This document shows positions 1 through 64,000 of a DNA stretch of 64,000 nucleotides, piece by piece. The stretch is from Methanoregula sp. (lineage in GTDB: Archaea; Halobacteriota; Methanomicrobia; Methanomicrobiales; Methanospirillaceae), in the NCBI GenBank assembly GCA_028679075.1, contig JAJRCF010000010.1, positions 1 to 64,000 of the forward strand. Direction: 5' to 3'. The notes under the pieces are model-generated. The model saw nothing but the letters and a program-made list of their open reading frames with translations. It searched no databases and was not told the origin of the DNA. The translations under genes and the position numbers were made by a program. Positions within the stretch are counted from its first letter, which is position 1. Every line of letters starts with the position of its first letter.

Positions 1-76
1 CGAGCATCGCGAGGGTTGAGCGGAGCATGTGAAGGCGGATATTCCGCTTGGCAATCTCCCAGAAAATTGCGGTCAT
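1..76 (-). CDS. ABC transporter permease (FtsX/MacB type), N-terminal fragment
   Basis: The reverse strand reads ATG at 76-74 and stays open to the window edge, giving about 25 residues that begin MTAIFWEIAKRNIRLHMLRS. This matches the usual cytoplasmic start of MacB/FtsX-like permeases: a short amphipathic lead with an R-x-L-R-S-x-L motif before the first membrane helix. Its ATG overlaps the TGA stop of the ATPase gene in an ATGA arrangement, so the two are translationally coupled. The remainder lies outside the window. Family assignment rests on this short stretch plus the position after a LolD-like ATPase. Confidence 0.75.
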   Translation of the reverse strand, partial: MTAIFWEIAKRNIRLHMLRSTLAML

Positions 77-738
77 GCCGCAATTCTCCCGTCTATGATC
101 CGTATGGTCCGGTTCGTATAATTTGCAACATTGGGGTCGTGGGTCACAACGATGATCGTAGCACCTTTTTTATTGAGTTGTGTCATGAGTTCCATGATAC
201 TCGCCCCGGTTTTCGAATCGAGGTTTCCCGTTGGTTCATCGCACAGGAGGATATCCGGGTCGTTGATGAGGGAACGGGCAACAGCTACCCGCTGCTGCTG
301 GCCACCAGAGAGTTCCAGGGGCGTGTGCGTATAGAGATGTTCGTCCAGCTGGACCGCCCGGAGCACTTCTTTTGCCTTCTCCACATTTACGCCTCCCTTG
401 AGCATCTGGGGAAAACTGACGTTCTCAATGATATTCAGGAGCGGGAAGAGGTTGAAGTACTGGAAGATGAACCCGATCCGGTCCCTGCGGAGACTTGTCA
501 GTTCCACATCGGACATATCCCGGATCGGGATTCCGCTCATGGAGATAGTCCCGAAGGTGGGCTTGTCAAGGCACCCCATCAGCGTCAGCAGGGTGGATTT
601 TCCCGAGCCCGACGGCCCCATGATGGAGATGAACTCTCCCCGCTCCACGGCAAATGAGATGTGGTTGAGGGCGGTTACATCCCCCGACTTGAGCGGGTAG
701 ATCTTGACCACATCCTCAAACTGTATTACCGGTTCCAT
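73..738 (-). CDS. ABC transporter ATP-binding protein, LolD/MacB type
   Basis: This is a 221-residue nucleotide-binding subunit of an ABC transporter of the MacB/LolD class, which hydrolyses ATP on the cytoplasmic face to drive an FtsX-type permease. All hallmark motifs are present: Walker A GPSGSGKS at about residues 41-48, Q-loop at about 93, signature LSGGQQQR at 143-150, Walker B ILLCDE at about 163-168, D-loop GNLD and the switch histidine at about 200. Length is normal for a stand-alone ATPase. It lies 10 bp after the COG1361 surface protein gene and overlaps the permease gene, so the three form one operon. Such modules usually export or remodel something at the cell surface; the substrate is unknown. 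Confidence 0.95.
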   Translation of the reverse strand: MEPVIQFEDVVKIYPLKSGDVTALNHISFAVERGEFISIMGPSGSGKSTLLTLMGCLDKPTFGTISMSGIPIRDMSDVELTSLRRDRIGFIFQYFNLFPLLNIIENVSFPQMLKGGVNVEKAKEVLRAVQLDEHLYTHTPLELSGGQQQRVAVARSLINDPDILLCDEPTGNLDSKTGASIMELMTQLNKKGATIIVVTHDPNVANYTNRTIRIIDGRIAA

Positions 739-748
739 GGCTCCTGCC

Positions 749-2014
749 TCACTGGTTCTTCTTTCTCTTCATGTAGAGGTATCCGCCTGATACCAGCGCG
801 ATGACGAGAATTACTCCGATCACGGGGAGCAGTGACGGCTGGCCGGCATTCTTGTCGGTCGAAGTGGCCGTTGCAAGGCTGAGGGTCTTTTGGGAGGTGA
901 TCACATTGCCATCAGCATCCTTGTAGGACATCTGGAGCGGCACGGTATTGCTTTCCGAAGTGAAGGAGATCTCAAAACTCCCAAAATCGTCAGGCTTCAG
1001 GACACCTACAACATAGTTCTTGTAGGGATCCGCCGGGACTGCCGGAGATGCCGATGTGACCGTTACGGCATTGGCCGTCTCAAGACCTGCGTTGGTTACA
1101 TCGCCGGTCACGTGGTAGACCGAGCCCTCCATGGTCACCTTGATGTTGCTGATCATGGGATCGGCCTGTTTCTTGTCCGTGCCGAACGTGATCGGAAGGG
1201 TGACACTGGCTGTGTGGGCATTGTCCCCGTTATCATAGTTCACGGTTACTTTGAGGTCCGTCTCTTTGCCCGGTGTTACCGAGACGGTCTTGTTCACCGA
1301 GGAGCCTGAGGGCAGATCTCCGATGTAGAGCTTTGCGGGGGTAGCCGTAATCCCGTCACCGGAGACTTCAAGAACGACATTCTTTACGTCATTCTCCCGC
1401 GGGTTGGCGATCTGTACGGTAACGGGCTCCTTCTGGTCCTTGCTGAAAGTGTCAGGCTGGTCCGTTATTGAGACCGTTATCGGGGTATTCTCTACCTTCA
1501 CCGGCGTGACATAGTACAGGTTATCGGATGCATCGCGGAGGCTTAACGAGAACGATGGATAATATGTTCCTTCAGCTGCATCAGTTGCAATGGAGAAGAC
1601 AAACGTCCTTGTCTGAAGCGGCCCGATATTCGCTGACGTGTCGTACGTGCCGCTGGTGAGGCGGATATCCTTATTACCGAACGTTGCGTGGTTGATGGAG
1701 ATACTCTGGTTTGCATTCCCGTTGGTCACGTAAAACGTTGCCGTGCCTTTTTCGCCGGTGAAAAAAACAGTGGGATCGATATTCGCGCTGGAGATGTACA
1801 ACTTGCCGGCGGCAGCGATCGATTCCGGTGTGTTGTATGCACTTACTGTTCCTGCAAGGAGGCCTATCGCCAGAATGGTTCCAAAGAAAAGAAGGAACCC
1901 CCGCCCTATGCAGGTTTTTTCTTCGCTTGCCCCCGATGGCAGAGATGTAAAACAAGTTTCTATACTCCGCTCGATGATACGGGCATTTCCTGTGATTCGT
2001 TTTATTCCGAACAT
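749..2014 (-). CDS. COG1361-type secreted surface protein with C-terminal membrane anchor
   Basis: A 421-residue predicted surface protein. The ATG at 2014 is preferred over an upstream TTG because a GAGGA ribosome site lies a few bases before it. A basic lead of about 35 residues is followed by a hydrophobic segment ending near VSA. Then come repeated beta-sandwich segments of the CARDB/NEW3 kind (phrases such as PVTVQIANPRENDVKNV and NVKVTMEGS-like strands), a C-terminal membrane helix at about 397-415 and a KRKKNQ tail. COG1361 proteins are commonly encoded with MacB-like exporters in methanogens, and this gene leads such an operon. An adaptor role analogous to membrane-fusion proteins is an inference. 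The divergent TrmB-type gene is the likely regulator. Confidence 0.8.
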   Translation of the reverse strand: MFGIKRITGNARIIERSIETCFTSLPSGASEEKTCIGRGFLLFFGTILAIGLLAGTVSAYNTPESIAAAGKLYISSANIDPTVFFTGEKGTATFYVTNGNANQSISINHATFGNKDIRLTSGTYDTSANIGPLQTRTFVFSIATDAAEGTYYPSFSLSLRDASDNLYYVTPVKVENTPITVSITDQPDTFSKDQKEPVTVQIANPRENDVKNVVLEVSGDGITATPAKLYIGDLPSGSSVNKTVSVTPGKETDLKVTVNYDNGDNAHTASVTLPITFGTDKKQADPMISNIKVTMEGSVYHVTGDVTNAGLETANAVTVTSASPAVPADPYKNYVVGVLKPDDFGSFEISFTSESNTVPLQMSYKDADGNVITSQKTLSLATATSTDKNAGQPSLLPVIGVILVIALVSGGYLYMKRKKNQ

Positions 2015-2040
2015 GTCTTTCCTCAATCAGAGTTTTTAGT

Positions 2041-2127
2041 GTAGTAATTTTTTTTACTACTTGGAATGTTAAGTTAACCGTACATTGATAAAAAGGTTAC
2101 GCGAGGTGTAGTAAAATTTTTAACAAC
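2041..2127. promoter_or_regulatory. Divergent promoter region with two operator-like palindromes
   Basis: At 2041-2060 there is a perfect inverted repeat, GTAGTAA, six T's, TTACTAC. At 2108-2127 the same geometry recurs: GTAGTAA, six bases, TAACAAC, with two mismatches in the right arm. The second lies about 20 bp before the ATG of the TrmB-type regulator and overlaps its AT-rich promoter. The first lies about 27 bp before the COG1361 gene start. Two equal sites in a divergent spacer are typical of a regulator controlling itself and its neighbour. Binding by this regulator is inferred. Confidence 0.6.
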
Positions 2128-2147
2128 AAAAAGATTATGGTATCACC

Positions 2148-3002
2148 ATGGAGAGCATCCCGGCCGGACTTATAAAATCGCTCAACGATCTTGGTTTGAC
2201 TACCTATGAAGCGAGCGTGTATGCCGCGCTGGTCCTGTATGACAATGCAGAGGCCAAAGAGATCATTGACTTCCTCTCCATCTCCAAACCCAGCGTGTAC
2301 GAGGCATTGGATCGTCTTGCAGAGATGGGACTTGCGGTGAAGAGAATCTCAAAGCCGGCCCGGTACAGCCCGATCTCCCCGGAGATGGCAATTAACCTCC
2401 TCATGGACAGGCACAGGAAAGCAGCTGACCTGGCACTTGAAGCACTCCAAAAGCTGGAGAGAGAGAAGGTACGTACCGACAAGGAGGATGCCCTCTGGAC
2501 CATTTACGGGGACGCCAACATCGAGTATAAGATCCGGGAACTCTTCGGGAAAGCAAAACAGCAAATCAGCTGCATGATCGGTGAACGGTACCTCCCGTTC
2601 ATCCAAAATATCAAAATTAAGGATGTTTCACTGCAACTCATGGTGATCTCGGATGATTCGGATCTTGAGAAAAGACTAAAGAAATTATTTCCGGGGAAAA
2701 ATGCAGTCATCCATGTCATCTCCTCCGAACAATTCAAAATCCCGCCACCATTTATCCCACCGGAATTCGAGGAGATCCATAACCTGATGAAAGTCGAACA
2801 CATGCTTGAGCTGATCGTTGACGATGAGGAACTCCTCATGGTTCCGCCATTTATTTCCGGCAGCGTTTCGGTCCTCAACACCAGGAATAAGGGAGCAATC
2901 CTCCAGATGAAAATGATGAGCCAGCTCAACCTGAAACGGTTCATCACAAATGAGGAATTTCCGAATCCCCGGCAACTCCCTCAAAAGAGATCGCGAAAAT
3001 AG
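2148..3002 (+). CDS. TrmB-family transcriptional regulator
   Basis: A 284-residue DNA-binding regulator. Residues of about 8-80 form a winged helix of the TrmB type (starting LNDLGLTTYEASVYAALV, with the recognition region SISKPSVYEALDRLAEMGL). A short coiled segment follows at about 85-105, then a C-terminal effector region (about 120-265) of the TrmB/PLD-like fold. Classical sugar-binding TrmB proteins are longer, at about 340 residues, so the ligand here may not be a sugar. It is divergent from the COG1361-ABC operon, with matching palindromes between them, so local and auto-regulation is likely. Its ligand is unknown. Confidence 0.88.
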   Translation: MESIPAGLIKSLNDLGLTTYEASVYAALVLYDNAEAKEIIDFLSISKPSVYEALDRLAEMGLAVKRISKPARYSPISPEMAINLLMDRHRKAADLALEALQKLEREKVRTDKEDALWTIYGDANIEYKIRELFGKAKQQISCMIGERYLPFIQNIKIKDVSLQLMVISDDSDLEKRLKKLFPGKNAVIHVISSEQFKIPPPFIPPEFEEIHNLMKVEHMLELIVDDEELLMVPPFISGSVSVLNTRNKGAILQMKMMSQLNLKRFITNEEFPNPRQLPQKRSRK

Positions 3003-3077
3003 GTAGTATCTGAATACCGGGTCCCGGAACGATGCTCCTTCATGTCGGATAGAGGGGCAAGAAGATTCTCCCGGGGT

Positions 3078-4262
3078 TCACACTACCAGCATCAGCCCGG
3101 GATGCGACCCGGTGATCGACCGGCCACCCTGCGGGGTCACGATAAACGTATTCTCGATCCCGACAAGGCCGACATCCGGGATCCCCTTCTTGGGCTCGAC
3201 CGCAAAGACCATCCCTTCTTCGAGCGGTTCATCGAACCCTTCCGCGATGACCGGGGTCTCGTCGATCCAGAGCCCGATCCCGTGGCCGAGGAACTTGACC
3301 CGGCGGTTGCCATAGCCCATGAAGTTTTTCAGGAACTCCGGCTCAAGGTCCGCCATGATATTCCGGTAAATCTCAGAGGGGATTGCACCGGGCCTGAGCT
3401 GGGCGGCGATCTTGTCCTGGATCTCCACGCAGCGCCCGTGCTCGCGGATGGCATAATCGGGGATCGGCTTGCCGAACATGTACGAGAGGGTCTTGTCGGT
3501 CTGGTACCCGTTGACCCCGCACCCGATATCGATGACAACCAGATCGCCTTCTTTGAGTTTCTTCTCCCGGCAGCCCATCTGGGGTACCGAGGGGTGCAGG
3601 CCGGAGACACCGCCGGGGGTATCAACGCAGATGGGACGGATGGAACTCGTGCCGAACCCGATCTGGCCGAGCAGCATCTCGTTGAACATACCGAAGCGGA
3701 TGATGCCCTGGTGGCCTTCCTTCACCATCACCGAGTATAGCTCGCAGGCGAAGGTGACCTCATCGATCCCTTCCGTGAGCATGCCGGGCACGAGGTCCTC
3801 AAGTACGTGGCGGTGGATCTTCCCGGCGCGTTCCATCAGAGCAAACTCGTACGGGCTCTTCTTCGCCCTGACCGCAGAGACCTGCGCATCCACTGACCGT
3901 ACATCGGTGAACGGGAGATGTTTCTGCATCCGCTGGAGCTGGGCGACAGGGACGAGGTCGGTCTCAAGATACACCGTTTTCGGGATCGTGCCCATGCCCG
4001 CTGCCACGTCCCGGTAACTCCGCATCTGACGGAGATCAGGGAAGAGCGACTCCTCTTCGGCCCGCTCGAAACTCTGCCGCACCCAGAAGACCGCATCGCT
4101 TCCCTGCGGGATCAGGAGGAGTCCGTCCTGCATCGTGCCCGTAAAGTAGTAGAGGGATACCTTGCCGGTGATTGCTGCCATCTCCCAGCCGGACTGCTTC
4201 TGGTCCATCCGTACCCGGAAGCGCTTGAGCCGGTCTTCGAGTTCGGTGAGCGGGACTTTCAT
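3078..4262 (-). CDS. M24 family metallopeptidase (Xaa-Pro aminopeptidase/dipeptidase-like)
   Basis: A cytosolic pita-bread-fold peptidase of about 394 residues, expected to cleave X-Pro bonds. The metal ligands are visible in order: two Asp in VVIDIGCGVNGYQTDKT, His in GHGIGLWIDE, Glu in VFAVEPKKG and Glu in GIENTFIVT. An N-terminal creatinase-like domain (about 1-150) precedes the catalytic half. The start chosen is the ATG at 4262 (MKVPLTELEDRLKRF), which opens the conserved domain. A start 42 bases upstream (4304) is also possible and would add SSILSFLPSHDID. The true substrate cannot be told from sequence because this family also includes creatinase-like and PepQ-like enzymes. Confidence 0.88.
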   Translation of the reverse strand: MKVPLTELEDRLKRFRVRMDQKQSGWEMAAITGKVSLYYFTGTMQDGLLLIPQGSDAVFWVRQSFERAEEESLFPDLRQMRSYRDVAAGMGTIPKTVYLETDLVPVAQLQRMQKHLPFTDVRSVDAQVSAVRAKKSPYEFALMERAGKIHRHVLEDLVPGMLTEGIDEVTFACELYSVMVKEGHQGIIRFGMFNEMLLGQIGFGTSSIRPICVDTPGGVSGLHPSVPQMGCREKKLKEGDLVVIDIGCGVNGYQTDKTLSYMFGKPIPDYAIREHGRCVEIQDKIAAQLRPGAIPSEIYRNIMADLEPEFLKNFMGYGNRRVKFLGHGIGLWIDETPVIAEGFDEPLEEGMVFAVEPKKGIPDVGLVGIENTFIVTPQGGRSITGSHPGLMLVV

Positions 4263-4398
4263 GTCAATATCGTGGGATGGGAGGAACGATAAAATTGATG
4301 ACATGCACCGCTACGTCAAAGAGGTGAATTGCAGATCCGCGAACAGGTCATCCGGAGGATAGTGGGAACGAAGTGATGGGTATCGAATTATGCGGGTA

Positions 4399-4407
4399 TA
4401 AAAAAAG
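4399..4407 (-). terminator. U-tract terminator after ribB
   Basis: On the minus strand a run of seven T's lies about 20 bases beyond the ribB stop codon. Archaeal transcription commonly ends at such U-rich tracts without a hairpin. A second T-rich run starts just inside the gene end, at 4427. Confidence 0.4.
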
Positions 4408-4426
4408 AGAGAGAAAGAAAATTTTT

Positions 4427-5107
4427 TTATTTTCGTTCGCTCTTTTCCTGGTCCCACCGTTCCAGCACTTCGTTGCCTTCAATGAAGACCAGTTTGTGCT
4501 TGCGGGCGTAGAGCTTTGCATCCTCTTTCGAGAGGGCATAGCCGGACTCGTCATCCAGCATCTCGCAGATCGTGACGGAGGGGGTTATCCCGGCCATCTC
4601 AGCCATAGCGATCGAAAGCTCGGTCTGTCCCTTCCGGACATCGAGGAGCCCGTCTGCGGCACGGAGGAGGGCCATGTGGCCCGGCGTACGGAAGGTCTCG
4701 TGGAAGTTCACGTTGCCACCATTGAGGGAACGCTTCACCTGCTCGGCGATCGCGTTCACGGTAAGGGCCCGATCCCGGTCAGTGATACCGGTGAACGTGT
4801 TCCGGTGGTTCACCCAGAGCGAGAACGAGGAGTGGTTCTTCCGGTCGTACGGGATGTCGCCTTCCCGTTCGGCAACGGCAATTGCCCGGAGGGCATCGCT
4901 CGCAAACGGGAGACCGAGCTTCTGGGCCGCAACCGGGTGGACAGCCGTGCAGATGAGGCCGCCGCCGTCTTTCCTCATCCGGACAATATCCTTTGGCGTA
5001 ACGGCATCGGACCGGATCGCAAAGTCGGTCTCGCACTCGCGGTCATCGAAGTCATAGAGCAGGATGAACTTCCCGTCCCGGAGTGCCGCAAGGGCGTCGT
5101 CGATCAC
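4427..5107 (-). CDS. ribB: 3,4-dihydroxy-2-butanone 4-phosphate synthase
   Basis: RibB converts ribulose 5-phosphate to 3,4-dihydroxy-2-butanone 4-phosphate plus formate, the four-carbon input to riboflavin and, in methanogens, F420-related flavins. The 226-residue protein shows the acidic metal motif in DFDDRECETD (about residues 20-29), GGLICTAVH (about 49-57), RDRALTVNAI and the phosphate-binding FRTPGHMALLRAADGLLDVR. Length is normal for the stand-alone enzyme, with no fused GTP cyclohydrolase II domain. Translation probably starts at the GTG at 5107, which overlaps the ribK stop by four bases (GTGA), so the two genes are coupled. Confidence 0.95.
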   Translation of the reverse strand: MIDDALAALRDGKFILLYDFDDRECETDFAIRSDAVTPKDIVRMRKDGGGLICTAVHPVAAQKLGLPFASDALRAIAVAEREGDIPYDRKNHSSFSLWVNHRNTFTGITDRDRALTVNAIAEQVKRSLNGGNVNFHETFRTPGHMALLRAADGLLDVRKGQTELSIAMAEMAGITPSVTICEMLDDESGYALSKEDAKLYARKHKLVFIEGNEVLERWDQEKSERK

Positions 5108-5769
5108 TGCCCCACCTCGACATTGATGCTGTCATTGTCCTCGACACCGAGTTTCCGCCGGAGAGCGATGGGAGCGATCACTTCGATAAGGTCGTCGGGG
5201 TAATGCGTCCTGCCGGGCACAACAATGCCGCACTTGATCGTGCCGATCCGGCACGCGATGCACCGGGCGTCGCCGAACGTCCGGCCATCCGTGGAGAAGC
5301 CCTTGATCCGGGTCCAGTCGAGCGCGTCGATCTTCTTCCTGATCGTCACGCTGGAGGGGGCGAGCTTGATGTTGAGCGTGCCCGGGTACGGCTCGAAGCC
5401 GAGGCAGGAGGCGAACTGCTCCTTGTAGGGCCCAAGGCTCATGTAATATTTACCTTCGCCGATCCCGCTGACCACCGCACCGCTCAGCTGGTAACTCTTG
5501 CCGCCTTCCGAGAAGATCCGGGTGTATTCCTGGTACTCTTTCCGCAGCACCTCTTCACCGGGTTTTGTCACGGTCACGTGCTGGCCGTCTGCCGAGAGCG
5601 TCCGGGTGATATACCCTGCCGTCTCAAGACTCTTGAGCCGGCGCGACGCAGTCTGCTGGCTGATCGCGAGCATCTCACCGATGCTCTGGGTGGAGACAAA
5701 GATCGGGCCGCGGCACCCGCCCCGTACCGCAAGCGCCTTGAGACACTGGAGATCCTCCGCTGCTATCAT
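5104..5769 (-). CDS. ribK: HTH domain fused to CTP-dependent riboflavin kinase (RbkR-like)
   Basis: A 221-residue two-domain protein. Residues of about 15-75 form a winged helix (IGEMLAISQQTASRRLKSLETAGYI). Residues of about 95-221 form the archaeal DUF120 riboflavin kinase, which makes FMN using CTP, with the GEGKYYMSLGPYKEQF nucleotide loop and PYPGTLNIKL. Fused HTH-kinase proteins of this type are known in Euryarchaeota as RbkR, regulators of riboflavin genes. The coupled ribB gene fits that. Upstream (5770-5887) is a divergent promoter region, but I did not find a convincing palindrome to name as its operator. Confidence 0.93.
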   Translation of the reverse strand: MIAAEDLQCLKALAVRGGCRGPIFVSTQSIGEMLAISQQTASRRLKSLETAGYITRTLSADGQHVTVTKPGEEVLRKEYQEYTRIFSEGGKSYQLSGAVVSGIGEGKYYMSLGPYKEQFASCLGFEPYPGTLNIKLAPSSVTIRKKIDALDWTRIKGFSTDGRTFGDARCIACRIGTIKCGIVVPGRTHYPDDLIEVIAPIALRRKLGVEDNDSINVEVGQ

Positions 5770-5859
5770 GCTTATCAGAATTGAGATGCTTCTTATTTAT
5801 GGGTTGCTCTTCATGCAATCCCTCGTCGTGGTTCGTTTTGTGTCGAATCTACGTTCGTT

Positions 5860-5869
5860 AATTATATAA
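5860..5869 (+). promoter_or_regulatory. TATA box for the HTH-HMGS-thiolase operon
   Basis: The AT-rich motif AATTATATAAT lies about 20-28 bases before the ATG at 5888. At the usual archaeal spacing of about 25 bases this would give a leaderless or nearly leaderless transcript. Confidence 0.55.
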
Positions 5870-5887
5870 TGCCCGGGCTCCTTGGTT

Positions 5888-6604
5888 ATGAGCATGAAAT
5901 CCGGATTGCGGAACCAGCTTGCCGAGAAGATGGCAGGCGAGATTACGCTGTCGGACTCACCGGGACACGCACTGAAGAAGTGGCGCGTGAACTTTGAGAT
6001 CGCACCAGGCGTCCTCTCAGACCGCCTTGGCGTCTCCCCGTCTGTCATCAGCGATTACGAGGGTGGCAGGCGGAAAAGTCCCGGCACTGCCGTTGTCGGC
6101 AAGATTGTCGACACGCTCCTTGCCATTGACGAGGAGGCTGGCGGTAAACACATTCAGAAATTTTCAACCATGCTCTTTTCGAATGTCGAGGATGACGTGA
6201 TCTACGCCCTTCACGAGTACGAGACACCGGTCGGTTTAAAGGATTTTTCCGATGCGATTGGCTGTACTCTGCTCTGCGGCTCGATGGACCAGGTCATCTT
6301 CGGCTACACGGTGGTCAACAGCCTGAACGCGATCATGCAGCTCTCATCCGATGAGTTCAACCGCATTTACGGCTGGAGTACCGAGCGGGCGCTGGTCTTC
6401 ACCAACGTCTCGACCGGCAAATCACCGATGGTCGCGATCCGCGTCACGCCATTCAAACCGCGGTGCGTGGTGCTGCAGGGGATCGATGCCCCTGACGTCC
6501 ACCCCATCGTGGAAAAGATGGCAGAACGCGATCGCATCACCGTCTTCTGTACGAGCATGGATGTAGACAAAATCGTGAGTACCCTGAGGGAGAAAGAATG
6601 GTAG
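5888..6604 (+). CDS. Cro/C1-type HTH transcriptional regulator preceding HMG-CoA synthase
   Basis: A 238-residue regulator with a Cro/C1 helix-turn-helix at about residues 30-75 ([20 protein letters not shown]). It is followed by an alpha/beta domain of unknown ligand in which the phrase [20 protein letters not shown] stands out. The ATG at 5888 sits just downstream of a TATA box; a second ATG at 5894 is equally possible. Its stop overlaps the HMG-CoA synthase ATG, so it leads the mevalonate operon. Homologues occupy this position in many methanogens. A role in controlling isoprenoid precursor genes is inferred from position only. Confidence 0.85.
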
Positions 6605-7647
6605 GCATCATTACGTACGGTGTATACATACCGAGATACCGTATCAAGGTAGAGGAGATAGCCCGGGTCTGGGGTGCGAACGCATCTGATATTACCGGGG
6701 GCCTGGGCGTTTTTGAGAAGTCCGTGCCAGACATGGACGAGGACGCGGCAACCATTGCTGTCGAAGCGGCACGCAATGCACTGCTGCGCCGGAAGGTCGA
6801 CCCCAAGGACATCGGAGCTGTCTACGTGGGCAGCGAGTCCCACCCCTATGCAGTAAAACCAACTGCATGTACCGTTGGCGAAGCAATCGGCGCAACACCG
6901 ACCATGACCGCCGCGGACCTCGAGTTTGCCTGCAAGGCAGGTACGGCCGGGATGCAGATCTGCATGGGCCTTGTCAAGAGCGGGATGATCAAGTACGGCC
7001 TTGCCATCGGCTCCGATGTCTCGCAGGGTGCGCCGGGCGATGCGCTCGAGTACACTGCGGCAGCGGGCGGGGCGGCCTACATCATCGGGAACGATGACCC
7101 GATCGCGACCATCAACCACACCTGCTCGTTCACCACGGACACACCCGACTTCTGGCGCCGCGAGGGGCAGAACTATCCCCGCCACGGCGGCCGGTTTACC
7201 GGTGACCCGGGATACTTCAAGCACGTCAAGGGCGCAAGCAACCTGCTCCTGGAGCAGACAAAGAAGACCCCCAAGGACTTCACCTACGCGGTCTTCCACC
7301 AGCCCAACGCGAAGTTCCCCCAGAAGGTGGCAAAGGACCTCGGATTTTCCAAAGAGCAGATCACGCCGGGCCTCGCGGTCCCGCGCCTCGGCAACACCTA
7401 CTCGGGCGCGTCGCCTATCGGCCTTGCAGCAACGCTGGACATTGCAAAACCTGGCGACACCATCTTTGTCTGTTCGTTCGGCTCCGGTGCCGGCAGCGAT
7501 GCCTTCGATATCACCGTAACCGACGCGATCAAGGACAAGATCAACCGCGGTGCAGCGCCATCCGTTGAGAAACTTTTACAGAACCCCATCTACCTGGACT
7601 ATGCAAAATACGCGAAACACAAGGGGAAACTGGTGATGCAGGTATGA
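6598..7647 (+). CDS. Hydroxymethylglutaryl-CoA synthase (archaeal type)
   Basis: This 349-residue enzyme condenses acetoacetyl-CoA and acetyl-CoA to HMG-CoA, the committed precursor for archaeal membrane lipids. It has the thiolase-fold initial-condensing motif with the nucleophilic Cys at about 112 ([13 protein letters not shown]), an acidic residue in [13 protein letters not shown] (about 80) and the His in [13 protein letters not shown]. Length and motifs match the archaeal family. Its ATG overlaps the preceding regulator stop, and its stop overlaps the thiolase ATG, giving tight coupling. In methanococci the synthase, thiolase and DUF35 protein form a physical complex that channels acetoacetyl-CoA. 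The same three genes are adjacent here. Confidence 0.96.
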
Positions 7648-8810
7648 GAGACGTAGCAGTTATCGGTGTAGGCTGCACCAAGTTCGGCGAGCACTGGGAC
7701 CGGTCGTTCCGCGATCTCTTCGTGGAGGCAGGGGCGCTTGCCCTTGAGGACGCTAAGCTTTCGGGCGAGAAGATCGATGCAATGTATGTCGGCAACATGA
7801 GCGCCGGCCGGTTCATCGAGCAGGAGCACATCGGCGCCCTGATCGCTGACTACTCGGGCATGGCAACTCGCCACATCCCCGCAACCCGTGTCGAGGCTGC
7901 CTGTGCATCCGGCGGTCTTGCCTTCCGGCAGGCCGTGATCGCGGTTGCAAGCGGCATGGAAGACATTGTTGTCGCAGCTGGCGTCGAGAAGATGACCGAT
8001 GTCGAGCCCGGCGCGAGCACCGACGCCCTCACCGGCGCAGCGGACCGCGAGTGGGAAGGATTTGTCGGGGCAACATTCCCCGGTCTCTACGCGATGATCG
8101 CAACCGACTACATGCACAAGTACCACATGACCCGCGAACAGCTGGCGCAGGTAGCCGTGAAGAACCACTTCAATGGTGCACGGAACCCGATCGCCCAGTT
8201 CCCGAACGAGATCACGCTCGAAACCGTCATGAAATCCACGATGGTAGCCGAGCCCCTCCGGCTCTTCGACTGCTCGCCCATCACCGATGGGGCGGCGGCA
8301 GTCATTGTTGCACCGCTCGAACGGGCACGTGAGTTCACGGACACGCCCATCAAGGTGCTGGCAACGGCTCAGGCAAGCGACTCGATCGCCCTTCACGACC
8401 GGCGTGACATCTCGACCATGGACGCATCCGTTGCCGCAGGGCAGCGGGCATTCAAGATGGCAAAACTCACCCATAAGGACATCAACATGGTGGAAGTGCA
8501 CGACTGCTTCTCGATTGCAGAGATCTGCGCCATCGAGGACCTCGGGTTCTGCAAGAAAGGAACTGCCGGCAAGTTTACCGCAGACGGCGAGACCGCACTC
8601 GGCGGGAAGATCCCGGTCAACACGAGCGGCGGCCTCAAGGCATGCGGCCATCCGGTCGGCGCAACCGGCATCAAGCAGGTGTACGAGATCGTCCAGCAGC
8701 TCCGCGGCGACGCAGGCAGGCGGCAGGTCGAGAACGCGAAGATCGGCATGACGCACAACGTGGGCGGCACCGGTGCTACCGTTGCCGTGCACATCCTCGG
8801 GAGGGTATAA
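7644..8810 (+). CDS. Acetyl-CoA C-acetyltransferase (thiolase)
   Basis: This 388-residue thiolase-superfamily enzyme makes acetoacetyl-CoA from two acetyl-CoA, an uphill step pulled by the adjacent synthase. The acylated Cys is at about 88 (EAACASGG) and the C-terminal His/Cys motif is [14 protein letters not shown], followed by the [16 protein letters not shown] end. The sequence is of the SCP-x/archaeal thiolase type rather than the bacterial PhaA type. It starts four bases before the synthase stop. The next gene begins one base after this stop, so all three are co-translated. I see no missing catalytic residue. Confidence 0.95.
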
Positions 8811-8811
8811 G

Positions 8812-9204
8812 ATGACTGTTGCACGATTCTGGAGAAAGATCCCCCAGCGCTACAACCTGGTGGGCACGAAGTGCACGACATGCGGCCGGCACTTCTTCCC
8901 CCCGCGGACCTTCTGCCCCGACTGCCGCAGGAACGGGAAGATCGTGGACCACAAGTTCGCAGGCTTCGGAACGGTAGTAACCTATACGGTGATCCAGACC
9001 GAACCGGACAATTTCTCTTCTCCCGGGCCGTATGTGCTTGCCATCATCAAGCTCGACGAGGGCCCCCAGATGACCACCCAGATCATCTGCGACCCGAAAG
9101 AGACAAAGATCGGCATGCGGGTAAAAAGTATATTCCGCAAGATCGCCACCGATGGCGAGAGCGGCATCATCCACTATGGCACGAAGTTCGTGCCGGTGGA
9201 GTAA
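8812..9204 (+). CDS. DUF35 OB-fold/zinc-ribbon scaffold protein
   Basis: A 130-residue protein with an N-terminal rubredoxin-like zinc ribbon (Cys at about 21, 24, 35 and 38, as CTTC and CPDC) and a C-terminal OB fold (about 50-125). In archaeal thiolase-HMG-CoA synthase complexes the DUF35 protein bridges the two enzymes and forms part of the shared CoA tunnel. Its position directly after those genes supports the same role here. The ATG at 8812 is chosen because it falls one base after the thiolase stop and opens the conserved ARFWRKIPQRYNLVG. A longer start inside the thiolase gene is not needed. Confidence 0.93.
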   Translation: MTVARFWRKIPQRYNLVGTKCTTCGRHFFPPRTFCPDCRRNGKIVDHKFAGFGTVVTYTVIQTEPDNFSSPGPYVLAIIKLDEGPQMTTQIICDPKETKIGMRVKSIFRKIATDGESGIIHYGTKFVPVE

Positions 9205-9662
9205 TTCTTTTTTTCACCAAATCGTTAAAGGATTAAAAAAATTCAGCCCTTGTATGTGAGCGGGGGATCCGGGTACCATCACTGCCGGGACTACACTCCT
9301 GATGGATCGCCTCTCACCAGGAAAGAACAGACAGCATCTCATGTTCCGGCTTTACAGTACTCTCATCTTCCCGGATCGGCAAAAATGATCAATCCGGGCT
9401 CATTCTGAGCTCCGTTTCCCTTTTTCCGGATTTCGTCGACCGGCCGGTTTCGGGCATTTCTGAAGTGAGTGTCGTGGAAAAGTCCGCTATTGGTTCTGTC
9501 TGTTAATCCGGAGTTTTTTGGGGGAGAAAAACCGGCCAGTATAGACACTGTTTCAGTGAAGAAGGGGTCATGGGGATGGCGTCTGGGTTGTGGAGAGGCA
9601 GAGGGTCCGGAATCGCGATACCGGTGTTTTGGATCGATCCCGGTCTCGAGGCGGGGGTAACC
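9205..9662. other. Convergent intergenic spacer, no gene seen
   Basis: About 460 bp between the convergent ends of the DUF35 and Trm5 genes. A T-run at about 9209-9215 fits termination of the mevalonate operon. Short open frames exist on both strands, but none has a ribosome site, family motif or codon pattern that I can support. Confidence 0.5.
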
Positions 9663-10595
9663 TCACTTCCCAACCCGCACATCATACACCGCATGCCACT
9701 GCCCCGGTGAGTACGACCGGACCATCCGCTCTGTGAGCACCGTACCGCCCAGTTCCCGTATCCGGCCGGTGTGCTCCCCTTCCGCTGATACCAGCGAATA
9801 GAAATGGATCGTCCCACCCGGCCGGCAGAGCCGGAATGCTTCCGGAAGGAATTCCGTACCCGACAATGGCAGGTTCATCACGATCCGGTCAAATTTCCAT
9901 GGCAGGACCCGGTTAAGGTGCCGGGCATCCGCAAGCAGGGGCAGCACATTCCTTATCCGGTTCGTTTCAAGGTTCTCCAGCATCAGGCCGATCGCCTTCG
10001 GGTTGATGTCCGCGGCGACAACAAGCGAGGCGGGCTTTGCAAGGGTGATCGCAAACGGCCCGACCCCGGCAAACATGTCGAGCACTAACTCCCCATCCTG
10101 CACCTGCGTAAGGACGCGCTGGCGCTCGGTGGAGAGCCGGGCCGAGAAGTATGCGCCTGCAAGATCAACGGTGAATGTATGTCCGTGCTCGGTAACCTGC
10201 GTCCGGGTCGTTGGTTCACCTGCGAGGATCTTAAACTCCCGGGTACGGTATTCGCCATGCACCTCTCCTTCTGCAAAAACAATCGTGTGGAGCGAGGGCC
10301 GGGATGCCAGCAGCGTCTCCGCCCCTGCCGGGTCATCCTCCTGCATGATCGCGATCCCACCGACCAGCTCGTGCCGGGGGAGGGGCTCGCGACCCGGGTG
10401 GGCCTCGAACTCGAACCGCTCCGCACCCTTGCGCTCTTCAAGAACCGGCAGGATAAGATCGCCCCCGTCGCGCAGGACCCTGAGCGAGGCATCAAGCGCG
10501 CCCTCCCGTATGAGGGCCTGCCGTACCTCCTCCCCCTGTCGTGCCGGGACGCGGATACCCCACTGTCCGGCCGTCTTCCTGACCACGTGTATCAT
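9663..10595 (-). CDS. tRNA (guanine37-N1)-methyltransferase, Trm5 family
   Basis: A class I SAM-dependent methyltransferase of about 310 residues related to archaeal Trm5 (COG2520), which makes m1G37 next to the tRNA anticodon to prevent frameshifting. The SAM site LDMFAGVGPFAI lies near residue 180, followed by the acidic strand VVAADINPKAI and the catalytic NLPLSGTEFLPEAF motif (NLP in place of NPP). N-terminal D1/D2-like sequence (VRKTAGQWGIRVPARQGE) precedes it. The start could be 10595 (MIHVV) or 10616 (MVSTYTVMIHVV). The divergent HMG-CoA reductase gene starts 26 bp or less away. Paralogues that modify tRNA-Phe to make wyosine also exist, so exact specificity is open. Confidence 0.87.
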   Translation of the reverse strand: MIHVVRKTAGQWGIRVPARQGEEVRQALIREGALDASLRVLRDGGDLILPVLEERKGAERFEFEAHPGREPLPRHELVGGIAIMQEDDPAGAETLLASRPSLHTIVFAEGEVHGEYRTREFKILAGEPTTRTQVTEHGHTFTVDLAGAYFSARLSTERQRVLTQVQDGELVLDMFAGVGPFAITLAKPASLVVAADINPKAIGLMLENLETNRIRNVLPLLADARHLNRVLPWKFDRIVMNLPLSGTEFLPEAFRLCRPGGTIHFYSLVSAEGEHTGRIRELGGTVLTERMVRSYSPGQWHAVYDVRVGK

Positions 10596-10621
10596 AACAG
10601 TATAGGTGCTAACCATTAATC

Positions 10622-11899
10622 ATGGCTGATGATGCGGAGCGCCGCACCGGGCAGGGCATCGGCGCAAAGTCAGATCAGGACAGGGACGGGGATACCATTC
10701 TTCAGGCACAACTCAAAGACGGCACATTGAAGATGTACGAACTGGAGAAGCAACTCTCCCCCATCGATGCGATCCGGGTCCGGCGCGGGTTTATTGAGCA
10801 GGAGACGAACACAAAACTCGAAAACATCGGTATCTTCTCGATCGATGTCGAACGCGTAGTCAAACGCAACTGCGAGAACATGATCGGCACGGTGCAGGTA
10901 CCGCTCGGCATTGCCGGGCCGGTCCTCATCAAAGGCGGGTATGCGACCGGGAATTACTGGCTCCCGCTCGCCACCACCGAGGGAGCACTTATCGCCTCGG
11001 TCAACCGCGGGTGCAGCGCAATCACCAAAGCGGGAGGGGCAGAGGTGCGTATTCTCCACGACGGGATGACCCGGGCACCGGTCTTTGCCGCGGACAGCGT
11101 GGGCCACGCGGCACAGGTCTGCGACTGGGTGAAGGTGCACCGCGACGAACTGAAGGCTGCGGCGGAGAGCACCACCTCGCACGGGAAACTGACGGACCTC
11201 GTTACGTTCGTTGCCGGGACGAGCGTTTATGTCCGGCTCGAATTCGATACCAAGGACGCGATGGGCATGAATATGGTGACGATCGCAAGCGCGAAAGTCG
11301 CCGATTTGATCGCACAGGGAACGGGCGTGCGGCTCATTGCCCTTTCCGGCAACATGTGCACCGACAAGAAACCCGCCGCGATCAACAGCATCATGGGCCG
11401 GGGCCGGAGCGTTGTCGCAGGGGTGGCACTCACCCACGAACAGATCGGTTCGATCCTGAAGACCGATGCAAAGACTCTCTTTGAAGTAAACTACCGCAAG
11501 AACCTTGTCGGTTCCGCCCGGGCCGGCGCGATGGGGTTCAACGCCCACGCGGCCAATGTCGTTGCTGCGATGTTCATTGCCTGCGGGCAGGATGCAGCGC
11601 ATGCAATCGACGGCAGCACCTGCATCACGACAGTCGACCTCACGGAAACGGGGGCATATGTCGCCGTCACGCTTCCATCGCTGCCGGTCGGGACCGTTGG
11701 CGGGGGGACCGGGGTCGAGACCCAGCAGGAATGCCTGAAACTGCTCGGCGTCGCCGGCAGCGGGACACCCCCGGGAACGAATGCAAAGAAACTCGGGGAG
11801 ATCATCGGGGCCGGTGTCCTTGCCGGAGAACTCTCCCTCATCGGGGCGCTTGGTGCACAGCACCTTGCCCGTGCCCACCAGCAGCTGGGCCGGGGATAA
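10622..11899 (+). CDS. hmgA: 3-hydroxy-3-methylglutaryl-CoA reductase, class I
   Basis: Reduces HMG-CoA to mevalonate with NADPH. The 425-residue sequence carries the class I motifs: ENMIGTVQVPLGIAGP, TTEGALIAS with the catalytic Glu, DAMGMNMVTIAS, the Lys in TDKKPAAINSIMGRG, the Asp/Asn region AGAMGFNAHAANV, NADPH loop GTVGGGTGVETQ and the C-terminal His in ALGAQHLARAHQQLGRG. The first 37 residues are polar and not conserved in the family. A second ATG at 10733 (MYELEKQLSPIDAIRVRRGF) could be the real start, though a TATA-like element near 10590 supports 10622. It is separated from the synthase-thiolase operon by Trm5. Confidence 0.95.
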   Translation: MADDAERRTGQGIGAKSDQDRDGDTILQAQLKDGTLKMYELEKQLSPIDAIRVRRGFIEQETNTKLENIGIFSIDVERVVKRNCENMIGTVQVPLGIAGPVLIKGGYATGNYWLPLATTEGALIASVNRGCSAITKAGGAEVRILHDGMTRAPVFAADSVGHAAQVCDWVKVHRDELKAAAESTTSHGKLTDLVTFVAGTSVYVRLEFDTKDAMGMNMVTIASAKVADLIAQGTGVRLIALSGNMCTDKKPAAINSIMGRGRSVVAGVALTHEQIGSILKTDAKTLFEVNYRKNLVGSARAGAMGFNAHAANVVAAMFIACGQDAAHAIDGSTCITTVDLTETGAYVAVTLPSLPVGTVGGGTGVETQQECLKLLGVAGSGTPPGTNAKKLGEIIGAGVLAGELSLIGALGAQHLARAHQQLGRG

Positions 11900-12027
11900 C
11901 CCGGCAGATAAAAAATCTTTTTTCATGTTACAGCAGCGATATACAGCGGGAAGACCGATTTCACGGATTTGCATTATATAATACACGCCAAAAAGAGGAT
12001 AGGGGATATCTCCCGCCACAGGATTTA

Positions 12028-13671
12028 TTACCGGTTTGTCCGCTTGTCCGGGAAGAGTTCGTCAAATGGCTTCTCATTCGGGTTGAGGTACTTGAGCCCC
12101 TTGATCCTGCCGGTCTTCCTGCTGATCCAGTAGATGATCATGGGCACAACAACCACCGGGACAGACAGGTAGAGTGATCCGGACAGGGCCGGGTTGAACG
12201 CCAGCACTACCAGCGCAATAATTTCCAGTACGACACCGATCAGCACCGGCATCCACGGGGAGAGTGGGGCAGGGGCGATGATGTCGGCATCGGTGTATCC
12301 GCGTTCGTAAATCCGCCTGCGGAAGGCTACCTGCGCCCAGCAGATCGAGATCCAGCAGATCGCACCGGTGAAGGCCGAGACCGAGAGGAGCCAGATATAG
12401 AGCTGGCCTTCGCCGTTCGTGAACCACCAGAGAGAGAGTACCAGCCAGCAGCACGCGAGCGTCACGAGCGTCCCAACCATCGGTACGCAGTTCCGGTTCA
12501 GGCGCGAGAGGAACCGGGGGGCCATCCCTTCCAGCGAGAGCCCGTACAGGGCACGGACTGCACCATAGAACCCGCTGTTGGCACAGGAGAATGCTGCTGT
12601 CAGGACGATAAACGAGAGGATCGCCGCAGCCTCCTGGAACCCGTACATGGCAAGCGCTGTTGAGAAGACACTGTCAGTAAGGCCCGCCTCGGCATAGGGG
12701 ATGATGAGGATAAGCAGGAGGATGGGCAAAATATCGACGCGGATGATCCGGTGGACTACCTGCCGGCAGGCCCGGGGTACCGTCTTCTTCGGATCCTGGG
12801 TCTCGGCTGCCGCAAGGCCCACGATCTCCGAGCCCTGGAAATTCACGAGGATCAGGGCCATGTTAGCGACAAGGATGAATACACCGGCGGGGAAGAGATC
12901 ATCGTACAGGTTGCCATTTGGCGGGAAGACCACGCTCGTCCCGATAAACCCCGCGGACCCGATGAGACCAAGGACAATAAGAGCTGCAACGACACAGAAG
13001 ATGATGTTGTGTGCGATCTTGACGATCGCAAGCGAGCTCTCCACAAGGCCAAACCCCCCGACATGGATCAGGTTCAGGGTGGTGATCATGAGCAGGAACG
13101 CGATCGCCCAGAGCACGACAGGGACCTGCGGGACAAAGACATGCATGATGATGCCGCCCGCCACCGCCTCTGAGGGGATGTACGCGCACCAGTTGAACCA
13201 GTAGCTCCAGCCGGTCCCCACGGCCCATGTGGGGGAGATGAACTCGGCAGAGTAACTGATGAAGTTGCCCTGCCGGGGAACATTGACCAGCAGCTCGGCA
13301 AACGACTGCATTACGGTCCAGATGATCAGACCGCCAATGGCATACAGCAGGATGACACTCGGGCCCATCTCGGAGATGAGGTATCCTGTGCCGAGAAAAT
13401 AACAGGAGCCGATGATGCCCCCGATGGCAATCAGGTTGGCCATCCAAGGCTGGATGCCGCGCTTTAACCCGAACTCGCCCATGGGCGGGAGGGGATCCTT
13501 TGGGCGGTGGTGATGCTCCCTGCTCTCTGCAATATCCTGTTTCTGGTCTTCCGGGTCCGGGAAGGGAAATTCCGGTTCTTCCTTCCCGTTGCGGGATGTG
13601 TCGGGGGCGGTGTCGGGCTTTGTCACACGGCATTCACTTGTTCCACAATCAATTCTCCTAAGGTTTTTCAT
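12028..13671 (-). CDS. APC superfamily amino-acid permease
   Basis: An integral membrane amino-acid/polyamine permease of about 547 residues with 12 or more predicted helices. The first helix (LIAIGGIIGSCYFLGTGYLISEMGP) carries the glycine-rich motif of the AAT family, which binds the substrate backbone. PRQGNFISYSAEFISPTWAVGTGWSYWFNW is the conserved helix 3 region. The gene is read from the ATG at 13671, giving a charged cytosolic tail of about 65 residues rich in Pro, Asp, Glu and His. Starting further upstream would run into the hairpin array and is unlikely. A shorter start at MGEFGLKRG is also possible. Substrate not predictable. Confidence 0.87.
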   Translation of the reverse strand: MKNLRRIDCGTSECRVTKPDTAPDTSRNGKEEPEFPFPDPEDQKQDIAESREHHHRPKDPLPPMGEFGLKRGIQPWMANLIAIGGIIGSCYFLGTGYLISEMGPSVILLYAIGGLIIWTVMQSFAELLVNVPRQGNFISYSAEFISPTWAVGTGWSYWFNWCAYIPSEAVAGGIIMHVFVPQVPVVLWAIAFLLMITTLNLIHVGGFGLVESSLAIVKIAHNIIFCVVAALIVLGLIGSAGFIGTSVVFPPNGNLYDDLFPAGVFILVANMALILVNFQGSEIVGLAAAETQDPKKTVPRACRQVVHRIIRVDILPILLLILIIPYAEAGLTDSVFSTALAMYGFQEAAAILSFIVLTAAFSCANSGFYGAVRALYGLSLEGMAPRFLSRLNRNCVPMVGTLVTLACCWLVLSLWWFTNGEGQLYIWLLSVSAFTGAICWISICWAQVAFRRRIYERGYTDADIIAPAPLSPWMPVLIGVVLEIIALVVLAFNPALSGSLYLSVPVVVVPMIIYWISRKTGRIKGLKYLNPNEKPFDELFPDKRTNR

Positions 13672-13748
13672 CACAGGAAAAAACGATTGTGATTTAATTC
13701 GAGGGTTAAACGAAAGAATCGAAGAACTCGCCACTGATCTTCGTGGCA

Positions 13749-13924
13749 AAGGGTCGAAGAACCCTTCGGGTTCTTCTCCTGTCTCATCTCTGATGAGATT
13801 CGATTGCCGAACCCAAAGGATTCATCAGATTCACGAGCGTGAGATGAACTCTTTTCGGGCCTTCGATGAAAAGGGTCGAAGAACCTTCGGGTTCTTCTCC
13901 TGTCTCATCTCTGATGAGATTCGA
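13749..13924. repeat. Hairpin array A (two 54-55 bp copies)
   Basis: Two near-identical copies at 13749-13803 (55 bp) and 13871-13924 (54 bp) differ only by a deleted C. Each holds a GAAGAACCC/GGGTTCTTC hairpin (perfect 9-bp stem, 3-base loop at 13756-13776 in copy 1) and a TCTCATC/GATGAGA hairpin (13782-13798). In copy 2 the first stem loses one pair. The array sits between the end of rimI and the start of the permease gene, both minus strand. Related arrays occur at 39.72-40.1, 59.28-59.5 and 60.52-60.7 kb. Confidence 0.85.
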
Positions 13925-13928
13925 CATC

Positions 13929-14414
13929 CTAAAACCGGAACCACTTCATCATGACAAGGGCGTCCTCGCCATTCGCGTAATTCTGGTCAATGCCAAACAC
14001 CGGGCGGTATCCCATGCGCTGGTAGAACTGTTGTGCCCCGGTATTGGAGACCCGGACTTCCAGCTGGACCCCGGTGGCCAGTTCCAGCGCACACTGGTGC
14101 TCGACACGGTTGACGAGCAGCCGTGCAATCCCCCGACGACGGTAACGGGGGCTGACCCCGAGGTTGCAGAGGTGCCCGTAGATATTCTCCCCGGTATCCT
14201 CAAGGCCGCCCACGACAAAACCCACGACAGCCCCGTCGCAGACAGCAACAAAATAGGTGGTCGGGTAATAGGCCAGGGCTTCGAGAAATACTGACTGCCC
14301 CCACGGGTCGATGAACGAGTCCTTCTCAATGGCAACGATCGCCGCGATATCGGAGGGCATCGCTCTCCGTATCAGCGGCAGCGGGTAAACAGCGAGATCG
14401 TGCGGGCGGATCAT
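13929..14414 (-). CDS. rimI: GNAT N-acetyltransferase, RimI-like
   Basis: A 161-residue GNAT-fold acetyltransferase resembling RimI/archaeal Ard1, which acetylates protein N-termini. The acetyl-CoA loop is visible as RYRRRGIARLLVNRV (about residues 90-104; the R/Q-x-x-G-x-A motif), preceded by the beta-4 strand IYGHLCNLGVSP. The C-terminal half NTGAQQFYQRMGYRPVFGIDQNYANGEDALVM is typical, with the conserved FYQRMGY. The ATG at 14414 opens just before the first GNAT strand (PLIRRAMPSDIAAIVAIE). Downstream, its transcript would run directly into hairpin array A. Assignment to RimI rather than another protein acetyltransferase is moderately certain. Confidence 0.82.
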   Translation of the reverse strand: MIRPHDLAVYPLPLIRRAMPSDIAAIVAIEKDSFIDPWGQSVFLEALAYYPTTYFVAVCDGAVVGFVVGGLEDTGENIYGHLCNLGVSPRYRRRGIARLLVNRVEHQCALELATGVQLEVRVSNTGAQQFYQRMGYRPVFGIDQNYANGEDALVMMKWFRF

Positions 14415-14528
14415 CGGTAACCTCCGTTAACACTTTTTTTTGCAACAGTAGTCATGAGCGCCCGGGATTCATAGAAGTTACCCTGCGAGGTCAAAAGACA
14501 CGCGAGCCCGGCCGGGCGAAGTCTTCGG

Positions 14529-14536
14529 TATATAAG
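14529..14536 (+). promoter_or_regulatory. TATA box for the DUF1015 gene
   Basis: TATATAAG lies 56 bases before the ATG at 14592, giving a leader of about 30 bases at normal archaeal spacing. Confidence 0.55.
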
Positions 14537-14591
14537 GGATCAGGCACAATTATGAGAGCACTAAAAGTATGTCTTCGGGACGGTGTCAGGT

Positions 14592-15857
14592 ATGGTGAAA
14601 ATATATCGTTTTTCAGGAGTGCGGCCCGTGCCGGAAGCTGCCCCGGAGATCGCGGCAGTACCGTACGATGTGGTGACGGCGGACGAGGCGCGTGCCATTA
14701 TCGCGAAAAACCCGAAGAGCTTCCTGCGGGTGAGCCGCCCCGATGCCGAACTCCCGGACATCCCCCCGCACGATGACCGCGTGTACCAGCGGGCACGGGA
14801 GATGCTCGTTTCTCTCGAACAGAAGGGCCTCTTAAAAAAGGACAGCACTCCCGGCATGTACCTGTACCGGGTGCAGCAGGACGGGGATACGTTCCTTGGC
14901 CTCTGCTGCTGTCTTGACGTGGACGATTACCGGAACAACTCTATCCGCCGCCACGAACTGACCCGCTATGACAAGGAAGAGGACAGGACCCGGCACATCG
15001 AAACCGTCAAAGCCCATAACGGGCCGGTTGTGCTCCTCTACCGTGACGACGAAGGATTATTCTCCTTTATCGAATCCCAGGTTGCACACAACAAACCACC
15101 GGTTGCCGAGGTGCATACAGGACAGGGTGCCATCCACCAGATATTCAGGATCGCGGACCCGGAGGTGCTTGCCGTGCTCGAACGCCGGTTTGCCTCGGTT
15201 CCCGCCCTCTACATCGCGGATGGGCACCACCGGGCAAAAGCCTCGGTGAACCTGGCAGACCGCATCATTGCATCGGGCAGGAAACCTGACGACGAAGTCT
15301 GCCGGTTCATGGGTGTAATCTTTGCCCACGACCGGGTGAAGATCCACGGCTACAGCCGCCTTCTTTCCGATCTCGGTACGCATACTCCGGAGTCGTTCCT
15401 CAAAAAACTGGGAGACTGTTTCACGGTGAAACCGTACGGGGATGTCGATGGCCGCGGGTACAATATCCCGCCCACGATTGCGGATCCCGGAGCGTATCAC
15501 GTTGTCCACCTGTATCTTGCCGGTACGTGGTACGAATGCACCCGCCCGAGGGCTCCCGGTGCAACCCCGCTTGAAGCCCTTGACGTTGCCGTGCTCCAGA
15601 AGCACGTGCTTGAAGACATGCTCGGGATCACCGACCCCCGGGGCGATGCCCGGCTCCAGTACCTTGGCGGTGCCCGCCCGGTTGCAGACCTTGAAAAACT
15701 CGTGGACGATGGAACATACCAGCTTGCGTTTGCCATGCAGCCGGTACAGGTGGAGACCGTCCTCTCTATTGCGGATGCGGGTGGTATCATGCCACCGAAG
15801 TCCACGTGGTTTGAACCAAAACTACTGAGCGGGCTCGTCATTCACTCTTTTGACTAG
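14592..15857 (+). CDS. DUF1015 family protein
   Basis: A cytosolic protein of 421 residues matching the DUF1015 family, found in many archaea and bacteria without an established reaction. Characteristic phrases are the N-terminal FSGVRPVPEAAPEIAAVPYDVV, YLYRVQQDGDTFLGLCCC, RRHELTRYDKEEDRTRHIE, the His-rich LYIADGHHRAKASV (about 230) and the C-terminal GGIMPPKSTWFEPKLLSGLVIH. The ADGHHR and NPKSFLRVSRP-like segments resemble ParB/serine-kinase-like folds, but I would not assign a function. The ATG at 14592 fits the family start; a GTG nine bases upstream is less likely. hisG follows after 57 bp in the same direction. Confidence 0.85.
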   Translation: MVKIYRFSGVRPVPEAAPEIAAVPYDVVTADEARAIIAKNPKSFLRVSRPDAELPDIPPHDDRVYQRAREMLVSLEQKGLLKKDSTPGMYLYRVQQDGDTFLGLCCCLDVDDYRNNSIRRHELTRYDKEEDRTRHIETVKAHNGPVVLLYRDDEGLFSFIESQVAHNKPPVAEVHTGQGAIHQIFRIADPEVLAVLERRFASVPALYIADGHHRAKASVNLADRIIASGRKPDDEVCRFMGVIFAHDRVKIHGYSRLLSDLGTHTPESFLKKLGDCFTVKPYGDVDGRGYNIPPTIADPGAYHVVHLYLAGTWYECTRPRAPGATPLEALDVAVLQKHVLEDMLGITDPRGDARLQYLGGARPVADLEKLVDDGTYQLAFAMQPVQVETVLSIADAGGIMPPKSTWFEPKLLSGLVIHSFD

Positions 15858-15914
15858 GCACAATTTTTTTGCCACCCAATCCTTTATTGTGTTTTTACAG
15901 CGATTTTGTATGGT

Positions 15915-16787
15915 ATGATCACCATCGCACTCCCGAAGGGCAGCCTCGAGGCGCAGACCCTCCAGCTGTTCAAGGAGGCCGACCTCGAGGTCCGGCGCAC
16001 GGACCGCGATTACAATCCCCGTATTAACGACAGCCGCATCGGCAAGATCAAGATCCTCCGGCCGCAGGAGATCCCGACCTATGTCGACAAGGGGTACTTT
16101 GACCTGGGCATCTCCGGTCTCGACTGGGTACACGAGACGAGCTCGGATGTCGTTGAGGTGGCCGACCTCTCGTACAGCAAGACAGGCGAAGGTAACGTGA
16201 AGATCGTCATCGCGGTACACCGCGACGAGCCTATCGAGAATGTCAGCCAGATCCGCCCCGGCAGCCGGGTCACGACCGAATACCCGGAACTGACGAAACG
16301 TTTTTTCGAGCAGCTGAAGGTCCCGGTCCAGCTCTTCCACTCGTACGGCGCCTCGGAAGCGAAGGTACCGGACCTCATGGATGTCGTTGTAGACCTGACC
16401 GAGACCGGGACCACGTTACGGAAGAACGGGCTCAAGATCATCGGCCAGATCATGGAATCGCACACCGTTATCATCGCCAACAAGGCGAGCTGGGCAGACC
16501 CGGAAAAGCGCCGTGAGATCGAGGAGATCAAAACCCTGCTGTTCGGCGTGATCGAAGCCCGCCACAAGGTGCTCTTAACCATGAACGTCCCGACCGCCTC
16601 CATGGAGCGCCTCGTATCTGCCCTGCCGGCCATGAAGACACCGACGGTGAGCAGGCTCCACGGGATCGACTACTACAGCATCCAAACCGTGGTGCAGAAG
16701 AGTGCGGTCAATGAACTCATCCCGAAACTGAAGCAGTGCGGAGCCGAAGATATCCTGGAGATACCAATCTCGAAGATTGTACCGTAA
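15915..16787 (+). CDS. hisG: ATP phosphoribosyltransferase, long form
   Basis: Catalyses the first step of histidine biosynthesis, joining ATP and PRPP. The 290-residue length and the C-terminal regulatory domain (about residues 215-290, including the VVQKSAVNELIPKLKQCGAEDILEIPISKIVP end) mark the long HisG-L form, which needs no HisZ and is feedback-inhibited by histidine. The PRPP-binding loop DVVVDLTETGTTLRKNGLKII is at about 155-175. The ATG at 15915 opens the canonical MITIALPKGSL. Other his genes are not in the window. Confidence 0.96.
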   Translation: MITIALPKGSLEAQTLQLFKEADLEVRRTDRDYNPRINDSRIGKIKILRPQEIPTYVDKGYFDLGISGLDWVHETSSDVVEVADLSYSKTGEGNVKIVIAVHRDEPIENVSQIRPGSRVTTEYPELTKRFFEQLKVPVQLFHSYGASEAKVPDLMDVVVDLTETGTTLRKNGLKIIGQIMESHTVIIANKASWADPEKRREIEEIKTLLFGVIEARHKVLLTMNVPTASMERLVSALPAMKTPTVSRLHGIDYYSIQTVVQKSAVNELIPKLKQCGAEDILEIPISKIVP

Positions 16788-16920
16788 TTTTGAGCGGGAA
16801 TTTTTTGTTTCTCCGGTAATCTTTTTTTCAAATATTTCTGTATTATATTCCTAATTAAAAACCCAATCCAATCACTATTGTTTCAAATACGGATAATTGA
16901 GGCAGAAAATAAAATGAACC

Positions 16921-16931
16921 AATATTTATAT
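16921..16931 (+). promoter_or_regulatory. TATA box for the pilin-like operon
   Basis: AATATTTATAT lies about 45-53 bases before the ATG at 16974. The region 16790-16930 is strongly AT-rich compared with the preceding hisG gene. Confidence 0.5.
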
Positions 16932-16973
16932 CAGTTCTTCCCTCAATAAGCCATTAGGGACAAAGGAAACACT

Positions 16974-17570
16974 ATGCACAGGTATCTCCTCTCCGTTTTC
17001 ACGATAGCACTCCTCTTTTCAATGTGCCTCATTAGTGCATGCGTCTCCCCTTCAGGTTCTGTGAACCAGACACCACAATCGGCTGCAAACCATACCGTTG
17101 ATATGGGGGTTGTGCCAATCGATCGAACACCTGCGCCGCAATACATCAGTTTCGGGGAGGCAAAAGATAACCTGATACAGAATGAACTGAATTCCTTTGA
17201 TGTTGTTCCAAACGTAACAAGAATTTTTTCCATTCAGGGCAGCAATCTTGACGAATCGGGAAATGCCGAACGCTGGATTTTTCAGGTAGACACCGGGGGG
17301 ATTAATGAACTGATCGTATATGATCGTTCAGGCTGGACAACCATTCCTTGGGATAGTGTCATCTCTACAGAGGAGATAGATCTGGACCACGTGATATCTC
17401 CTGAGGTCTTATTCAATCAGAATGCGGTTCAGATTCTCGAAGGCTCGCAGTCTACACCGTCAGAACGGGATATCGAGCTGAAAAACGGGACTTATAGAAT
17501 CGCCATAACATCCGGGAGCACATCGCGAATTCTGATGTTTAATGCAACTACAGGTGTGGCGATTGAATAA
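16974..17570 (+). CDS. Secreted lipoprotein heading the pilin-like operon
   Basis: A 198-residue predicted lipoprotein. A signal sequence of about 21 residues ends in a lipobox (LLFSMCLISAC, Cys at about 23), followed by a Pro/Thr-rich stretch and a small alpha/beta domain (about 55-198). That domain contains YISFGEAKDNLIQNELNSFD and the C-terminal PSERDIELKNGTYRIAITSGSTSRILMFNATTG. I do not recognise the family. Its 3' end overlaps the first pilin-like gene, so it belongs to the operon and probably sits on the outer face of the membrane with the pilin-like proteins. Codon use is more AT-rich than hisG. Confidence 0.8.
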   Translation: MHRYLLSVFTIALLFSMCLISACVSPSGSVNQTPQSAANHTVDMGVVPIDRTPAPQYISFGEAKDNLIQNELNSFDVVPNVTRIFSIQGSNLDESGNAERWIFQVDTGGINELIVYDRSGWTTIPWDSVISTEEIDLDHVISPEVLFNQNAVQILEGSQSTPSERDIELKNGTYRIAITSGSTSRILMFNATTGVAIE

Positions 17571-18678
17571 CAGAGTAGATGAGAGAGGAAATCTTTCCAT
17601 AGATTTTCTCGCGGGTTTTACCATTTTCATGCTCGCGTTCATCTGGATAGCTTCGATGATCCCAGGTATTTTGCTGAACCTTCAGTCAAATACCATTGAT
17701 TTTGATGCCGTAGCTTACCGGACCGGAGTAATCCTTGCCGAAGATCCCGGATGGCCTTCTTCACCACCGTGGGAATTCTATGGGGATAACCAGAAGTATG
17801 AAATATCCCGGTTTGGCATGGCCATTGCAAAGGATTCCCCGGGGGTCCTCTCCCAGGATAAAGTCAACCGGTTCTTCTGCTCATCGTTTATGTATCCTGA
17901 TGATTACCAGAAATGGGCTATTTTCGGAGACTATCCCTATCGCTTCAATATTTCTGTCAAGGATATCGACGGGGGAACAGGACAATCGGTTGGAGATGTC
18001 CTCCCGGACAGGTATGGGTATATCCGCCGTCTGGTAAAAATCAAAGGTACCAGCAACACGTCAATAGGATCCGCGTATTTCGTTGCACATAAGTACATCA
18101 ATAATACTATTACCGCCATACCCTCAGATTTCAATGTCACCCGACATGAATTTTCAATTCTCATCAATAATACCAAACTCCGGGAAGAACAGAAGAGTCC
18201 GGCATACCAGATCGATCCTACACGGGACCAGATCATCATCAACATCACAGACCTTCGGTCAACAATATTCCCGGGATACAACCCGGGATACATACCATCG
18301 ATTGATCGTTCATCAGTCAATATAAGTTTGACCAGTATCAAAGTCTACAAACTGGACGGGGGTACGCTATCCATGGTCCGAACATTCGATACGCCTTACA
18401 TTGATGGCAGTAGTACACCTAAAGCACCACCTGTCATCGTTCAGGATAATATATCCCTGATCATAAATCCCCGCATCTTCGATATTATGCAGACCGGCTA
18501 TTCTAATGTGTATCTCAATCTCACGTTTGAAATGCAGGACCATGCGGTGCCACCGAATCCACTAAATAGTTCATTTTTGAATAATACCCTGACCACCCCC
18601 TTTGATTACAATTACCACCCTGCTAATGTCACCCAGCCCCAGCTCAGGGACGCTGTTATGGAGGTGGCAGTATGGTGA
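17554..18678 (+). CDS. Pilin-like surface protein 1
   Basis: About 374 residues. A short polar lead ending in VDERG precedes a hydrophobic segment NLSIDFLAGFTIFMLAFIWIASMIPG, which resembles an archaeal class III signal peptide where prepilin peptidase cleaves after RG. The rest is an extracellular domain rich in Asn and Thr sequons (NIS, NTS, NNT, NIT). Start choice is uncertain: GTG 17554 is given; TTG 17563 and ATG 17542 are in frame, all inside the end of the lipoprotein gene. The stop overlaps the next ATG by seven bases. Similar pseudopilin families (the DUF726x/DUF728x group) occur as clusters in haloarchaea; equivalence is inferred from architecture. Confidence 0.8.
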   Translation: MWRLNNRVDERGNLSIDFLAGFTIFMLAFIWIASMIPGILLNLQSNTIDFDAVAYRTGVILAEDPGWPSSPPWEFYGDNQKYEISRFGMAIAKDSPGVLSQDKVNRFFCSSFMYPDDYQKWAIFGDYPYRFNISVKDIDGGTGQSVGDVLPDRYGYIRRLVKIKGTSNTSIGSAYFVAHKYINNTITAIPSDFNVTRHEFSILINNTKLREEQKSPAYQIDPTRDQIIINITDLRSTIFPGYNPGYIPSIDRSSVNISLTSIKVYKLDGGTLSMVRTFDTPYIDGSSTPKAPPVIVQDNISLIINPRIFDIMQTGYSNVYLNLTFEMQDHAVPPNPLNSSFLNNTLTTPFDYNYHPANVTQPQLRDAVMEVAVW

Positions 18679-19178
18679 ACTCCGGGGGACAGTTGTACAC
18701 GATAGAGGGAGTTGCCGCCGGACTCATCATGTTGTTAACCGCATATCTGGTTGTTGGAGCGACATCGGTATACACTCCGGGCGATGCACATATCAGCGAT
18801 ATGCAGCTGGAAGTGCTGGGAAGCGATGCGCTGGCGATGATGGATACCCCGCCGAACAGCTCTGTCACGGAAAGCCCGCTGCAACAGATCATTGAAACCG
18901 ATGACGGGAGCCGGTTCAGGAACCTGTTCCTGAATTATACGAATGTTTCTGGATATGGCCCGAAACATGACATCCAGTTTTCTGCCAGTTATACCTACGA
19001 GGCACCTGATACTACGATCACGAGTCCCCCGATTAATTCCTCACGTAACCTGACCGGTGGAGAACATGCGGTCCGTGTGACCAAGTGGGTAATCGTGAAC
19101 AAGAAACTCCCCCCGCTCTCTGCGGACCCTCCTGAGAACAGGGCGGTACTTGTGGAGGTGCATCTATGGCGCGATTGA
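18672..19178 (+). CDS. Pilin-like surface protein 2
   Basis: A 168-residue protein. MVNSGGQLYTIEGVAAGLIMLLTAYLVVGA combines a short Gly-Gly-containing lead with one N-terminal hydrophobic helix, like a minor pilin. The remaining 130 residues are extracellular and include TYEAPDTTITSPPINSSRNLTGGEHAVRVTKWVIV, a beta-rich stretch with N-glycosylation sequons. The ATG overlaps the stop of the preceding gene and its 3' end overlaps the next gene by 13 bases. No disulfide cysteines or catalytic motif are visible. It is probably a minor component of the same filament as its neighbours. Confidence 0.8.
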   Translation: MVNSGGQLYTIEGVAAGLIMLLTAYLVVGATSVYTPGDAHISDMQLEVLGSDALAMMDTPPNSSVTESPLQQIIETDDGSRFRNLFLNYTNVSGYGPKHDIQFSASYTYEAPDTTITSPPINSSRNLTGGEHAVRVTKWVIVNKKLPPLSADPPENRAVLVEVHLWRD

Positions 19179-19540
19179 ATGACGATGCCCAGTGGATCAT
19201 CCTGATGGGCTTTCTCGTAAGCTTCAGCCTGTTCTTTCTGGCACTGATCATCAACCAGTCAACGGTAGTCGGGCAATCCACTGCGGAAAGTGTTATTGAA
19301 TTCCCAAAAAATGATATCAGGGACATCAGTCACGTGATTAAAGAACATGCTGAAAAAAACGGCAAGATTGATGACAGGGTATACCATGACATCATCAACC
19401 TCTCCATACAACGAGAGGGTGCCGTGGTCAATTATACCTTGAATACCCAGTACTATCAACGGCTGGATGTGTTCAATCATTCCCTGATCCACTACAACAA
19501 CGGGGTGACGACCTATAGTGAGAACTGGACGTCAGAATAA
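19166..19540 (+). CDS. Pilin-like surface protein 3
   Basis: A 124-residue protein with an N-terminal helix (IILMGFLVSFSLFFLALIIN) after a short charged lead MARLNDDAQW, then a polar domain of about 90 residues (FPKNDIRDISHVIKEHAEKNGKIDD). The N-terminal layout matches the other pilin-like proteins in the operon, although the lead lacks a clear RG or KG cleavage site. Both ends overlap neighbouring genes. No known enzymatic motif. Confidence 0.75.
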   Translation: MARLNDDAQWIILMGFLVSFSLFFLALIINQSTVVGQSTAESVIEFPKNDIRDISHVIKEHAEKNGKIDDRVYHDIINLSIQREGAVVNYTLNTQYYQRLDVFNHSLIHYNNGVTTYSENWTSE

Positions 19541-19976
19541 CCCGGATCCTGGAGAGTCCGGGGTAGCGAACCTGATCGAGTATATCATGGTGAGCGGTGT
19601 TCTTATGGCCCTTCTTGTAGTGATGATGTTACTGGTGAACTCAACGTTCATGGAGACACCTGCCAACAGATTGAGTTATAACGCTTTTACCGATATCGGC
19701 AATGGCATTTCTACCCGGATTGTCGATGTCTATGCCCTTGCACCAAGTGATGGATATATCAGTACGGGTTTTGATATCCCGGATGATGTTGCAGGAAAGG
19801 ATTACTTCGTCCTGATTGGAGGGGGGAATAACCCGGTTGATCAGGATGTCCAGGTATCACGGGACCTCGTTCAGATCCATATTTCACTCGCCGGTATCGG
19901 GGCATCGCGGGGAGTAACCGGCAATACTACCGGCAGGGGATTGAACAGGATCAGTTACGACTCGGGGGGATTTTAA
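19518..19976 (+). CDS. Pilin-like surface protein 4
   Basis: A 152-residue protein starting at a GTG inside the previous gene. The lead MRTGRQNNPDPGESG is followed by the hydrophobic helix VANLIEYIMVSGVLMALLVVMMLLV and a small extracellular domain. The ESG-VANLIEY junction fits class III pilin-like processing. The domain is Gly-rich toward the C-terminus (LAGIGASRGVTGNTTGRGLNRISYDSGGF). It ends two bases before the next gene. The start is uncertain because no in-frame ATG precedes the helix. Confidence 0.75.
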   Translation: MRTGRQNNPDPGESGVANLIEYIMVSGVLMALLVVMMLLVNSTFMETPANRLSYNAFTDIGNGISTRIVDVYALAPSDGYISTGFDIPDDVAGKDYFVLIGGGNNPVDQDVQVSRDLVQIHISLAGIGASRGVTGNTTGRGLNRISYDSGGF

Positions 19977-19978
19977 AG

Positions 19979-20788
19979 ATGGTAGTTAGAGGGTTTAGTT
20001 TGGCGGAGCGGGGTGTTTCTGAAGCGATAGGTTTCATCCTCATTTTCAGCATTGTGATCGCAGGAATAGGACTGGTAACCCTTTACGGATATCCCATGCT
20101 CCTGAAACAACAGACAAGTGCAAACGAGCGGATCATGGAAAAGAACATGATCGTCCTGCAAAATGATGTGAAAAGTCTCGCATACAAGACGGTGCCATAC
20201 AAAGAAACGTCACTTAAGATCGACGGCGGATCGTTGACGGTATATAACTCAACCTCTACCCCCGCAGTCTCCAGGTTAGACATTCGGGACTGCGATCCTT
20301 CGGGAGATGAATATATTGGTGCATTCCAGTCCGGGGATTTGCGGTACTCATCAGAAAGTGCCGGCACCGATATATCTCTCCAGAACGGTGCGGTGGTGAT
20401 GCGCCCTCATGCTGAGCCGGGATCCGTCATGCTTGCAGAGCCGCGATGGTTCTATGATGCCCAGACGAATACGATGGTGATCAATCTCATCGGATTCAAC
20501 AGTTCTTATACCATTGCTCGTGCAGGCATCGGCACGGTGCAGATGGCAATGGGGGAGACCGGTTATACGCGTGTCGATATACCCGCAGGGAATTTACTGT
20601 GCGTTGTATATACTCCCGATCCAACTCCTGAAGGACAGAATTATCAGGTGGCATGGGATAATTATTTTATAAATTCCATGAAAATGACTCCTACAGGAAC
20701 TGATCACGAATATCGGTTACCAACGGATGTCACAAATCCTGCAATTCTTGTTATCAAAAAATACGATGTGATTATTAAATCACTCTGA
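19979..20788 (+). CDS. Pilin-like surface protein 5 (archaeal pilin N-terminus)
   Basis: A 269-residue protein with the clearest archaeal type IV pilin start of the set: SLAERG, then VSEAIGFILIFSIVIAGIGLVTLYGYPM. The polar lead, RG cleavage site and V-S-x-x-I-G helix are the classical pattern. The extracellular part (about 60-269) is beta-rich, with strings such as GGSLTVYNSTSTPAVSRLDIRDCDPSGDEY and a long Tyr/Asn-rich end. It is the last gene of the operon, followed by a 224-bp spacer. It may be the major or largest pilin-like subunit. Assembly ATPase and membrane platform genes are not in the window. Confidence 0.83.
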   Translation: MVVRGFSLAERGVSEAIGFILIFSIVIAGIGLVTLYGYPMLLKQQTSANERIMEKNMIVLQNDVKSLAYKTVPYKETSLKIDGGSLTVYNSTSTPAVSRLDIRDCDPSGDEYIGAFQSGDLRYSSESAGTDISLQNGAVVMRPHAEPGSVMLAEPRWFYDAQTNTMVINLIGFNSSYTIARAGIGTVQMAMGETGYTRVDIPAGNLLCVVYTPDPTPEGQNYQVAWDNYFINSMKMTPTGTDHEYRLPTDVTNPAILVIKKYDVIIKSL

Positions 20789-21012
20789 ATCCCTTTTTTC
20801 CCTAAGTCCTATAAAAAACGGATCCTGATCTGATTTTTTTTAGAGAGCCAGTTGTGCTGTAAAAATCCCAGTTCGGTCCTGAAGTGCAGGGGAGTTTCCG
20901 AATTATGGCAAATTTACCTATATTTTAGAATTCCAATTGAATATTGTGGATTTTTTAAAAAGCAAAAAAATATATATTATAATACACTATTACCATTTCT
21001 AAGGTCTTGGTC
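20789..21012. promoter_or_regulatory. Spacer and promoter before the VWA surface protein
   Basis: AT-rich spacer with T-runs just after the pilin operon (termination) and a strong TATA-like stretch at about 20968-20985, roughly 30-45 bases before the ATG at 21013. The VWA gene therefore appears to have its own promoter. Confidence 0.5.
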
Positions 21013-24000
21013 ATGAGAGTGAAACGTGCAATGATAATCCTGCTGGGTCTTCTCCTTTTGATGGGGCCGGTGGCAGCAAATTATGCCGATCCCACTGATT
21101 CCAGTTTCCTTCCCAGTGATCCTGCAAAAACCTGGATTATCACCGATATCGGTCAACAGAATGTCATCAAGCTGATTGCCAGTAATGCGACACCGGGTTA
21201 TACAGGCCCAATCAGAAATGCACCGGTCACGTTCAGCGTTGATAATCCACTGCTTGGTACAATAACTCCCATTAATTCAATAACAGATACTAATGGCGAA
21301 GCACTCTGTGCTTTTACCGTCAATACAACCCGGCCAACAAGCGGTGTTGCAAGGATCGCCGCCGACATTGTTTCATATGAGGATGGAACAGGCGCAGCGT
21401 ATCATACAATCATATCCTGGGATCAGAACATCGATCACAATGTTCCTTATAATGCCGTTTTTGCCTATTCCAATCAGGGGGGCGTTGAGGATGTGATGCC
21501 GGTTAAAATATCAATTTTCGACCGTTGGGAAAATCCTGTAGATGACCGGTTTGAGACCCAGCATTCATTACCCAAACACAGTGTAACCCTTCATGTAAAC
21601 GGACCGTCCCCGCCAAACGACTGTGGCTTTACGGATTACGGGCGTGTCCACGATACAGCAATGAATCTCGGTTCAAACGGGATTGTGAACGTCAACATCA
21701 CACCCGCAACAAAACCCGGCTGGCACTATATTCTTATGAATTCCATGGGAAGTATTCCCGAACAGATGAAAATGTTCAATACGGTGGCAAATGGTGTGCC
21801 GTATTCCATGACACAGTCTTTTAGTCCGGATGGTGAACCGTATGCAACCGTCCTTGCTGACGGAACGAGCAAGTTCACCTTTTACTACACCCTGTATGAT
21901 AAATACGGAAACCCGACACGGGACCAGTCAGTCTGGATCAACACCTCAGTTCCCGGGGAAGAAAGCCTCCGTAAATCTATAGAGAACGGACAGATCTGGT
22001 CCACCTACGGGCCCAAATCCTTTACCGGTCTGTTTACGATCAATGCAATCCCGGTAAATAATATTTCCATTACTGTTACCAAAGTAGTCCGGTTTTACAA
22101 CACCTCTCCGACCAATCTTGATCTTTCAGCTAATCCACAGAGCATGCCAAGCCGCGATGCCAATCCATCAATCTATTCGAATATCTCCGCTAAAGTAGTG
22201 GATATTATGGGCAACGGCGTTGAGGGTGAGGAAGTAACATTCACGTTTCATGATGTTACCAATACTCCAGCGACTGCGACTGTGACGGGTGCACCTTCAT
22301 TCTCAAGCACCAGTACCGTCCTCACTACGAGTGCAACAACAGATTCGAATGGATATGCCACAGTCAAATTCTATCCCGGTTCATACGCTACCGTGAACGA
22401 ACCGGGGTATCTGCAGGCCGTTACCGGTACTGCAAAAATAACCGCGACATGGGACGGCAACCAAAAGGACGAACCGGTAACCTGGAAGAATTACCCCTAC
22501 CTGAGTGCCATTGTTGCCGTGAATCCCCAGCAGGTCAAAGTCGGGGATACGGTGAATGTCTCCTTCACGCTGAACGGGGATGGCTGGGCACTCTACCGGT
22601 ATCCGGTTGATGTTGACCTTGTACTGGACAGATCCGGAAGTATGGATTGGGATATCAACGGAAATAGTCCAGCACAATCAGAGCCACGATTATCCATTGC
22701 CAAAACTGCTGCAAAAAATTTTATCAGCAACATGAGTGAGGCCCGGGATAAGGTGGGCTTGTTCTCCTACAATTATTCATATGGTGTCAAGCATGATGCT
22801 GTACTACAAAGTCCGTTCGCACCAGTTAAAACAGCAGTAAATGGTCTTAAAGCCAATGGAGCAACCGGAACAAGAACTGCGTTAAAACAGGCTATTGATG
22901 ATTTGATCGCAAACCCGAATGCAAATACAAAAGCAGTCCGGGCAGTGATCGTCATGACCGATGGGGACTGGAACAATGATGGTTCACCGGCAGCACATGG
23001 GACCGGGTGGCCGGCAGGTAACCCGGATTATACCTTCAGCGGAAGCAACCTTGAACCGGATAATTACCGGCATTATTCCGATCTCGGAGGAACACTGACT
23101 CCGTATACTAAATATGGCACCACTCGTTACAAATGTCTTGATGGAGAATTCACAACCCAGAATTTATCCATCTATGCCAAAGATAATAAGATCCGGCTGT
23201 ATTTCATATTCTTTGCAGGAGATCCCGATCCAATCGCAAAAAGCACGCTGGAAACCATGGCTAAGGCAACCGGCGGGTTTTATCAAAAGGCCACCAGTGC
23301 GGCTGAGCTGAACGATGCCTACAACAGAATTTCCGGGGATCTCATAACTGAAGCAGGGGTAGATACACAGGTATCCTTGGATTTTGGACAATTAATCATA
23401 AACGAGGTACCAGTTGCTCCGGGGACAGAGGTTTTCACGTACGTGGGAGATCCCAGTGTCACAACACCGGTGAAAGGCGTTGATTTCCCGACAACCGAAC
23501 CCGGTTCGACTATGCTGGACAAGTATAACAAGACCCCCAATGGGGTAATCGATAAGCACTTTATACCGGGAATCGACGTTGATACCGGATTCCCCTTTGC
23601 AGATACCGGTCCAATAATCACCAACCAGACAACGTATTGGAACACTCATGCACAGAAGCTCGCCTTCAATATAGGTTCGGTCAACGTCAACGAGACGTGG
23701 AAGGCTGATTTCCGCTTCAGGGTCTTACATGAGGGTAATATCCTTATATTCGGCCCTCAGTCAGAAGTCTGTTTTACCAACGGTGAGGCCGGCGATAGTT
23801 GTATGACTCTTCCCAATCTTACATTATCCTCTTCCATGAACCCGTTAAATGTCGGTGTCTCGGAAACCGCCATCATTCTGTCCACCCCTACCCGCATGAC
23901 TTCAGGACAGATTACAGGAACACTTCCGGTTTCCTGGACCACCGACTACAATGGTGCAGAAATAATCACCGAAGAAGTGAGTTATATCCATGAGGACGAT

Positions 24001-24207
24001 CCCCCGGTAAAATTTGATACAAAGACACTCAACAAGGCGTTCGGCGATCTTAATCTTCCCCAGAGCTCAGTCCTTAACATGGAAAAACTTCCCCCGGGCG
24101 GCTACAAGATCCAAGTTCATGCCTACACAAAGGATGCTTCAGCTACAGCCATATCTGAGGCCTATTCCTATTCCACGCAAGGCAGAGCTTTTATTAAACT
24201 CGAATAA
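21013..24207 (+). CDS. Large Ig-like/von Willebrand factor A surface protein
   Basis: A 1064-residue secreted protein. A signal sequence (VKRAMIILLGLLLLMGPVAA) is followed by two or more invasin-like Big-1 beta domains (about 25-120 and 370-500; phrases such as NAPVTFSV, DTNGEALCAFTVN and TTDSNGYATVKFYPG). A von Willebrand A domain spans about 530-755 with a complete metal-adhesion site: D539-R-S541-G-S543, the Thr in ANGATGTRTALKQ, and Asp in IVMTDGDWN. A further beta region (about 760-1064) follows. There is no C-terminal anchor or sorting helix. VWA domains mediate Mg-dependent adhesion, as in pilus-tip proteins such as PilY1. Its position right after five pilin-like genes suggests a filament-associated adhesin, which is inferred. 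The ATG at 21013 opens the signal peptide. Confidence 0.88.
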   Translation: MRVKRAMIILLGLLLLMGPVAANYADPTDSSFLPSDPAKTWIITDIGQQNVIKLIASNATPGYTGPIRNAPVTFSVDNPLLGTITPINSITDTNGEALCAFTVNTTRPTSGVARIAADIVSYEDGTGAAYHTIISWDQNIDHNVPYNAVFAYSNQGGVEDVMPVKISIFDRWENPVDDRFETQHSLPKHSVTLHVNGPSPPNDCGFTDYGRVHDTAMNLGSNGIVNVNITPATKPGWHYILMNSMGSIPEQMKMFNTVANGVPYSMTQSFSPDGEPYATVLADGTSKFTFYYTLYDKYGNPTRDQSVWINTSVPGEESLRKSIENGQIWSTYGPKSFTGLFTINAIPVNNISITVTKVVRFYNTSPTNLDLSANPQSMPSRDANPSIYSNISAKVVDIMGNGVEGEEVTFTFHDVTNTPATATVTGAPSFSSTSTVLTTSATTDSNGYATVKFYPGSYATVNEPGYLQAVTGTAKITATWDGNQKDEPVTWKNYPYLSAIVAVNPQQVKVGDTVNVSFTLNGDGWALYRYPVDVDLVLDRSGSMDWDINGNSPAQSEPRLSIAKTAAKNFISNMSEARDKVGLFSYNYSYGVKHDAVLQSPFAPVKTAVNGLKANGATGTRTALKQAIDDLIANPNANTKAVRAVIVMTDGDWNNDGSPAAHGTGWPAGNPDYTFSGSNLEPDNYRHYSDLGGTLTPYTKYGTTRYKCLDGEFTTQNLSIYAKDNKIRLYFIFFAGDPDPIAKSTLETMAKATGGFYQKATSAAELNDAYNRISGDLITEAGVDTQVSLDFGQLIINEVPVAPGTEVFTYVGDPSVTTPVKGVDFPTTEPGSTMLDKYNKTPNGVIDKHFIPGIDVDTGFPFADTGPIITNQTTYWNTHAQKLAFNIGSVNVNETWKADFRFRVLHEGNILIFGPQSEVCFTNGEAGDSCMTLPNLTLSSSMNPLNVGVSETAIILSTPTRMTSGQITGTLPVSWTTDYNGAEIITEEVSYIHEDDPPVKFDTKTLNKAFGDLNLPQSSVLNMEKLPPGGYKIQVHAYTKDASATAISEAYSYSTQGRAFIKLE

Positions 24208-24322
24208 CTTTTTATCCGGGAAAAATGCCATTTCGAAAATTGTTCATTAATTCAGATGTACATTTTTTAATGAGATCGATAGAGGAATCAGATATCTAAA
24301 ACTGCAAAATGCCTGACTACAT

Positions 24323-24631
24323 TCACAGATAATTATTCCTTCTGAGCCACTCCACCTGCGGACCGGTATACCGGTAGATGATATCGCATTTCTCGTCCTG
24401 GAAGTTCCACGGGATGATAATAAGGACATCCCCTTCCCGGATCCAGACTTTCTTCTTTATCTTCCCCTTGATCCTGCCCATCCTCGTCACGCCGTCAAAG
24501 CAGCGGATCCGGATATGGTTTGCACCCATCATCAGTTCGGCATACCCGAACATTTCCCGGTTACGCTTCTGGGGGAGTTTTACCCTGATGACCTCATCGC
24601 CAGGCGGTGCTCCCGGTTTCTTATCCGTCAG
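24323..24631 (-). CDS. Translation initiation factor aIF1A with apparent CTG start
   Basis: aIF1A binds the 30S A site and promotes initiation. The frame gives the whole family sequence: VIRVKLPQKRNREMFGYAELMMGANHIRIRCFDG, GRIKGKIKKKVWIREGDVLIIIPWNFQDEKCDI and IYRYTGPQVEWLRRNNYL. The conserved family begins well upstream of the first in-frame ATG, which is at 24553 and would delete part of the OB fold. Between the preceding in-frame stop and that ATG there is no ATG, GTG or TTG. The best start is CTG at 24631-24629 (LTDKKPGAPPGDEV, 102 residues), eight bases after a GGAG ribosome site. An ATA at about 24658 is an alternative without a ribosome site. Confidence 0.88.
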   Translation of the reverse strand: MTDKKPGAPPGDEVIRVKLPQKRNREMFGYAELMMGANHIRIRCFDGVTRMGRIKGKIKKKVWIREGDVLIIIPWNFQDEKCDIIYRYTGPQVEWLRRNNYL

Positions 24632-24733
24632 TACAACCTCTCCTTTCTCGCGTTTTATGGGATTTTACGTGCTTAATTGTTGGTGCGGGGTAAAATATAT
24701 TTATTCCTTCACCGGAGCAGGAATCGTGGTGCG

Positions 24734-25375
24734 CTACGGGACGGTTATTCCCGCCAGGACAAGGACAGGGCTTATAATCATGACTGCACCGACGCAGATA
24801 ATGAAGAGACCGGACACCCGGTTGATCTGGGTGACGTTGCTCTCGCTGATCCGGGTCCGGAACGACCCGATGGAGCCGCACAGGATCACCCACCACATGG
24901 CAGAGCCAAAGAAGAACCCGGCAACAAAGGCGGCGGCGGCAGTGAGCGATGTCCCCCCGAAGATAAAACCATAGCCGGGCAGGGTCACCATCAGGAAGAT
25001 CAGCGTCATCGGATTTGCAATGGTGAGTGCTGCCATGGAGAGGAAGTCCTTCAGGTAGCTCCCCTCTTCCGTGTTTTCCTGCCCGCTGGCTGGGACAAAG
25101 AAAATGATCCGCATGCCTACCGCGATGAGGACCAGCCCGGCAAATATCCGCAGGGCCATCTCCTGGCCGATGATGATCCCGGAGATGACGGAAAGGCCGA
25201 GAAACGCCACCAGGGCATAGACCGAATCGGCTACCGTGACCCCGAGACCGGAGAAGAGGCCGTGGAGTTTTCCTCCGGAGAGGGTCCGCTGGATACAGAG
25301 GAGGGAGAGAGGCCCCACCGGTACCGCGAGAATGAGACCGACGATGACTCCCTGGATTACGATACCAACATCCAC
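24734..25375 (-). CDS. LysE/RhtB family amino-acid exporter
   Basis: A 213-residue membrane protein with six predicted helices. The start GIVIQGVIVGLILAVPVGPLSLLCIQRTLSGG carries the family's conserved helix-1 motif (VPVGP) and the LSGG turn. The second half FGSAMWWVILCGSIGSFRTRI also matches LysE proteins, which export amino acids or related solutes. The likely start is the GTG at 25375. No neighbouring regulator of the LysG type is present. Substrate not predictable. It lies about 100 bp upstream of the aIF1A gene in the same direction. Confidence 0.88.
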   Translation of the reverse strand: MDVGIVIQGVIVGLILAVPVGPLSLLCIQRTLSGGKLHGLFSGLGVTVADSVYALVAFLGLSVISGIIIGQEMALRIFAGLVLIAVGMRIIFFVPASGQENTEEGSYLKDFLSMAALTIANPMTLIFLMVTLPGYGFIFGGTSLTAAAAFVAGFFFGSAMWWVILCGSIGSFRTRISESNVTQINRVSGLFIICVGAVMIISPVLVLAGITVP

Positions 25376-25612
25376 GCTGCACCCAAAACCGTTTGCTGCT
25401 TTACCTGTTGAGCGTCCTCTGTCATCAATGTTGCACCGGACATCTCATGCTCTGCAGAGAATATTCATAGTAACCGGTTTTGCCTCTACCCGCACTACAT
25501 AACGGGCCACCTGCCCGCTGCAATGCCATGGGAACTCTCACCGGTATTGCTCAGGGACATTCCGCTTAAGGGGGAGCCCCCGGGCCGGATTATTTTTACA
25601 GGAGTGATGTGA

Positions 25613-25836
25613 GGGGTCGCATGGGTACAGTTCACCAACCCGGATCCGGGGAGTTCTTGTGAATTCACGTCATAATTTTTCGGTGACGGTCTTGTGGCCC
25701 GGGCCGTAAAAATACAAGTGTACCCACGCGACCCCCCCTCACCCCTCCCGGTTTTCGCGTAAAATTGTGGAATTTTCACGTCATAAAGTAAGAGTTAGGC
25801 AGGTATTTTGGTGTGTAGGGGGTCGCGTGGGTACAG
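25613..25836. repeat. Three copies of an 18-bp motif in a gene-free spacer
   Basis: The motif GGGGTCGCRTGGGTACAG occurs at 25613-25630, inverted at about 25719-25737, and directly again at 25818-25836. A second short motif, TTCACGTCATAA, occurs at about 25664 and 25776. The surrounding 25376-25982 (about 600 bp) holds no gene that I can support. The spacing between copies is about 90-105 bp. Role unknown. Confidence 0.7.
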
Positions 25837-25982
25837 AATGCCGGGTCGGGAGGGATTGATTTTAAGCGTGGTCTTGTTGAAGCACGTTGACCGGATCGGT
25901 GCTTCCAGCGGCCAAGGGTATTCTTTAACGGTCTCATAAAACCCGGTGCCGGTTCAGAAGAGAATTGATTATTGAGAGATTA

Positions 25983-26065
25983 TGCGAGAAGCAGGAGTCG
26001 AACCTGCGAACCCCTACGGGAACAGATCTTGAGTCTGCCTCTGTTGGCCACTTAGATATTCTCGC
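25983..26065 (-). tRNA. tRNA-Leu (anticodon CAA)
   Basis: The reverse strand folds as a type II tRNA of 83 bases. The acceptor stem is GCGAGAA paired with TTCTCGC plus discriminator A. The anticodon stem-loop GCAGA-CTCAAGA-TCTGT places CAA at positions 34-36. A variable arm follows, then the T arm with GCAGG/TTCGACTC/CCTGC. It decodes UUG. CCA is not encoded. It lies just downstream of the PolD large subunit gene on the same strand and next to the repeat-bearing spacer. Confidence 0.95.
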
Positions 26066-26126
26066 TTGGAATAATGTTGGTGCTGGAATGTAAAAGACTT
26101 TGAGATTTTATGGAATTGCTCTTTTG

Positions 26127-29100
26127 TTACATGAAGTCGGCAAGGCCGAGCTGCTGCTGCTTCTCCTCGCCGAAGGTGGACTCGATCGCAAGGTCGATCA
26201 CCTCGACCCTTTGCTTGGTATACTCCGATACCTTGTACTTGCGGCAGATCTCGCGGGACATCTCAAGATATTTCTTGACGGAGCCCTCGTGAACCGTGGG
26301 GATGATGTTCCCGTTGCAGATCCCTTTTCCCTTGAACTTCGTGCACTTGCCGGCAAGCGGCATCCGCCGGTAACTCGTATTGCACTTCGTGCACCGGAAC
26401 TTCTGTTTGGAAAATGCCGAGAGGTTTCCCATGAGGTCACGGATGAAATGGGTGTTGAGCACCCGCTCTGCCACGTCATCGGCGTCAACGGCCCGGATCT
26501 TCTCCGCGAGATCAAGCTCCGCCCCGAGCTTGTCGGTCATCGTCTTCATCTGGGTATACATCGATTCAATCGGTCCCGCAGAGATATCCGAGGTATCGTG
26601 GGTGAACTGGAAGCCTTCGAGTTGGGCCGGCGTCCCGATCCTGTTTTCCACGCGGTCGATGAGTTTGACGATCGTCTTGGGCTCTGCATAGAGAAGGGCA
26701 CTGGTATATACTTCGATCGGGTAATGGTCGCAGACATCGACGTTGAGCGCCTCCTTGTCGATCTCGGCCGGGTCGATCCGGCTTGTCAGGACGAGGGGGG
26801 CGTCCATCGATCCGCCCCGGTTCTGCGGCAGGAAAGACCGCGAGAAATTGATCAGGCCGTCAAGGAGGAGCATGATGCAGTCCTCATCGCCATCACACTG
26901 TCCGGTGAAGATGCCGTTTGCGACGAGCGTATGATCATCTGCTACCGTCAGGCAGTAGACCCGGTCCTCGGGTGCAGGAACCGGTTCAGCAAGCCGGATC
27001 GTGTCGGAGATCACACAGGAACCTTCGAAGATCGGTACTGAATCGCCGGGCTTGAGTTCCATTGCCCGGAGTTTACGGAGATATCCCGTGTCCCAGACCA
27101 GCATTGCATGGTCGGGTGTAACCACGAGCTCCTTCCCCCGTGACGTGGTGAACCGGATCAGGGATGCCGGGGAACGGTGGATGGAGACGGACGTGACTTT
27201 CCGGATATGGATCTGGCCATTCGTATCAACGGTGCGGGTGGCAAACGGCCGTACCGGGTCTGAGTAGTAGGTGCCGAGCCGGTCAAGGCCCGGCTGGTTA
27301 ATATCGAAATTCTCCAGCACGAACTTCCGGATGGGGGTTTTTTCCCATCTCCTGCCATCGTACACCTCGATTTCCGTGTCGCCGTAAAAACAGTTTCGGC
27401 GCTTGGCGGCATGGAAGAACGGGTGGGCGTATCCCACGTTCGCACGCGTGAACCCGGCGATCCGTGCAAGGACGCCGGCACTCGTGTGCGGTGCAAGGCC
27501 GATGACCAGGTGTCCCACGAGGTCGGCAGGTTCCTTCACGTTGTAGAACGGTTCAAGGCCATAGCACTTGACGAGCAGTTCGTCCATGAACTTTGTTACG
27601 CTGACCAGCCACTCGGCACAGGAGTCGGAGACAAGGATATCCTGGGCGTGGAGTTCCACCACCTGCAGGCCGTTCTGGAGATCGTAACCGTGGGTATCCT
27701 TTGTATAGCCAAGCGAGCGCATTTTTTCCACGGAGACACGGACTTCATCCGGGCGGATATGCGTCAGGGGCAGGTCGATCATGTCGAACCGGGTCGTACC
27801 GTCCTTGAAGACAAAGATGTTCTGCTGTGCCCGCAGGATGCCCTTCTCCATCGCCTCCACGGACTTCTCCCGGGAGATCATACCCTTGACACCTTTGACG
27901 AGGGCGATGCTGTCGGTCTTAAGGCCCATCCGTTCCATTGCTTTTGCGTACTCTGCCTTGACGTTGAGGCTGATCCGTTGGCTGCATACCGCGGGGACAT
28001 CGCAGTTCGGGCACCGGTCCTGCAGGATCTCGTGGCCGCACTTCTGGCAGGTGAAGAGCGCGACCGTATGGCCCCCGCATTTTTCGCACCGGTTCAGGTA
28101 CGTGATCTCGTTGCAGGCCGAGCACCGGCGCCGCCCCACTTCGATCTCGATGATCCCGCCCTCCTTCTGGAAGTCGAGTTCCGTGTTCTCCGCGTCCACT
28201 TCCGCCGTGTGGGCAGAGGCAGACTGGAACGAGCGCCGGTTCCCGCCGGAATCCCCGAGCGGGAAGAGGACGTGGGGCGGGGGGTTCATTTTCCGCGGCT
28301 TCGATTTCCCGGGCCGGCCCATACGCCCTCCGATCCGTGTGCCGGACCGGGACCGCATCCTGAGGCCGGAGAGGTGCATCACCAGCGCGAGCGGGAGCGC
28401 ATCGGCCGGTGCGTTCTGCCACGTTTCCCCTTTTTTCAGGGTATCATCAAGCCCGAGCCCGGCGATGAAAGCACGATATGTCCGGATGTGTACGGTCTCC
28501 TCGCGGACTTCATGCGGGATCAACAGGGTCTCAAGTGATTCCTTGATTGCTGAATCGTTTGGGAGGTACAGACTGTCTTCCTTCACGCTTCCCTTCATTG
28601 ACACGTGCTCTGCGAGGGCACGGATCTGGTCGGTTGAGATATCGTCCCAGAACCAGGTCCAGGCAGGATACAGGTAACCTCCCTTCCGGGCAAAGTCGAG
28701 CGCCTCTGCTTCGTTCTTCGGGGATGTTGCCCCTTCACCGGCATCGAGCAGCCACCACTCCTCGCAGTAGCCTGCCGGTACGAGCGGGTGGTTATTCTCC
28801 AGGAACTCACCGTAGGAGATCAGGATCTCGCCGACGTCGAGGATCTTCTCGATCCCGGCAACGAGTCGTTTTGCCGTCGCCTCGTCATCGATCCGGAGCA
28901 CGTCGCCATTCCGGAGCCGTACTGTCGGGCCCTCGATGGAATCAACCGGCACAACACCGCAGGCTTTGCCCGGCCGTTCGGTCTTCATCTGGGTCCCGGT
29001 TGCAAGAAATTCCCCGAGGACATAGAGGGTTGCGGGATGCATCCCTGCGGCGGCAAAACCGGTATTGCGCGACCTCCCGTACCGGAGCCGGAAGCCCCCT

Positions 29101-30044
29101 TTGCGCATCGGGTAGGAGAAGACCGGACGGCCCCCGATCAGATCGCGGAGGTACTTGTCGAGCGGCTTGATGCCAACAGTCTTCTCACCGTCGCCGCTTT
29201 TTGCTGCACCGGCGATCAGTTTATCGAGCCAGTCCCAGCCTTCCATCTTCATCTTCTCGACCCGGCTCTTGAGCTTGCGGGCCTTACCGGCAATGCCTTC
29301 CCCGATGACGAGCGCCATGCCACCGCGGACGGCATTCGTCTCCACCCGCTCGAGGTTCCGGTGGCCCGAGACCTCTTCCTGTTCGGTTGCTTCGCCATCG
29401 ATACAGACCGGGCAGTTCTCGATGATGATCCGGATCTCCGCTTCGCTTGGGAGATACTGGAGGTTCATGATCGAGTTGTACTGGCGGATCTCCTCGATGT
29501 ACCGTTCCACTTCCTCCTGTCGCGGGACATAGCGGTTGATGCCCAGTTTCTGGCGCACGTAATCCCCGACCAGTACCGACATCGCCTGTGCCGTTCCCCC
29601 GGCGCTCCGTATCGGACCAGCGTAAAAGATCATCAGGTAACTGCTGCCGTCATCGTTCCTGCCAAGACCGACCTTGGCAATCCCTTCCGTGGGTGCGGAT
29701 ACGACCCCTTCAGTCAGGAGTGCCATCGCAACGCGGATCGCGTGGTCGAGCACCTCATCGTTGTTCTTCTCCCCGAACTTCCGGGCAACAAAATCGTCAC
29801 CGATCCGGAGGGCTGCCTCTTCACGGGACATCTGCTGTTCAAGTTCACGGATCCGCACCGCCACGCCCTTGACCCCGACCAGCACCTCCACACGGTCCGC
29901 GAGATCGCTTGCGATCGGGATCTCGACATCGGTGCTGGGATCGAGACCCCGGGTGCGGGCCTCTTTTGCAATCGCAATTTCACGATAGAGCCCGTCCAGC
30001 AGGGACTTCTCATAGGCTTCCATCGTGGGCGAGAGCTTGAGCAT
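26127..30044 (-). CDS. polC: DNA polymerase D large subunit (DP2) with mini-intein
   Basis: The catalytic subunit of the euryarchaeal replicative polymerase PolD. The precursor is 1305 residues from the ATG at 30044, or 1140 after removing a 165-residue intein. Landmarks are the N-terminal [14 protein letters not shown] and [30 protein letters not shown], the [11 protein letters not shown] region, zinc-binding clusters ([37 protein letters not shown]), the catalytic [24 protein letters not shown] segment and a C-terminal zinc module ([20 protein letters not shown]). A GTG at 30065 could add seven residues. The small subunit gene is not in the window. The transcript runs toward tRNA-Leu. Confidence 0.96.
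26898..27392 (-). other. Mini-intein inserted in PolD large subunit
   Basis: The 165-residue insert (residues of about 885-1049 of the precursor) separates HAAKRRN from CDGDEDC at the catalytic metal-binding site. Block A starts with Cys1 ([10 protein letters not shown]) and block B is [14 protein letters not shown], with TPDH in place of TxxH. Near the end come [15 protein letters not shown] and block G, GIFTGQ followed by Cys+1. There is no room for a homing endonuclease domain and no LAGLIDADG motif, so it cannot home by itself. The last intein residue is Gln rather than Asn, as reported for a Pyrococcus PolII intein. The preceding residue is Gly rather than His. Confidence 0.93.
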
Positions 30045-30174
30045 ACCGGTACGGTTGTGCCGCACGGGGATTTATGGATGCTGATTCAGGAGGATCCGGT
30101 CAATCCGGGAACAGGAAAGATCAAAGGGTACGAAATAAAAAAGGGACCTGAGGGGGAACGCCGCAGCGTTTACA

Positions 30175-30918
30175 TCACGGTTTCTCTTCTTTCTTCTCTT
30201 CAGGCTTCACATTTGCTTTGTGCGTAAAGACCGTTGCACCCGCACCGATGCATGCCGTGATAATCCCGATTATGGCCGCGATGACCGTAGGGCTCTCCAG
30301 GGGCCCTGATGATGAGGTCTCGGTGGCAACGGGCTGCACGGTCTGCACGATGATGACGGGTGCAGCCGTGGGGATCGCAGTAGCGGCGGTTGCAACAGTC
30401 GTTGACTGGGCAGAGGAATACCCGCTTAACGGGACAAGCGTACCGAAGGCATGGTTCTCCTGTCCGGCAACAACATAGGTGGTTCCCTCGTAATCGTAGT
30501 ATCCACTCAGTGCCAGTCGCAGGATGTGGCTTCCTGCAGGAAGGCCAGTAAGGGTTCCCGGAGTGGTCCCATGGTATACCCCATCGATCAGGATAGCAGC
30601 TCCCATGGGGGTTGAGGCAACCGTAAGATTGCCGGTCGTGGCCGGGGTTGTTGTTATCACCGTTGTTTCAGCGGTTGTCGTCGGGGCGACCGTGGTTGTT
30701 GCCGGCACCGCCGTTGTGGCTGTTGCAGCAACCGTGGTTGTCGCCGCTTCTGTGGTAACCTGCGTAGTCACCGTCGTTTCAAGGGTTGTTTCAGTAGTCG
30801 TCGGAACAGCCGTTGTATTCGTCGTATTTGTTGTATTTACAACATCCGCTGATACAGGCACTATTATCACAAAGGCAATCGCGATAAGGATGATGAGATG
30901 CCTACAGGTCATCTTCAT
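30175..30918 (-). CDS. PEGA-domain surface protein with Thr-rich linker
   Basis: A 247-residue membrane-anchored exported protein. A signal sequence of about 24 residues is followed by a long Thr/Val/Ala-rich linker (about 26-95) of near-repetitive TTV and TTA units. A PEGA domain (about 96-165; GNLTVASTPMGAAILIDGVYHGTTPGTLTGLPAGSHILRL) comes next, then a second low-complexity stretch, a C-terminal helix (about 207-232) and a KPEEKKEEKP tail. PEGA domains are common in the exported proteins of Methanomicrobiales and probably bind the cell envelope. The linker may be glycosylated. The gene stands alone. Confidence 0.85.
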   Translation of the reverse strand: MKMTCRHLIILIAIAFVIIVPVSADVVNTTNTTNTTAVPTTTETTLETTVTTQVTTEAATTTVAATATTAVPATTTVAPTTTAETTVITTTPATTGNLTVASTPMGAAILIDGVYHGTTPGTLTGLPAGSHILRLALSGYYDYEGTTYVVAGQENHAFGTLVPLSGYSSAQSTTVATAATAIPTAAPVIIVQTVQPVATETSSSGPLESPTVIAAIIGIITACIGAGATVFTHKANVKPEEKKEEKP

Positions 30919-31438
30919 GGTACGATCTCCAGGTCAACGTATTTGTTCATGAACATCTGATCACACCAGGTTTTTCGATACTGGGATCTATCCCCTTGCG
31001 ATCCGGATATACCGGGAGCGCTACGTCCATCGGGGATCCCTGTGCAGGGTAATTTCTCAACCCCCATTACGGGACACCTGCCGGAAGAGAGATCATGGTT
31101 CAGGAAATTATTGCGTGGGCTGGCATGATGAATGTTGTCAGACCCGGCATCCCTGCCGCTTGCATATACAGGGAATTTTACGTGCCGCATCTGCCTGCCA
31201 GGGTTACTGTTTTCTGCCGGTTGCAGCAATGAGAGGGATCCGGATTGCGACCAGCATGTCAAATCCCTTACGCAGAATCGTTTTGCATTCATAAGGTAAC
31301 GAAAAGATTTCAGGTGTGTCTGGATTTTATCACGAAAAAGTGAGGTGGGTGGGGAGAAGGATTGACATCTTTTTTCTCACTCACCATTTCCATTATTTAC
31401 CGGGTTTCATCCGGGTAATTCAGAGTGTGTAACTTCAC
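30919..31438. other. Intergenic spacer of about 520 bp, no gene seen
   Basis: Upstream of the PEGA gene and downstream of the TM-helix gene, both minus strand. A 125-codon open frame on the minus strand (30915-31292) has no ribosome site, low-quality composition and no family resemblance, so I leave it out. T-rich and A-rich runs near 31365-31395 may terminate the TM-helix gene. Confidence 0.45.
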
Positions 31439-32119
31439 TTATTTGGAGATCTCTTCCATTACCTTGTCAATGATTGCCTCGCTCCGGTTCTTCATGCCAA
31501 ACCAGACGACAATCGCAATCGAGGCGCCGAGCCCGATACCGATACCCCAGAAGATTGGTGTGAGGATCGTGTAGATAATCGAAAGGTCCAGGAGAAGCTG
31601 TGAAAGCGCCAGCATGATGACGACAAAGTACAGGAACACACGGAGCAGCAGGAGCACCGGGCTGATCAGCTCAATGCGTGTGGTATTTGTCGAGTAATTC
31701 CTGAATACATCAATAAAGTAATCCACAAGGATGATGCCGACAACAATAATGATGACGAATGCGACGACATGGGGAATATACTCGATGACCCCGGTCATGA
31801 ACTTGCTGAGATAGTCCAGGTTGAGGATATCAACTGCGGCGAGAATCGCAATAAGGTAGATAATGCACCGAACTGTTATATCTCCCATATATCCGAATGA
31901 GACCGGAGACTTCGTAACGTGTTTACCCAGGTCCGATTCACCGATTGCCGGGGTTGCGGTTGCTGTCGCAGTTGCCTTGTCAAGAATGATCCGGGCGGCT
32001 TTTCCAAGCAGGCGTCCTACTACCCAGCCGATAAGAAGAACAACAAGCGCACCTATAATGGCAGGAAGTACCGCCACTACATTTTCCAATCCACGGGATA
32101 CTATGTCAATTGAAACCAT
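31439..32119 (-). CDS. Conserved TM-helix repeat membrane protein (MscS-related)
   Basis: A 226-residue membrane protein with about five hydrophobic segments. The first region, VAVLPAIIGALVVLLIGWVVGRLLGKAARIILDK, is the TM-helix repeat found beside mechanosensitive-channel proteins (COG0668 neighbourhood). The same pattern recurs as VEYIPHVVAFVIIIVVGIILVDYFID, and the last segment is PIFWGIGIGLGASIAIVVWFGMKN. A soluble MscS beta domain is absent, so gating as a channel is not established. The gene is divergent from the PAS protein, sharing a 205-bp AT-rich promoter spacer. Confidence 0.8.
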   Translation of the reverse strand: MVSIDIVSRGLENVVAVLPAIIGALVVLLIGWVVGRLLGKAARIILDKATATATATPAIGESDLGKHVTKSPVSFGYMGDITVRCIIYLIAILAAVDILNLDYLSKFMTGVIEYIPHVVAFVIIIVVGIILVDYFIDVFRNYSTNTTRIELISPVLLLLRVFLYFVVIMLALSQLLLDLSIIYTILTPIFWGIGIGLGASIAIVVWFGMKNRSEAIIDKVMEEISK

Positions 32120-32192
32120 AATTTACCTCCTTTTTTTTAAGCACATATAGATTTGTGAGATAGAGTTGCAACAAATTAGGTTGCATACACTA

Positions 32193-32209
32193 CAGTATTG
32201 ATTTTACTG
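32193..32209. promoter_or_regulatory. Short inverted repeat in divergent promoter spacer
   Basis: CAGTA, seven bases, TACTG. It sits between the divergent TM-helix and PAS-HTH genes in a strongly AT-rich stretch (32120-32324). A possible operator for the adjacent HTH protein, but the arms are only 5 bp. Confidence 0.3.
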
Positions 32210-32324
32210 TTTATAGTATTTAAAATTTTACTACATCAACAATACATCTTGCTGATTCATAACAATTATAAATTCTGCATACCAAACTTCTTAGCAAGGC
32301 CGCGCTATCCGGTTTTACATTACC

Positions 32325-33710
32325 ATGATGCAGGATTACCAGCAGGAACTCATTGTAATTCGGGACCTCCTCAAGAAGAACCCGAACGGGATGAGTGTAA
32401 CCGATATCTCAAAGGCGTTGAAAAAGAACAAAAATACCGTAGGGAGATATCTCGACATCCTGCTCATCTCCGGACAGGTCGACATGCGGACCTACGGCAT
32501 GGCAAAAGTATACTCTCTCTCCCAGCGGGTCCCGCTGTCCGCCATGCTCAGTTATTCAAAAGAACTGATCATGGTACTGGATAACGAGTCCCGGATCATT
32601 GATGTCAATGGTAATTTTTTAAGCCTCCTACAGCTCTCGCGTGAAGAGACGGTTGGAAAGAATATCACCTACCTGCAATCACCCGAAGTGGATGTCCATG
32701 AATTTCTGGACAGTATTACCTCAGACCGGCTGAACAGCGAGAATACCATCACCTTCAAAGTGAGGGGCAAGGGCGAGCGGATCTTCCACCAGAAGTGCGT
32801 CCCGACCGTTTTCGATGATGGGAGAAAAGGGATCACGCTGATCCTTGAGGATGTCACGGAGCACATCCTTGCTGAACGGGATGTCCGGGAGAGTGAGGAG
32901 CGCTTCCGGATGATGGCAGAGAACATCCGTGACGGGCTCATCATACTGGAGAACGGCAAAACCGTGTATGCCAACAACCGCATCTCAGAGATCACCGGGT
33001 ATTCCAACGAAGAACTCTGGTCAATGAATACCCTCACTATCATCCCATCGGAATGCCATGATGAAGTAGCAAAGCGGATACGGGATATCGAAACCCATCC
33101 TGACAAGCCAAGCGATATCCAGATGTGGATCATCCGGAAGGATGGTGAAAGGAGGTTCGTCTATCTCCGGTTCAGTGCAGTACGGCACAGCAACACACTC
33201 TATAATTTCGTGATATTCACCGATATCACGGAGCTCAAGGCGCAGGAGGCGAAGGTGCGGGAAAGCGAGCAGCGGTTCCGGATGATGGCTGAGAACATCC
33301 AGGACGGGCTCATCATTGCAGAGAACGATCGGGTCGTGTACACGAACCGCCGTATCAACGAGATCTCAGGGTATTCTGAGGAAGAGATGGCTTCGATGGG
33401 ACTCCGTGGGACCATTATCGTGGAAGATGTATCGGAGATCGCCGCGGCAGGTATTATCCCCCATTCGGAGAAGACAAAAATTGAGGAGATTGTCAGAAAT
33501 GTCCAGCCGGATTCAGGTACACCCGGGGAATTCAGTGTCTGGATACGACGCAAGGATGGCATGCCACGGTTTATCCAGGGGAAGGTCACCGCGGCCCGTC
33601 ACGGGGATGTAACCAGTACCTACATCACTATCGCAGATATCACGGTGTTTGCAGAGCGGGAGAAGAACCTGCGTGAGCGGATCGATGCGCTCCAGGAAAT
33701 CCTGCATTAA
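32325..33710 (+). CDS. HTH protein with three PAS domains, no kinase
   Basis: A 461-residue cytosolic protein. Residues 1-65 form a winged helix (GMSVTDISKALKKNKNTVGRYLDILLISGQVDMRTYGMAKVYSLS). Three PAS/PAC units follow at about 75-190, 193-310 and 317-440. The second and third are close duplicates, both starting ESEQRFRMMAENI or a near variant. There is no histidine-kinase, GAF or receiver domain, so it looks like a one-component sensor-regulator. Such HTH-PAS proteins are abundant in Methanomicrobiales. It lies upstream of the COG1361-RND genes in the same direction, so it may regulate them; this is inferred. Two adjacent ATG codons give start alternatives at 32325 and 32328. Confidence 0.85.
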   Translation: MMQDYQQELIVIRDLLKKNPNGMSVTDISKALKKNKNTVGRYLDILLISGQVDMRTYGMAKVYSLSQRVPLSAMLSYSKELIMVLDNESRIIDVNGNFLSLLQLSREETVGKNITYLQSPEVDVHEFLDSITSDRLNSENTITFKVRGKGERIFHQKCVPTVFDDGRKGITLILEDVTEHILAERDVRESEERFRMMAENIRDGLIILENGKTVYANNRISEITGYSNEELWSMNTLTIIPSECHDEVAKRIRDIETHPDKPSDIQMWIIRKDGERRFVYLRFSAVRHSNTLYNFVIFTDITELKAQEAKVRESEQRFRMMAENIQDGLIIAENDRVVYTNRRINEISGYSEEEMASMGLRGTIIVEDVSEIAAAGIIPHSEKTKIEEIVRNVQPDSGTPGEFSVWIRRKDGMPRFIQGKVTAARHGDVTSTYITIADITVFAEREKNLRERIDALQEILH

Positions 33711-33791
33711 TGGATCATGTCCCCGGCTTGTAAACTCCGGGATGTGGTTCATCATTTATTATTCATATGTATAATCCATAGGAAAAATGTT

Positions 33792-33803
33792 TTAATACTA
33801 TAA
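33792..33803 (+). promoter_or_regulatory. AT-rich promoter element before the COG1361-RND genes
   Basis: TTAATACTATAA lies about 45-57 bases before the ATG at 33849. It is the best TATA-like match in the 138-bp spacer after the PAS gene. Confidence 0.4.
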
Positions 33804-33848
33804 CTTCTAACTTTAGTGATACATTTGCTTATACAGCGTGAGACAATC

Positions 33849-35222
33849 ATGACAGTTTGTAAAAGAGATATAATTCTTGGGAACAGGATACCCCACAATT
33901 CCGGACATACGGGATACCGGAGCCACAGTCTCCTTGCGCTCCTGATCCTGACTGGTATCGCGATGGCATGCATTGCAGTATCACCTGCAAGTGCCGGATC
34001 ACAATATATGGCGGGAAGCCCGGAGCTTTCCGCAACGATCTCCGGCAACAATGAACTCTCGCCCGGTAAGGAAGTACAGCTTGCCGTCGTCATCCAGAAC
34101 ACCGGAATTAACGAGTTCAAGTTTGTAAAATCGGGCATTGTTGATACGGACGACCTCCCGAATACCGCAAAATTCCTTACGGTAACCCTTGGTTCAGGTG
34201 ACTCTTCCCTTATTGTGAAGTCAGACCCGCAGATGGTCGGTGACCTCAAGGCAAGCGGAACGGCAACCGCCACATTCACGGTAAGAGTCCCCTCTGATGC
34301 TGCAGCAGGGACCTACTCACTGCCGGTCCGGCTGAACTACACCTACCTGTATACCGCCGAACAGTACGGATCTGATACGGTCCAGTATACCTACAAGACC
34401 ATCGATGAGACTCTCCAGATCCCGGTAAAGGTCAAATCGAATGTCAGGATCGCTGTCCTCTCTGCCGATATCCAGCACCTGAATGCCGGTACGGAGGGAT
34501 ATATCACCCTCACCGTGCAGAATGCCGGCCACGAGGACGCAAAGAAGGCAATTGTCACGATTGCACGAAATGACGGGAGCCCCGTTATCCCAACGGAAGC
34601 CAGTGCATATGTCGGTGACTTCCCGGCCAACGGGACCGCAAAGTGCATCTTCAAGACCTCCGTGGATCAGGGCGCAGAAGAACAGACGTACCCCCTCGAT
34701 GTCTATGTGAAATATGAGAACAGTGAAGGCGACACCGTCTCCTCCGATATCGAGACGATCGGGGTCCCGGTCGGTGGCAAGATCACCTTCTCCATCAACT
34801 CCGATGTGCAGACAATCGCACCCGGTGAGAAGAAAGTGATCCGGGCGAGCTTCAGGAACACCGGTGGGGCAACCGCATACCAGGCCCTTGCCCGGGTCAG
34901 CATGGTCGACCCATTCACCAGTAACGATGACTCAGCATTCCTCGGCGATATCGCACCCGGAGAGACAAAAGAGGCCTCGTTCCTGGTATCAGCAGATGGC
35001 TCTGCCACCGTGAAGAATTACGGCATCGATACCGAGATCCGGTACCGTGATGCGCTTGACAACTCCGTTATCTCGGACCCCATGAAACTGAGCGTCGATG
35101 TTGTCGAGAAGAAAAGCGCTGTCTCTTCGCTGATGGGTAACCCTGCTATCCTTGCCGCAATTGCCATCATCGTCATTGCAATCGGGTATCTCCTCTATCG
35201 CAGCAGGAAGAAACTCCAGTAA
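33849..35222 (+). CDS. COG1361-type surface protein, first of a tandem pair
   Basis: A 457-residue membrane-anchored surface protein. A basic lead of about 30 residues and a hydrophobic segment (LLALLILTGIAMACIAVSPASA) are followed by three or more CARDB/NEW3-like beta domains (about 65-420) and a C-terminal helix (LAAIAIIVIAIGYLLY) with an RSRKKLQ tail. It aligns over its length with the next gene: both begin the mature part with GSPxLSA, then PGK/PGQ, N-T/S-G-I/V-N, DLPNTAKF/DLPTTAKF and KSDPQ. The ATG at 33849 (MTVCKRD) is taken; a GTG 33 bases upstream is possible. It is separated from its paralogue by 12 bp. Confidence 0.82.
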   Translation: MTVCKRDIILGNRIPHNSGHTGYRSHSLLALLILTGIAMACIAVSPASAGSQYMAGSPELSATISGNNELSPGKEVQLAVVIQNTGINEFKFVKSGIVDTDDLPNTAKFLTVTLGSGDSSLIVKSDPQMVGDLKASGTATATFTVRVPSDAAAGTYSLPVRLNYTYLYTAEQYGSDTVQYTYKTIDETLQIPVKVKSNVRIAVLSADIQHLNAGTEGYITLTVQNAGHEDAKKAIVTIARNDGSPVIPTEASAYVGDFPANGTAKCIFKTSVDQGAEEQTYPLDVYVKYENSEGDTVSSDIETIGVPVGGKITFSINSDVQTIAPGEKKVIRASFRNTGGATAYQALARVSMVDPFTSNDDSAFLGDIAPGETKEASFLVSADGSATVKNYGIDTEIRYRDALDNSVISDPMKLSVDVVEKKSAVSSLMGNPAILAAIAIIVIAIGYLLYRSRKKLQ

Positions 35223-35234
35223 CGAGGGAAGAGC

Positions 35235-36602
35235 ATGACCTCCACCAGCTTTTCCGGCAATACCCGTACGGCCCTCGCGATGATCGCCCTGATCATCTGC
35301 AGCGCCGTTATTGCAGCGCCGGTCTCTGCAGCGATTTACACGCAAATATCGGGGTCACCTGCAACGACCTCCAAGTACCTTGGCGGAAGCCCGTCGCTCT
35401 CTGCCAGTGTAACCGGGGCCAACGAGTTTGCCCCGGGCCAGGACGCCACGATCACGGTCCTGGTGAAAAATTCCGGCGTCAACGCCATGAAGCAGCTCAA
35501 CCAGACTGCAATTGAATACAGCGATCTCCCGACTACGGCAAAATTTGTCACGCTGACACTCACCTCCGACAACAATGCAGTGATCATAAAAAGCGATCCG
35601 CAGATCCTCAATAACATTCCTGCCAGCGGGACCGGTTCGACCGTGCAGTTCAAGGCAAAGATCTCCTCGAACGCAACCGCAGGAGAATACCAGCTTCCAT
35701 TGATCATCAATTACCAGTATCCCCGGATTATCCAGCAGGAAAAAGACTCGGAGTTCGAAGATACCTATACAACAGCCGAGGTAACACTCCCCGTCACCAT
35801 CCGGATCAAGCCCGAAGTGAAGATCGCCGTTGTAGAATCCACCTCGGATACGATCAGTGCGGGAACTGAAGGGTACCTCAGCCTGAAGATCAGGAATGAC
35901 GGCCCCGAAAACGGCACCAAAGCCAGCGTAAAGCTCGTCCGGAGCGGGAGCAGTGCCATCATACCGACCGACGGTTCGGCGTTCATAGGGGATTTCCCGA
36001 GTGGCGGCATTGTCGGGTGCAGGTTCAAGATGGTCGCATCCAAGGATGCAACAACCCAGACCTACCCGGTCGATGTCCTTGTCACCTATACGAACAGCGA
36101 AGGGGACGTGGTCACAACGAAAAGCGAGACCATCGGTATCCCGGTAGACAGCAAGACCAGCTTCGCAGTAATCTCACCGGTACCCGCGGTTGCCGCCGGG
36201 TCGCAGGGCTCCATTGAGGTCCAGTACCGGAACACCGGGAACACAACGGTATACGAGACCCAGTCGCGGCTGACTCCCCATGGCGATGTCACCATTGATA
36301 ACAATGTGGCATACCTTGGCGAGCTCAAGCCGGGGGAATCCGCGACCGCCCTGTACGACATCGCCGTCGGGAAGGGCACCGAACCTTCGACCTATACATT
36401 CGACAGCAAGCTCCGGTTCCGTGACGCCCTCGGCAACAGCCAGGAGTCCGACACGGTTGCAGTAACCATACAGGTCCTGCCCGCCAGGGCAGATACTATT
36501 GCCGGAATTCCTACAACCGTCATCATTGCCGGGATCATCCTTGTAGTTATTGCTGCCGGTATCGGGCTGTTTGCATACCGGCGCAAAAAGAGCCCGCAGT
36601 GA
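35235..36602 (+). CDS. COG1361-type surface protein, second of a tandem pair
   Basis: A 455-residue paralogue of the preceding gene with the same layout: signal segment (about 10-34, ending APVSA), NEW3/CARDB-like repeats, and a C-terminal helix (TVIIAGIILVVIAAGIGLFAY) with an RRKKSPQ tail. Conserved features include DSKLRFRDALGNSQESD, which matches the IRYRDALDNSVISD of the first copy. Both copies lie directly before an RND exporter gene, in parallel to the COG1361 gene beside the ABC exporter at the window start. They may serve as extracytoplasmic partners of the transporter; this is inferred. Confidence 0.82.
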   Translation: MTSTSFSGNTRTALAMIALIICSAVIAAPVSAAIYTQISGSPATTSKYLGGSPSLSASVTGANEFAPGQDATITVLVKNSGVNAMKQLNQTAIEYSDLPTTAKFVTLTLTSDNNAVIIKSDPQILNNIPASGTGSTVQFKAKISSNATAGEYQLPLIINYQYPRIIQQEKDSEFEDTYTTAEVTLPVTIRIKPEVKIAVVESTSDTISAGTEGYLSLKIRNDGPENGTKASVKLVRSGSSAIIPTDGSAFIGDFPSGGIVGCRFKMVASKDATTQTYPVDVLVTYTNSEGDVVTTKSETIGIPVDSKTSFAVISPVPAVAAGSQGSIEVQYRNTGNTTVYETQSRLTPHGDVTIDNNVAYLGELKPGESATALYDIAVGKGTEPSTYTFDSKLRFRDALGNSQESDTVAVTIQVLPARADTIAGIPTTVIIAGIILVVIAAGIGLFAYRRKKSPQ

Positions 36603-36697
36603 GCACTCATGACACCCATACAGGGAAATGCACGTACCAATACCGTGACCGGGTGCTGGTCTCCTGCGATGAACAGATGTGAATGGGGGTATGGCAT

Positions 36698-39004
36698 ATG
36701 ATTAAAGAAATTTTTGAAGGTATTGCACATATCATCATTAAACGGCCGAAGCTGGTAGCCGGCTTTGTCATCGCCCTCTTCTGCATCGGTCTCTATGGAA
36801 TGACCACGCTTACGATGGCGACCGGCTGGGAGACCTACATCAATAAGGACACTCCCGCCGGGAACCTCCAGGCAAAATATGAGCAGGACTACAGTTCGGA
36901 TACGATCATCCTCATCATCGAGGCAGGGGACCCGCTGAGCCCGGATGTCCTTTCTTACATCGATAACCTCGAAACGGATATCCGGCAACAGCAGAATATC
37001 GACAGCATATACAGCATTACGGATGTCCTGAAGGCCTATAATGGAGGGACCCTCCCCTCATCGCGGGATGAAACACTGCGCATCGTCAACTCACTGCCTG
37101 AGAGCACACGCGAGAAGGTCTATCCTTCCAACGTGATGACCCTTGTCCAGATCCAGCTTACCGAGGGATTGTCGGAGGAGGTCCAGAAGACCGTCCTCGG
37201 CAACATGGAATCGATCATCGGGACATCCCCTGTTCCCCCCGGCGTAACTGTAGAAATGTCCGGTTCCCCCGCATTTAACCAGCAGATGAGCGAAGGGCTT
37301 TCGAGCAACATGGGTATCCTCATTGGAGGTGCCCTCGTCCTGATGATCATCACGATGGGGATCCTCTTTGCCTATGTCCGCCACCGGTTCATGCCGGTCC
37401 TGCTGGTCGCCATCGGCCTTGTCACCTCCCTTGGCCTGATGGGCCTTGCCGGCATCGCGCTGAACATGGCGGTGATCGGGGCCTTCCCGGTCCTGATTGG
37501 GCTTGGGATCGATTATGCGATCCAGTTCCACGCACGGTTTGACGAGGAAGCAAGAAAAGGATCGCTTGAGGATGCGGTCTTCAATACCGTGACCCGTACC
37601 GGTCCGGCGGTCATGTACGCAATGCTCGCCACATCCATGGGATTTTTAGCCATGTTTGTCTCGACTGTTACGATGATACAGTCGTTTGGCCTTGTGGCTA
37701 TCATCGGCATCAACACCTGCTACTGGGTGTCCTGCATCGGCATGCCAACGCTCGCACTCCTGCTGAACTACAAGCCAAAACCCGACCAGACCGGGCAGTG
37801 TTATGCCGTAGGAACAGATGCCTGCGATACGATCATCGGAAAACAGAAAAGCACCAAGAAGAGCTCCTTCTCCTATGGCGATTTCCTGACCAGCACCTCC
37901 GTAAAGATCGCAAAGAACCCGATACCTGTCCTTCTCATAGCCGGTCTTATCGCCCTCATCGGGTTCCAGATCGACCCGACCATCCCGGTCAGTTCTGATG
38001 AGAACTCGTTTGTCCCCTCGGATATGCCAGCCAAGATCAACATAGACAAGGTCAGCCGTGTGATCGGTGCATCCAGTACCGCGGACCTGATGGTCCAGGG
38101 GTCGCGGGTAACAGATCTCGATACCGTGATCTGGATGAAGGAGTTCCAGGATTACGAACTGGCGCACCATTCGCAATTGACCGGTGTGACGAGCATTGTT
38201 ACGTATATCCTCCAGTATAATGGCGGCGTGATGCCGGGGACCCAGGCCGAACTCAACAGCGTGCTGGCGAAAATACCGGAGGAGACACGGGAATCGGTTC
38301 TCAGCGACCCGATGTGCGGGATCATCCGGTTCAGCACCGAAGACATGGAGATGATGCAGCAGGAGACCTTAAAAGAGCAGATGAAGACAGAGATCGAATT
38401 CCTTGAACCACCGATCGGAATCACGGTACAACCCGCAGGAAGCTTCGAATTGTACACCACCCTCCTGGGGTCCATGTCGGAGTCAAAGGACCAGATGACC
38501 GTTCTCGGGTTCATCTTTGTCTTTGCCTTCCTGATCATCGTATACCGCCACCTCCACGCGGTCTCGCCGATCATTCCGATCATCTTCATTGTCGGCTGGA
38601 ACGCGGTCATGATGTACATCATCGGCCTTACGTACAACCCGCTCACGGCAACCCTCGGGTCGATGACCATCGGTGTTGCCGCAGAATACACCATCCTGGT
38701 CATGGAGCGGTACGCGGAGGAGGAAGAACGGTTGCATGATCCCATCGCCGCCATCCAGGAGAGCGTCCAGAAGATCGGCAGCGCCATCACGGTCTCGGGC
38801 CTTGCCACCTTCTTCGGGTTCTCGGCACTCTGCCTTGCAACATTCCCGATCATCAGCAACTTTGGTATCTCGACCCTGATCGCGGTCGCGTTCTCGCTGA
38901 TCGGCGCGATCTTCATCATGCCGGCTGTACTCTCGCTGATGGGCCAGTTAACGGAATGGCTTGAGAAAAGAAAAGCACCGCGAGCTCCTGAAGGGAGCGA
39001 ATGA
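36698..39004 (+). CDS. RND superfamily exporter, HAE3/MMPL type
   Basis: A 768-residue membrane transporter with the RND duplication: helix 1, large extracytoplasmic loop and helices 2-6, repeated twice. Charged or polar helix-4 motifs expected for proton relay are seen in FPVLIGLGIDYAIQFHARFDEEARKG (first half) and GSMTIGVAAEYTILVMERYAEEEERL (second half, where Asp is replaced by Ala-Glu). Archaeal HAE3 and MMPL relatives move hydrophobic compounds such as hopanoids or lipids. The ATG at 36698 is preferred because a GGGGGT ribosome site lies just upstream; 36683 is also open. It ends the COG1361 operon. Substrate unknown. Confidence 0.9.
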   Translation: MIKEIFEGIAHIIIKRPKLVAGFVIALFCIGLYGMTTLTMATGWETYINKDTPAGNLQAKYEQDYSSDTIILIIEAGDPLSPDVLSYIDNLETDIRQQQNIDSIYSITDVLKAYNGGTLPSSRDETLRIVNSLPESTREKVYPSNVMTLVQIQLTEGLSEEVQKTVLGNMESIIGTSPVPPGVTVEMSGSPAFNQQMSEGLSSNMGILIGGALVLMIITMGILFAYVRHRFMPVLLVAIGLVTSLGLMGLAGIALNMAVIGAFPVLIGLGIDYAIQFHARFDEEARKGSLEDAVFNTVTRTGPAVMYAMLATSMGFLAMFVSTVTMIQSFGLVAIIGINTCYWVSCIGMPTLALLLNYKPKPDQTGQCYAVGTDACDTIIGKQKSTKKSSFSYGDFLTSTSVKIAKNPIPVLLIAGLIALIGFQIDPTIPVSSDENSFVPSDMPAKINIDKVSRVIGASSTADLMVQGSRVTDLDTVIWMKEFQDYELAHHSQLTGVTSIVTYILQYNGGVMPGTQAELNSVLAKIPEETRESVLSDPMCGIIRFSTEDMEMMQQETLKEQMKTEIEFLEPPIGITVQPAGSFELYTTLLGSMSESKDQMTVLGFIFVFAFLIIVYRHLHAVSPIIPIIFIVGWNAVMMYIIGLTYNPLTATLGSMTIGVAAEYTILVMERYAEEEERLHDPIAAIQESVQKIGSAITVSGLATFFGFSALCLATFPIISNFGISTLIAVAFSLIGAIFIMPAVLSLMGQLTEWLEKRKAPRAPEGSE

Positions 39005-39136
39005 ACCCGGTCCGTGTTCCCCAATCATCCCCCTTTTTTAAAATCCATACCGGTAAACCCGGCTATAAAAAATCCTGCATCTGAAAAAACGCAGGGACAC
39101 GCCTTCAATCCGGAGAGTGCAGGGAAAATTACCTGC

Positions 39137-39673
39137 TCACTCGTCTTTCTCAGCATGCTCCACGATGGTTGGCAGGCCGGCCTCCCCCATCTGCCAGAGC
39201 GTGAGCGTGGCGCAGGAACGGATGATCTCGTCTGCATCGTTGAGCCGCTGCCGGAGTGGTTCCACGGCGGGCACCCCGATCCGGCAGAGGGCCTGCGATA
39301 AAAATCCCCGCAGTTCCCGGTCATCGCTTGCCATTGCCGCGATCAGCGATTCGATTGCCGGGATGCCGATCTCGCCGAGGGCGGCGGCAGCGTAGCGCCG
39401 GAACTCCCGGCTGTCGTGCTCTCGCATCGCGACGATCAGCGGTGCGACCGAGGACTCCCCAATCTTCGCGAGCGCAATCGCTGCGTACCAGCGCCGGTCA
39501 TTGTCCCCTGCTTCCGCGAGGGCCGCAATGAGGGGGGCGATTGCAGGCTTCCCGGTCTCCCGTAGGTGCGAGATCGCTTCATGCCGCTCTTCGATCCGCG
39601 GTGAGGCGAGGGCCGCAATCTGCTCCCGGATCTCCTCCCCGCTGACCTTCATCTCTCCACCGGTTTCTGTCAT
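39137..39673 (-). CDS. HEAT-repeat (PBS-lyase type) protein
   Basis: A protein of about 178 residues built almost entirely of five short HEAT/PBS-lyase repeats of about 31 residues (for example AIAPLIAALAEAGDNDRRWYAAIALAKIGE, then APLIVAMREHDSREFRRYAAAALGEIGI). Such proteins act as binding scaffolds and have no catalytic site. The start is uncertain: 39673 (MTETGG) is given, with 39652 (MKVSGEE) and 39703 as alternatives. Hairpin array B lies immediately upstream, so the array may form part of its leader. The last repeat ends TLWQMGEAGLPTIVEHAEKDE. Confidence 0.83.
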   Translation of the reverse strand: MTETGGEMKVSGEEIREQIAALASPRIEERHEAISHLRETGKPAIAPLIAALAEAGDNDRRWYAAIALAKIGESSVAPLIVAMREHDSREFRRYAAAALGEIGIPAIESLIAAMASDDRELRGFLSQALCRIGVPAVEPLRQRLNDADEIIRSCATLTLWQMGEAGLPTIVEHAEKDE

Positions 39674-39723
39674 ACCTGACAGTGATCTGCGCACTCCGCC
39701 CACTTGGCTTTTTCCATTTCCGA

Positions 39724-40079
39724 ACGGTCATCAGACCGTGAGGACGAGAAGAATTGCAAAGCAATTCTTCGAAGGTCGGCTGATGCCTCCCTTCTCATTG
39801 TCGTGGTTCAAAGATTTCTGTTGAAATCTTCTCTTCCTCAAGGTTCTGACGGACCTTTCGGATTCTGATGAACCACTCCAACTTCGAAGTCCGAGCAGTC
39901 ATCAGGCTGCGAGGAGGAGGAGAACGCATCAGCGTTCTTCGAAGACCCTGCGGGTCTTCTCGTTGTCGTGGTTCTGATGAACTACTTCAACTTCGAAAAG
40001 CCTGATGGCTCTTCTCGCGGTTCGGGGTTCGAAGATTTCCTGCGGAAATCTTCTCTTCCTCAAGGTCCTAGCGGACCTT
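39724..40079. repeat. Hairpin array B (largest of four)
   Basis: A chain of about ten short hairpins between the DUF1646 gene end and the HEAT gene start. Clear ones are: 39724-39739 (6-bp stem, loop ATCA); 39748-39770 (10-bp stem, loop AAA); 39811-39830 (8-bp stem); 39921-39938 (7-bp stem, loop ATCA); 39941-39959 (8-bp stem, loop TGC); 40031-40053 (10-bp stem, loop TGC); 40062-40079 (7-bp stem, loop TAGC). Between them lie linkers such as CTTCTCATTGTCG and CTCTTCCTC that recur in the other arrays. No open reading frame explains it. Confidence 0.88.
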
Positions 40080-40139
40080 TCGGATTCTGATGACCCTCCC
40101 CGATTCGAACCCCGATACAGTATCAGAATCACGTGATTA

Positions 40140-41258
40140 TCACACGAATCCCAGCCAGGCCGGGACAAAGAGGATGCCAAAGAAGAAAAGCATCATTGCC
40201 ATGCCAAGCGGGATGCCGACCCGTGCCCATTCGCTGCTGCTGATACTGAGCTTGCAGGCAGCGATGATGTTGGGGATGTTGCCGGGGATGAGCATCCCTC
40301 CGGCAATAAGCAGTCCCATCAGGGCGCTCGTGATCTGCTCCAGAGAGAGGGCGGGGCTGATCTCCGCCGCGGCAAGGGTTGCGTTGTCGAGCACGGCCGA
40401 GACAATGTTGATCCAGTACAGTCCGGCCGACGGGATTGCGATGACATATTCGAGAATGATCGGCTTGAAGCCTTCACCGAGGAAGACGAGCGCCATGATA
40501 AAGAGATAGACCTTACCGGCCCGCAACAGGATTTCCCTGAGCGTTTCGCGCTCTACGATACACTCGAGTTTCTCGTCGCCCGTATGGCTGCGGGAGAAGA
40601 GAACGACCCCCACGACCCCGAGAGCGAGGATGGAGGGGATGATATAGAGTGCAAGGCGGTCGAAGAGGAAGGTGAAACCTGCATAGTAGGGAGCGCCCGA
40701 GAGTTTGGAGACCACGATCGTAGAGAGGGGTTCACCGAGCGGGGTGAGGCCGGCGCCAAGCCCGATAGAGAAACAGGAGACCACTGTAATCTCCACCTTG
40801 GCCTTCCTGACAACCGGCAGGGCGTTGATGATCTCGACAAGGATGATCGCAGCAAGGATCGCGGAGATGATGCTCGACACCAGGCCGAGGATAACGATGA
40901 GCATAAAGACGATCAACCTGAGCGAGAAACGGTCAACCATCCCAACGATCGCTTCCTGCATCCGGTGGTGGAAGAAGTAGATCAGGAGGCCGAAGACGAG
41001 GACGATCTGGACGATCCCGATCGGGATCCCGAACAGGCTCGTGATCTGCAGCGGGGAGAGAAGCGCCTCTTTTATAATTTCCAGGCTCCAGCCGGTCTGC
41101 TCTCCGGGGATGACAATCAGTCCTGCAAGTGTCAGGGCCGCCACACCGCAGGTAAAGAGAAAGACCTCGAGGTTGCACTCGATGCATTTCACCCGGAACG
41201 GGAGTATGAGCACGAGCGCGAAGATGATGAGCAGCCCAAGGTTCGCAAACACGTCCAT
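40140..41258 (-). CDS. DUF1646 family membrane transporter (IT superfamily-like)
   Basis: A 372-residue membrane protein with about ten helices, matching archaeal DUF1646 proteins, which resemble ArsB/NhaD and citrate ion transporters. Two re-entrant-type motifs are visible: SIGLGAGLTPLGEPLSTIVV (about 165-185), with the TPLGEP typical of this superfamily, and the inverted partner ALMGLLIAGGMLIPGNIPNIIAACKL (about 320-345). These are probably the substrate or cation sites. Substrate unknown; cation or organic anion transport is the usual prediction. Its 3' end is at the start of hairpin array B. Confidence 0.85.
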   Translation of the reverse strand: MDVFANLGLLIIFALVLILPFRVKCIECNLEVFLFTCGVAALTLAGLIVIPGEQTGWSLEIIKEALLSPLQITSLFGIPIGIVQIVLVFGLLIYFFHHRMQEAIVGMVDRFSLRLIVFMLIVILGLVSSIISAILAAIILVEIINALPVVRKAKVEITVVSCFSIGLGAGLTPLGEPLSTIVVSKLSGAPYYAGFTFLFDRLALYIIPSILALGVVGVVLFSRSHTGDEKLECIVERETLREILLRAGKVYLFIMALVFLGEGFKPIILEYVIAIPSAGLYWINIVSAVLDNATLAAAEISPALSLEQITSALMGLLIAGGMLIPGNIPNIIAACKLSISSSEWARVGIPLGMAMMLFFFGILFVPAWLGFV

Positions 41259-41429
41259 ATCCTGTCTCCCGGGTTCCCGGCAGGGGATGAACAGCCGGTT
41301 CCTGCTGGAATGTGGGTTCCCGGAAGATTAATGGATTACTTTTCATGACACCGTCCCCTCCCGGGGTAACAAAGTATATTACCTACATCGGAAGTATAGG
41401 CAATTGATCATCTCTGAGGTGTGTGGGGG

Positions 41430-41627
41430 ATGGCGCAGGATCTCATGAAAACGATTAGTGCACTGCAGAACGCAGCAGTCGGGAACTGTAAGAAGCGGAT
41501 AGCAGATGCGGCACTGAGGGCAAAGGGCATTATCGGGAGCGATCCTCCGGATACCGAGACCTCCGAGCCCTGCCGGAAGCCCCTGTGCGGGGTAACATCG
41601 ATCCTGAAACGGAAACACGGACTCTAG
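41430..41627 (+). CDS. Possible small protein upstream of ahaH
   Basis: A 65-codon frame starting at ATG 41430 after a G-rich stretch and ending 12 bases before ahaH. The N-terminal half (QDLMKTISALQNAAVGNCKKRIADAALRAKG) could form a helix; the rest is Pro/Cys/Lys-rich. I do not recognise it. Its spacing to ahaH suggests translation in the same transcript, but coding status is not certain. Confidence 0.4.
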   Translation: MAQDLMKTISALQNAAVGNCKKRIADAALRAKGIIGSDPPDTETSEPCRKPLCGVTSILKRKHGL

Positions 41628-41639
41628 TGGGGGGGCATC

Positions 41640-41960
41640 ATGGATTCGGAAAAAACACTCCTGCAGCAGATCCGGGACAAGGAGCAGGAACTCGCTCAGG
41701 AGGTCGACGCTGCCCGGGCGGAGGCGGAGGCGTCCGTTGCCGCCGCGCGTGCTGAAGCCGAAGACCTGCTCTGTACGGCAGACAAGCTCGGGAAGACCAC
41801 TGCTGAACAGGTGTACTGGAAGGAGCGGGGGAGGACCGAGATCGAGATCGGGGACCTGAAAAAAGCAGCTGAACTGGACAGGGAGACCACCCAGGTACAG
41901 GGAGAGCGGAATGTTCCTGCCGCTGCGGAACGGATTGTCCGGTACGTAACATCGGAATGA
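41640..41960 (+). CDS. ahaH: A-type ATP synthase subunit H
   Basis: AhaH pairs with AhaE to form the peripheral stalk that joins the A1 head to the membrane domain. The 106-residue protein is nearly all coiled coil, with heptads rich in Ala, Glu, Asp and Arg (EQELAQEVDAARAEAEASVAAARAEAEDLL), as expected. It directly precedes subunit I with a 27-bp gap. The remaining subunits are encoded on the other strand at 48.7-54.9 kb, so the usual single operon is split here. Confidence 0.88.
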   Translation: MDSEKTLLQQIRDKEQELAQEVDAARAEAEASVAAARAEAEDLLCTADKLGKTTAEQVYWKERGRTEIEIGDLKKAAELDRETTQVQGERNVPAAAERIVRYVTSE

Positions 41961-41987
41961 GGCCGGGGATGCCCGGCAGGGAGTTGT

Positions 41988-43922
41988 ATGCTCCAGGCAA
42001 TGAAACGCATCCAGGTGATCGGGCCAAAGGATGAACTGGGCCGGGCAGTCGACCTGTTGTACCGGGCGGGCACCGTCCATCTCGAAAACGCACCGGAACT
42101 CATATCACGGGGCGAGATCTGCCTCGACCGTGTCAGGCAGGAGGAGGCCACGGCCGTTGCCGAAGTCCTCGGGAAGACCAGCGCTATCTTTTCCACCCTC
42201 CCTCCCATCGAAGATGATCCGGACCGCCAGGCACAGCTCCGGGCATCTCTTGAAAAAAAGACTCACGCTGAGCTTGTTGAACGGGCGCGGGAGATCATCC
42301 ATACCCTCGAGACAACGACACGGGAGCTGGCGGCAAAGAAAAGCGAGCTTACGCTCTCGATCACAACGCTGAACCGGTACGAGAAGGTACTTGATATCAT
42401 CCAGCCGGTTGAGAAGGAACTGCCGGTACTGGAGGGATTCGAGGTCACGATCCTCCTCATCCAGGAGGAGCACCGGGACGTCCTCGCGCTGATCAAGAAA
42501 GAACTGGACACGATCACCGGCGACCGGTTCGAGATGACCGCAACAACGGTCGATGCCGATACCCTCGCTGCCATCATGGTCTTTCCCAAAAAGTACTCCG
42601 AGGAGATCCATTCCTTTATTTATTCCGTGAACGTGAACGAGGTGAGGCTCCCGAAAGAATACTCAGGCCGGCCGTTTTACGAGATGTATGCCCTGCTCGC
42701 AGACAGCAGGATGCGGGCCCAGGACGAGATCGCCCGTATCGATGCAGACCTGCTCACGTTCTCAAATACGTGGTACCAGGAACTTGTTGTCATCAGAAAG
42801 CAGCTTGAGAATATCCATGGGGAACTCGGGGAGTACCGGAACTTTGGGATCTCGGAGTACACGTTTGTCATCATGGGCTGGATCCCGAAAAAGTACCTCA
42901 AAAAGACTGAACAGGCCCTGCACGATACCTTTGGCGACCGTGTGATCGTCTGCGAACTCCCGACAACGGGAAAGGATATGGAAGATGCCCCGGTCTTCTA
43001 TGATAATCCGTTCTGGGTGAAACCGTTCGAGGTCATCATGCAGCTCGTCTCCCCGCCACGGTACCGCGAGGTCGATCCGTCCCCTGTCCTTGCGATCTTC
43101 TTCCCGCTCTTCTTCGGCATCATGGTCGGCGACATCGGGTACGGGCTCGTTATCCTCGCCTTCGCGCTCATTATCCGTCACCGTTTCGCAGCAATCGCGT
43201 TTGCAAAAAGCCTTGCCGACATCCTGATAATCTCGTCAATACCGACAATCATCTTCGGGTACCTGTTCGGCGAATTCTTCGGGGACCTCGGGGAGGTGAT
43301 GGGCTGGCTCCACCCGGTGCACATCCTCGGCATCACCTGGAACCGCGTGGAGGCAATGATCCCGATGCTGATCCTCGCCATCGCGATCGGGGTTATCCAC
43401 GTGGTCCTGGGTCTCCTCATCGGCATCCGGAACGCGGTGATCACAAAGAGCCGCAAGCACCTTTATGAAAAGTGCGGCATGCTGATGATGATCCTGGCAC
43501 TCGTCATCCTGATGGCGATGCTCGGCGGCGTTATTTCGGATACCGCGATCTACCCGGTAGTCGCCCTCATGGTCATCGCCCTGCCTCTCATCCTGATGGG
43601 GGCGGGGGTGTTCGGCACAATCGAGGTGATGGGCACGGTCGGTAACATCCTCTCGTACGCCCGGCTGATGGCAATCGGCATGGCCTCGGTGATCCTCGCG
43701 ATGGTGGCAAACGAGCTCGGCGGGGCATTCGAGTTTGCCATCATCGGGATCATCGTTGCTATCCTGCTGCACGCACTCAATATCGTGCTCGCGATGTTCT
43801 CCCCTTCGATCCACTCGATGCGTCTCCATATCGTGGAGTTCTTCTCGAAGTTTTACGAAGGGGGCGGGATGAAGTATAAACCGTTCCGGAAAAATGCGGA
43901 TGCAGAAGGGGCGGGGGAGTGA
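41988..43922 (+). CDS. ahaI: A-type ATP synthase subunit I (a-subunit)
   Basis: The 644-residue membrane stator that holds the half-channels for H+ or Na+. Residues of about 1-340 form the cytoplasmic arm that contacts the peripheral stalk, and the C-terminal 300 residues contain about eight helices. The region FFPLFFGIMVGDIGYGLVILAFALI and the helix YARLMAIGMASVILAMVANELGG carry the conserved Arg and polar residues that face the c-ring (subunit K). The end HIVEFFSKFYEGGGMKYKPFRK is typical. The start is ATG 41988, with ATG 42000 (MKRIQVIG) an alternative. The gene is followed by a palindromic terminator-like spacer. Confidence 0.95.
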   Translation: MLQAMKRIQVIGPKDELGRAVDLLYRAGTVHLENAPELISRGEICLDRVRQEEATAVAEVLGKTSAIFSTLPPIEDDPDRQAQLRASLEKKTHAELVERAREIIHTLETTTRELAAKKSELTLSITTLNRYEKVLDIIQPVEKELPVLEGFEVTILLIQEEHRDVLALIKKELDTITGDRFEMTATTVDADTLAAIMVFPKKYSEEIHSFIYSVNVNEVRLPKEYSGRPFYEMYALLADSRMRAQDEIARIDADLLTFSNTWYQELVVIRKQLENIHGELGEYRNFGISEYTFVIMGWIPKKYLKKTEQALHDTFGDRVIVCELPTTGKDMEDAPVFYDNPFWVKPFEVIMQLVSPPRYREVDPSPVLAIFFPLFFGIMVGDIGYGLVILAFALIIRHRFAAIAFAKSLADILIISSIPTIIFGYLFGEFFGDLGEVMGWLHPVHILGITWNRVEAMIPMLILAIAIGVIHVVLGLLIGIRNAVITKSRKHLYEKCGMLMMILALVILMAMLGGVISDTAIYPVVALMVIALPLILMGAGVFGTIEVMGTVGNILSYARLMAIGMASVILAMVANELGGAFEFAIIGIIVAILLHALNIVLAMFSPSIHSMRLHIVEFFSKFYEGGGMKYKPFRKNADAEGAGE

Positions 43923-44004
43923 TCCGGATCTGTTGGGTATTTTTTCAGCAGGGTCCGGCTGAAAACTTTTGAGCAAGGTCTGGTTGATCCGGAAACGGTT
44001 TTCA

Positions 44005-44024
44005 ATCGCGATCATGATCGCGAT
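44005..44024. terminator. Perfect 20-bp palindrome between convergent genes
   Basis: ATCGCGATCA/TGATCGCGAT followed on the + strand by a run of T's at 44027-44032. A second inverted repeat, CAATCAA-GGT-TTGATTG, lies near 44060-44076. The convergent position after ahaI suggests bidirectional termination. Archaea use U-tracts, so the T-run may matter more than the stem. Confidence 0.5.
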
Positions 44025-44112
44025 GATTTTTTAAATCAAAGTCTGCCGAAAATTTTTCAATCAAGGTTTGATTGGAAAAAGATGTGAACTTGTAATTTTC
44101 AACCATCCGGTG

Positions 44113-44697
44113 TCACTTGGCTGTTACCGTCGCTTTAACAATATACGTTGCATTCTCAACGGACGGGACGAGTGTTTTGCAACGCCCATTGAGGCAGCCG
44201 CGAGCAGCCCTGTCATCACCGTACCAGAGATAGTATGTCCCAACAGAAGTGACTGAATCGGCAAGACTTTTAGTATACTCATGCGCATTTTTATCCAGAC
44301 TGCTGACGATATGCCACTGGTAATTGGGATCTAAATCATCTATACTTGGATATGTTGTGCCATTGATGGTCAGGGTTTCCAGATACATCCGGTCAAGGTA
44401 TCTGCTGTAGGTCATCCACGTGTAATTATATCCTGCGGAGCGGAGCATGATATAAAAAGTATTTCTGCCGCGTGCTTTAGGATCGGACATGATTGCTGAT
44501 TTGTAATCCTGGGAGGACGTATCTTTGGCAAGATCCATCATCACGGGATCTGCCCTTAGCGATATGTCAGCAACGACCTTTCCCTCTGCTGCAACTGGGG
44601 GGATTATTGCATTGCACCAAAAACCGATTATCACGAGAAAGAGTAGCAATCCGATCCTAAATACGGGACCTTTTCTTTTCTTTTCGTTCTGTTTCAT
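44113..44697 (-). CDS. Secreted protein sharing a C-terminal domain with the PKD protein
   Basis: A 194-residue exported protein. The lead KQNEKKRKGPVFRIG plus a hydrophobic segment forms a signal sequence ending near VAAEG. The rest (about 38-194) has no known family that I can name. Residues of about 85-194 resemble the end of the PKD protein at 46690: YTWMTYSRYLDRMYLETL against a similar W..Y..YGYYLEQL; TYPSI..YQWHIV..LD; and YYLWYG..AA followed by PS.ENATYLVK-like ends. It is convergent with ahaI and divergent from the caspase-like gene. Probably a surface protein; function unknown. Confidence 0.75.
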   Translation of the reverse strand: MKQNEKKRKGPVFRIGLLLFLVIIGFWCNAIIPPVAAEGKVVADISLRADPVMMDLAKDTSSQDYKSAIMSDPKARGRNTFYIMLRSAGYNYTWMTYSRYLDRMYLETLTINGTTYPSIDDLDPNYQWHIVSSLDKNAHEYTKSLADSVTSVGTYYLWYGDDRAARGCLNGRCKTLVPSVENATYIVKATVTAK

Positions 44698-45099
44698 GTT
44701 ATCACATCAAGCGCCGGACTGACTGGGCGATGGGATATAATTAATTATTATATGTTGATTTAAAAATTTTGTTAAATAATTTTATTTTATTGTATTGCTA
44801 TTTACGTAATTAGGCATGCAGGTATTCAGAGAAAAAACTCCATTGCCTGTCTTTGCCCCGGTCATAACGATGGAGACGTTGCTTGTACAGGCCCTAGCGG
44901 AAATATCGGGATAGTGCGGGCATCTGAAAAAATGATTTTTTATTTAACGTGGTAAATTTACAATTTTGTCATAAAAGTTAAATCAAAAAAATTAATAATA
45001 TCAATTTGTTAAATAGATTCTGTGAGATTATTTTTCGATAATTCATTCACTTTTCTGTTATGTAGTGACAGGAGTGTCACGTCTTTGGGGTAATAGAAA
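44698..45099. other. AT-rich divergent promoter spacer of about 400 bp
   Basis: Between the divergent secreted-protein and caspase-like genes. Strongly AT-rich stretches at about 44745-44800 and 44985-45020 could hold promoters for both. I see no gene, RNA fold or clear repeat. Confidence 0.4.
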
Positions 45100-46689
45100 A
45101 TGCCATTGAAGATTTTCTCACGAAAGACCGGCGCTTCCCGGAATTATTTATGGATCGCCGGAATTATCCTGGGTATCATCCTGTTAACCATGCCTGCCAG
45201 TGGAGACCCTCCACTGGGGGTAGGTTCTGGAACCTGTTTACCTGATTACTATGGGGACTGGAGATGCTGCACTGATCCATTGACTACATTGGATTGTATA
45301 CAATATCCATGCCTGAATTATTGCGATTATGAAAAATGCTGGGCAGATGATCCGGCCTCGCCTCCCATAAGCTGCTCCAACAGTAAAATCTTTCATCCCG
45401 GCTCTTCAGTTTCTTTTTATGGATTGCTGGACCATGTCAGGATAAATGATCCCAACGGAGATGAAATAGAAAATTCGCTGGTTATAGGAAGGACCGCATT
45501 TCCGGCCTGTCCCTCCGGTCCCGGGGTATACTCGGTCCATATGGATCTCGTCTTCTATGACTGTTATACCTGTGACGATACAACTCCAACACCGACTACA
45601 GAGCCCACGCAAACTATTACCCCGAACGTTACCCCGACACTGCCGGAGGCTGATTTCACGTTCCCCACACCAGGCAACAATGCCCCGATCGCCGATTTCA
45701 CCGCCAACCCGCGATCCGGCACCGCCCCGCTTACCGTCAGCTTTACCGACACGTCCACCCGTGCTCCGACCGCATGGTCGTGGTCGTTTGGCGACGGTAC
45801 GAAATCGACACTGAGGAACCCGACACATATCTATAACTCTGCCGGGACGTATGACGTGAGCCTGACGGCAGCAAATGTTTACGGGGGGGATACGGAGGTG
45901 AAGAATGGGTATGTGACGGTGACGCCGGGGCCGGAAGTGTTTACCTATGCGGTTACAAACGCGAATGGCGCGAAAGACCCGACAACGGGACGATGGGTGT
46001 GGAATGAAAATTCGAGATACGATATCGATGACATGAAAAATTATCTCGCAAATAATAATAACTGGAATAATGTTCACTGGAGGCAGTTGTTTTCAAAAGA
46101 AGGGGCTGCGGTAACCAAGGGAGTTCTCGAAACCACATCATCCGGGGAAGATTCACTAAATGACGCCACCCTTTTTTACCATACAGGTCATGGGGACTGG
46201 CCGGATCGCAACAGCCATTCCGATCTCAAGTTAGTAGATGAGGATTATAATAGCTATTCACTATCCCCCGATGAACTGCAGGGTGCATGGGGCGGCAACA
46301 ACAAATGGGTGATCCTTTCCACCTGTTTCTCATTACGTGATGAACGGTGGGATGGTGTTTTTGCATCTACAAGTGCAACCCACGGGATACTGGGATTCAA
46401 GACGGAGTCATATCCTCATTCGAATTTCATGCAGACCTTCTTTGAATACGCTAAAACAAAATCCGTGAGAGATGCATTCCTATCAACTGTACAAAAATTA
46501 GACAAAACAACCAGGGTTCCATCTCCGAATGGAGGGACGGAGCATTTGACTGCTGTAACAATATTTAGTAATCAAAATCAAGCAAAGAATGATTTTTTAC
46601 CAGGTTTTGGATCTGGTATTCAACCGGATGCAGATCCAGTGAGGCCATATAGAGTTCAATGGCCTCCTCAATCAGAGGGAGGAGTGTAA
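45100..46689 (+). CDS. Secreted PKD protein with caspase-like C-terminal domain
   Basis: A 529-residue exported protein. A signal sequence (about 1-34) is followed by a Cys-rich region (about 45-160, more than ten Cys), a Pro/Thr linker and one PKD domain (about 198-275; FTANPRSGTAPLTVSFTDTST with the WSFGDGT signature). The C-terminal domain (about 280-480) has LFYHTGHGDW (His at about 364) and, about 45 residues on, WVILSTCFSL (Cys at about 409). This His-Gly-His-Gly plus S-x-C arrangement is the catalytic dyad pattern of clan CD peptidases (caspase, gingipain, legumain). Activity is inferred. The next gene starts directly after its stop codon, so they are co-expressed. Confidence 0.82.
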   Translation: MPLKIFSRKTGASRNYLWIAGIILGIILLTMPASGDPPLGVGSGTCLPDYYGDWRCCTDPLTTLDCIQYPCLNYCDYEKCWADDPASPPISCSNSKIFHPGSSVSFYGLLDHVRINDPNGDEIENSLVIGRTAFPACPSGPGVYSVHMDLVFYDCYTCDDTTPTPTTEPTQTITPNVTPTLPEADFTFPTPGNNAPIADFTANPRSGTAPLTVSFTDTSTRAPTAWSWSFGDGTKSTLRNPTHIYNSAGTYDVSLTAANVYGGDTEVKNGYVTVTPGPEVFTYAVTNANGAKDPTTGRWVWNENSRYDIDDMKNYLANNNNWNNVHWRQLFSKEGAAVTKGVLETTSSGEDSLNDATLFYHTGHGDWPDRNSHSDLKLVDEDYNSYSLSPDELQGAWGGNNKWVILSTCFSLRDERWDGVFASTSATHGILGFKTESYPHSNFMQTFFEYAKTKSVRDAFLSTVQKLDKTTRVPSPNGGTEHLTAVTIFSNQNQAKNDFLPGFGSGIQPDADPVRPYRVQWPPQSEGGV

Positions 46690-48468
46690 ATGAAGAAAAT
46701 TCTGATTATTAGTATTATTGCTATTATCATCGTCACATTCCTGTCAGTGATGAGTGCTGGTTTTTACCAGCATGTAACCCAGACAACAGGTGATGATAAT
46801 CACTACAGTACTCCTGTGGTGAACCCCCAGACTTTTTCTGGAACTAACATCAATGTATTTTCCGCAACAATCGGGAATATTACCATTGATACAATTCTTC
46901 CTGAGTCCCCGAGGGACATACGTATTTATAGAGGATATTTCAAGGAGGGCGATCTCGTTGAAAATTATTCTGGATTACAATTTGATGAAATTCAAAATCC
47001 GGTTCCCAAAGATCAGGCGCCCGCGGTTGCAGAGCAAATTCTTACACAATATGGGGGTTTACCTTCAGATGCACAACTCCTGTATTCACTTGTAAACTAT
47101 GGGGAGGTCCTCAACCGGACAACTCATGAAATAATTGAAAGGATACCCACAGGGACCTTTGTATCCTGGTACAGAAATATCGATGGGATGAGAATTGAAG
47201 GAGACTCAGATATTATTCAGGTTACTTTGGGTGAGAACGGAACACCCACCCGGGTCTACAAAGCTTGGAGAACGTATGAACCGCTCGGCAACGTTTCACT
47301 CATTCCGGTGAGTAAAGCAATCGACAAGCTGGCTTCAGGAGAGGTAATAAATCCGTTTTCAGCAGAAATTTCGGATGTCAGTATCTATAAAATACAACTC
47401 GGTTATTACATTAAAGGACTAGAAGAACCTGAAGTCACCACTGAACCGATCTGGGTCTTTTACGGGAACGCATCCGGCAATTATGTACCGTTCTATGTCT
47501 ACGCCCGCCAGTTCTCCAACTTCACCGCCACCCCCGTAACCGGCACCGTCCCCCTTGCTACCAGATTTAACGATACCTCCAACGCCTCGCCCACCCGATG
47601 GCTCTGGGACTTTGGCGACGGCACGAACTCGACCGTGCGGAATGCAACGCACGTGTATAATATATCCGGTACCTACAATGTCACGCTCCGTGCGTGGAAC
47701 GATCTCGGGAGCGATACGATAACAAAAGTCAACTTTATTCGTGTATCCCCGCAGATATTTGGCGCTAACTTCACCGTCAGCCCCGCAACCGGTATTGCCA
47801 CGCTTCCCGTTCGGTTCACCGATACCTCCAACGTCTCGGCTACCCGATGGCTCTGGGACTTCGGAGACGGCACGAACTCGACCGTGCAAAATCCGACGCA
47901 TACATACGAATCGCCCGGCACCTACGATGTCACACTCCAGGTATCGAACAATTACGGGAACGATACGATCGTCAGACAATATACGGTTGAACCTTCTCTT
48001 AAAATCATCGCCAACGCAACCGTGTATGCGAATTACAGTTATTATGCCACAATCGATGAAACTGTTTGGTATAATGATTACATCTTCGGTGTTGTGGGAA
48101 ATTCACATTTTAATACAACCGCACCGGCTTGGAACTGGACCAAAACTTGGATCACATATGGCACTTACGGGTATTATCTGGAACAACTGAAAGTCGGCGA
48201 GACTTACTATCCAGCAACTCCGGGACCCAGCGACTGGCAGTGGGTGGTTGTTGATCGCCTCGACGAGGACGCTATCCAAGGCTGGGATTCCCAATTCTGG
48301 AGATGTCTTGGCGGATATGTTTCTCCCTACAACAGCACGTACTATCTCTGGTACGGTAACGTTACGGCCGCCGAGGAACATCGTTATGGCACGACAGATT
48401 GGCTCTACCCGAGCTATGAGAATGCGACGTATCTTGTAAAAATCGATGTGATCTGGGATGATGAATGA
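46690..48468 (+). CDS. Two-PKD surface protein with propeptide-like N-terminal region
   Basis: A 592-residue exported protein. An N-terminal helix (about 4-24) anchors or directs export. Residues of about 100-225 (VAEQILTQYGGLPSD, then VSWYRNIDGMRIEGDSDIIQVTLGENG) resemble FTP/PepSY-type propeptide domains with the W-R-x-I-D-G pattern. Two PKD domains follow at about 278-350 and 357-437, both with WLWDFGDGTNSTV. The final 150 residues match the end of the protein at 44113. The gene is coupled to the caspase-like gene before it. A propeptide-like domain next to a peptidase gene suggests inhibition or folding help; this is inferred. Confidence 0.8.
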   Translation: MKKILIISIIAIIIVTFLSVMSAGFYQHVTQTTGDDNHYSTPVVNPQTFSGTNINVFSATIGNITIDTILPESPRDIRIYRGYFKEGDLVENYSGLQFDEIQNPVPKDQAPAVAEQILTQYGGLPSDAQLLYSLVNYGEVLNRTTHEIIERIPTGTFVSWYRNIDGMRIEGDSDIIQVTLGENGTPTRVYKAWRTYEPLGNVSLIPVSKAIDKLASGEVINPFSAEISDVSIYKIQLGYYIKGLEEPEVTTEPIWVFYGNASGNYVPFYVYARQFSNFTATPVTGTVPLATRFNDTSNASPTRWLWDFGDGTNSTVRNATHVYNISGTYNVTLRAWNDLGSDTITKVNFIRVSPQIFGANFTVSPATGIATLPVRFTDTSNVSATRWLWDFGDGTNSTVQNPTHTYESPGTYDVTLQVSNNYGNDTIVRQYTVEPSLKIIANATVYANYSYYATIDETVWYNDYIFGVVGNSHFNTTAPAWNWTKTWITYGTYGYYLEQLKVGETYYPATPGPSDWQWVVVDRLDEDAIQGWDSQFWRCLGGYVSPYNSTYYLWYGNVTAAEEHRYGTTDWLYPSYENATYLVKIDVIWDDE

Positions 48469-48589
48469 CCGGTTGTTCACATTCCATGATCCGGAACACC
48501 GGTCTTTTTTTTTATCATTGGCAGTATAAAAAACAGGGATAATCCGTCTCTCTACCAGAGTAAATTTAGGGAGCCCTCATACAGGTCAG

Positions 48590-48642
48590 ATACCTGTGAC
48601 AGGTCGTGTGCACCGGACAGGTCAGTGACCTGTCACAGGTAT
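48590..48642. terminator. 16-bp perfect inverted repeat with T-run between convergent genes
   Basis: ATACCTGTGACAGGTC at 48590-48605 pairs exactly with 48627-48642 across a 21-base loop and is followed by TTTTT on the + strand. It lies between the PKD gene end (48468) and the ATP synthase D gene end (48753). Each arm also contains an internal ACCTGT/ACAGGT palindrome, so alternative folds are possible. Confidence 0.6.
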
Positions 48643-48752
48643 TTTTGAAGTGTTTGGATCTGAGGATTCTTAGTATGGCCCGGAGAGGGACTGTCTACCT
48701 GATGAGACGGGGGTTTCTCCAATGGGGAGTCCCGGATCAGGGGATCGTTCTG

Positions 48753-49412
48753 TCACCCGACAGCCTTCTTCTCCTTCGCCTTCTTTTTCTTCCTTTCTAA
48801 AATACTCTTGACCTTCTTCAAACGGAACAGGTCCTCCCGTTCCCGCTCCTCGATCGCGTTCTTGATGTACTTTGCCTGCCCCTTCAGCTCCGGGATCAGG
48901 ATCTGCTCCAAGGCATTTACCCGGCGCCGGTTCATCTGGATCTCGGACCCCAGCCGCCGCATTGCCGTCTCAGTCTCAGCCAGCTTGATCAACAGGTCCA
49001 GCTCCACCTCGTACCGCTCGGCGGTCTCATCGATCCGGGCGCTCGTAGTGATGATACCATAACCCCGCTCCATCATGCTCTTCGAGACCCGCTTCTTCTC
49101 GATCACCGGGACCGGGACTCCCATGATGTTCTTGCCGGTGATATCCACCGTTATTGACCGCCGGGTTGCAAACGATGCGGACTTCAGCGTGACCGGGTCA
49201 TCAACAGCCGCCGCGATCATCAGCGCCTGGTCAGCGGCCCGCGATACCTGCTCCAGCTCGTCGCGGGAATCAGAGACGCTGGAGAGGATCTTGAAGAACT
49301 CCTGGATGAGGGCGTCCATCTTCTCCCGCAGGAGGTCCCGGCCCTGCTCCGCGAGCTTGATCTGCGCCTTCTTCTTCATCAGCTCCATCCGCGTGGGCTT
49401 GACCTGCTCCAT
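48753..49412 (-). CDS. atpD: A-type ATP synthase subunit D (central stalk)
   Basis: A central rotor-stalk subunit that turns inside the A3B3 head. The 219-residue protein is two long helices in coiled-coil form: an N-terminal MEQVKPTRMELMKKKAQIKLAEQGRDLLREKMDALIQEFFK and a C-terminal TETAMRRLGSEIQMNRRRVNALEQILIPEL. The end is very Lys-rich (KKKKAKEKKAVG). It begins eight bases after the subunit B stop codon and is the last gene of the K-E-C-F-A-B-D operon. Confidence 0.95.
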   Translation of the reverse strand: MEQVKPTRMELMKKKAQIKLAEQGRDLLREKMDALIQEFFKILSSVSDSRDELEQVSRAADQALMIAAAVDDPVTLKSASFATRRSITVDITGKNIMGVPVPVIEKKRVSKSMMERGYGIITTSARIDETAERYEVELDLLIKLAETETAMRRLGSEIQMNRRRVNALEQILIPELKGQAKYIKNAIEEREREDLFRLKKVKSILERKKKKAKEKKAVG

Positions 49413-49420
49413 AATCCGTT

Positions 49421-50851
49421 TCAGCTCCCTGATGTTTTATCCGGCGCGTCCGCTGCGGCTTCCTTCGCTGCCGGGTGGTATTTCCTGATGTGCTCCCGCT
49501 TGATCCGCTTGAGCTCATCAACCGGCAGGGTGGCGAAAAGGTCCCAGGCAATGGCAAGCGTGGTCTCGATGGACCGGTCATCGTCCCCCTGCGTAATGAA
49601 CTGCCGCTCGAACCCGTCCGCGAACTTCAGGTACTTCCGGTCCAGGTCCGTGAGCGCCTCCTCCCCCACGATCGCAACGAGCCGGCGCAGGTCGCGGCCA
49701 TAGGCATAGCTGGCATAGAGCTGGTCCGCCACGCCACGGTGGTCCTCCCGGGTCTTGCCCGGCCCTATGCCGAGGTTCATGAGCCGGGAGAGGCAGGGAA
49801 GGGCATCGACCGGCGGGTCGGAGCCGCGCCGGAAGATGTCCCGCGAGAGCACGATCTGGCCCTCGGTGATATAGCCGGTGAGGTCGGGGACCGGATGGGT
49901 GATGTCATCGTCCGGCATGGTCAGGATCGGGATCTGCGTGATCGACCCGGTCTTTCCCTTCAGCCTCCCGGCCCGTTCGTAGATGGATGCGAGGTCGGTG
50001 TACATGTAGCCGGGATACCCGCGCCGGCCGGGCACCTCTTCGCGTGCAGTCGAGATCTCGCGAAGCGCCTCGCAGTAATTGATCATGTCGGTCAGGATGA
50101 CGAGGACGTGGAGGTTGTGGGTGAAGGCCAGGAACTCCGCGACCGTGAGACCGCACCGCGGGGCCGCAAGCCGTTCGACCGTCGGGTCATCGGCAAGGTT
50201 CATGAAGAAGACCACGCGATCCAGCGCTCCCGTCCGCTCGAAGTCCTGCATGAAGAACGAGGCCTCCTTGTGGGTGATCCCCATTGCCACAAAGACCACG
50301 GCGAACTCCTCGCCCTCGCCCCGCACCTTTGCCTGCCGGGCGATCTGGGCGGCGAGCTTGCTTGCCGGCAGGCCCGAGCCGGAGAAGATCGGCAGCTTCT
50401 GGCCCCGCACGAGCGTGTTGAGTCCATCAATTGCCGACATGCCGGTCTGGATAAAATCCGCCGGCTTGTCCCGGGCCGAGGGATTGATCGGCGTCCCGGC
50501 AATATCCAGCACTGCCTCCGGGATGATGTCAGGGCCTCCGTCCCGGGGCGTCCCGACACCGGTGAAGATACGGCCGAGCATGTCCTTTGACACATTGATC
50601 CGCGCCGGCTCACCGATGAACCGGGCCGTTGTCCCGACAAGGTCGATCCCCCGGGTACCCTCAAAGACCTGGACGACCGCGTGCTCCTCCGAGATGTCGA
50701 GCACCTGCCCGGTCCGCACCTCGCCGTCTTTTAAGGTGATCTTCACGATCTCCCCGTACGATGCACCGAGGACACCGTTGACGAAGATCAGCGGGCCCGA
50801 GACATAGTCGATCGTACGGTACTCCTTGGTCAGGAGCGACGTGTCTTTCAT
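49421..50851 (-). CDS. atpB: A-type ATP synthase subunit B (regulatory)
   Basis: The non-catalytic nucleotide-binding head subunit, 476 residues. It carries the degenerate P-loop [20 protein letters not shown] (about 150-170), which lacks the GKT Lys-Thr of subunit A, and the [18 protein letters not shown] region typical of B/beta subunits. The C-terminal part includes the [25 protein letters not shown] segment. The ATG overlaps the subunit A stop by four bases. No intein or insertion. Confidence 0.97.
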
Positions 50852-52587
50852 CTCTCCACCTCCAGCCTCGCGATTGCCGAAGTGACCTCATCGATCATCT
50901 TCCGGACCTCATCCACCTCGCCGGCATCCTTCATCCGCCCGATCGTTGCCTTCAGCGGGAGCACCTGCACCTGCCGGAGGCTGACCCCCCGGTTCATCGC
51001 CAGGTTCGCCTGTTCGTAATACGTCATGATCACCTTAAGCATCAGGTACTGCTTCTCGATGGGGCAGAACGAGTCCGTGTCGCTGTACGCGCTCTGCTGG
51101 AGGAAGTCCTCGCGGATCATCCGGGTCACGTCCAGGATCGCCTTCTCGCTGTCGGGCAGGGCGTCCGGGCCCACCAGCTGGACGATCTCCTGCAGCTCGA
51201 CCTCCTTCTGGAGAAGGTACATCGCCTTCTCCCGGAGCTCCCGCCAGTCCCGGGCAATGTTCTTGTCGTACCACTCCGAAATGCAGTCAAGGTAAAGCGA
51301 GTAACTCTTGATCCAGTTCACCGATGGGAAATGGCGGCGGTAAGCGAGGTTCGTGTCCAGTGCCCAGAATGTCCCGACAACGCGGAGCGTGTTCTGGGTG
51401 ATCGGTTCCGAGAAGTCACCGCCCGGTGGAGAAACAGCACCCACGACCGTGATCGATCCGTTCCGCTCGCCGGCACCAAGACAGATGACCCGGCCGGCCC
51501 GCTCGTAGAAGGCCGAGAGCCGGGTTGCAAGATAGGCAGGATACCCCTCCTCACCGGGCATCTCCTCAAGCCTGCCCGAGACCTCGCGGAGCGCCTCGCC
51601 CCAGCGGGAGGTCGAGTCCGCCAGCAGCGCCACATCATATCCCATGTCCCGGAAGTACTCAGCGATGGTAATCCCGGTATAGATCGAGGCCTCACGGGCG
51701 GCGACCGGCATGTTCGAGGTATTCGCGATCAGGATCGTCCGCTCGATCAGCGGGAGTTTTGTCCGGGGGTCGACGAGCTCGGGGAACTCCTCGAGCACGT
51801 CCGTCATCTCGTTGCCCCGCTCGCCGCACCCGATGTACACCACGATCTGGGTATCCGACCACTTTGCGAGCGTCTGTTCGGAGACGGTCTTGCCGGTCCC
51901 GAAACCGCCCGGGATCATCGCCGTCCCGCCTTTCGTTACCGGGAACATGCAGTCAAAGACCCGCTGCCCGGTGATGAGCGGCAGCAGGGGGTCGAGTTTC
52001 TTGATATGGGGCCGGGGGATCCGGACAGGCCAGGACTGCATCATGGGGAGCCTGATTTTGTTGTCGAGCACGCAGACGATCTCCTCGACCGTGAACGACC
52101 CCGCCCGGATCTCGGTGACCTTCCCGGACACTTTCGGGGGGACGAGGACCCGGTGCTCGAACTGGAACTCCTTCACGGTGCCGATCACATCCCCGTGCCC
52201 GAGCGTGTCACCGTTCTTCACTGAGGGAGCGAACGCCCACTTCTTCGAACGGTCGAGTCCCGGCGCGGTGATGCCCCGGCCGATGAAGTCGCCGCTCAGC
52301 TTGAGGAGGACCGGCAGCGGGCGCTGGACGCCGTCGTAGATAGACGCAAGGAGGCCCGGTCCCAGCTCCACGGAGAGCGGGGTCTCGGTATTCTCCACGG
52401 CCTCGCCCAGCGTGAGCCCGGTCGTGTCCTCGTACACCTGGATGACCGCCTCGTCGCCTTCGAGCCGGATGATCTCGCCGCGGAGGGCTTCGGCCCCGAC
52501 CTTCACCACGTCGTACATCTTGGACCCCTTCATGCCCTTGGCCATAATCACCGGGCCTGAGATCCGTGAAATTGTTCCTGAAATCAT
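50848..52587 (-). CDS. atpA: A-type ATP synthase subunit A (catalytic)
   Basis: The catalytic head subunit, 579 residues. It has the P-loop [22 protein letters not shown] (about 230), the catalytic [17 protein letters not shown] loop, the non-homologous region unique to A/V types (about 110-200) and the C-terminal helical domain. The P-loop is a common site of inteins in archaeal A-subunit genes; none is present here. It starts five bases after the end of the F gene and overlaps subunit B. Confidence 0.97.
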
Positions 52588-52591
52588 ACCA

Positions 52592-52912
52592 TCACCTCTT
52601 CAGCACAATGTTGTACCCGATCGCCTTCCGGAGCAATCGTTCGATATACGTCCGGCGGTCCATCTCCTTGGATTTCGAGGGGATCGGGATGATGAGCGGG
52701 CGGTGCATCTTCTCGATCCGGTCCATCAGCTTCTCGTCAAGCCCGAGCATGTACTCCTCGTTCACTGCCACAATTCCGATATCGTCCTTGTGGAGCAGGG
52801 GCGGGATCACTACCCGGGCCTCCGCCACATCTTTTGCCTCGAACACTTCCGCCCCTGCAAGCCGGAACCCGGATGCCCGGTCGCTGTCCGTGACGATGAC
52901 AAACTTATACAT
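52592..52912 (-). CDS. atpF: A-type ATP synthase subunit F
   Basis: A 106-residue central-stalk partner of subunit D, with a Rossmann-like N-terminal domain ([31 protein letters not shown]) and the conserved [15 protein letters not shown] and PIPSKS segments. It overlaps the end of the C gene by eight bases and is followed by subunit A. Confidence 0.95.
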
Positions 52913-53954
52913 ACACGAGTTCCTCCCTCAGGTTCTCGATGGAGAAATCCGCAGTCTTGCAACGCGAGATGACCCGGATATTGGTGATCTCATTGTACTT
53001 TGCCCAGAAGTACCCGATGAGGGAGGCGACACTTAAAGGGTCACCCACAAACGACCTGACACCCTCCTGGACCAGGTACCGCTCCAGCTGTTTTTCGATC
53101 ACGGAGATCTTCTGGGCCCGCAGGGCCGTCTCAGGGGTGCCGGTGAGGAACCGGTACCGCGTGGCAGCGAGCATGGCAAGAGCGTCCTCGATCGTGTGAA
53201 GCGCGAGCAGGCGGTCGAGCTTCTTTGCATCAAGATCCCGCCCCCCGGGGAGCAGGAACTTTCCCGCCTCTTCCGGCGCAACGCCGTCCCGGATCATCCG
53301 CAGGGCAGTCTTGATGTTCACGACATCGATCTCGAGAGAGAGGATATCCCGGATCATCGCGTTGTTCCGCGATGTGCCCTTCACCGCAAGGAGTGCGTCC
53401 TCGTAATAATACTGGTCGAGCGCACACTCGAGCATCCCGAGGTCCCCGCTCTTTGCAAATTCCGGGAAGGCAGTGGTGAGTGGTTTTGCATAGGGAATGC
53501 TCCATGTCGCGAGCAGGTCGATCACCGCTTTCATGTCCGGCTGCCGGACGAGTTCGGTCAGGGTCACCTCGTCCAGCTCGCCCGCAGGCACGATACATTC
53601 GAGGATCTCCTCGTTTGTGATGTGGATGTTCTTTCCGCGGAGCACGGTCTTGATGTTCTGGATGTCCCAGCGGTGGAGGAAGATGCTGATGTACAGTGCC
53701 GCTTCCTTCTCCTTTGAGAAATCAAGGATCTTCCGGAACGTCCGGACAAAGTTTGCCCGGAGGGCGTGTTCGATCGCAGGCATGCCGGAGTACCTGCCCC
53801 GGGCCTCGATCAGGTCCTCGCGGTAGGGGGTCTTCTCGAGTTCGTTTTCGAGCGAGTCCAGGTCCGGCTGGAGGACCAGGTTGTCGAGCGTGTGGTGGTC
53901 CAGGAGCCGGCTCTTCATGCCCCGCATCCTGGCATTGATGTACCCCCAGTCCAT
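52905..53954 (-). CDS. atpC: A-type ATP synthase subunit C
   Basis: A 349-residue funnel-shaped subunit linking the central stalk to the c-ring. The ATG at 53954 is chosen because it opens the conserved MDWGYINARMRGMKSRLL and lies one base after the subunit E stop. The frame extends far upstream through subunit E but that part is a shadow. Features include YSGMPAIEHALRANFVRTF and, at the end, VASLIGYFWAKYNEITNIRVISRCK, typical of subunit C. It overlaps subunit F by eight bases. Confidence 0.95.
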   Translation of the reverse strand: MDWGYINARMRGMKSRLLDHHTLDNLVLQPDLDSLENELEKTPYREDLIEARGRYSGMPAIEHALRANFVRTFRKILDFSKEKEAALYISIFLHRWDIQNIKTVLRGKNIHITNEEILECIVPAGELDEVTLTELVRQPDMKAVIDLLATWSIPYAKPLTTAFPEFAKSGDLGMLECALDQYYYEDALLAVKGTSRNNAMIRDILSLEIDVVNIKTALRMIRDGVAPEEAGKFLLPGGRDLDAKKLDRLLALHTIEDALAMLAATRYRFLTGTPETALRAQKISVIEKQLERYLVQEGVRSFVGDPLSVASLIGYFWAKYNEITNIRVISRCKTADFSIENLREELVYV

Positions 53955-53955
53955 C

Positions 53956-54540
53956 TCAGCCTCCGGCAAGGATGGCGTGGATCTCGAGTTTCTTGTGCTC
54001 CCGGATCCGCTCGAGACGGGACTCGATCGTGTTGGAGATCCTGATGAGGCCGTCAGGCGAGCTGGCCACGAGGCCGCCCATGCACTGGATATCGGTGAGG
54101 ACATCGCACCGGATGTCCAGGGCTGCAAGGGTCTTTTTACAGAGCTCCTCGTCGCGCCTGTCAACGTGCACCCGGAACGGTTGCCCGCCCATGGCGCCAG
54201 TGACTTCCCGGGCCAGTGTTTCAAATACGGCCGGGTATTTTTTATCCTGCCGCAAACCTGATAACTGCCCTGTGGCCTTCTCAAAGGCCGCATCAAAGAC
54301 CTTCTCGCGCATGCGGAGGCTCTGCTCCTTGATCTCACCCTTCGTGAGGTACAACTGTTTATTCCTCTCGATGGAGGCGGATTTTTCTGCTTCCTTTACC
54401 GCGATCTCCTGGATCTCTTCCGCCTGCCTCTTTGCCGCTGACCGGATCTCCCCGGCCTGCTGCGATGCCTTCCCGAAGAGCTCCTTCTGCCGTTCCTGGG
54501 CGCTCTCCTCCACGGATTTCAAAAGATTTTCATAGGCCAT
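53956..54540 (-). CDS. atpE: A-type ATP synthase subunit E
   Basis: The peripheral-stalk partner of AhaH, 194 residues. An N-terminal coiled coil (about 5-110; QQAGEIRSAAKRQAEEIQEIAVKEAEKSASIERNK) is followed by the globular C-terminal domain that binds the top of the head (CDVLTDIQCMGGLVASSPDGLIRISNTIESRLERI). It lies 140 bp after subunit K, an unusually large gap inside this otherwise overlapping operon; that gap contains two palindromes. Confidence 0.95.
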   Translation of the reverse strand: MAYENLLKSVEESAQERQKELFGKASQQAGEIRSAAKRQAEEIQEIAVKEAEKSASIERNKQLYLTKGEIKEQSLRMREKVFDAAFEKATGQLSGLRQDKKYPAVFETLAREVTGAMGGQPFRVHVDRRDEELCKKTLAALDIRCDVLTDIQCMGGLVASSPDGLIRISNTIESRLERIREHKKLEIHAILAGG

Positions 54541-54568
54541 TGTGTCCCCCGTCCAGCCATAGTCTCTC

Positions 54569-54618
54569 CTGTACTAGTACAGCTGCCTGGACGCTCCCGG
54601 GTGTTCCCGGTCCGGGAG
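54569..54618 (-). promoter_or_regulatory. Palindromes between ATP synthase K and E
   Basis: CTGTACTAGTACAG at 54569-54582 is a perfect 14-bp palindrome. CTCCCGG (54594-54600) pairs with CCGGGAG (54612-54618) around an 11-base loop. Every other junction in the operon overlaps or is under 10 bp, so this 140-bp spacer stands out. It may raise the K to E ratio by RNA processing or stability. Confidence 0.5.
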
Positions 54619-54680
54619 TGGACTGAACAATCGGCTGTGGGGAACGCGGTGCTCACGTGGGCAGCCTTATTGCCACCCGG

Positions 54681-54899
54681 TCACTTCACCATCAGGATGA
54701 TCATCGCGGCGACGACGAATCCGAGGATGACCAGCGTCTCGGGGATCGCCTCCAGGATGATGATCGTACCTGCGGTCTCCGGTTTTTCGGCAATCGCACC
54801 CGCACCGGCTGCACCGATGCGTGACTGCGCCCATCCTGTGCCGATCGCACCAAAGGAGAATGCAATCGCGGCCCCGATAGGAACTTCCCAACCAACCAT
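54681..54899 (-). CDS. atpK: A-type ATP synthase subunit K (c-ring proteolipid)
   Basis: A 72-residue two-helix proteolipid forming the rotating membrane ring. Helix 1 is VPIGAAIAFSFGAIGTGWAQSRIGAAGAGAIAEKPE; the short polar loop EKPETAG precedes helix 2, TIIILEAIPETLVILGFVVAAMIILMV. The conserved ion-binding Glu is in LEAIPET. The size is the bacterial-like 8-kDa form, not a fused multi-hairpin form. It opens the minus-strand operon. Confidence 0.96.
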   Translation of the reverse strand: MVGWEVPIGAAIAFSFGAIGTGWAQSRIGAAGAGAIAEKPETAGTIIILEAIPETLVILGFVVAAMIILMVK

Positions 54900-54933
54900 A
54901 TCAACACCTCTAATGATAGAACCTAACAGAGCA

Positions 54934-54946
54934 CTGATATATTAAG
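54934..54946 (-). promoter_or_regulatory. TATA-like element before ATP synthase operon
   Basis: On the minus strand CCTTAATATATCA lies 35-47 bases before the subunit K ATG. At about 25-base spacing this gives a leader of about 10-15 bases. Confidence 0.45.
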
Positions 54947-55001
54947 GTATTGCGTTGGTTTTCGCCAGAAACGGTCTTCCACCACGTGAGTCTGCCGGCC
55001 A

Positions 55002-55346
55002 TCACATCGGTGGACGGCTGTGCCGGGTACGCGAGAGGATCCCCTCCATCGCGTCGAGGACAGAACGGGGGAGGGCACGACCCTGCGCGGAGGTTCCAAG
55101 GGTAAGGAGGTCATGGATATCGTCGCGGGTGAGCGTGGAGAACGCATACCCGCTCCACTTCTCCCGCTCGATGTGGATCCACAGCTCGCCGAGGATATCG
55201 CGGAGGTGCGCGTAGTCCGCACCGGAAAAAGAATGCCATTCAGCAGCCGGGGCGTGCCGTATCTTCTCTATTGCGGCTTCGACCGCCTGTTCCCTTACGA
55301 GCTGGAACCGCCTTCTGCCCAGCTCCTCTTCACTGGTGCGGGACAT
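55002..55346 (-). CDS. Small conserved protein, paralogue of the divergent neighbour
   Basis: A 114-residue cytosolic protein of unknown function. It shares the pattern ELGRRRFQLVREQAVEAAIEKI, AEWHSFSGADYAHL and LLTLGTS with the divergent gene at 55548. Predicted all-helical. There is no metal site, membrane helix or signal sequence. It lies directly upstream of the ATP synthase operon on the same strand, about 100 bp before subunit K. Confidence 0.75.
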   Translation of the reverse strand: MSRTSEEELGRRRFQLVREQAVEAAIEKIRHAPAAEWHSFSGADYAHLRDILGELWIHIEREKWSGYAFSTLTRDDIHDLLTLGTSAQGRALPRSVLDAMEGILSRTRHSRPPM

Positions 55347-55547
55347 AGTCCATTGTATCGGAATTATCCCGTGCCGGGTTATAGCACTTTCCCTGCCGGG
55401 GCCGGCCTGCCCGGTTTAATGGTTCCGTACTATAGTGTATTGGTTTTGTAAGATCCACTATCCACACCTGTACAGGCCGCCACAAAGTTTATGATTGCAC
55501 AGCGGGACTCACTCATCATCCCCAAGAAGGGTCAGAGAGGAAGATGT

Positions 55548-55877
55548 ATGCCGGATGTAACCCAGGCAGAGCTCGGAAGGCGACTGTACCACGTTCACCG
55601 TGGAAAAACGGTCGAGGCCTCGATGAAGATGATGCATCAGGGTATCGGTGCGGAATGGAGATCATTCTCGGAAGCAGATATCACCCTCCTCACTCACCTG
55701 CTCCAGTGCACGTGGAACAAGATCGACCAGAAGGTCTGGGACAAGATCCCGTTTGTCAATGTGAAGATGGACGAAGTCCGGCAGATCCTTTCACTGGGGA
55801 CCGGGGTTGAGCCGGGGCGGAACCCATCGCCGGAAGTGGTGGAAGAGATCAAGAAGATCCTGCTTGCGATTCGCTAA
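55548..55877 (+). CDS. Small conserved protein, paralogue of the divergent neighbour
   Basis: A 109-residue cytosolic protein from the ATG at 55548 (MPDVTQAELGRRLY), which is preceded by a GAGGAAG ribosome site; an earlier ATG at 55491 gives an unconserved extension. It matches the divergent gene in ELGRRLYHVHRGKTVEASMKMM, AEWRSFSEADITLL and ILSLGTG. The two genes form a head-to-head duplicate pair with a 200-bp spacer between them. Function unknown. Confidence 0.78.
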   Translation: MPDVTQAELGRRLYHVHRGKTVEASMKMMHQGIGAEWRSFSEADITLLTHLLQCTWNKIDQKVWDKIPFVNVKMDEVRQILSLGTGVEPGRNPSPEVVEEIKKILLAIR

Positions 55878-56043
55878 ATTTTCCTTTTTTTCGGGTCTTC
55901 ACCCGGTTTTTATCTCTGATTGTCATCGCCCCTGCCGGAAAATGTGCTTTGCAGATCTGCTTTGCAGACAAGTACCTTTATTTCAGAATTTTTGCAGAAA
56001 TGGTTATACCGCAAGATCAATTGTCGGATGAGAATTATCAAAA

Positions 56044-56202
56044 ATGGTGAAGAAAATGACTACAGACATGACTCAGAACGTATATACAAACAAACCTTCC
56101 CCGGTTGAAGCACGCGATGGATTCCAGGAACAGGTGATACTTTTAACCCGGTTATCAGAAAAACTCGATGAGTATTTTTCCCGGCATACCCTCAACAAGT
56201 AA
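56044..56202 (+). CDS. Small ORF of 52 codons
   Basis: ATG at 56044 (or 56056) opens a frame reading MVKKMTTDMTQNVYTNKPS and continuing to an amphipathic C-terminal part FQEQVILLTRLSEKLDEYFSRHTLNK. It is hydrophilic and has no known family. An AT-rich promoter-like stretch lies upstream and T-runs follow near 56235-56250. Plausible small protein; not proven. Confidence 0.4.
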   Translation: MVKKMTTDMTQNVYTNKPSPVEARDGFQEQVILLTRLSEKLDEYFSRHTLNK

Positions 56203-56268
56203 ATTTGAAAGCGTGTTGTTAACGTAAAATCAGGATATAAAAATCTCTTTTTCCTGTTGTGAACGGGT

Positions 56269-57432
56269 CTACTCCGTCCCCACCCTCACGCAATCCCCGA
56301 TCGTCCCGATGCGGGCAACCGCGGCACACATATCCGGCACGTACGCGAGCGCTTTTCCCGAGTTCACCATGATCGCCTCGTACTGCTCCATCACGGGCGA
56401 GACAACCATGCAGGTGTCGGCAAAGACCCGGGCACCGCTCTTCTCGATCGTGTCAACGGTCCGCTGGTTCTTTTCGATGACGCCCTGCGAGGCAAAGACA
56501 TAGAACGGCTTTGTGACGACCTTCCCTTTCAGGAGCAGGGCGATCTCGTCCAGCTCCGCGGGGGAGCAGTGCGGGCATCCTACTGCAACCGCGTCGACCG
56601 GGATCTCACGGAACAGTTTTTTAATCTCATCGGATTCCACGGCGATTGTTTCAAGACCGGCAAGATCGAATGGACCGACCCGTGCTTCCGGTGTCACGCC
56701 TTCCACGTGGTACAGCGCCACGGCGCCGGTCGCGGCCATTGCCGCCCCGAGCCCCTTGAGCTGGTCCTTCCCGGGGTCGATCCCCGTGAAGAACGGGATC
56801 CGGTTGCCCACCAGCTTGCCGGCATGGTAACCGAGCGCCCCGTAGTCCGCGATGGTCCAGTCGCGGGTGTCGGCCTGTACGCGGACAACCACCTGCGGCC
56901 TGCGGTTCGCATCAAGATGGAGCCCATAACAGGGTGTCTTTCCCACGAGTGCCGCGGCAAGGGCGCCGGGACCGCCTTCGCGGTTTGTTCGTGCCCCGAT
57001 CACCGAGTTCGCGTAACAGACTGCAGAGGACTCCGACCACGCGAGGTGGTCGCCGAAGTTCGTTTCACGGAGATAATAGGGTGTGCAGGTGCATTCGAGG
57101 CTGATGCCGAGCCGTTCGTACGCGGCAACAACGGCCTGCTGCTTTACCGCGAAGTCCGGGTCCACACCCATCTCCTGCCACCGGTCCCGTGGCATGCCGA
57201 TAGGGTTCAGCACCGCCGGGACAACCGCCTTCGCGTCAAGGCTGGAGAGCCACTGGAGGCCGTACTCCCCGATCGTCTTGTAGGACGCCCCGCTCACCTG
57301 CGCACTCGCGATCGGGACGAGCCGCTCGGCCCCGAAAACCTTGCCAAGCGCAACAAGGAGCTCGAGCATCTTCTGCTTTGTTTCGCCCTGCTCACCGGCA
57401 AGGATCCGTTCATCGTCTTTATCCAGCAGCAT
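56269..57432 (-). CDS. Phosphomevalonate dehydratase large subunit (aconitase X)
   Basis: In the archaeal mevalonate pathway this Fe-S enzyme dehydrates mevalonate 5-phosphate to anhydromevalonate phosphate. The 387-residue protein is an aconitase X large domain, with conserved Cys in SLECTCTPYYL, AVCYANSVIGARTNREGGP, VAVGCPHCSPAELDEI and VFADTCMVV as candidate cluster ligands. The ATG at 57432 (MLLDKDDERILAGEQG) is five bases after the decarboxylase stop and opens the family core; the longer frame upstream is a shadow. The small (DUF126) subunit gene is not in the window. Confidence 0.92.
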   Translation of the reverse strand: MLLDKDDERILAGEQGETKQKMLELLVALGKVFGAERLVPIASAQVSGASYKTIGEYGLQWLSSLDAKAVVPAVLNPIGMPRDRWQEMGVDPDFAVKQQAVVAAYERLGISLECTCTPYYLRETNFGDHLAWSESSAVCYANSVIGARTNREGGPGALAAALVGKTPCYGLHLDANRRPQVVVRVQADTRDWTIADYGALGYHAGKLVGNRIPFFTGIDPGKDQLKGLGAAMAATGAVALYHVEGVTPEARVGPFDLAGLETIAVESDEIKKLFREIPVDAVAVGCPHCSPAELDEIALLLKGKVVTKPFYVFASQGVIEKNQRTVDTIEKSGARVFADTCMVVSPVMEQYEAIMVNSGKALAYVPDMCAAVARIGTIGDCVRVGTE

Positions 57433-57437
57433 GGTGC

Positions 57438-58673
57438 TCACCACGTGGCACGGGAGAAGTCTGCCTCGCGTCCCAGCACCATCGTTGCATCGATCCCGAC
57501 CTTCACGTTCGTGCCGTCTTCTTTCTGGCACGGGTCGAGCGAGGAGCCGCGGACACCGGTGATCACCATGATGTCCCGGTCACCGCTCACCCTGGTTGCA
57601 ATCGCATACTCAACATCGTGAGGGTCCGTGGGGTCGATGTCCTCGTCCACGACCACTACATGCTTGAGCGAGGTGTGGGCAGCAAACGCGGCCATGATCG
57701 CATTCTTGCCATCACCCTGCGTACTCTTTTTGATCTGGATAACGGCATGGAGATACCCGCAGCCGCCCTTCGTGAGCACGACATTCTTCACCTGAGTCAC
57801 ACCCGCGACCGCCTTGTAGATCTTCGGCTCATAGGGGCAGCCCATCAGTACCTTGTGCTCGTCGCCACCTGGCAGGATCCCATGGTAGATGAAATCCGGC
57901 TTCGTGTACATGCCGGTGAACTCAATGATGTGCTGCATGCGAACCGGGTCATAGGTCCCGGTGATGTCGACAAACGGCCCTTCCTCGGTCAGGTCGCCCG
58001 TGATGAACCCTTCCAGCACGATCTCCGCATCGGGAACGAGCACGCCGTTGCTGCACCGCTTTACCCTGAGTTCCCCGCCCATCAGTTCCGCGGCAAACGC
58101 GAGCTCCATGCCGGTCGGCACCCGGGTGCAGCTCGCAAAGGTCACGGCCGGGTGTGTCCCGATGGTGACTGCAATGGGAAGCTTCTCGCCCTTCGCGAGC
58201 GCCTTTTTCAGCATCACGTGGGTGTGCCGGCCTTCAACGAGCCGGGCCGCGACCCGGTGGTCGTCAAGCACCTGCATCCGGTGGATTGATGCGTTCTCAA
58301 CACCGTCATAGCATGAGAAGACGATCCCGGAGGTGAGGTACTTCCCGGCGTCCTTTGGGAAGTGGTGCATGATCGGGAGCTTCGAAAGGTCCGCTTTCTG
58401 CATGGTGAGCGTCCCGTCTTCTCTCACCTTCCCGTTGAATTGAGCATCCGCAAGAGTGCTGACAATTTTTTTCTCATCGATACCGAGCGCGAGCGAGAGG
58501 GCGGCACGGTTCGCGGTAAGGTTCATGACGGCACGGTGGCCACCGATCTTATGGAAGAGGAGGAGCTTGTCGGTGCCGGCTGCCATCTTCGGTGCCTGCA
58601 TGTCAGCTGACACTTCTTCCTTTACATCGACAACGAGCCCTGCTTTCTGCATCTTTGCGATAAAATCACGCAT
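57438..58673 (-). CDS. Anhydromevalonate phosphate decarboxylase (UbiD family)
   Basis: A 411-residue UbiD-type decarboxylase that uses prenylated FMN; in archaea this clade converts anhydromevalonate phosphate to isopentenyl phosphate. Conserved regions include GTHPAVTFASCTRVPTGMELAFAAELMGGEL (about 170-200) and the acid triad region FEGFITGDLTEEGPFVDITGTYDP (the E-x-P-F segment). The C-terminal ATMVLGREADFSRATW is typical. The ATG at 58673 opens MRDFIAKMQKAG and overlaps the ubiX stop by eight bases. Order ubiX, ubiD, aconitase X supports the mevalonate role rather than ubiquinone synthesis, which archaea lack. Confidence 0.92.
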   Translation of the reverse strand: MRDFIAKMQKAGLVVDVKEEVSADMQAPKMAAGTDKLLLFHKIGGHRAVMNLTANRAALSLALGIDEKKIVSTLADAQFNGKVREDGTLTMQKADLSKLPIMHHFPKDAGKYLTSGIVFSCYDGVENASIHRMQVLDDHRVAARLVEGRHTHVMLKKALAKGEKLPIAVTIGTHPAVTFASCTRVPTGMELAFAAELMGGELRVKRCSNGVLVPDAEIVLEGFITGDLTEEGPFVDITGTYDPVRMQHIIEFTGMYTKPDFIYHGILPGGDEHKVLMGCPYEPKIYKAVAGVTQVKNVVLTKGGCGYLHAVIQIKKSTQGDGKNAIMAAFAAHTSLKHVVVVDEDIDPTDPHDVEYAIATRVSGDRDIMVITGVRGSSLDPCQKEDGTNVKVGIDATMVLGREADFSRATW

Positions 58674-59220
58674 CGTAACCGCTCCAGCGCTGAATGAGGT
58701 TGTGTTCGATCTCAAGGTGGTCGAGCACCCGGGCCACGACCATGTCCACGAGGTCATCGATCTTCTTTGGTTTGTGGTAGAAGCCGGGGCTTGCGGGCAT
58801 GATCGTCGCGCCCGCCTCCTCAGCAGCAAGCATATTCTTAAGATGGATCCTCGAGAGCGGCATCTCACGGGTGACGAGGATGCATTTCCGGTGCTCCTTG
58901 AGGCAGACGTCAGCGGTGCGGGTGATCAGGTTATCGGTATACCCGTTTGCCACCGCCGCAAGCGTCTTGGAACTGCACGGGATGATGACCATGCCGTCAA
59001 ACTTGTGCGAGCCGCTCGCGATCGACGCAAAGAGCTTGTCGTTTTCGTGGTAGGTTGCACTGAACCCCTCGAACGAGACGCTCTCGTGGAGGGCGATCTG
59101 CGCCGCAACATCGGAGACGATGATATGTACCTTTACGTCGTTACAGATCACTTCGAGAAGGCGGCGGGCATAGACCGCCCCGCTCGCACCCGTCACACCG
59201 ACAACAATCTCCTTTGTCAT
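58666..59220 (-). CDS. ubiX: Flavin prenyltransferase UbiX
   Basis: UbiX makes prenylated FMN, the cofactor of UbiD enzymes, from FMN and dimethylallyl phosphate. The 184-residue protein has the GVTGASGAVYARRLLEVI start, IPCSSKTLAAVANGYTDNLITRTADVCLKEHRKCILVTREMPL in the middle and a MPASPGFYHKPKKIDDLVDMVVAR end, all family hallmarks. The ATG at 59220 is chosen because it directly precedes the conserved MTKEIVVGVTGASGA; further upstream the frame enters hairpin array C. It is coupled to the decarboxylase gene that needs its product. Confidence 0.96.
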   Translation of the reverse strand: MTKEIVVGVTGASGAVYARRLLEVICNDVKVHIIVSDVAAQIALHESVSFEGFSATYHENDKLFASIASGSHKFDGMVIIPCSSKTLAAVANGYTDNLITRTADVCLKEHRKCILVTREMPLSRIHLKNMLAAEEAGATIMPASPGFYHKPKKIDDLVDMVVARVLDHLEIEHNLIQRWSGYDA

Positions 59221-59282
59221 TCCTGCCGCTCTCCTGTCGTATCTATGTCGGAGCGCGGGGGAAAAAGAGTTTGTGGATTCGA

Positions 59283-59480
59283 AAGGTCCGTCAGGACCTT
59301 GAGAAGGAGAAGAACCCGCAGGGTTCTTCGAGTTCCGACGCGTTCGAAGAGCCTGATGGCTCTTCTCATTGTCGAGGTTCTCATGAACCTCTCCAACATC
59401 GAAGGTCGGCTGATGCCTCCCTTCTCGTTTTTCGGGTCTGATGACCCTCGTAACTTCGACTTTCGAGTGGTTCGTCAGGA
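59283..59480. repeat. Hairpin array C
   Basis: Hairpins seen include 59283-59300 (7-bp stem, loop GTCA) and 59309-59329 (9-bp stem GAAGAACCC/GGGTTCTTC, loop GCA). Further units are GAAGAGCC/GGCTCTTC with loop TGAT, and GGTTCTCATGAACC, which varies from the TGATG loops elsewhere. The array lies between the end of the 59524 gene and the start of ubiX, in the same orientation as arrays A, B and D. Confidence 0.85.
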
Positions 59481-59523
59481 CCACGAGAACGAGAGGACTC
59501 TTCGGATCCTCTCGCGGTCCCGC

Positions 59524-59967
59524 TCACTTCTTCATCGGAGCAAAGAAACGGTACCGTACCTGCGCTTCCTCGATCTTCCTCGCGTGCGTGGGATTGAGGT
59601 CGCGGCGCGCCTCGATCACGAGCGTGTTGAGAATATTGTGGAGCCGGAGGGTATCATAGTCCTTGTCCTTGTAATCGTTGAGGAAGTCCAGCAGATCGTT
59701 TGTGCTCTTAAGCACTCCCGTGCACCCCACGAGATTGAGGCGGTTAAGGGTCATTGCAAGGTTCCTCTTTGCAACATCCATCTTGTAGGGGTCGCCTCTC
59801 GCAAGGTTCAGCTCGGTGATCGCGTTGAGGAGATCGGAGTAGACCCTGAACTTGACCGTACTCTCGTGCGCCCGGCGCTCTGCGTAACGGAGCTTCCATA
59901 CCGCAATCGCGATCACGACAACAACGACAATTACGCCGCAGATCACAACAACCGAGTCTTCAGTCAT
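59524..59967 (-). CDS. Membrane-anchored protein of unknown function
   Basis: A 147-residue protein with a single N-terminal helix (VVVICGVIVVVVVIAIAVWKL, about 6-26) and a cytosolic helical domain of about 115 residues (HESTVKFRVYSDLLNAITELNLARGDPYKMDVAKRNLAMTLNRLNLVG). No signature or catalytic motif is recognised. It is followed directly by hairpin array C and preceded 18 bp upstream by the lipoprotein gene. Confidence 0.72.
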   Translation of the reverse strand: MTEDSVVVICGVIVVVVVIAIAVWKLRYAERRAHESTVKFRVYSDLLNAITELNLARGDPYKMDVAKRNLAMTLNRLNLVGCTGVLKSTNDLLDFLNDYKDKDYDTLRLHNILNTLVIEARRDLNPTHARKIEEAQVRYRFFAPMKK

Positions 59968-59984
59968 CTGTTTTTCCTCCAGTA

Positions 59985-60470
59985 CTATGGATTTCGCTTC
60001 GCAGCAATGATGTCAACCTTGACCCGGTTGCCTTTCATGTCGATCTGGTAGGGGCCGGTGACATACATCGGGATCTGCTGGTGTTTTTCATAGCCAAACG
60101 TGCGTCCGAACCCGTACGTGTCCGTCTTGCCGGAATCCATGTGTTTCACGGTCATTTCGAACCAGCAGTACTGCGGGTCATCATTGAGAGGGAGGATCGT
60201 CAGGTCAATACCCCATGACGGGTCGTCCACCCGGAACTGCTCGCTGAACAGGTCCTTTTCGCTCTGGAGGGAATAGGACTTCTTGAGATAGTGATCGCCA
60301 AGGGTGAACGACGGCTGCGCTGTTGTCGCGGCAGCAGCGGCTGTCATGGCAGCAGTGACGGCGGGTGCGGCAGCGGTAGTCGTTGTCGCCGTACCCTGGC
60401 TCTGGGTACATCCGGCGATCATGACACCTGCAATAACCAGCACAAAGGCTGCAAGTACACTATATTTCAT
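59985..60470 (-). CDS. Secreted lipoprotein of unknown function
   Basis: A 161-residue predicted lipoprotein. The signal KYSVLAAFVLVIAGVMIAGC gives a lipobox with Cys at about 21. A Thr/Ala-rich linker (about 25-53) precedes a small beta-rich domain (about 54-161; SFTLGDHYLKKSYSLQSEKDLFSEQF and FEMTVKHMDSGKTDTYGFGRTFGYEKHQQIP). Function unknown. It lies 34 bp downstream of the end of hairpin array D's region and leads the 59524 gene. Confidence 0.8.
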   Translation of the reverse strand: MKYSVLAAFVLVIAGVMIAGCTQSQGTATTTTAAAPAVTAAMTAAAAATTAQPSFTLGDHYLKKSYSLQSEKDLFSEQFRVDDPSWGIDLTILPLNDDPQYCWFEMTVKHMDSGKTDTYGFGRTFGYEKHQQIPMYVTGPYQIDMKGNRVKVDIIAAKRNP

Positions 60471-60518
60471 ATGGGTGAGTGGTGGGGAACGGTAATATAA
60501 TAATTTTTATTTGTGCGA

Positions 60519-60680
60519 CTGGTTCATCAGAACCAGGAGCAAGAGAAGAACCCGTCAGGGTTCTTCGAAGGTCGGCTGATGCCACCCTTCTCATTGTCGA
60601 GATTCTGATGAACCTCTCCAACTTCGAAAAGCCTGATGGCTCTTCTCGCGGTTCGGGTCTGATGACCCTCACCGACTCGA
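60519..60680. repeat. Hairpin array D
   Basis: Five or more hairpins, including 60519-60536 (7-bp stem CTGGTTC/GAACCAG, loop ATCA) and 60545-60566 (9-bp stem GAAGAACCC/GGGTTCTTC, loop GTCA). An imperfect GAAGGTCGGCTGATGCC unit follows, then GGCTCTTC and GGGTCTGATGACCC units near the end. It lies between the end of the HD gene and the start of the lipoprotein gene, with the same element order as array C. Confidence 0.85.
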
Positions 60681-60703
60681 AGACCTGCTGATGACCCGAA
60701 CAA

Positions 60704-61909
60704 TCAGAACAACGTGTCCTGCCGTGTCGGTTTCTGGATATGCAGGACTTCGCACGCGGCATCGGTCACCGTTTCGCGGTATTCGGGCAGGGTATAGACA
60801 GCGAGGCGCCACTGCTCACGCCGCGTCATGTTGAGGGTGCGGATCCTGGGGGAGAGTTCCTCAAAGTTCGTTACAGCGTTCCGGCTCTGCACCCGGACGC
60901 CAAGGGACATCTCGCGGGGGATGGGGGGGATGTCAACAAGTACCTCCTCAGGCCGGACCCCCGCCTGCCCGGCAATTCGTGCCGCGAACTCGCGGGATTG
61001 TTCCAGCGAAAGACCGTCCTGATAAACAACTGTGTTCACCTGGTCGCTGCCGGCATAGACCGCACGCTTGTACAGCCGTCGTTCGTAGAGCCGTAACGTG
61101 AGATCGCGGGCCACTGCACTGGGGGAGGTGCGCAGGGCGTGCGTGCAGCCCGCATCGTCCATCCGGAGGAACTGCCGCACGCTGTCGTCATCAAGGCCGG
61201 CACAGTGCTCCAGCGCCGCGAGCTGGAACATGCTCTCCCCGATCCGGCTCACGTGGTGATAATAGACGGTCGGGCGCATCAGCGTCCGGGCGATCAGGAG
61301 GGACTCCGCGGCATTCACCCCATTCTCGTCAAGCACGGTCCCGTCCGGGTACCGGATCAGGTGCCGGATCAGGCGCTGCGCATCGACCGTGCCGTACGGG
61401 GCGCCGGTATAGTACGCGTCCCGGAGGAGGTAGTCCATCCGGTCCACGTCGAAATCGCCGTGGATGATGCTGGAGAGCGGGTGCTTCCCTTTCACAACCG
61501 CACAGAGCTCTTTTGGGTCCACACCGGCCGCGCCGAGCAGGTCACCGGCATATTCCTCGACAACCGGGTCGATCTCGTCATGGGTGCGGTGGAGGTACTG
61601 CTCCATCAAGGGCTCGCTCGCGTGCGAGAACGGCCCGTGGCCGATATCATGCAGGAGGGCTGCGGCAACCACGAGCCGGTGTTCGTCCTCGGGGAGCTGG
61701 AACCTCCGGCTCGCAACGCCGGCAAGGAACATGGTGCCCAGCGAGTGCTCGAACCGCGTGTGGTTGGCACCCGGGTACACGAGGTAGGAGAAGCCGAGCT
61801 GCCGGATATAGCGGAGGCGCTGCAGCACGGGGGAGTCGAGCAGCCGGAGCATGAAGTCCTCGACCTCGATATAGCCATGGACCGGGTCCTTGATGATCTT
61901 CAGGTTCAC
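60704..61909 (-). CDS. HD superfamily phosphohydrolase (SAMHD1/dGTPase-like)
   Basis: A 401-residue metal-dependent phosphohydrolase. The HD signature is complete: YPGANHTRFEHSLGTM (first His, about 54), AALLHDIGHGPFSHASE (HD pair, about 90) and a later Asp in FDVDRMDYLLRDAYYTG. This matches the SAMHD1/dNTPase-like branch, whose members hydrolyse dNTPs or related nucleotides; the substrate is not fixed. No in-frame ATG precedes the conserved start, and the GTG at 61909 (MNLKIIKDPVHGYIEV) is the best start. It is divergent from cofD with a 39-bp spacer. Confidence 0.88.
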   Translation of the reverse strand: MNLKIIKDPVHGYIEVEDFMLRLLDSPVLQRLRYIRQLGFSYLVYPGANHTRFEHSLGTMFLAGVASRRFQLPEDEHRLVVAAALLHDIGHGPFSHASEPLMEQYLHRTHDEIDPVVEEYAGDLLGAAGVDPKELCAVVKGKHPLSSIIHGDFDVDRMDYLLRDAYYTGAPYGTVDAQRLIRHLIRYPDGTVLDENGVNAAESLLIARTLMRPTVYYHHVSRIGESMFQLAALEHCAGLDDDSVRQFLRMDDAGCTHALRTSPSAVARDLTLRLYERRLYKRAVYAGSDQVNTVVYQDGLSLEQSREFAARIAGQAGVRPEEVLVDIPPIPREMSLGVRVQSRNAVTNFEELSPRIRTLNMTRREQWRLAVYTLPEYRETVTDAACEVLHIQKPTRQDTLF

Positions 61910-61948
61910 TAAAGAATCTTCATATACATCGCATAAAAGTATTGAGTA

Positions 61949-62851
61949 ATGATTACCTTCCTGTCGGGCGGGACCGGTACGCCGAAGCTCCTCCGGGGCA
62001 TGCAGAAAGTGATGGACCGGCACGAGATCTCGGTGATTGTGAACACGGCAGAGGACATCTGGATATCGGGCAACCACATCTCGCCGGACATCGATACGGT
62101 CATGTACCTCTTCTCCGGTATGCTCAACACTGATACCTGGTGGGGCATACGGAGCGATACCTTCACCACCCACGACGAGATCATGCGGCTGGGCATCGAC
62201 GAGTTCATCGGTATCGGCGACCAGGACCGTGCCGTGCACATCGCCCGCGGGGAGATGCTCCGGAACGGGATGCGACTGACGAACATCACCAAGATCCTCT
62301 GCGAGCGGTACGGGGTCCGCGAGAATGTCCTGCCCATGACCGACACTGAGGTAACAACGCAGGTGCAGACAGACCTCGGCCTGATCCACTTCCAGGAATA
62401 CTGGGTCCGGGCAAAAGGAAGGATCGAGATCCAGAAGGTTGTGAGGAGTTTCAACGAGCCACCGGTGACGACACCGGAAGCGATCGAGGCAATCGAGGCA
62501 AGCGATGCGATCGTGATCGGCCCCTCGAACCCGATCACGAGCATCCTGCCCATCCTCTCCTGCGAGGGATTACAGGAGGCCCTTCGGGACAAAGTCGTGC
62601 TCGCGGTCAGCCCGTTCATTGGCAATGCGCCGGTGAGCGGCCCGGCCGCTGCCCTCATGCAGGCATCAGGCTATGAGCCGAACTCGATCGGTACCTTCAA
62701 CTGTTACGCGGGCCTCACCGATGTCTTCGTGCAGGATATCCGCGACCCTGTGGAGGTGAGCCACTCGGAGAGATTCGATACCCTGATGGTGGACGAGGAC
62801 AAGAGCGTGGCGCTGGCACAGGAAGTCCTCCGGTTGATCAAGGCCTCATAA
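61949..62851 (+). CDS. cofD: 2-phospho-L-lactate transferase
   Basis: CofD joins a phospholactate (or phosphoenolpyruvate) moiety to the deazaflavin Fo, making F420-0, the methanogen hydride carrier. The 300-residue protein starts [20 protein letters not shown], the conserved nucleotide loop. It also has [28 protein letters not shown], the [17 protein letters not shown] segment and [14 protein letters not shown] near the end. The ATG at 61949 follows a short divergent spacer shared with the HD gene. Confidence 0.97.
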
Positions 62852-62882
62852 TCGTTTACTGGAGACAAAACCGGTTGCAAAT

Positions 62883-62890
62883 CTATATAA
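62883..62890 (+). promoter_or_regulatory. TATA box for the PEGA lipoprotein gene
   Basis: CTATATAA lies 43-50 bases before the ATG at 62933. Confidence 0.5.
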
Positions 62891-62932
62891 CGCTCCGCAA
62901 TAACGGTTATCGTGAGAGGGAGAACCACGCAA

Positions 62933-63850
62933 ATGATCCGGAAAATACTCATAGTGCCGTTGATTTTTTTTGTCCTGCTGGCGGGATGCGTTGCTGAACA
63001 GGCCCCGGAAAAAGGGACCATCCAGTTTACGTCCTCCCCCACCGGTGCCCAGGTCTATCTCGACAACCAGTTCCGGGGAACAACACCCAGTACCCTGAGC
63101 GGGATCGACACCGGGAGCCATACCATTGAATTCAGGTATACCGGCTACGAGAGCTGGTCAGCCACCATGGTCGTCTCAGCCGGGTCCAACAATGTATTTG
63201 TTGCGTTAACACCCAAGGCTGGCGTAAGCACGCCGGGCAGTGTTACTACAGTCACCCCCGTCTCACCGGTATCCCCGGTGTCCGTGACACTGAAACTGGA
63301 CAAGGAACTGATGACCATCGGGGACTCAATGATCTTCTCCGGTACTGCCGAAGGATGCAAACAAGTCCTGCTGACAATTTACGGGACGGGAACATATGAG
63401 AACGGGATATCCCTTTCCCCGCCGGATGTGGGAACTCTCGGTACCTGGAGTTATACGTGGAACCCGGGATCGAAGATCCAGTCGGGGACGTACACCATTA
63501 TCGCTACCGATCCGGAAAAGAAAGTGACGGTAAAGAAGGAATTCCCTGTCATCGGAGGGGGCGAGGTCACGGTAACCTCGAACACTCGTTCTGCTGCCAA
63601 AGGAAGTGTGCTCCAGTTCTCCGGCATCTGCACAACCGGCGCCCCGAGTGTCCACCTCGTATTGTACGGGCCTGAACAGTACGCTGGCGGTGTTGAACTG
63701 GGCACATTCTCGGTCCAGGCTGACAGGAACTGGAACTTCGCGTATACCCTCGACACTACCATGCCCACGGGGACCTACACGATGTACGTGTACGATGTCC
63801 CCAAAACCTCCTCGGGCACAACCCAGTTCACGGTAGGGTTCACCCAATAA
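62933..63850 (+). CDS. PEGA-domain lipoprotein
   Basis: A 305-residue exported lipoprotein from the ATG at 62933. The signal IRKILIVPLIFFVLLAGC gives a lipobox with Cys at about 19. A PEGA domain (about 28-98; GTIQFTSSPTGAQVYLDNQFRGTTPSTLSGIDTGSHTIEFR) is followed by a Pro/Val/Ser-rich linker and two beta-sandwich repeats (about 125-215 and 220-305), each with the pattern SMIFSGTAEG or VLQFSGICTTG near its start and GTYT near its end. The two repeats are alike, so the second is probably a duplication. Surface-located; binding partner unknown. Confidence 0.85.
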   Translation: MIRKILIVPLIFFVLLAGCVAEQAPEKGTIQFTSSPTGAQVYLDNQFRGTTPSTLSGIDTGSHTIEFRYTGYESWSATMVVSAGSNNVFVALTPKAGVSTPGSVTTVTPVSPVSPVSVTLKLDKELMTIGDSMIFSGTAEGCKQVLLTIYGTGTYENGISLSPPDVGTLGTWSYTWNPGSKIQSGTYTIIATDPEKKVTVKKEFPVIGGGEVTVTSNTRSAAKGSVLQFSGICTTGAPSVHLVLYGPEQYAGGVELGTFSVQADRNWNFAYTLDTTMPTGTYTMYVYDVPKTSSGTTQFTVGFTQ

Positions 63851-63956
63851 ACCAAATTTTCTGCGATTTTTAAAAATTTTTCATGATTTTTCATGAATAT
63901 CGCGGGGAAGCGCTTCAATCGGGCCGGAATGCCTGTCCGATACTTATTTGAAGGAT

Positions 63957-63965
63957 TTATATACT
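63957..63965 (+). promoter_or_regulatory. TATA box before the gene leaving the window
   Basis: TTTATATAC lies 23-31 bases before the ATG at 63988, the typical position for a leaderless archaeal gene. Confidence 0.5.
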
Positions 63966-63987
63966 AATATCTGTTCGGAGAAGTTAC

Positions 63988-64000
63988 ATGGCTATTATCA
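63988..64000 (+). CDS. Possible gene start cut by window edge
   Basis: ATG at 63988 reads M-A-I-I and runs out of the window. It is supported by an AT-rich promoter element just upstream and a GGAGAAG ribosome site. Nothing about the product can be said. Confidence 0.4.

Follow-up and report, generated by a model that had tools for sequence, protein, structure and literature searches.

The window analysed here is a 64,000-nt stretch of Methanoregula DNA in which four arrays of hairpins lie between minus-strand genes, as the first-pass annotation had placed them; their distances past the stop codon of the upstream gene are 3, 55, 18, and 29 nt. The repeat unit of the arrays is a two-hairpin element of about 53 nt on one strand, which reads hairpin A, nGA, hairpin B (GAAG...CTTC), and then GA; hairpin A is interrupted by a 2x2 internal loop that is nearly always GA/GA, a tandem G-A mismatch. 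A covariance model (R1) found 14 such units in the window; these, and one variant hairpin, are listed below.

13754..13803, minus strand: array 1, unit 1; R1 match 35.2 bits; GA hairpin; hairpin A is ATCTC-ATCA-GAGAT with a GA/GA loop, followed by GGA and hairpin B, GAAGAACCC-GAA-GGGTTCTTC
13876..13925, minus strand: array 1, unit 2; R1 match 31.4 bits; GA hairpin
39719..39772, plus strand: array 2, unit 1; R1 match 64.1 bits; made up of TCC-GA-ACGGTC-ATCA-GACCGT-GA-GGA, CGA, and a GAAGAATTGC hairpin
39771..39794, minus strand: variant hairpin with a GA/GA loop, GAAGG-GA-GGC-ATCA-GCC-GA-CCTTC
39808..39862, minus strand: array 2 unit; R1 match 53.7 bits
39890..39942, plus strand: array 2 unit, a seed of model R1; R1 match 75.8 bits
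39939..39990, minus strand: array 2 unit; R1 match 32.9 bits; TTCGAA junction in common with 39890..39942, spacing −4
40029..40084, minus strand: array 2 unit; R1 match 49.2 bits
59278..59331, plus strand: array 3 unit; R1 match 56.0 bits; A end adjoins a conserved region upstream of a flavoprotein gene
59344..59396, minus strand: array 3 unit; R1 match 45.0 bits
59399..59452, minus strand: array 3 unit, tandem, spacing +2; R1 match 27.9 bits
59462..59505, plus strand: array 3 unit; R1 match 30.9 bits
60514..60568, plus strand: array 4 unit; R1 match 65.9 bits; A end adjoins an AT-rich promoter-like box
60565..60621, minus strand: array 4 unit; R1 match 36.2 bits; TTCGAA junction in common with 60514..60568, spacing −4
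60624..60674, minus strand: array 4 unit, tandem, spacing +2; R1 match 31.5 bits

The first-pass annotation had described chains of short hairpins at all four loci, and these were present as assayed by hairpin coverage, pattern counts, and folding; the loops of 3–4 bases, the recurring linkers, and the paired stem changes that it listed were also real. It missed the two-hairpin GA/GA unit, in which many of the short hairpins and “linkers” are parts of a single longer hairpin that is interrupted by a GA/GA internal loop. The top six 200-base windows by perfect-hairpin coverage all lay in or at arrays 1–3. Coverage of array 4 was lower (0.20–0.245), below that of a non-array window at 43901; the fold of this array, at 60.5 kb, beat 200 of 200 shuffles, with z values of −6.2 as DNA and −6.4 as RNA. 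The pattern TTCGAAG...CTTCTC occurred above chance, with 7 copies in the window relative to 0.00 expected from 100 shuffles. Among hairpins with a 2x2 internal loop, GA/GA (TC/TC on the opposite strand) was found in 73 of 76 from the array regions and in none of 11 from the remainder of the window, and it was present in 22 of 24 hairpins when the regions were picked by BLAST alone. Ten GA/GA hairpins of the window fell within the four arrays and one elsewhere; five shuffled windows contained 0–2 each and the reversed window contained 4. The stems covaried: double-changed cells numbered 498, against 125 after shuffling, and the covariation score was 0.481, a value reached by 0 of 500 shuffles (which gave 0.135). 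The idea that the arrays are chance hairpins of GC-rich intergenic DNA is refuted by the pattern shuffles, the GA-hairpin counts, the covariation, and the GA/GA conservation, which together leave it virtually no probability.

Stem cells held more G-T than A-C, 22 to 5 in one count and 70 to 27 and 34 to 15 in another. The triloops were GNA in 53 of 72 cases, 48 of these 53 being closed by C; the commonest of the 240 tetraloops was ATCA (124), with 20 GNRA and no TTCG. In DNA, both GNA loops and tandem G-A pairs are highly stable; the latter are also common in RNA. As the commonest loop, ATCA, is neither GNA nor GNRA, the loop argument for DNA is a weak one. The sequence CTGATGA found in loops is similar to a C/D box, and we took it as a loop preference. 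A k-turn/L7Ae reading was dropped; the definition of a k-turn includes a 3-nt bulge, and the GA/GA loop is symmetric and has none.

The arrays had been proposed to belong to a dispersed intergenic family, and this was borne out by searches with the covariance model, which picked out 128 units (E≤0.01) in the genome of the window and 110 in G034, a complete relative. For counting we used 150 units (162 matches minus the weakest 12, which lay outside the alignment used for counts); 145 of these were outside called genes, and in 129 the linker between the hairpins consisted of any one base and then GA. The earlier statements that the arrays are neither coding nor CRISPR also held, the latter ruled out by units on both strands, variable stems, and the lack of equal-length unique spacers. 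A common orientation relative to transcription, claimed for all four arrays, did not survive: only array 1 was uniform, with arrays 2, 3, and 4 reading +−+−−, +−−+, and +−−, and across the genome the units in co-directional gaps were random in strand relative to the genes (45 same, 40 opposite). Nor was a genome-wide co-directional bias or a consistent UTR position supported: both neighbours were called for 72 of 83 clusters, and the gaps of these were of mixed type, 41 co-directional, 17 convergent, and 14 divergent. The mixed gaps and random strand therefore weaken the suggestion of transcribed UTR elements and favour DNA. In G034 the strands were split 55/55 over 79 loci around the chromosome, every tenth of which was occupied; at the relatives' loci more units ran opposite to the genes (30) than along with them (17). 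Outward A ends were adjoined by T5 in 18 of 98 cases and by A5 in 3 of 98; the T-run at gap 2 is the neighbour's promoter-like box, and T-runs were therefore not counted as target evidence. The array-neighbour proteins (141, one of them overlapping; 145 references minus L235:3170-3325, L237:228-500, L238:935-1123, L240:1068-1250, and L242:1143-1412, plus L236:731-1888) included at most three members of any Pfam family (TPR, PEGA, HepT-like, PAS), and no transposase occurred among the 25 most frequent of their 216 families.

Neighbouring units often stood at exact spacings of −4, +2, or 9 nt. In the window's own genome, facing B ends were spaced at exactly −4 in 13 of 25 cases and tandem units at exactly +2 in 17 of 32; neighbour pairs comprised 25 of the +− type, 32 tandem, and 10 of the −+ type, and the ends of 40 arrays read +..− in 17 versus −..+ in 2. 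In the relatives, +2 spacing recurred in 11 of 23 tandem units and −4 spacing in just 2 of 11, and the inverted bias was slight (21 arrays: 5 +..−, 2 −..+, and 14 with like ends). Exact tandem repeats occurred in G034, as four equal-score units at 48-nt steps, and G031 had repeat steps of 223 and 227 nt.

Abundance was patchy. Seven of 36 genus genomes were rich in units and 17 had none; in a tree of 19 genomes the rich ones fell in two clades, and the poor G025, with 6 units, is the sister of the rich G000, with 94. Arrays were missing at three orthologous gaps in several relatives, which probably reflects gain rather than loss; by eye, these three empty sites gave no clear target duplication, and divergence there was high. 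A second archaeal family, f5, has a similar A-nGA-B-GA layout with different stems and tandem periods of 45–49 nt. Twenty of the 28 f5 loci were used in one analysis; the stretch read for one of these, L308, lay off its match. The element family belongs to Methanomicrobiales, in which at least one further taxonomic family has a counterpart of the Methanoregula element. Five bacterial matches to the DNA pattern (L175, L190, L194, L200, and L207) were dropped, having no GA hairpin at the match; viral contigs searched with a fixed pattern and a blastn comparison of array 2 with plasmids and phages gave no match. By its name, Fam_48_45_4, a satellite of Methanoculleus marisnigri, is a 45-nt repeat in Methanomicrobiales (PMC6749651), and the similar period is only a lead that it may be the f5 element. 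Titles and abstract openings of the open-licence literature yielded no paper describing the Methanoregula element.

As described for bacteria, REP, REPIN, and BIME sequences are short intergenic palindromes present in tens to hundreds of copies, and the arrays resemble them in their inverted and tandem groups, uneven distribution between relatives, and stems in which complementary residues alternate between copies and G-T pairs occur (PMC3733652, PMC6006769, PMC2817692). The Methanoregula element differs in being archaeal, in having two hairpins with a tandem G-A mismatch, and in lacking the REP foot, GT[AG]G being found in the 6 nt on the 5′ side of hairpin A in only 3 of 150 units. Tagged REP families have been described from bacteria, the best-known ones accompanying RAYT enzymes; CGTC-tagged palindromes are REP-like and were reported without a dedicated transposase (PMC3733652), whereas no conserved CGTC tag was seen in our units. 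The ends of IS200/IS605 elements carry subterminal single-strand hairpins used by the Y1 transposase, and in Archaea the Y1 proteins are given as IS200-type subclass 1.1 only (PMC6006769). In contrast to both these elements and RAYT-associated REPs, the window's genome and the six other rich genomes had no match to the Y1 family (PF01797), in a search that was positive in 5 of 14 controls and with some rich assemblies 81–90% complete; PF01797 was present in the poor genomes G001 and G018. Reverse transcriptase (PF00078) was found in none of the seven rich genomes and neither of two f5 genomes, in a search positive in 3 of 14 controls and in one poor genome, G018. The Y2 transposase (PF04986) gave no match in 18 genomes, nor in the control genomes. 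The rich-genome searches thus gave no support to a Y1 transposase or a reverse transcriptase as the mobiliser. MITEs, small non-autonomous repeats, are known in several archaea (PMC10969869); the arrays differ from them as modular dimers, in which neither a single pair of terminal inverted repeats nor a target duplication was recognised.

On balance, we consider it probable, with considerable reserve, that the arrays are a REP/BIME-like palindromic DNA element of Methanoregula, folded as a single strand and spread by a trans-acting enzyme. We propose that each unit would be recognised as a folded single DNA strand through hairpin A with its tandem G-A mismatch, the nGA spacer, and hairpin B flanked by GA, and that the enzyme would excise, copy, or join such strands and put them between genes. 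TTCGA(A) may be the junction, common to or abutting the unit ends, so that new copies would insert in register next to existing ones, and inverted and tandem arrays would grow in this way. Insertions in genes and promoters would be purged by selection, and survivors would remain behind stop codons. The element may be mobile and may have a function. More tentatively, it may represent an order-wide class of archaeal mobile single-stranded DNA elements in which the tandem G-A mismatch, not the sequence, is recognised by an enzyme family outside Y1 (RAYT/IS200); we regard this as possible, though doubtful.

The missing Y1 transposase and GT[AG]G foot count against the REP/BIME-like reading, as do the possibility that slippage or recombination produced the shared junctions without a transposase, the compatibility of random strand with independent transcripts, and the weak −4 spacing and opposite strand lean in relatives. 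Confidence in this reading, and in the order-wide one, is lowered by the slight inverted bias of the relatives and by the predominance of ATCA among the loops. The excess of G-T over A-C would be explained at least as well by RNA, as G-U pairs in GA-strand stems, and the strong covariation and the tandem G-A pairs would also suit units that act as structured GA-strand RNA, with the two hairpins bound by protein or processed to small RNAs. We consider this rather unlikely, as units of both strands occur in one array with no strand bias to genes, the usual RNA loops are few, and an Rfam scan gave no match above the gathering score in the window and just chance-level matches (E 0.15 and 0.65) in 39600–40150.

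The intergenic position, after stop codons and ahead of promoter-like boxes, and the occupancy of all tenths of the G034 chromosome, would fit DNA sites maintained by the host for the nucleoid, a topoisomerase, or insulation, comparable to gyrase-binding bacterial BIMEs; the very uneven abundance, even between sisters, implies that there is no general need for arrays, and we judge such a role distinctly unlikely. Satellite-like expansion without a transposase, by slippage and template switching with spread by gene conversion or recombination, would account for the exact tandems and the common +2 spacing. It does not explain how units came to be scattered over about 80 loci whose neighbours differ, and the G-A mismatches, which template switching would be expected to remove, are nearly invariant; we judge this origin very improbable.

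Some methane-producing archaea thus carry at least 100 intergenic folded repeats per genome, built of hairpin pairs with a common G-A mismatch. They are an abundant archaeal counterpart of the tagged REP families, with a different mark and no known mobiliser. If mobile, they would point to a new methanogen enzyme that processes single-stranded DNA, and the rich and poor sister genomes offer a direct route to finding it.

The hairpin arrays of the window occupy four loci:

13749-13924, array 1, a hairpin chain
39724-40079, array 2, a hairpin chain
59283-59480, array 3, a hairpin chain
60519-60680, array 4, a hairpin chain

The top six 200-base windows for perfect hairpins were contained in or adjoined arrays 1 to 3, and array 4 ranked lower in the same scan. 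The motif TTCGAAG...CTTCTC occurred seven times in the window, relative to 0.00 in 100 shuffles. The 60.5-kb array folded better than 200 of 200 shuffles both as DNA and as RNA, and its opposite strand, folded as RNA, gave a z of -5.2. No part of the window matched Rfam at gathering score. Other repeats in the window were a 134-nt direct repeat at 45694-47900, whose three copies (a reference copy and two others that share 69% and 80% identity with it) fall within two adjacent plus-strand reading frames, and a 73-nt stretch at 32883-33327, repeated at 84% inside one reading frame and probably a duplicated domain.

The first-pass annotation described chains of short hairpins separated by linkers. 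The hairpins are real, but reading of the folds showed that several of these short hairpins and linkers together make up a single longer hairpin on one strand, with a symmetric GA/GA internal loop. In loci of the window's own genome this hairpin (A) is laid out as an outer stem of 3-4 bp, GA, an inner stem of 5-7 bp, a loop (mostly RNNA or GNA), and the returning inner stem, GA, and outer stem; 3' of it the recurring layout continues with nGA, hairpin B (GAAG...CTTC), and GA, giving a unit of about 53 nt. Of 150 units, 129 had NGA as the linker, and its first base could be any of the four. When GA/GA was required, the window yielded 11 hairpins, all but one from the four arrays, as compared with 0-2 in five shuffled windows and 4 in the reversed window. 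Hairpins with 2x2 internal loops carried GA/GA (TC/TC from the other strand) in 73 of 76 cases in array regions, whereas elsewhere in the window none of 11 did; the array regions were picked with a model that itself contains GA, and with regions chosen by BLAST alone the fraction was 22/24.

Covariation of the stems, claimed from the window alone, held when the units were aligned. A covariance model, R1, was built from 13 units of equal length, whose covariation score was 0.316 relative to 0.107 when shuffled (reached in 0/500 shuffles); pairs changed on both sides numbered five, a value equalled in 150/500 shuffles. The alignment of the 150 best of 162 R1 matches from own-genome loci, which is fitted to R1 and so biased towards it, and whose units are related to one another, gave 96.1% paired cells (75.2% shuffled), 498 double-changed cells (125 shuffled), and a covariation score of 0.481 (0.135 shuffled); none of these values was reached in 500 shuffles, and slid controls were far lower. 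We concluded that the hairpin structure of the units is under selection. Retention of the GA mismatch counts against template-switch repair of imperfect palindromes, which would perfect the stems.

In the own genome (2.50 Mb, 90% complete) R1 gave at least 142 matches at E<=1 and at least 128 at E<=0.01, lower bounds because 150 of 3029 candidates were scored; on fetched stretches of this genome it gave 162 matches at E<=0.01, from 72 sources. With genes called by a home-made hexamer finder, 145 of the 150 aligned units (83 clusters) either missed called genes altogether or overlapped them by 25 nt at most; gaps between genes make up about 13% of window bases. The 72 clusters with both neighbors called lay in co-directional (41), convergent (17), and divergent (14) gaps, the 11 clusters lacking one called flanking gene being left out. 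Arrays were closer to the 3' end of the upstream gene in 30 of 41 co-directional gaps. Uniform orientation relative to transcription, as proposed for the window, was not borne out: units in co-directional gaps lay on the same strand as the genes 45 times and on the opposite strand 40 times. In loci of relatives the strand was the same for 17 units and opposite for 30, and 6 of 86 units overlapped called genes. One predicted reading frame of a fetched stretch (L236, 731-1888; score 98) holds two units and is either a real gene or a mis-call. The complete genome of a relative, G034, contained 110 units at 79 loci; every tenth of the chromosome had some, and the two strands carried 55 each.

Neighboring units of the own genome kept preferred spacings: an exact 4-nt overlap sharing TTCGAA between B-end-facing units (13/25), exactly 2 nt between tandem units (17/32), and exactly 9 nt between A-end-facing units (4/10). 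Its 40 multi-unit arrays ran from + to -, with A hairpins outward, in 17 cases, in the reverse sense in 2, and with like ends in 21. In relatives the 2-nt tandem spacing recurred in 11/23, the 4-nt overlap in just 2/11, and array ends (n = 21) were +..- in 5, -..+ in 2, and like in 14; thus, of these genomes only the own one shows a clear inverted bias. At G034:C1:1882318-1882507 four equal-scoring units repeat every 48 nt exactly, which looks like a recent tandem expansion.

The order of the genes flanking three of the arrays was conserved in most genus genomes examined (18 searched). The DUF1646-HEAT gap, measured in 12 relatives as the distance between the last residue aligned in one protein and the first aligned in the next, is 436 bp with an array in the window; it was 16-49 nt without an array in five (G025, G034, G018, G021, G030), 68-123 nt with no full array by eye in five (G003, G011, G014, G029, G031), 467 nt with three R1 matches in G002, and 489 nt of other sequence by eye in G019. 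The gene 2-flavoprotein gap (306 bp with an array in the window; 14 relatives measured, with G025, G001, G014, and G015 left out) carried arrays in G034 (440) and G031 (773, partly N), a single A hairpin by eye in G019 (132), no array in nine relatives (90-104 bp), and no clear unit in the long gaps of G029 (384) and G002 (477). By eye, the array started at the same conserved base in the own genome and G034, G031, and G019, and the end units differed. The HD-gene 3 gap held arrays in the window (236) and G034 (509), and none by eye in eleven relatives (69-165 bp). No clear target duplication was recognized by eye at the orthologous gaps compared, where divergence is high.

R1 was run on 60 relatives with stricter filters than in the own-genome search and 97 candidates scored per genome. 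Among 36 genus genomes, 7 were rich (46-95 matches), 12 had 1-6, and 17 had none; three of 24 genomes outside the genus had 1-5. In a tree of four neighboring proteins from 19 genomes, in which G014 (49 residues) and G001 (206) were poorly placed, the rich genomes formed two separate groups, and poor G025 (6 matches) was the sister of the rich own genome (94). A fixed-pattern search of 84,980 species matched 50 stretches, 45 from Methanoregula or Methanomicrobiales assemblies; the five bacterial matches, having no GA hairpin at the match, were dropped. In f5, another family of Methanomicrobiales, BLAST with one local array gave 80 matches in G049, 85 in G059, and 5-19 in three others. The layout there is similar and the stems different, hairpin B often being GCACC...GGTGC. 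Once three listed units belonging to own-genome loci (L298 and L304) were set aside, GA and a hairpin B lay 0-2 nt downstream of 15 of the 21 distinct A hairpins, and B was itself followed by GA in 10 of the 15; 2x2-loop hairpins from 20 of 28 f5 loci were GA/GA or TC/TC in 17/23 distinct cases versus 4/27 in the flanks of the same loci. Tandem runs of the f5 version with a 45-49-nt period (G049:C11:60438-60632, G059:C9:1-146, and G059:C5:54211-54333) are possibly the satellite family Fam_48_45_4, which the available text of PMC6749651 reports for Methanoculleus marisnigri.

In DNA, both GNA loops and tandem G-A pairs have exceptional stability. GNA accounted for 53 of 72 triloops, 48 of them closed by C, and TTCG for none of 240 tetraloops, both of which speak for units that act as DNA, as do their random strand and the mixing of both strands within arrays. 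The other tetraloops included GNYA (31) and GNRA (20), but as most were ANNA (143, including 124 ATCA), loops alone cannot decide between DNA and RNA. Action as RNA is favored by the excess of G-T over A-C cells (22 versus 5 in 81 A hairpins; 70/27 and 34/15 in fitted alignments), although G-T wobble is the milder mismatch in DNA as well. We consider DNA the more likely of the two acting forms.

As for candidate mobilizers, the Y1 transposase domain PF01797 (RAYT/IS200) was absent from the own genome and six other rich genomes, and present in poor G001 and G018; reverse transcriptase PF00078 was absent from seven rich Methanoregula and two f5 genomes. The Y2 transposase domain PF04986 matched 0/18 genomes in a weak search, in which no control genome matched either. 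By Pfam, no gene family recurred in more than three of 141 array-side proteins of the own genome; HepT-like RNase domains matched three and PEGA domains three. The fixed pattern had no match in viral contigs, and array 2 had none in plasmids or phages.

Among known repeats, the available text of PMC3733652 describes GTAG- and CGTC-tagged palindromes with three dimer orientations and complementary stem changes, and GTAG-24 repeats of P. aeruginosa with GA residues unpaired at the fifth stem position. According to that of PMC6006769, canonical REPs have a 5' GT[AG]G foot, and Y1 proteins in Archaea belong to subclass 1.1 only. The available text of PMC12306157 counts generic intergenic palindromes in the genomes of six archaea, with Methanomicrobiales not among them, and that of PMC10969869 lists archaeal MITEs. 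Relative to REP/BIME, the Methanoregula element works alike but differs in two defining features, the foot and the RAYT; we have filed it among the palindromic repeats, as a variant of that kind.

What the first reader, a model, noticed from the sequence alone, without database searches (positions are those of the whole stretch)
45100..48468. Secreted caspase-like protein coupled to a propeptide-like PKD partner
The first gene combines a Cys-rich segment, a PKD domain and a clan CD-like His364/Cys409 dyad. The second starts at the next base and has an FTP/PepSY-like region in its N-terminal half. Propeptides of that type normally inhibit or chaperone a peptidase in cis. Here the region would act in trans, from a separate surface protein. 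An archaeal extracellular caspase-like enzyme with a partner propeptide would be a new arrangement.
Basis: partly seen in the sequence, partly recalled or inferred. Interest (0 to 1): 0.68.

Follow-up and report, generated by a model that had tools for sequence, protein, structure and literature searches.

The report
Secreted caspase-like enzyme with inhibitor-like partner
Two neighbouring genes of a methane-producing archaeon encode a secreted protein with a caspase-type fold and a second surface protein built like the inhibitory propeptides of other proteases; this gene pair recurs across many methanogens and looks like an unrecognised, regulated extracellular protease system.

Summary
Gene 1 (45100-46689) has a signal peptide, a segment with 11 cysteines, a PKD domain and a C-terminal domain of about 245 aa. 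AlphaFold2 models of that domain match almost only clan CD cysteine peptidases among the top Foldseek hits (C11, CED-3, MALT1, legumain, caspases). His364 and Cys409 each follow a core strand and are invariant in 63 of 63 homologues. The domain is a divergent member of Pfam DUF6345, for which I found no paper. Gene 2 starts at the next base; residues about 47-276 fold like YycI and like the FTP/PepSY propeptides of fungalysin and vibriolysin. In 100 related genomes, 42 of 45 such enzyme domains have the propeptide-like domain directly downstream; the other three have a divergent copy. Four archaeal proteins carry both domains fused, and a Deinococcus protein carries the propeptide-like domain N-terminal in cis. 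Best reading: a secreted clan CD cysteine peptidase whose FTP/PepSY-type inhibitor or chaperone is a separate surface protein. Activity, inhibition and binding are inferred; a linked-chain model did not resolve an interface (pTM 0.47). A PepSY partner in trans has a precedent (SleB/YpeB), but I know of none for a clan CD enzyme.

The parts
45100..46689 (+). Gene 1: secreted protein, signal peptide - Cys-rich segment - PKD - clan CD-like (DUF6345) domain, 529 aa
45205..45594 (+). Cys-rich segment (residues 36-165, 11 Cys), no Pfam family
45676..45921 (+). PKD domain of gene 1 (residues 193-274)
   Evidence: PF18911 E 1.3e-17
45940..46686 (+). Clan CD-like catalytic domain, divergent DUF6345 (residues 281-529)
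46189..46191 (+). Codon of His364, proposed catalytic His, in the GHG motif after core strand 78-83 of the domain
46324..46326 (+). Codon of Cys409, proposed nucleophile, after core strand 122-128 of the domain
46381..46383 (+). Codon of His428, near-invariant (62 of 63)
46678..46682 (+). GGAGG, Shine-Dalgarno-like, inside the end of gene 1, ahead of the ATG of gene 2
   Evidence: role inferred
46690..48468 (+). Gene 2: partner surface protein, signal peptide/anchor - FTP/PepSY (YycI-like) domain - 2 PKD - C-terminal domain, 592 aa, 24 N-x-S/T sequons
46828..47517 (+). FTP/PepSY (YycI-like) propeptide-like domain (residues about 47-276)
47566..47730 (+). First PKD domain of gene 2 (approximate limits)
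47767..47967 (+). Second PKD domain of gene 2 (residues 360-426)
48010..48465 (+). C-terminal domain of gene 2 (residues 441-592), of unknown function, found in few genomes

Best explanation
Gene 1 encodes a secreted cysteine peptidase of the clan CD (caspase/gingipain/legumain) fold with a His364-Cys409 dyad, carrying PKD and Cys-rich modules for its place outside the cell. Gene 2 encodes a separate cell-surface protein whose FTP/PepSY (YycI-like) domain binds the peptidase domain and acts as its inhibitor and folding chaperone until released or degraded; its PKD and C-terminal domains place the complex at the surface. Translational coupling of the two genes would give matched amounts. Shown here: gene structure, predicted folds, invariant dyad, conserved adjacency, natural fusions. 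Inferred: catalysis, binding, inhibition, surface location, coupling.
For: Fold: nearly all of the top 50 PDB hits of the domain model are clan CD peptidases (C11 1.6e-4, MALT1 1.7e-4, CED-3 1.9e-4, legumain, metacaspase, caspases). The linked-chain model gives both partner folds at once: YycI 9.6e-9, CED-3 3.6e-5, fungalysin and vibriolysin propeptides 2e-3 to 2e-2. Dyad: H364 and C409 in 63/63 domains. Family: a profile made without the window protein finds gene 1 at E 2.5e-47, and one made only from DUF6345-type paralogues at 2.3e-6; relatives pass the PF19872 cut-off. Pairing: 42/45 with the partner downstream on the same strand, the other three with a divergent partner; across the phylum sample 55/62 automatically, median gap -4 bases, 26 of 51 overlapping. 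Fusions: L106 (own genome), L107, L115 twice. Bacterial cis form: Deinococcus WP_015231519, propeptide-like domain at 143-225 and DUF6345 at 408-632. Literature: N- or C-terminal regions block the active site in several clan CD families (PMC4357240), and PepSY propeptides inhibit M4 proteases (cited in PMC4282423).
Against: No activity or binding data. The linked-chain model has pTM 0.47, so no interface is supported. Foldseek TM-scores are modest (mostly 0.3-0.5), consistent with remote homology. The partner domain also occurs without DUF6345 nearby (37 of 94 places; 16 of 40 genomes), so it has other roles too. Some loci have several partner genes per enzyme (L109 four, L111 at least five), more than a 1:1 inhibitor needs. 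PepSY-type domains also regulate non-peptidases (PMC4282423).
Confidence: 0.62

Rival explanations
1. Enzyme and substrate: the clan CD domain is a processing peptidase or transpeptidase (as in PorU-, legumain-ligase- or GPI8-type enzymes) that cleaves or anchors the partner PKD surface protein; the PepSY-like domain is a recognition module on the substrate.
For: In several loci the partner is a very large multi-PKD surface protein (L055 1176 aa, L058 1259 aa, L062 1370 aa), and one enzyme gene can precede four or more partner genes (L109, L111). Legumain-type peptide ligases are among the fold hits.
Against: In many genomes the partner is just a signal segment plus the PepSY-like domain (about 250-330 aa) with nothing to anchor. 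In four archaeal proteins and in Deinococcus the same domain is fused to the enzyme in cis, the propeptide-type layout.
Confidence: 0.2
2. Sensor or regulator pair: the partner works like YycI, YycH or YpeB, a structural or stabilising surface protein, and the enzyme is regulated by localisation or stability only, without occlusion of the active site.
For: Best fold match is YycI, a kinase regulator. YpeB is a PepSY protein thought to stabilise SleB (PMC6660665 title). The partner domain occurs alone in 16 genomes without the enzyme.
Against: All 24 genomes with the enzyme in that set also have the partner, nearly always adjacent, and vibriolysin and fungalysin propeptides are also matched.
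Confidence: 0.12
3. The DUF6345 domain is a non-catalytic caspase-fold binding module.
For: Catalytically dead caspase homologues exist in bacteria (PMC6426788).
Against: The two dyad residues are the only fully covered invariant positions in 63 domains with identities down to about 20%; a binding module would not be expected to keep just those.
Confidence: 0.06

Closest known systems
Pfam PF19872 (DUF6345), unknown function
   Same: Gene 1 domain belongs to this superfamily by transitive profile evidence, with the same GHG His and Cys; close relatives pass the Pfam cut-off
   Different: The window protein itself does not reach the Pfam model; it carries Cys-rich and PKD modules; no function or clan assignment of the family was available to me
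Clan CD cysteine peptidases (C11 iotapain, C13 legumain, C14 caspases and metacaspases, C25 gingipain)
   Same: Predicted fold, order of elements and His-then-Cys dyad after successive core strands
   Different: No detectable sequence similarity to solved structures; proposed inhibitory region encoded by a separate gene rather than in cis
FTP/PepSY propeptides of M4/M36 peptidases (vibriolysin, fungalysin)
   Same: Predicted fold match and weak Pfam FTP hits in relatives
   Different: Here on a separate surface protein and next to a cysteine peptidase fold, not a metallopeptidase
YycI (YycFG/WalRK regulator, 2o3o)
   Same: Best structural match of the partner domain, E 9.6e-9
   Different: No two-component system seen next to the pair; archaeal, secreted, with PKD domains
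SleB/YpeB of Bacillus spores
   Same: Lytic enzyme and PepSY partner acting in trans; YpeB may hold SleB inactive (PMC13393411)
   Different: SleB degrades spore cortex peptidoglycan; it is not a clan CD peptidase (from memory)

Membership tests
DUF6345 (PF19872) | Match to the Pfam model above its cut-off | tested here: not met
   Window protein itself gives no hit
DUF6345 (PF19872) | Homology to members that pass the cut-off | tested here: met
   Direct hit to own-genome DUF6345 paralogue E 5.2e-6; profile of four DUF6345-type paralogues finds it at 2.3e-6; same invariant residues
Clan CD cysteine peptidases | Caspase/haemoglobinase fold | tested here: met
   AF2 pTM 0.82, top PDB hits almost all clan CD; a prediction, not a solved structure
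Clan CD cysteine peptidases | His-Cys dyad at ends of successive core strands | tested here: met
Clan CD cysteine peptidases | Peptide bond hydrolysis | not testable with these tools
   needs an assay
Caspases (C14A) | Specificity for Asp at P1, p20/p10 organisation | not tested
   No Pfam caspase hit; specificity unknown; not filed as a caspase
FTP/PepSY propeptide superfamily | Characteristic fold | tested here: met
   YycI, fungalysin and vibriolysin propeptide matches; partner domain pLDDT about 90
FTP/PepSY propeptide superfamily | Pfam FTP or PepSY model above cut-off | tested here: not met
   No hit in gene 2; weak sub-threshold FTP/YycI hits in relatives
Protease inhibitor/chaperone in trans | Binds and blocks the enzyme | tested here: inconclusive
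   Linked-chain model pTM 0.47, no interface information

The most novel reading that the evidence does not exclude
DUF6345 is an unrecognised family of clan CD cysteine peptidases in which the zymogen has been split: the FTP/PepSY propeptide, in cis in at least one bacterium, is in methanogens and their relatives a separate, sometimes duplicated surface protein, so that one secreted enzyme is controlled by one or several trans-acting propeptides.
Probability: 0.5. Interest if true: 0.72.

Novelty: new variant of a known kind. Interest (0 to 1): 0.6.

Why it matters
It would give a domain of unknown function a mechanism (cysteine peptidase), show that FTP/PepSY propeptides serve a second catalytic class, and describe a split zymogen system common in methanogens. 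Archaeal caspase-like activity has been reported without matching gene homologues (Haloferax volcanii, PMC3615174); DUF6345 is a candidate type of gene to test for such activity in Halobacteriota, though its presence in Haloferax was not checked. A copy in the genetically tractable Methanosarcina acetivorans makes it testable.

Tried and rejected
Sequence searches against solved structures, single and profile: no homologue. Profile A1 was too divergent for the genome-contig scan; a narrower profile found 7 loci, all Methanomicrobiales. Viral contigs: none. Plasmids: only Deinococcus peraridilitoris; phages: none. First linked alignment A5 was misaligned and discarded; A6 with in-frame read-through rows was used. 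In that model the gene 1 stop codon was read as Gly purely as a linker; it is not a claim about recoding. The CTD rows are an artefact of a stale alignment file and were ignored. A distance correlation of enzyme and partner (r 0.78) shows that the pair is inherited together, not that it interacts. Neighbours of orphan partner genes (L127-L146): those inspected showed no evident peptidase, but part of the output was cut.

Full report
1. The observation. The two ORFs are at the stated coordinates and abut as TAA-ATG. A GGAGG sits at 46678-46682 inside gene 1. Gene 1 (529 aa) has a signal peptide (by eye), 11 cysteines in residues 36-165, a PKD domain (PF18911, 1.3e-17) and a C-terminal domain; Cys409 is the only cysteine outside the Cys-rich segment. 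Gene 2 (592 aa) has an N-terminal hydrophobic segment, a region of about 230 aa without a Pfam hit, two PKD domains and a C-terminal domain of about 150 aa.

2. Family of gene 1. Pfam and NCBIfam give only PKD-type or unrelated weak hits. A search of 100 related genomes with the C-terminal domain finds 28 places. Several relatives in those loci pass the cut-off of PF19872, DUF6345. A profile built without the window protein finds gene 1 with E 2.5e-47; one built only from four DUF6345-type paralogues (three from its own genome, one from G059) finds it with 2.3e-6. Gene 1 is thus a divergent member. PF19872 is present in 48 of 393 Halobacteriota genomes sampled and, among 14 control genomes, in Methanosarcina acetivorans. 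G426, with a single contig of 5,751,492 bases, which I recall as the size of the M. acetivorans C2A genome, carries it at L114.

3. Active site. Over 63 distinct domains from archaea and Deinococcus, His364 and Cys409 are each 63/63. Other strongly conserved positions are Gly363, Gly365, Trp403, Trp417, His428, Gly432, Asp498 and Gly504.

4. Fold. AlphaFold2 of the domain with 10 sequences gives pLDDT 76.5 and pTM 0.82. His84 and Cys129 of the domain (His364, Cys409) follow strands 78-83 and 122-128. Foldseek against PDB returns C11 protease, MALT1, CED-3, legumain, metacaspase and caspases (1.6e-4 to about 1e-2, probabilities mostly above 0.9; TM mostly 0.3-0.5). DdvA, an anti-sigma factor, also appears; I recall, without having checked, that it contains a caspase-related domain.

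5. Partner. A model of the linked chain (gene 1 domain, Gly for the stop, gene 2 N-terminal domain; 15 sequences) has pLDDT around 90 over the partner. Its Foldseek hits are YycI (9.6e-9), then caspases, and the FTP/PepSY propeptides of an Aspergillus metalloproteinase (4k90_B) and vibriolysin (3nqz_A, 3nqy_A). The overall pTM of 0.47 means that the mutual placement of the two is not determined.

6. The pair is conserved. In 100 related genomes 42 of 45 enzyme domains are followed by the partner domain on the same strand; the three others, all in G094, have a divergent partner downstream. Over a phylum-wide sample 55 of 62 were paired automatically, with a median gap of -4 bases and 26 of 51 overlapping. 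Of the seven others, one is cut by a contig end (L078), one has a partner with in-frame stops (L065), one has a partner-like stretch on the opposite strand at the contig end (L104), three are in G094 with divergent partners, and one (L119) shows none. The window genome carries five enzyme units, all paired: the window pair, a tandem of two pairs (L049), one pair in L050 and one fusion (L106); it also has one orphan partner (L051). No genome with the enzyme lacks the partner; 16 genomes have the partner only.

7. Cis forms. Four archaeal ORFs hold both domains, enzyme first (L106 556 aa, L107 543 aa, L115 813 and 1862 aa). In Deinococcus peraridilitoris plasmid pDEIPE01 one protein of 634 aa has the partner-like domain at 143-225 (E 7e-12 for a search of one sequence) and DUF6345 at 408-632 (PF19872 7e-70). 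This is the usual propeptide layout and the strongest hint at what the trans partner does. It rests on one bacterial protein in the collections that I could search.

8. Mechanism. In clan CD, self-inhibition by N- or C-terminal regions is common (C13, C25, C80, metacaspases; PMC4357240). PepSY propeptides inhibit M4 proteases, and PepSY, BLIP and related folds are proposed to inhibit partners in the same or a separate protein (PMC4282423). YpeB, a PepSY protein, may hold SleB inactive in trans (PMC13393411). I therefore favour a secreted clan CD peptidase with a trans-acting FTP/PepSY inhibitor or chaperone. The substrate-or-anchoring rival is kept because some partners are large multi-PKD proteins and some loci have several partners.

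9. Novelty. No paper in the library holds the term DUF6345. A 2014 survey of archaeal 'dark matter' lists arCOG06558 as a likely secreted protease with PepSY and M4 (PMC4158269); whether that arCOG is this partner family could not be checked. I file the system as a new variant of a known kind: known fold classes in a new combination and in trans.

Noticed in passing
window 44113-44697 (-): Secreted 194-aa ORF whose C-terminal part is a relative of the C-terminal domain of gene 2 (41% identity over 107 aa); a third copy lies at C7:33377-33778 of the same genome and one in G025. No Pfam family.
   Followed up: partly
L049 8519-8788: 89-aa ORF right after the tandem enzyme-partner-enzyme-partner array in the window genome that resembles the Cys-rich and PKD start of gene 1: probably a decayed further copy.
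   Followed up: partly
L109 and L111: One enzyme gene followed by four (L109) or at least five (L111) consecutive partner genes, suggesting expansion of the partner.
   Followed up: no
L067, L068, L124, L125 (genome G094): About ten enzyme-partner pairs spread over some 60 kb of one genome, several with in-frame stops.
   Followed up: no
L130 2261-3535: An archaeal serpin (PF00079, 8e-116) lies next to an orphan partner gene, on the opposite strand.
   Followed up: no
window 41988-43922 (+) and 48753-52587 (-): A-type ATP synthase genes (subunit I on one side; D and two alpha/beta-type subunits on the other) flank the pair.
   Followed up: partly
window 46690-48468 (+): Gene 2 has 24 N-x-S/T sequons against 1 in gene 1, which suggests a glycosylated surface protein.
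   Followed up: no
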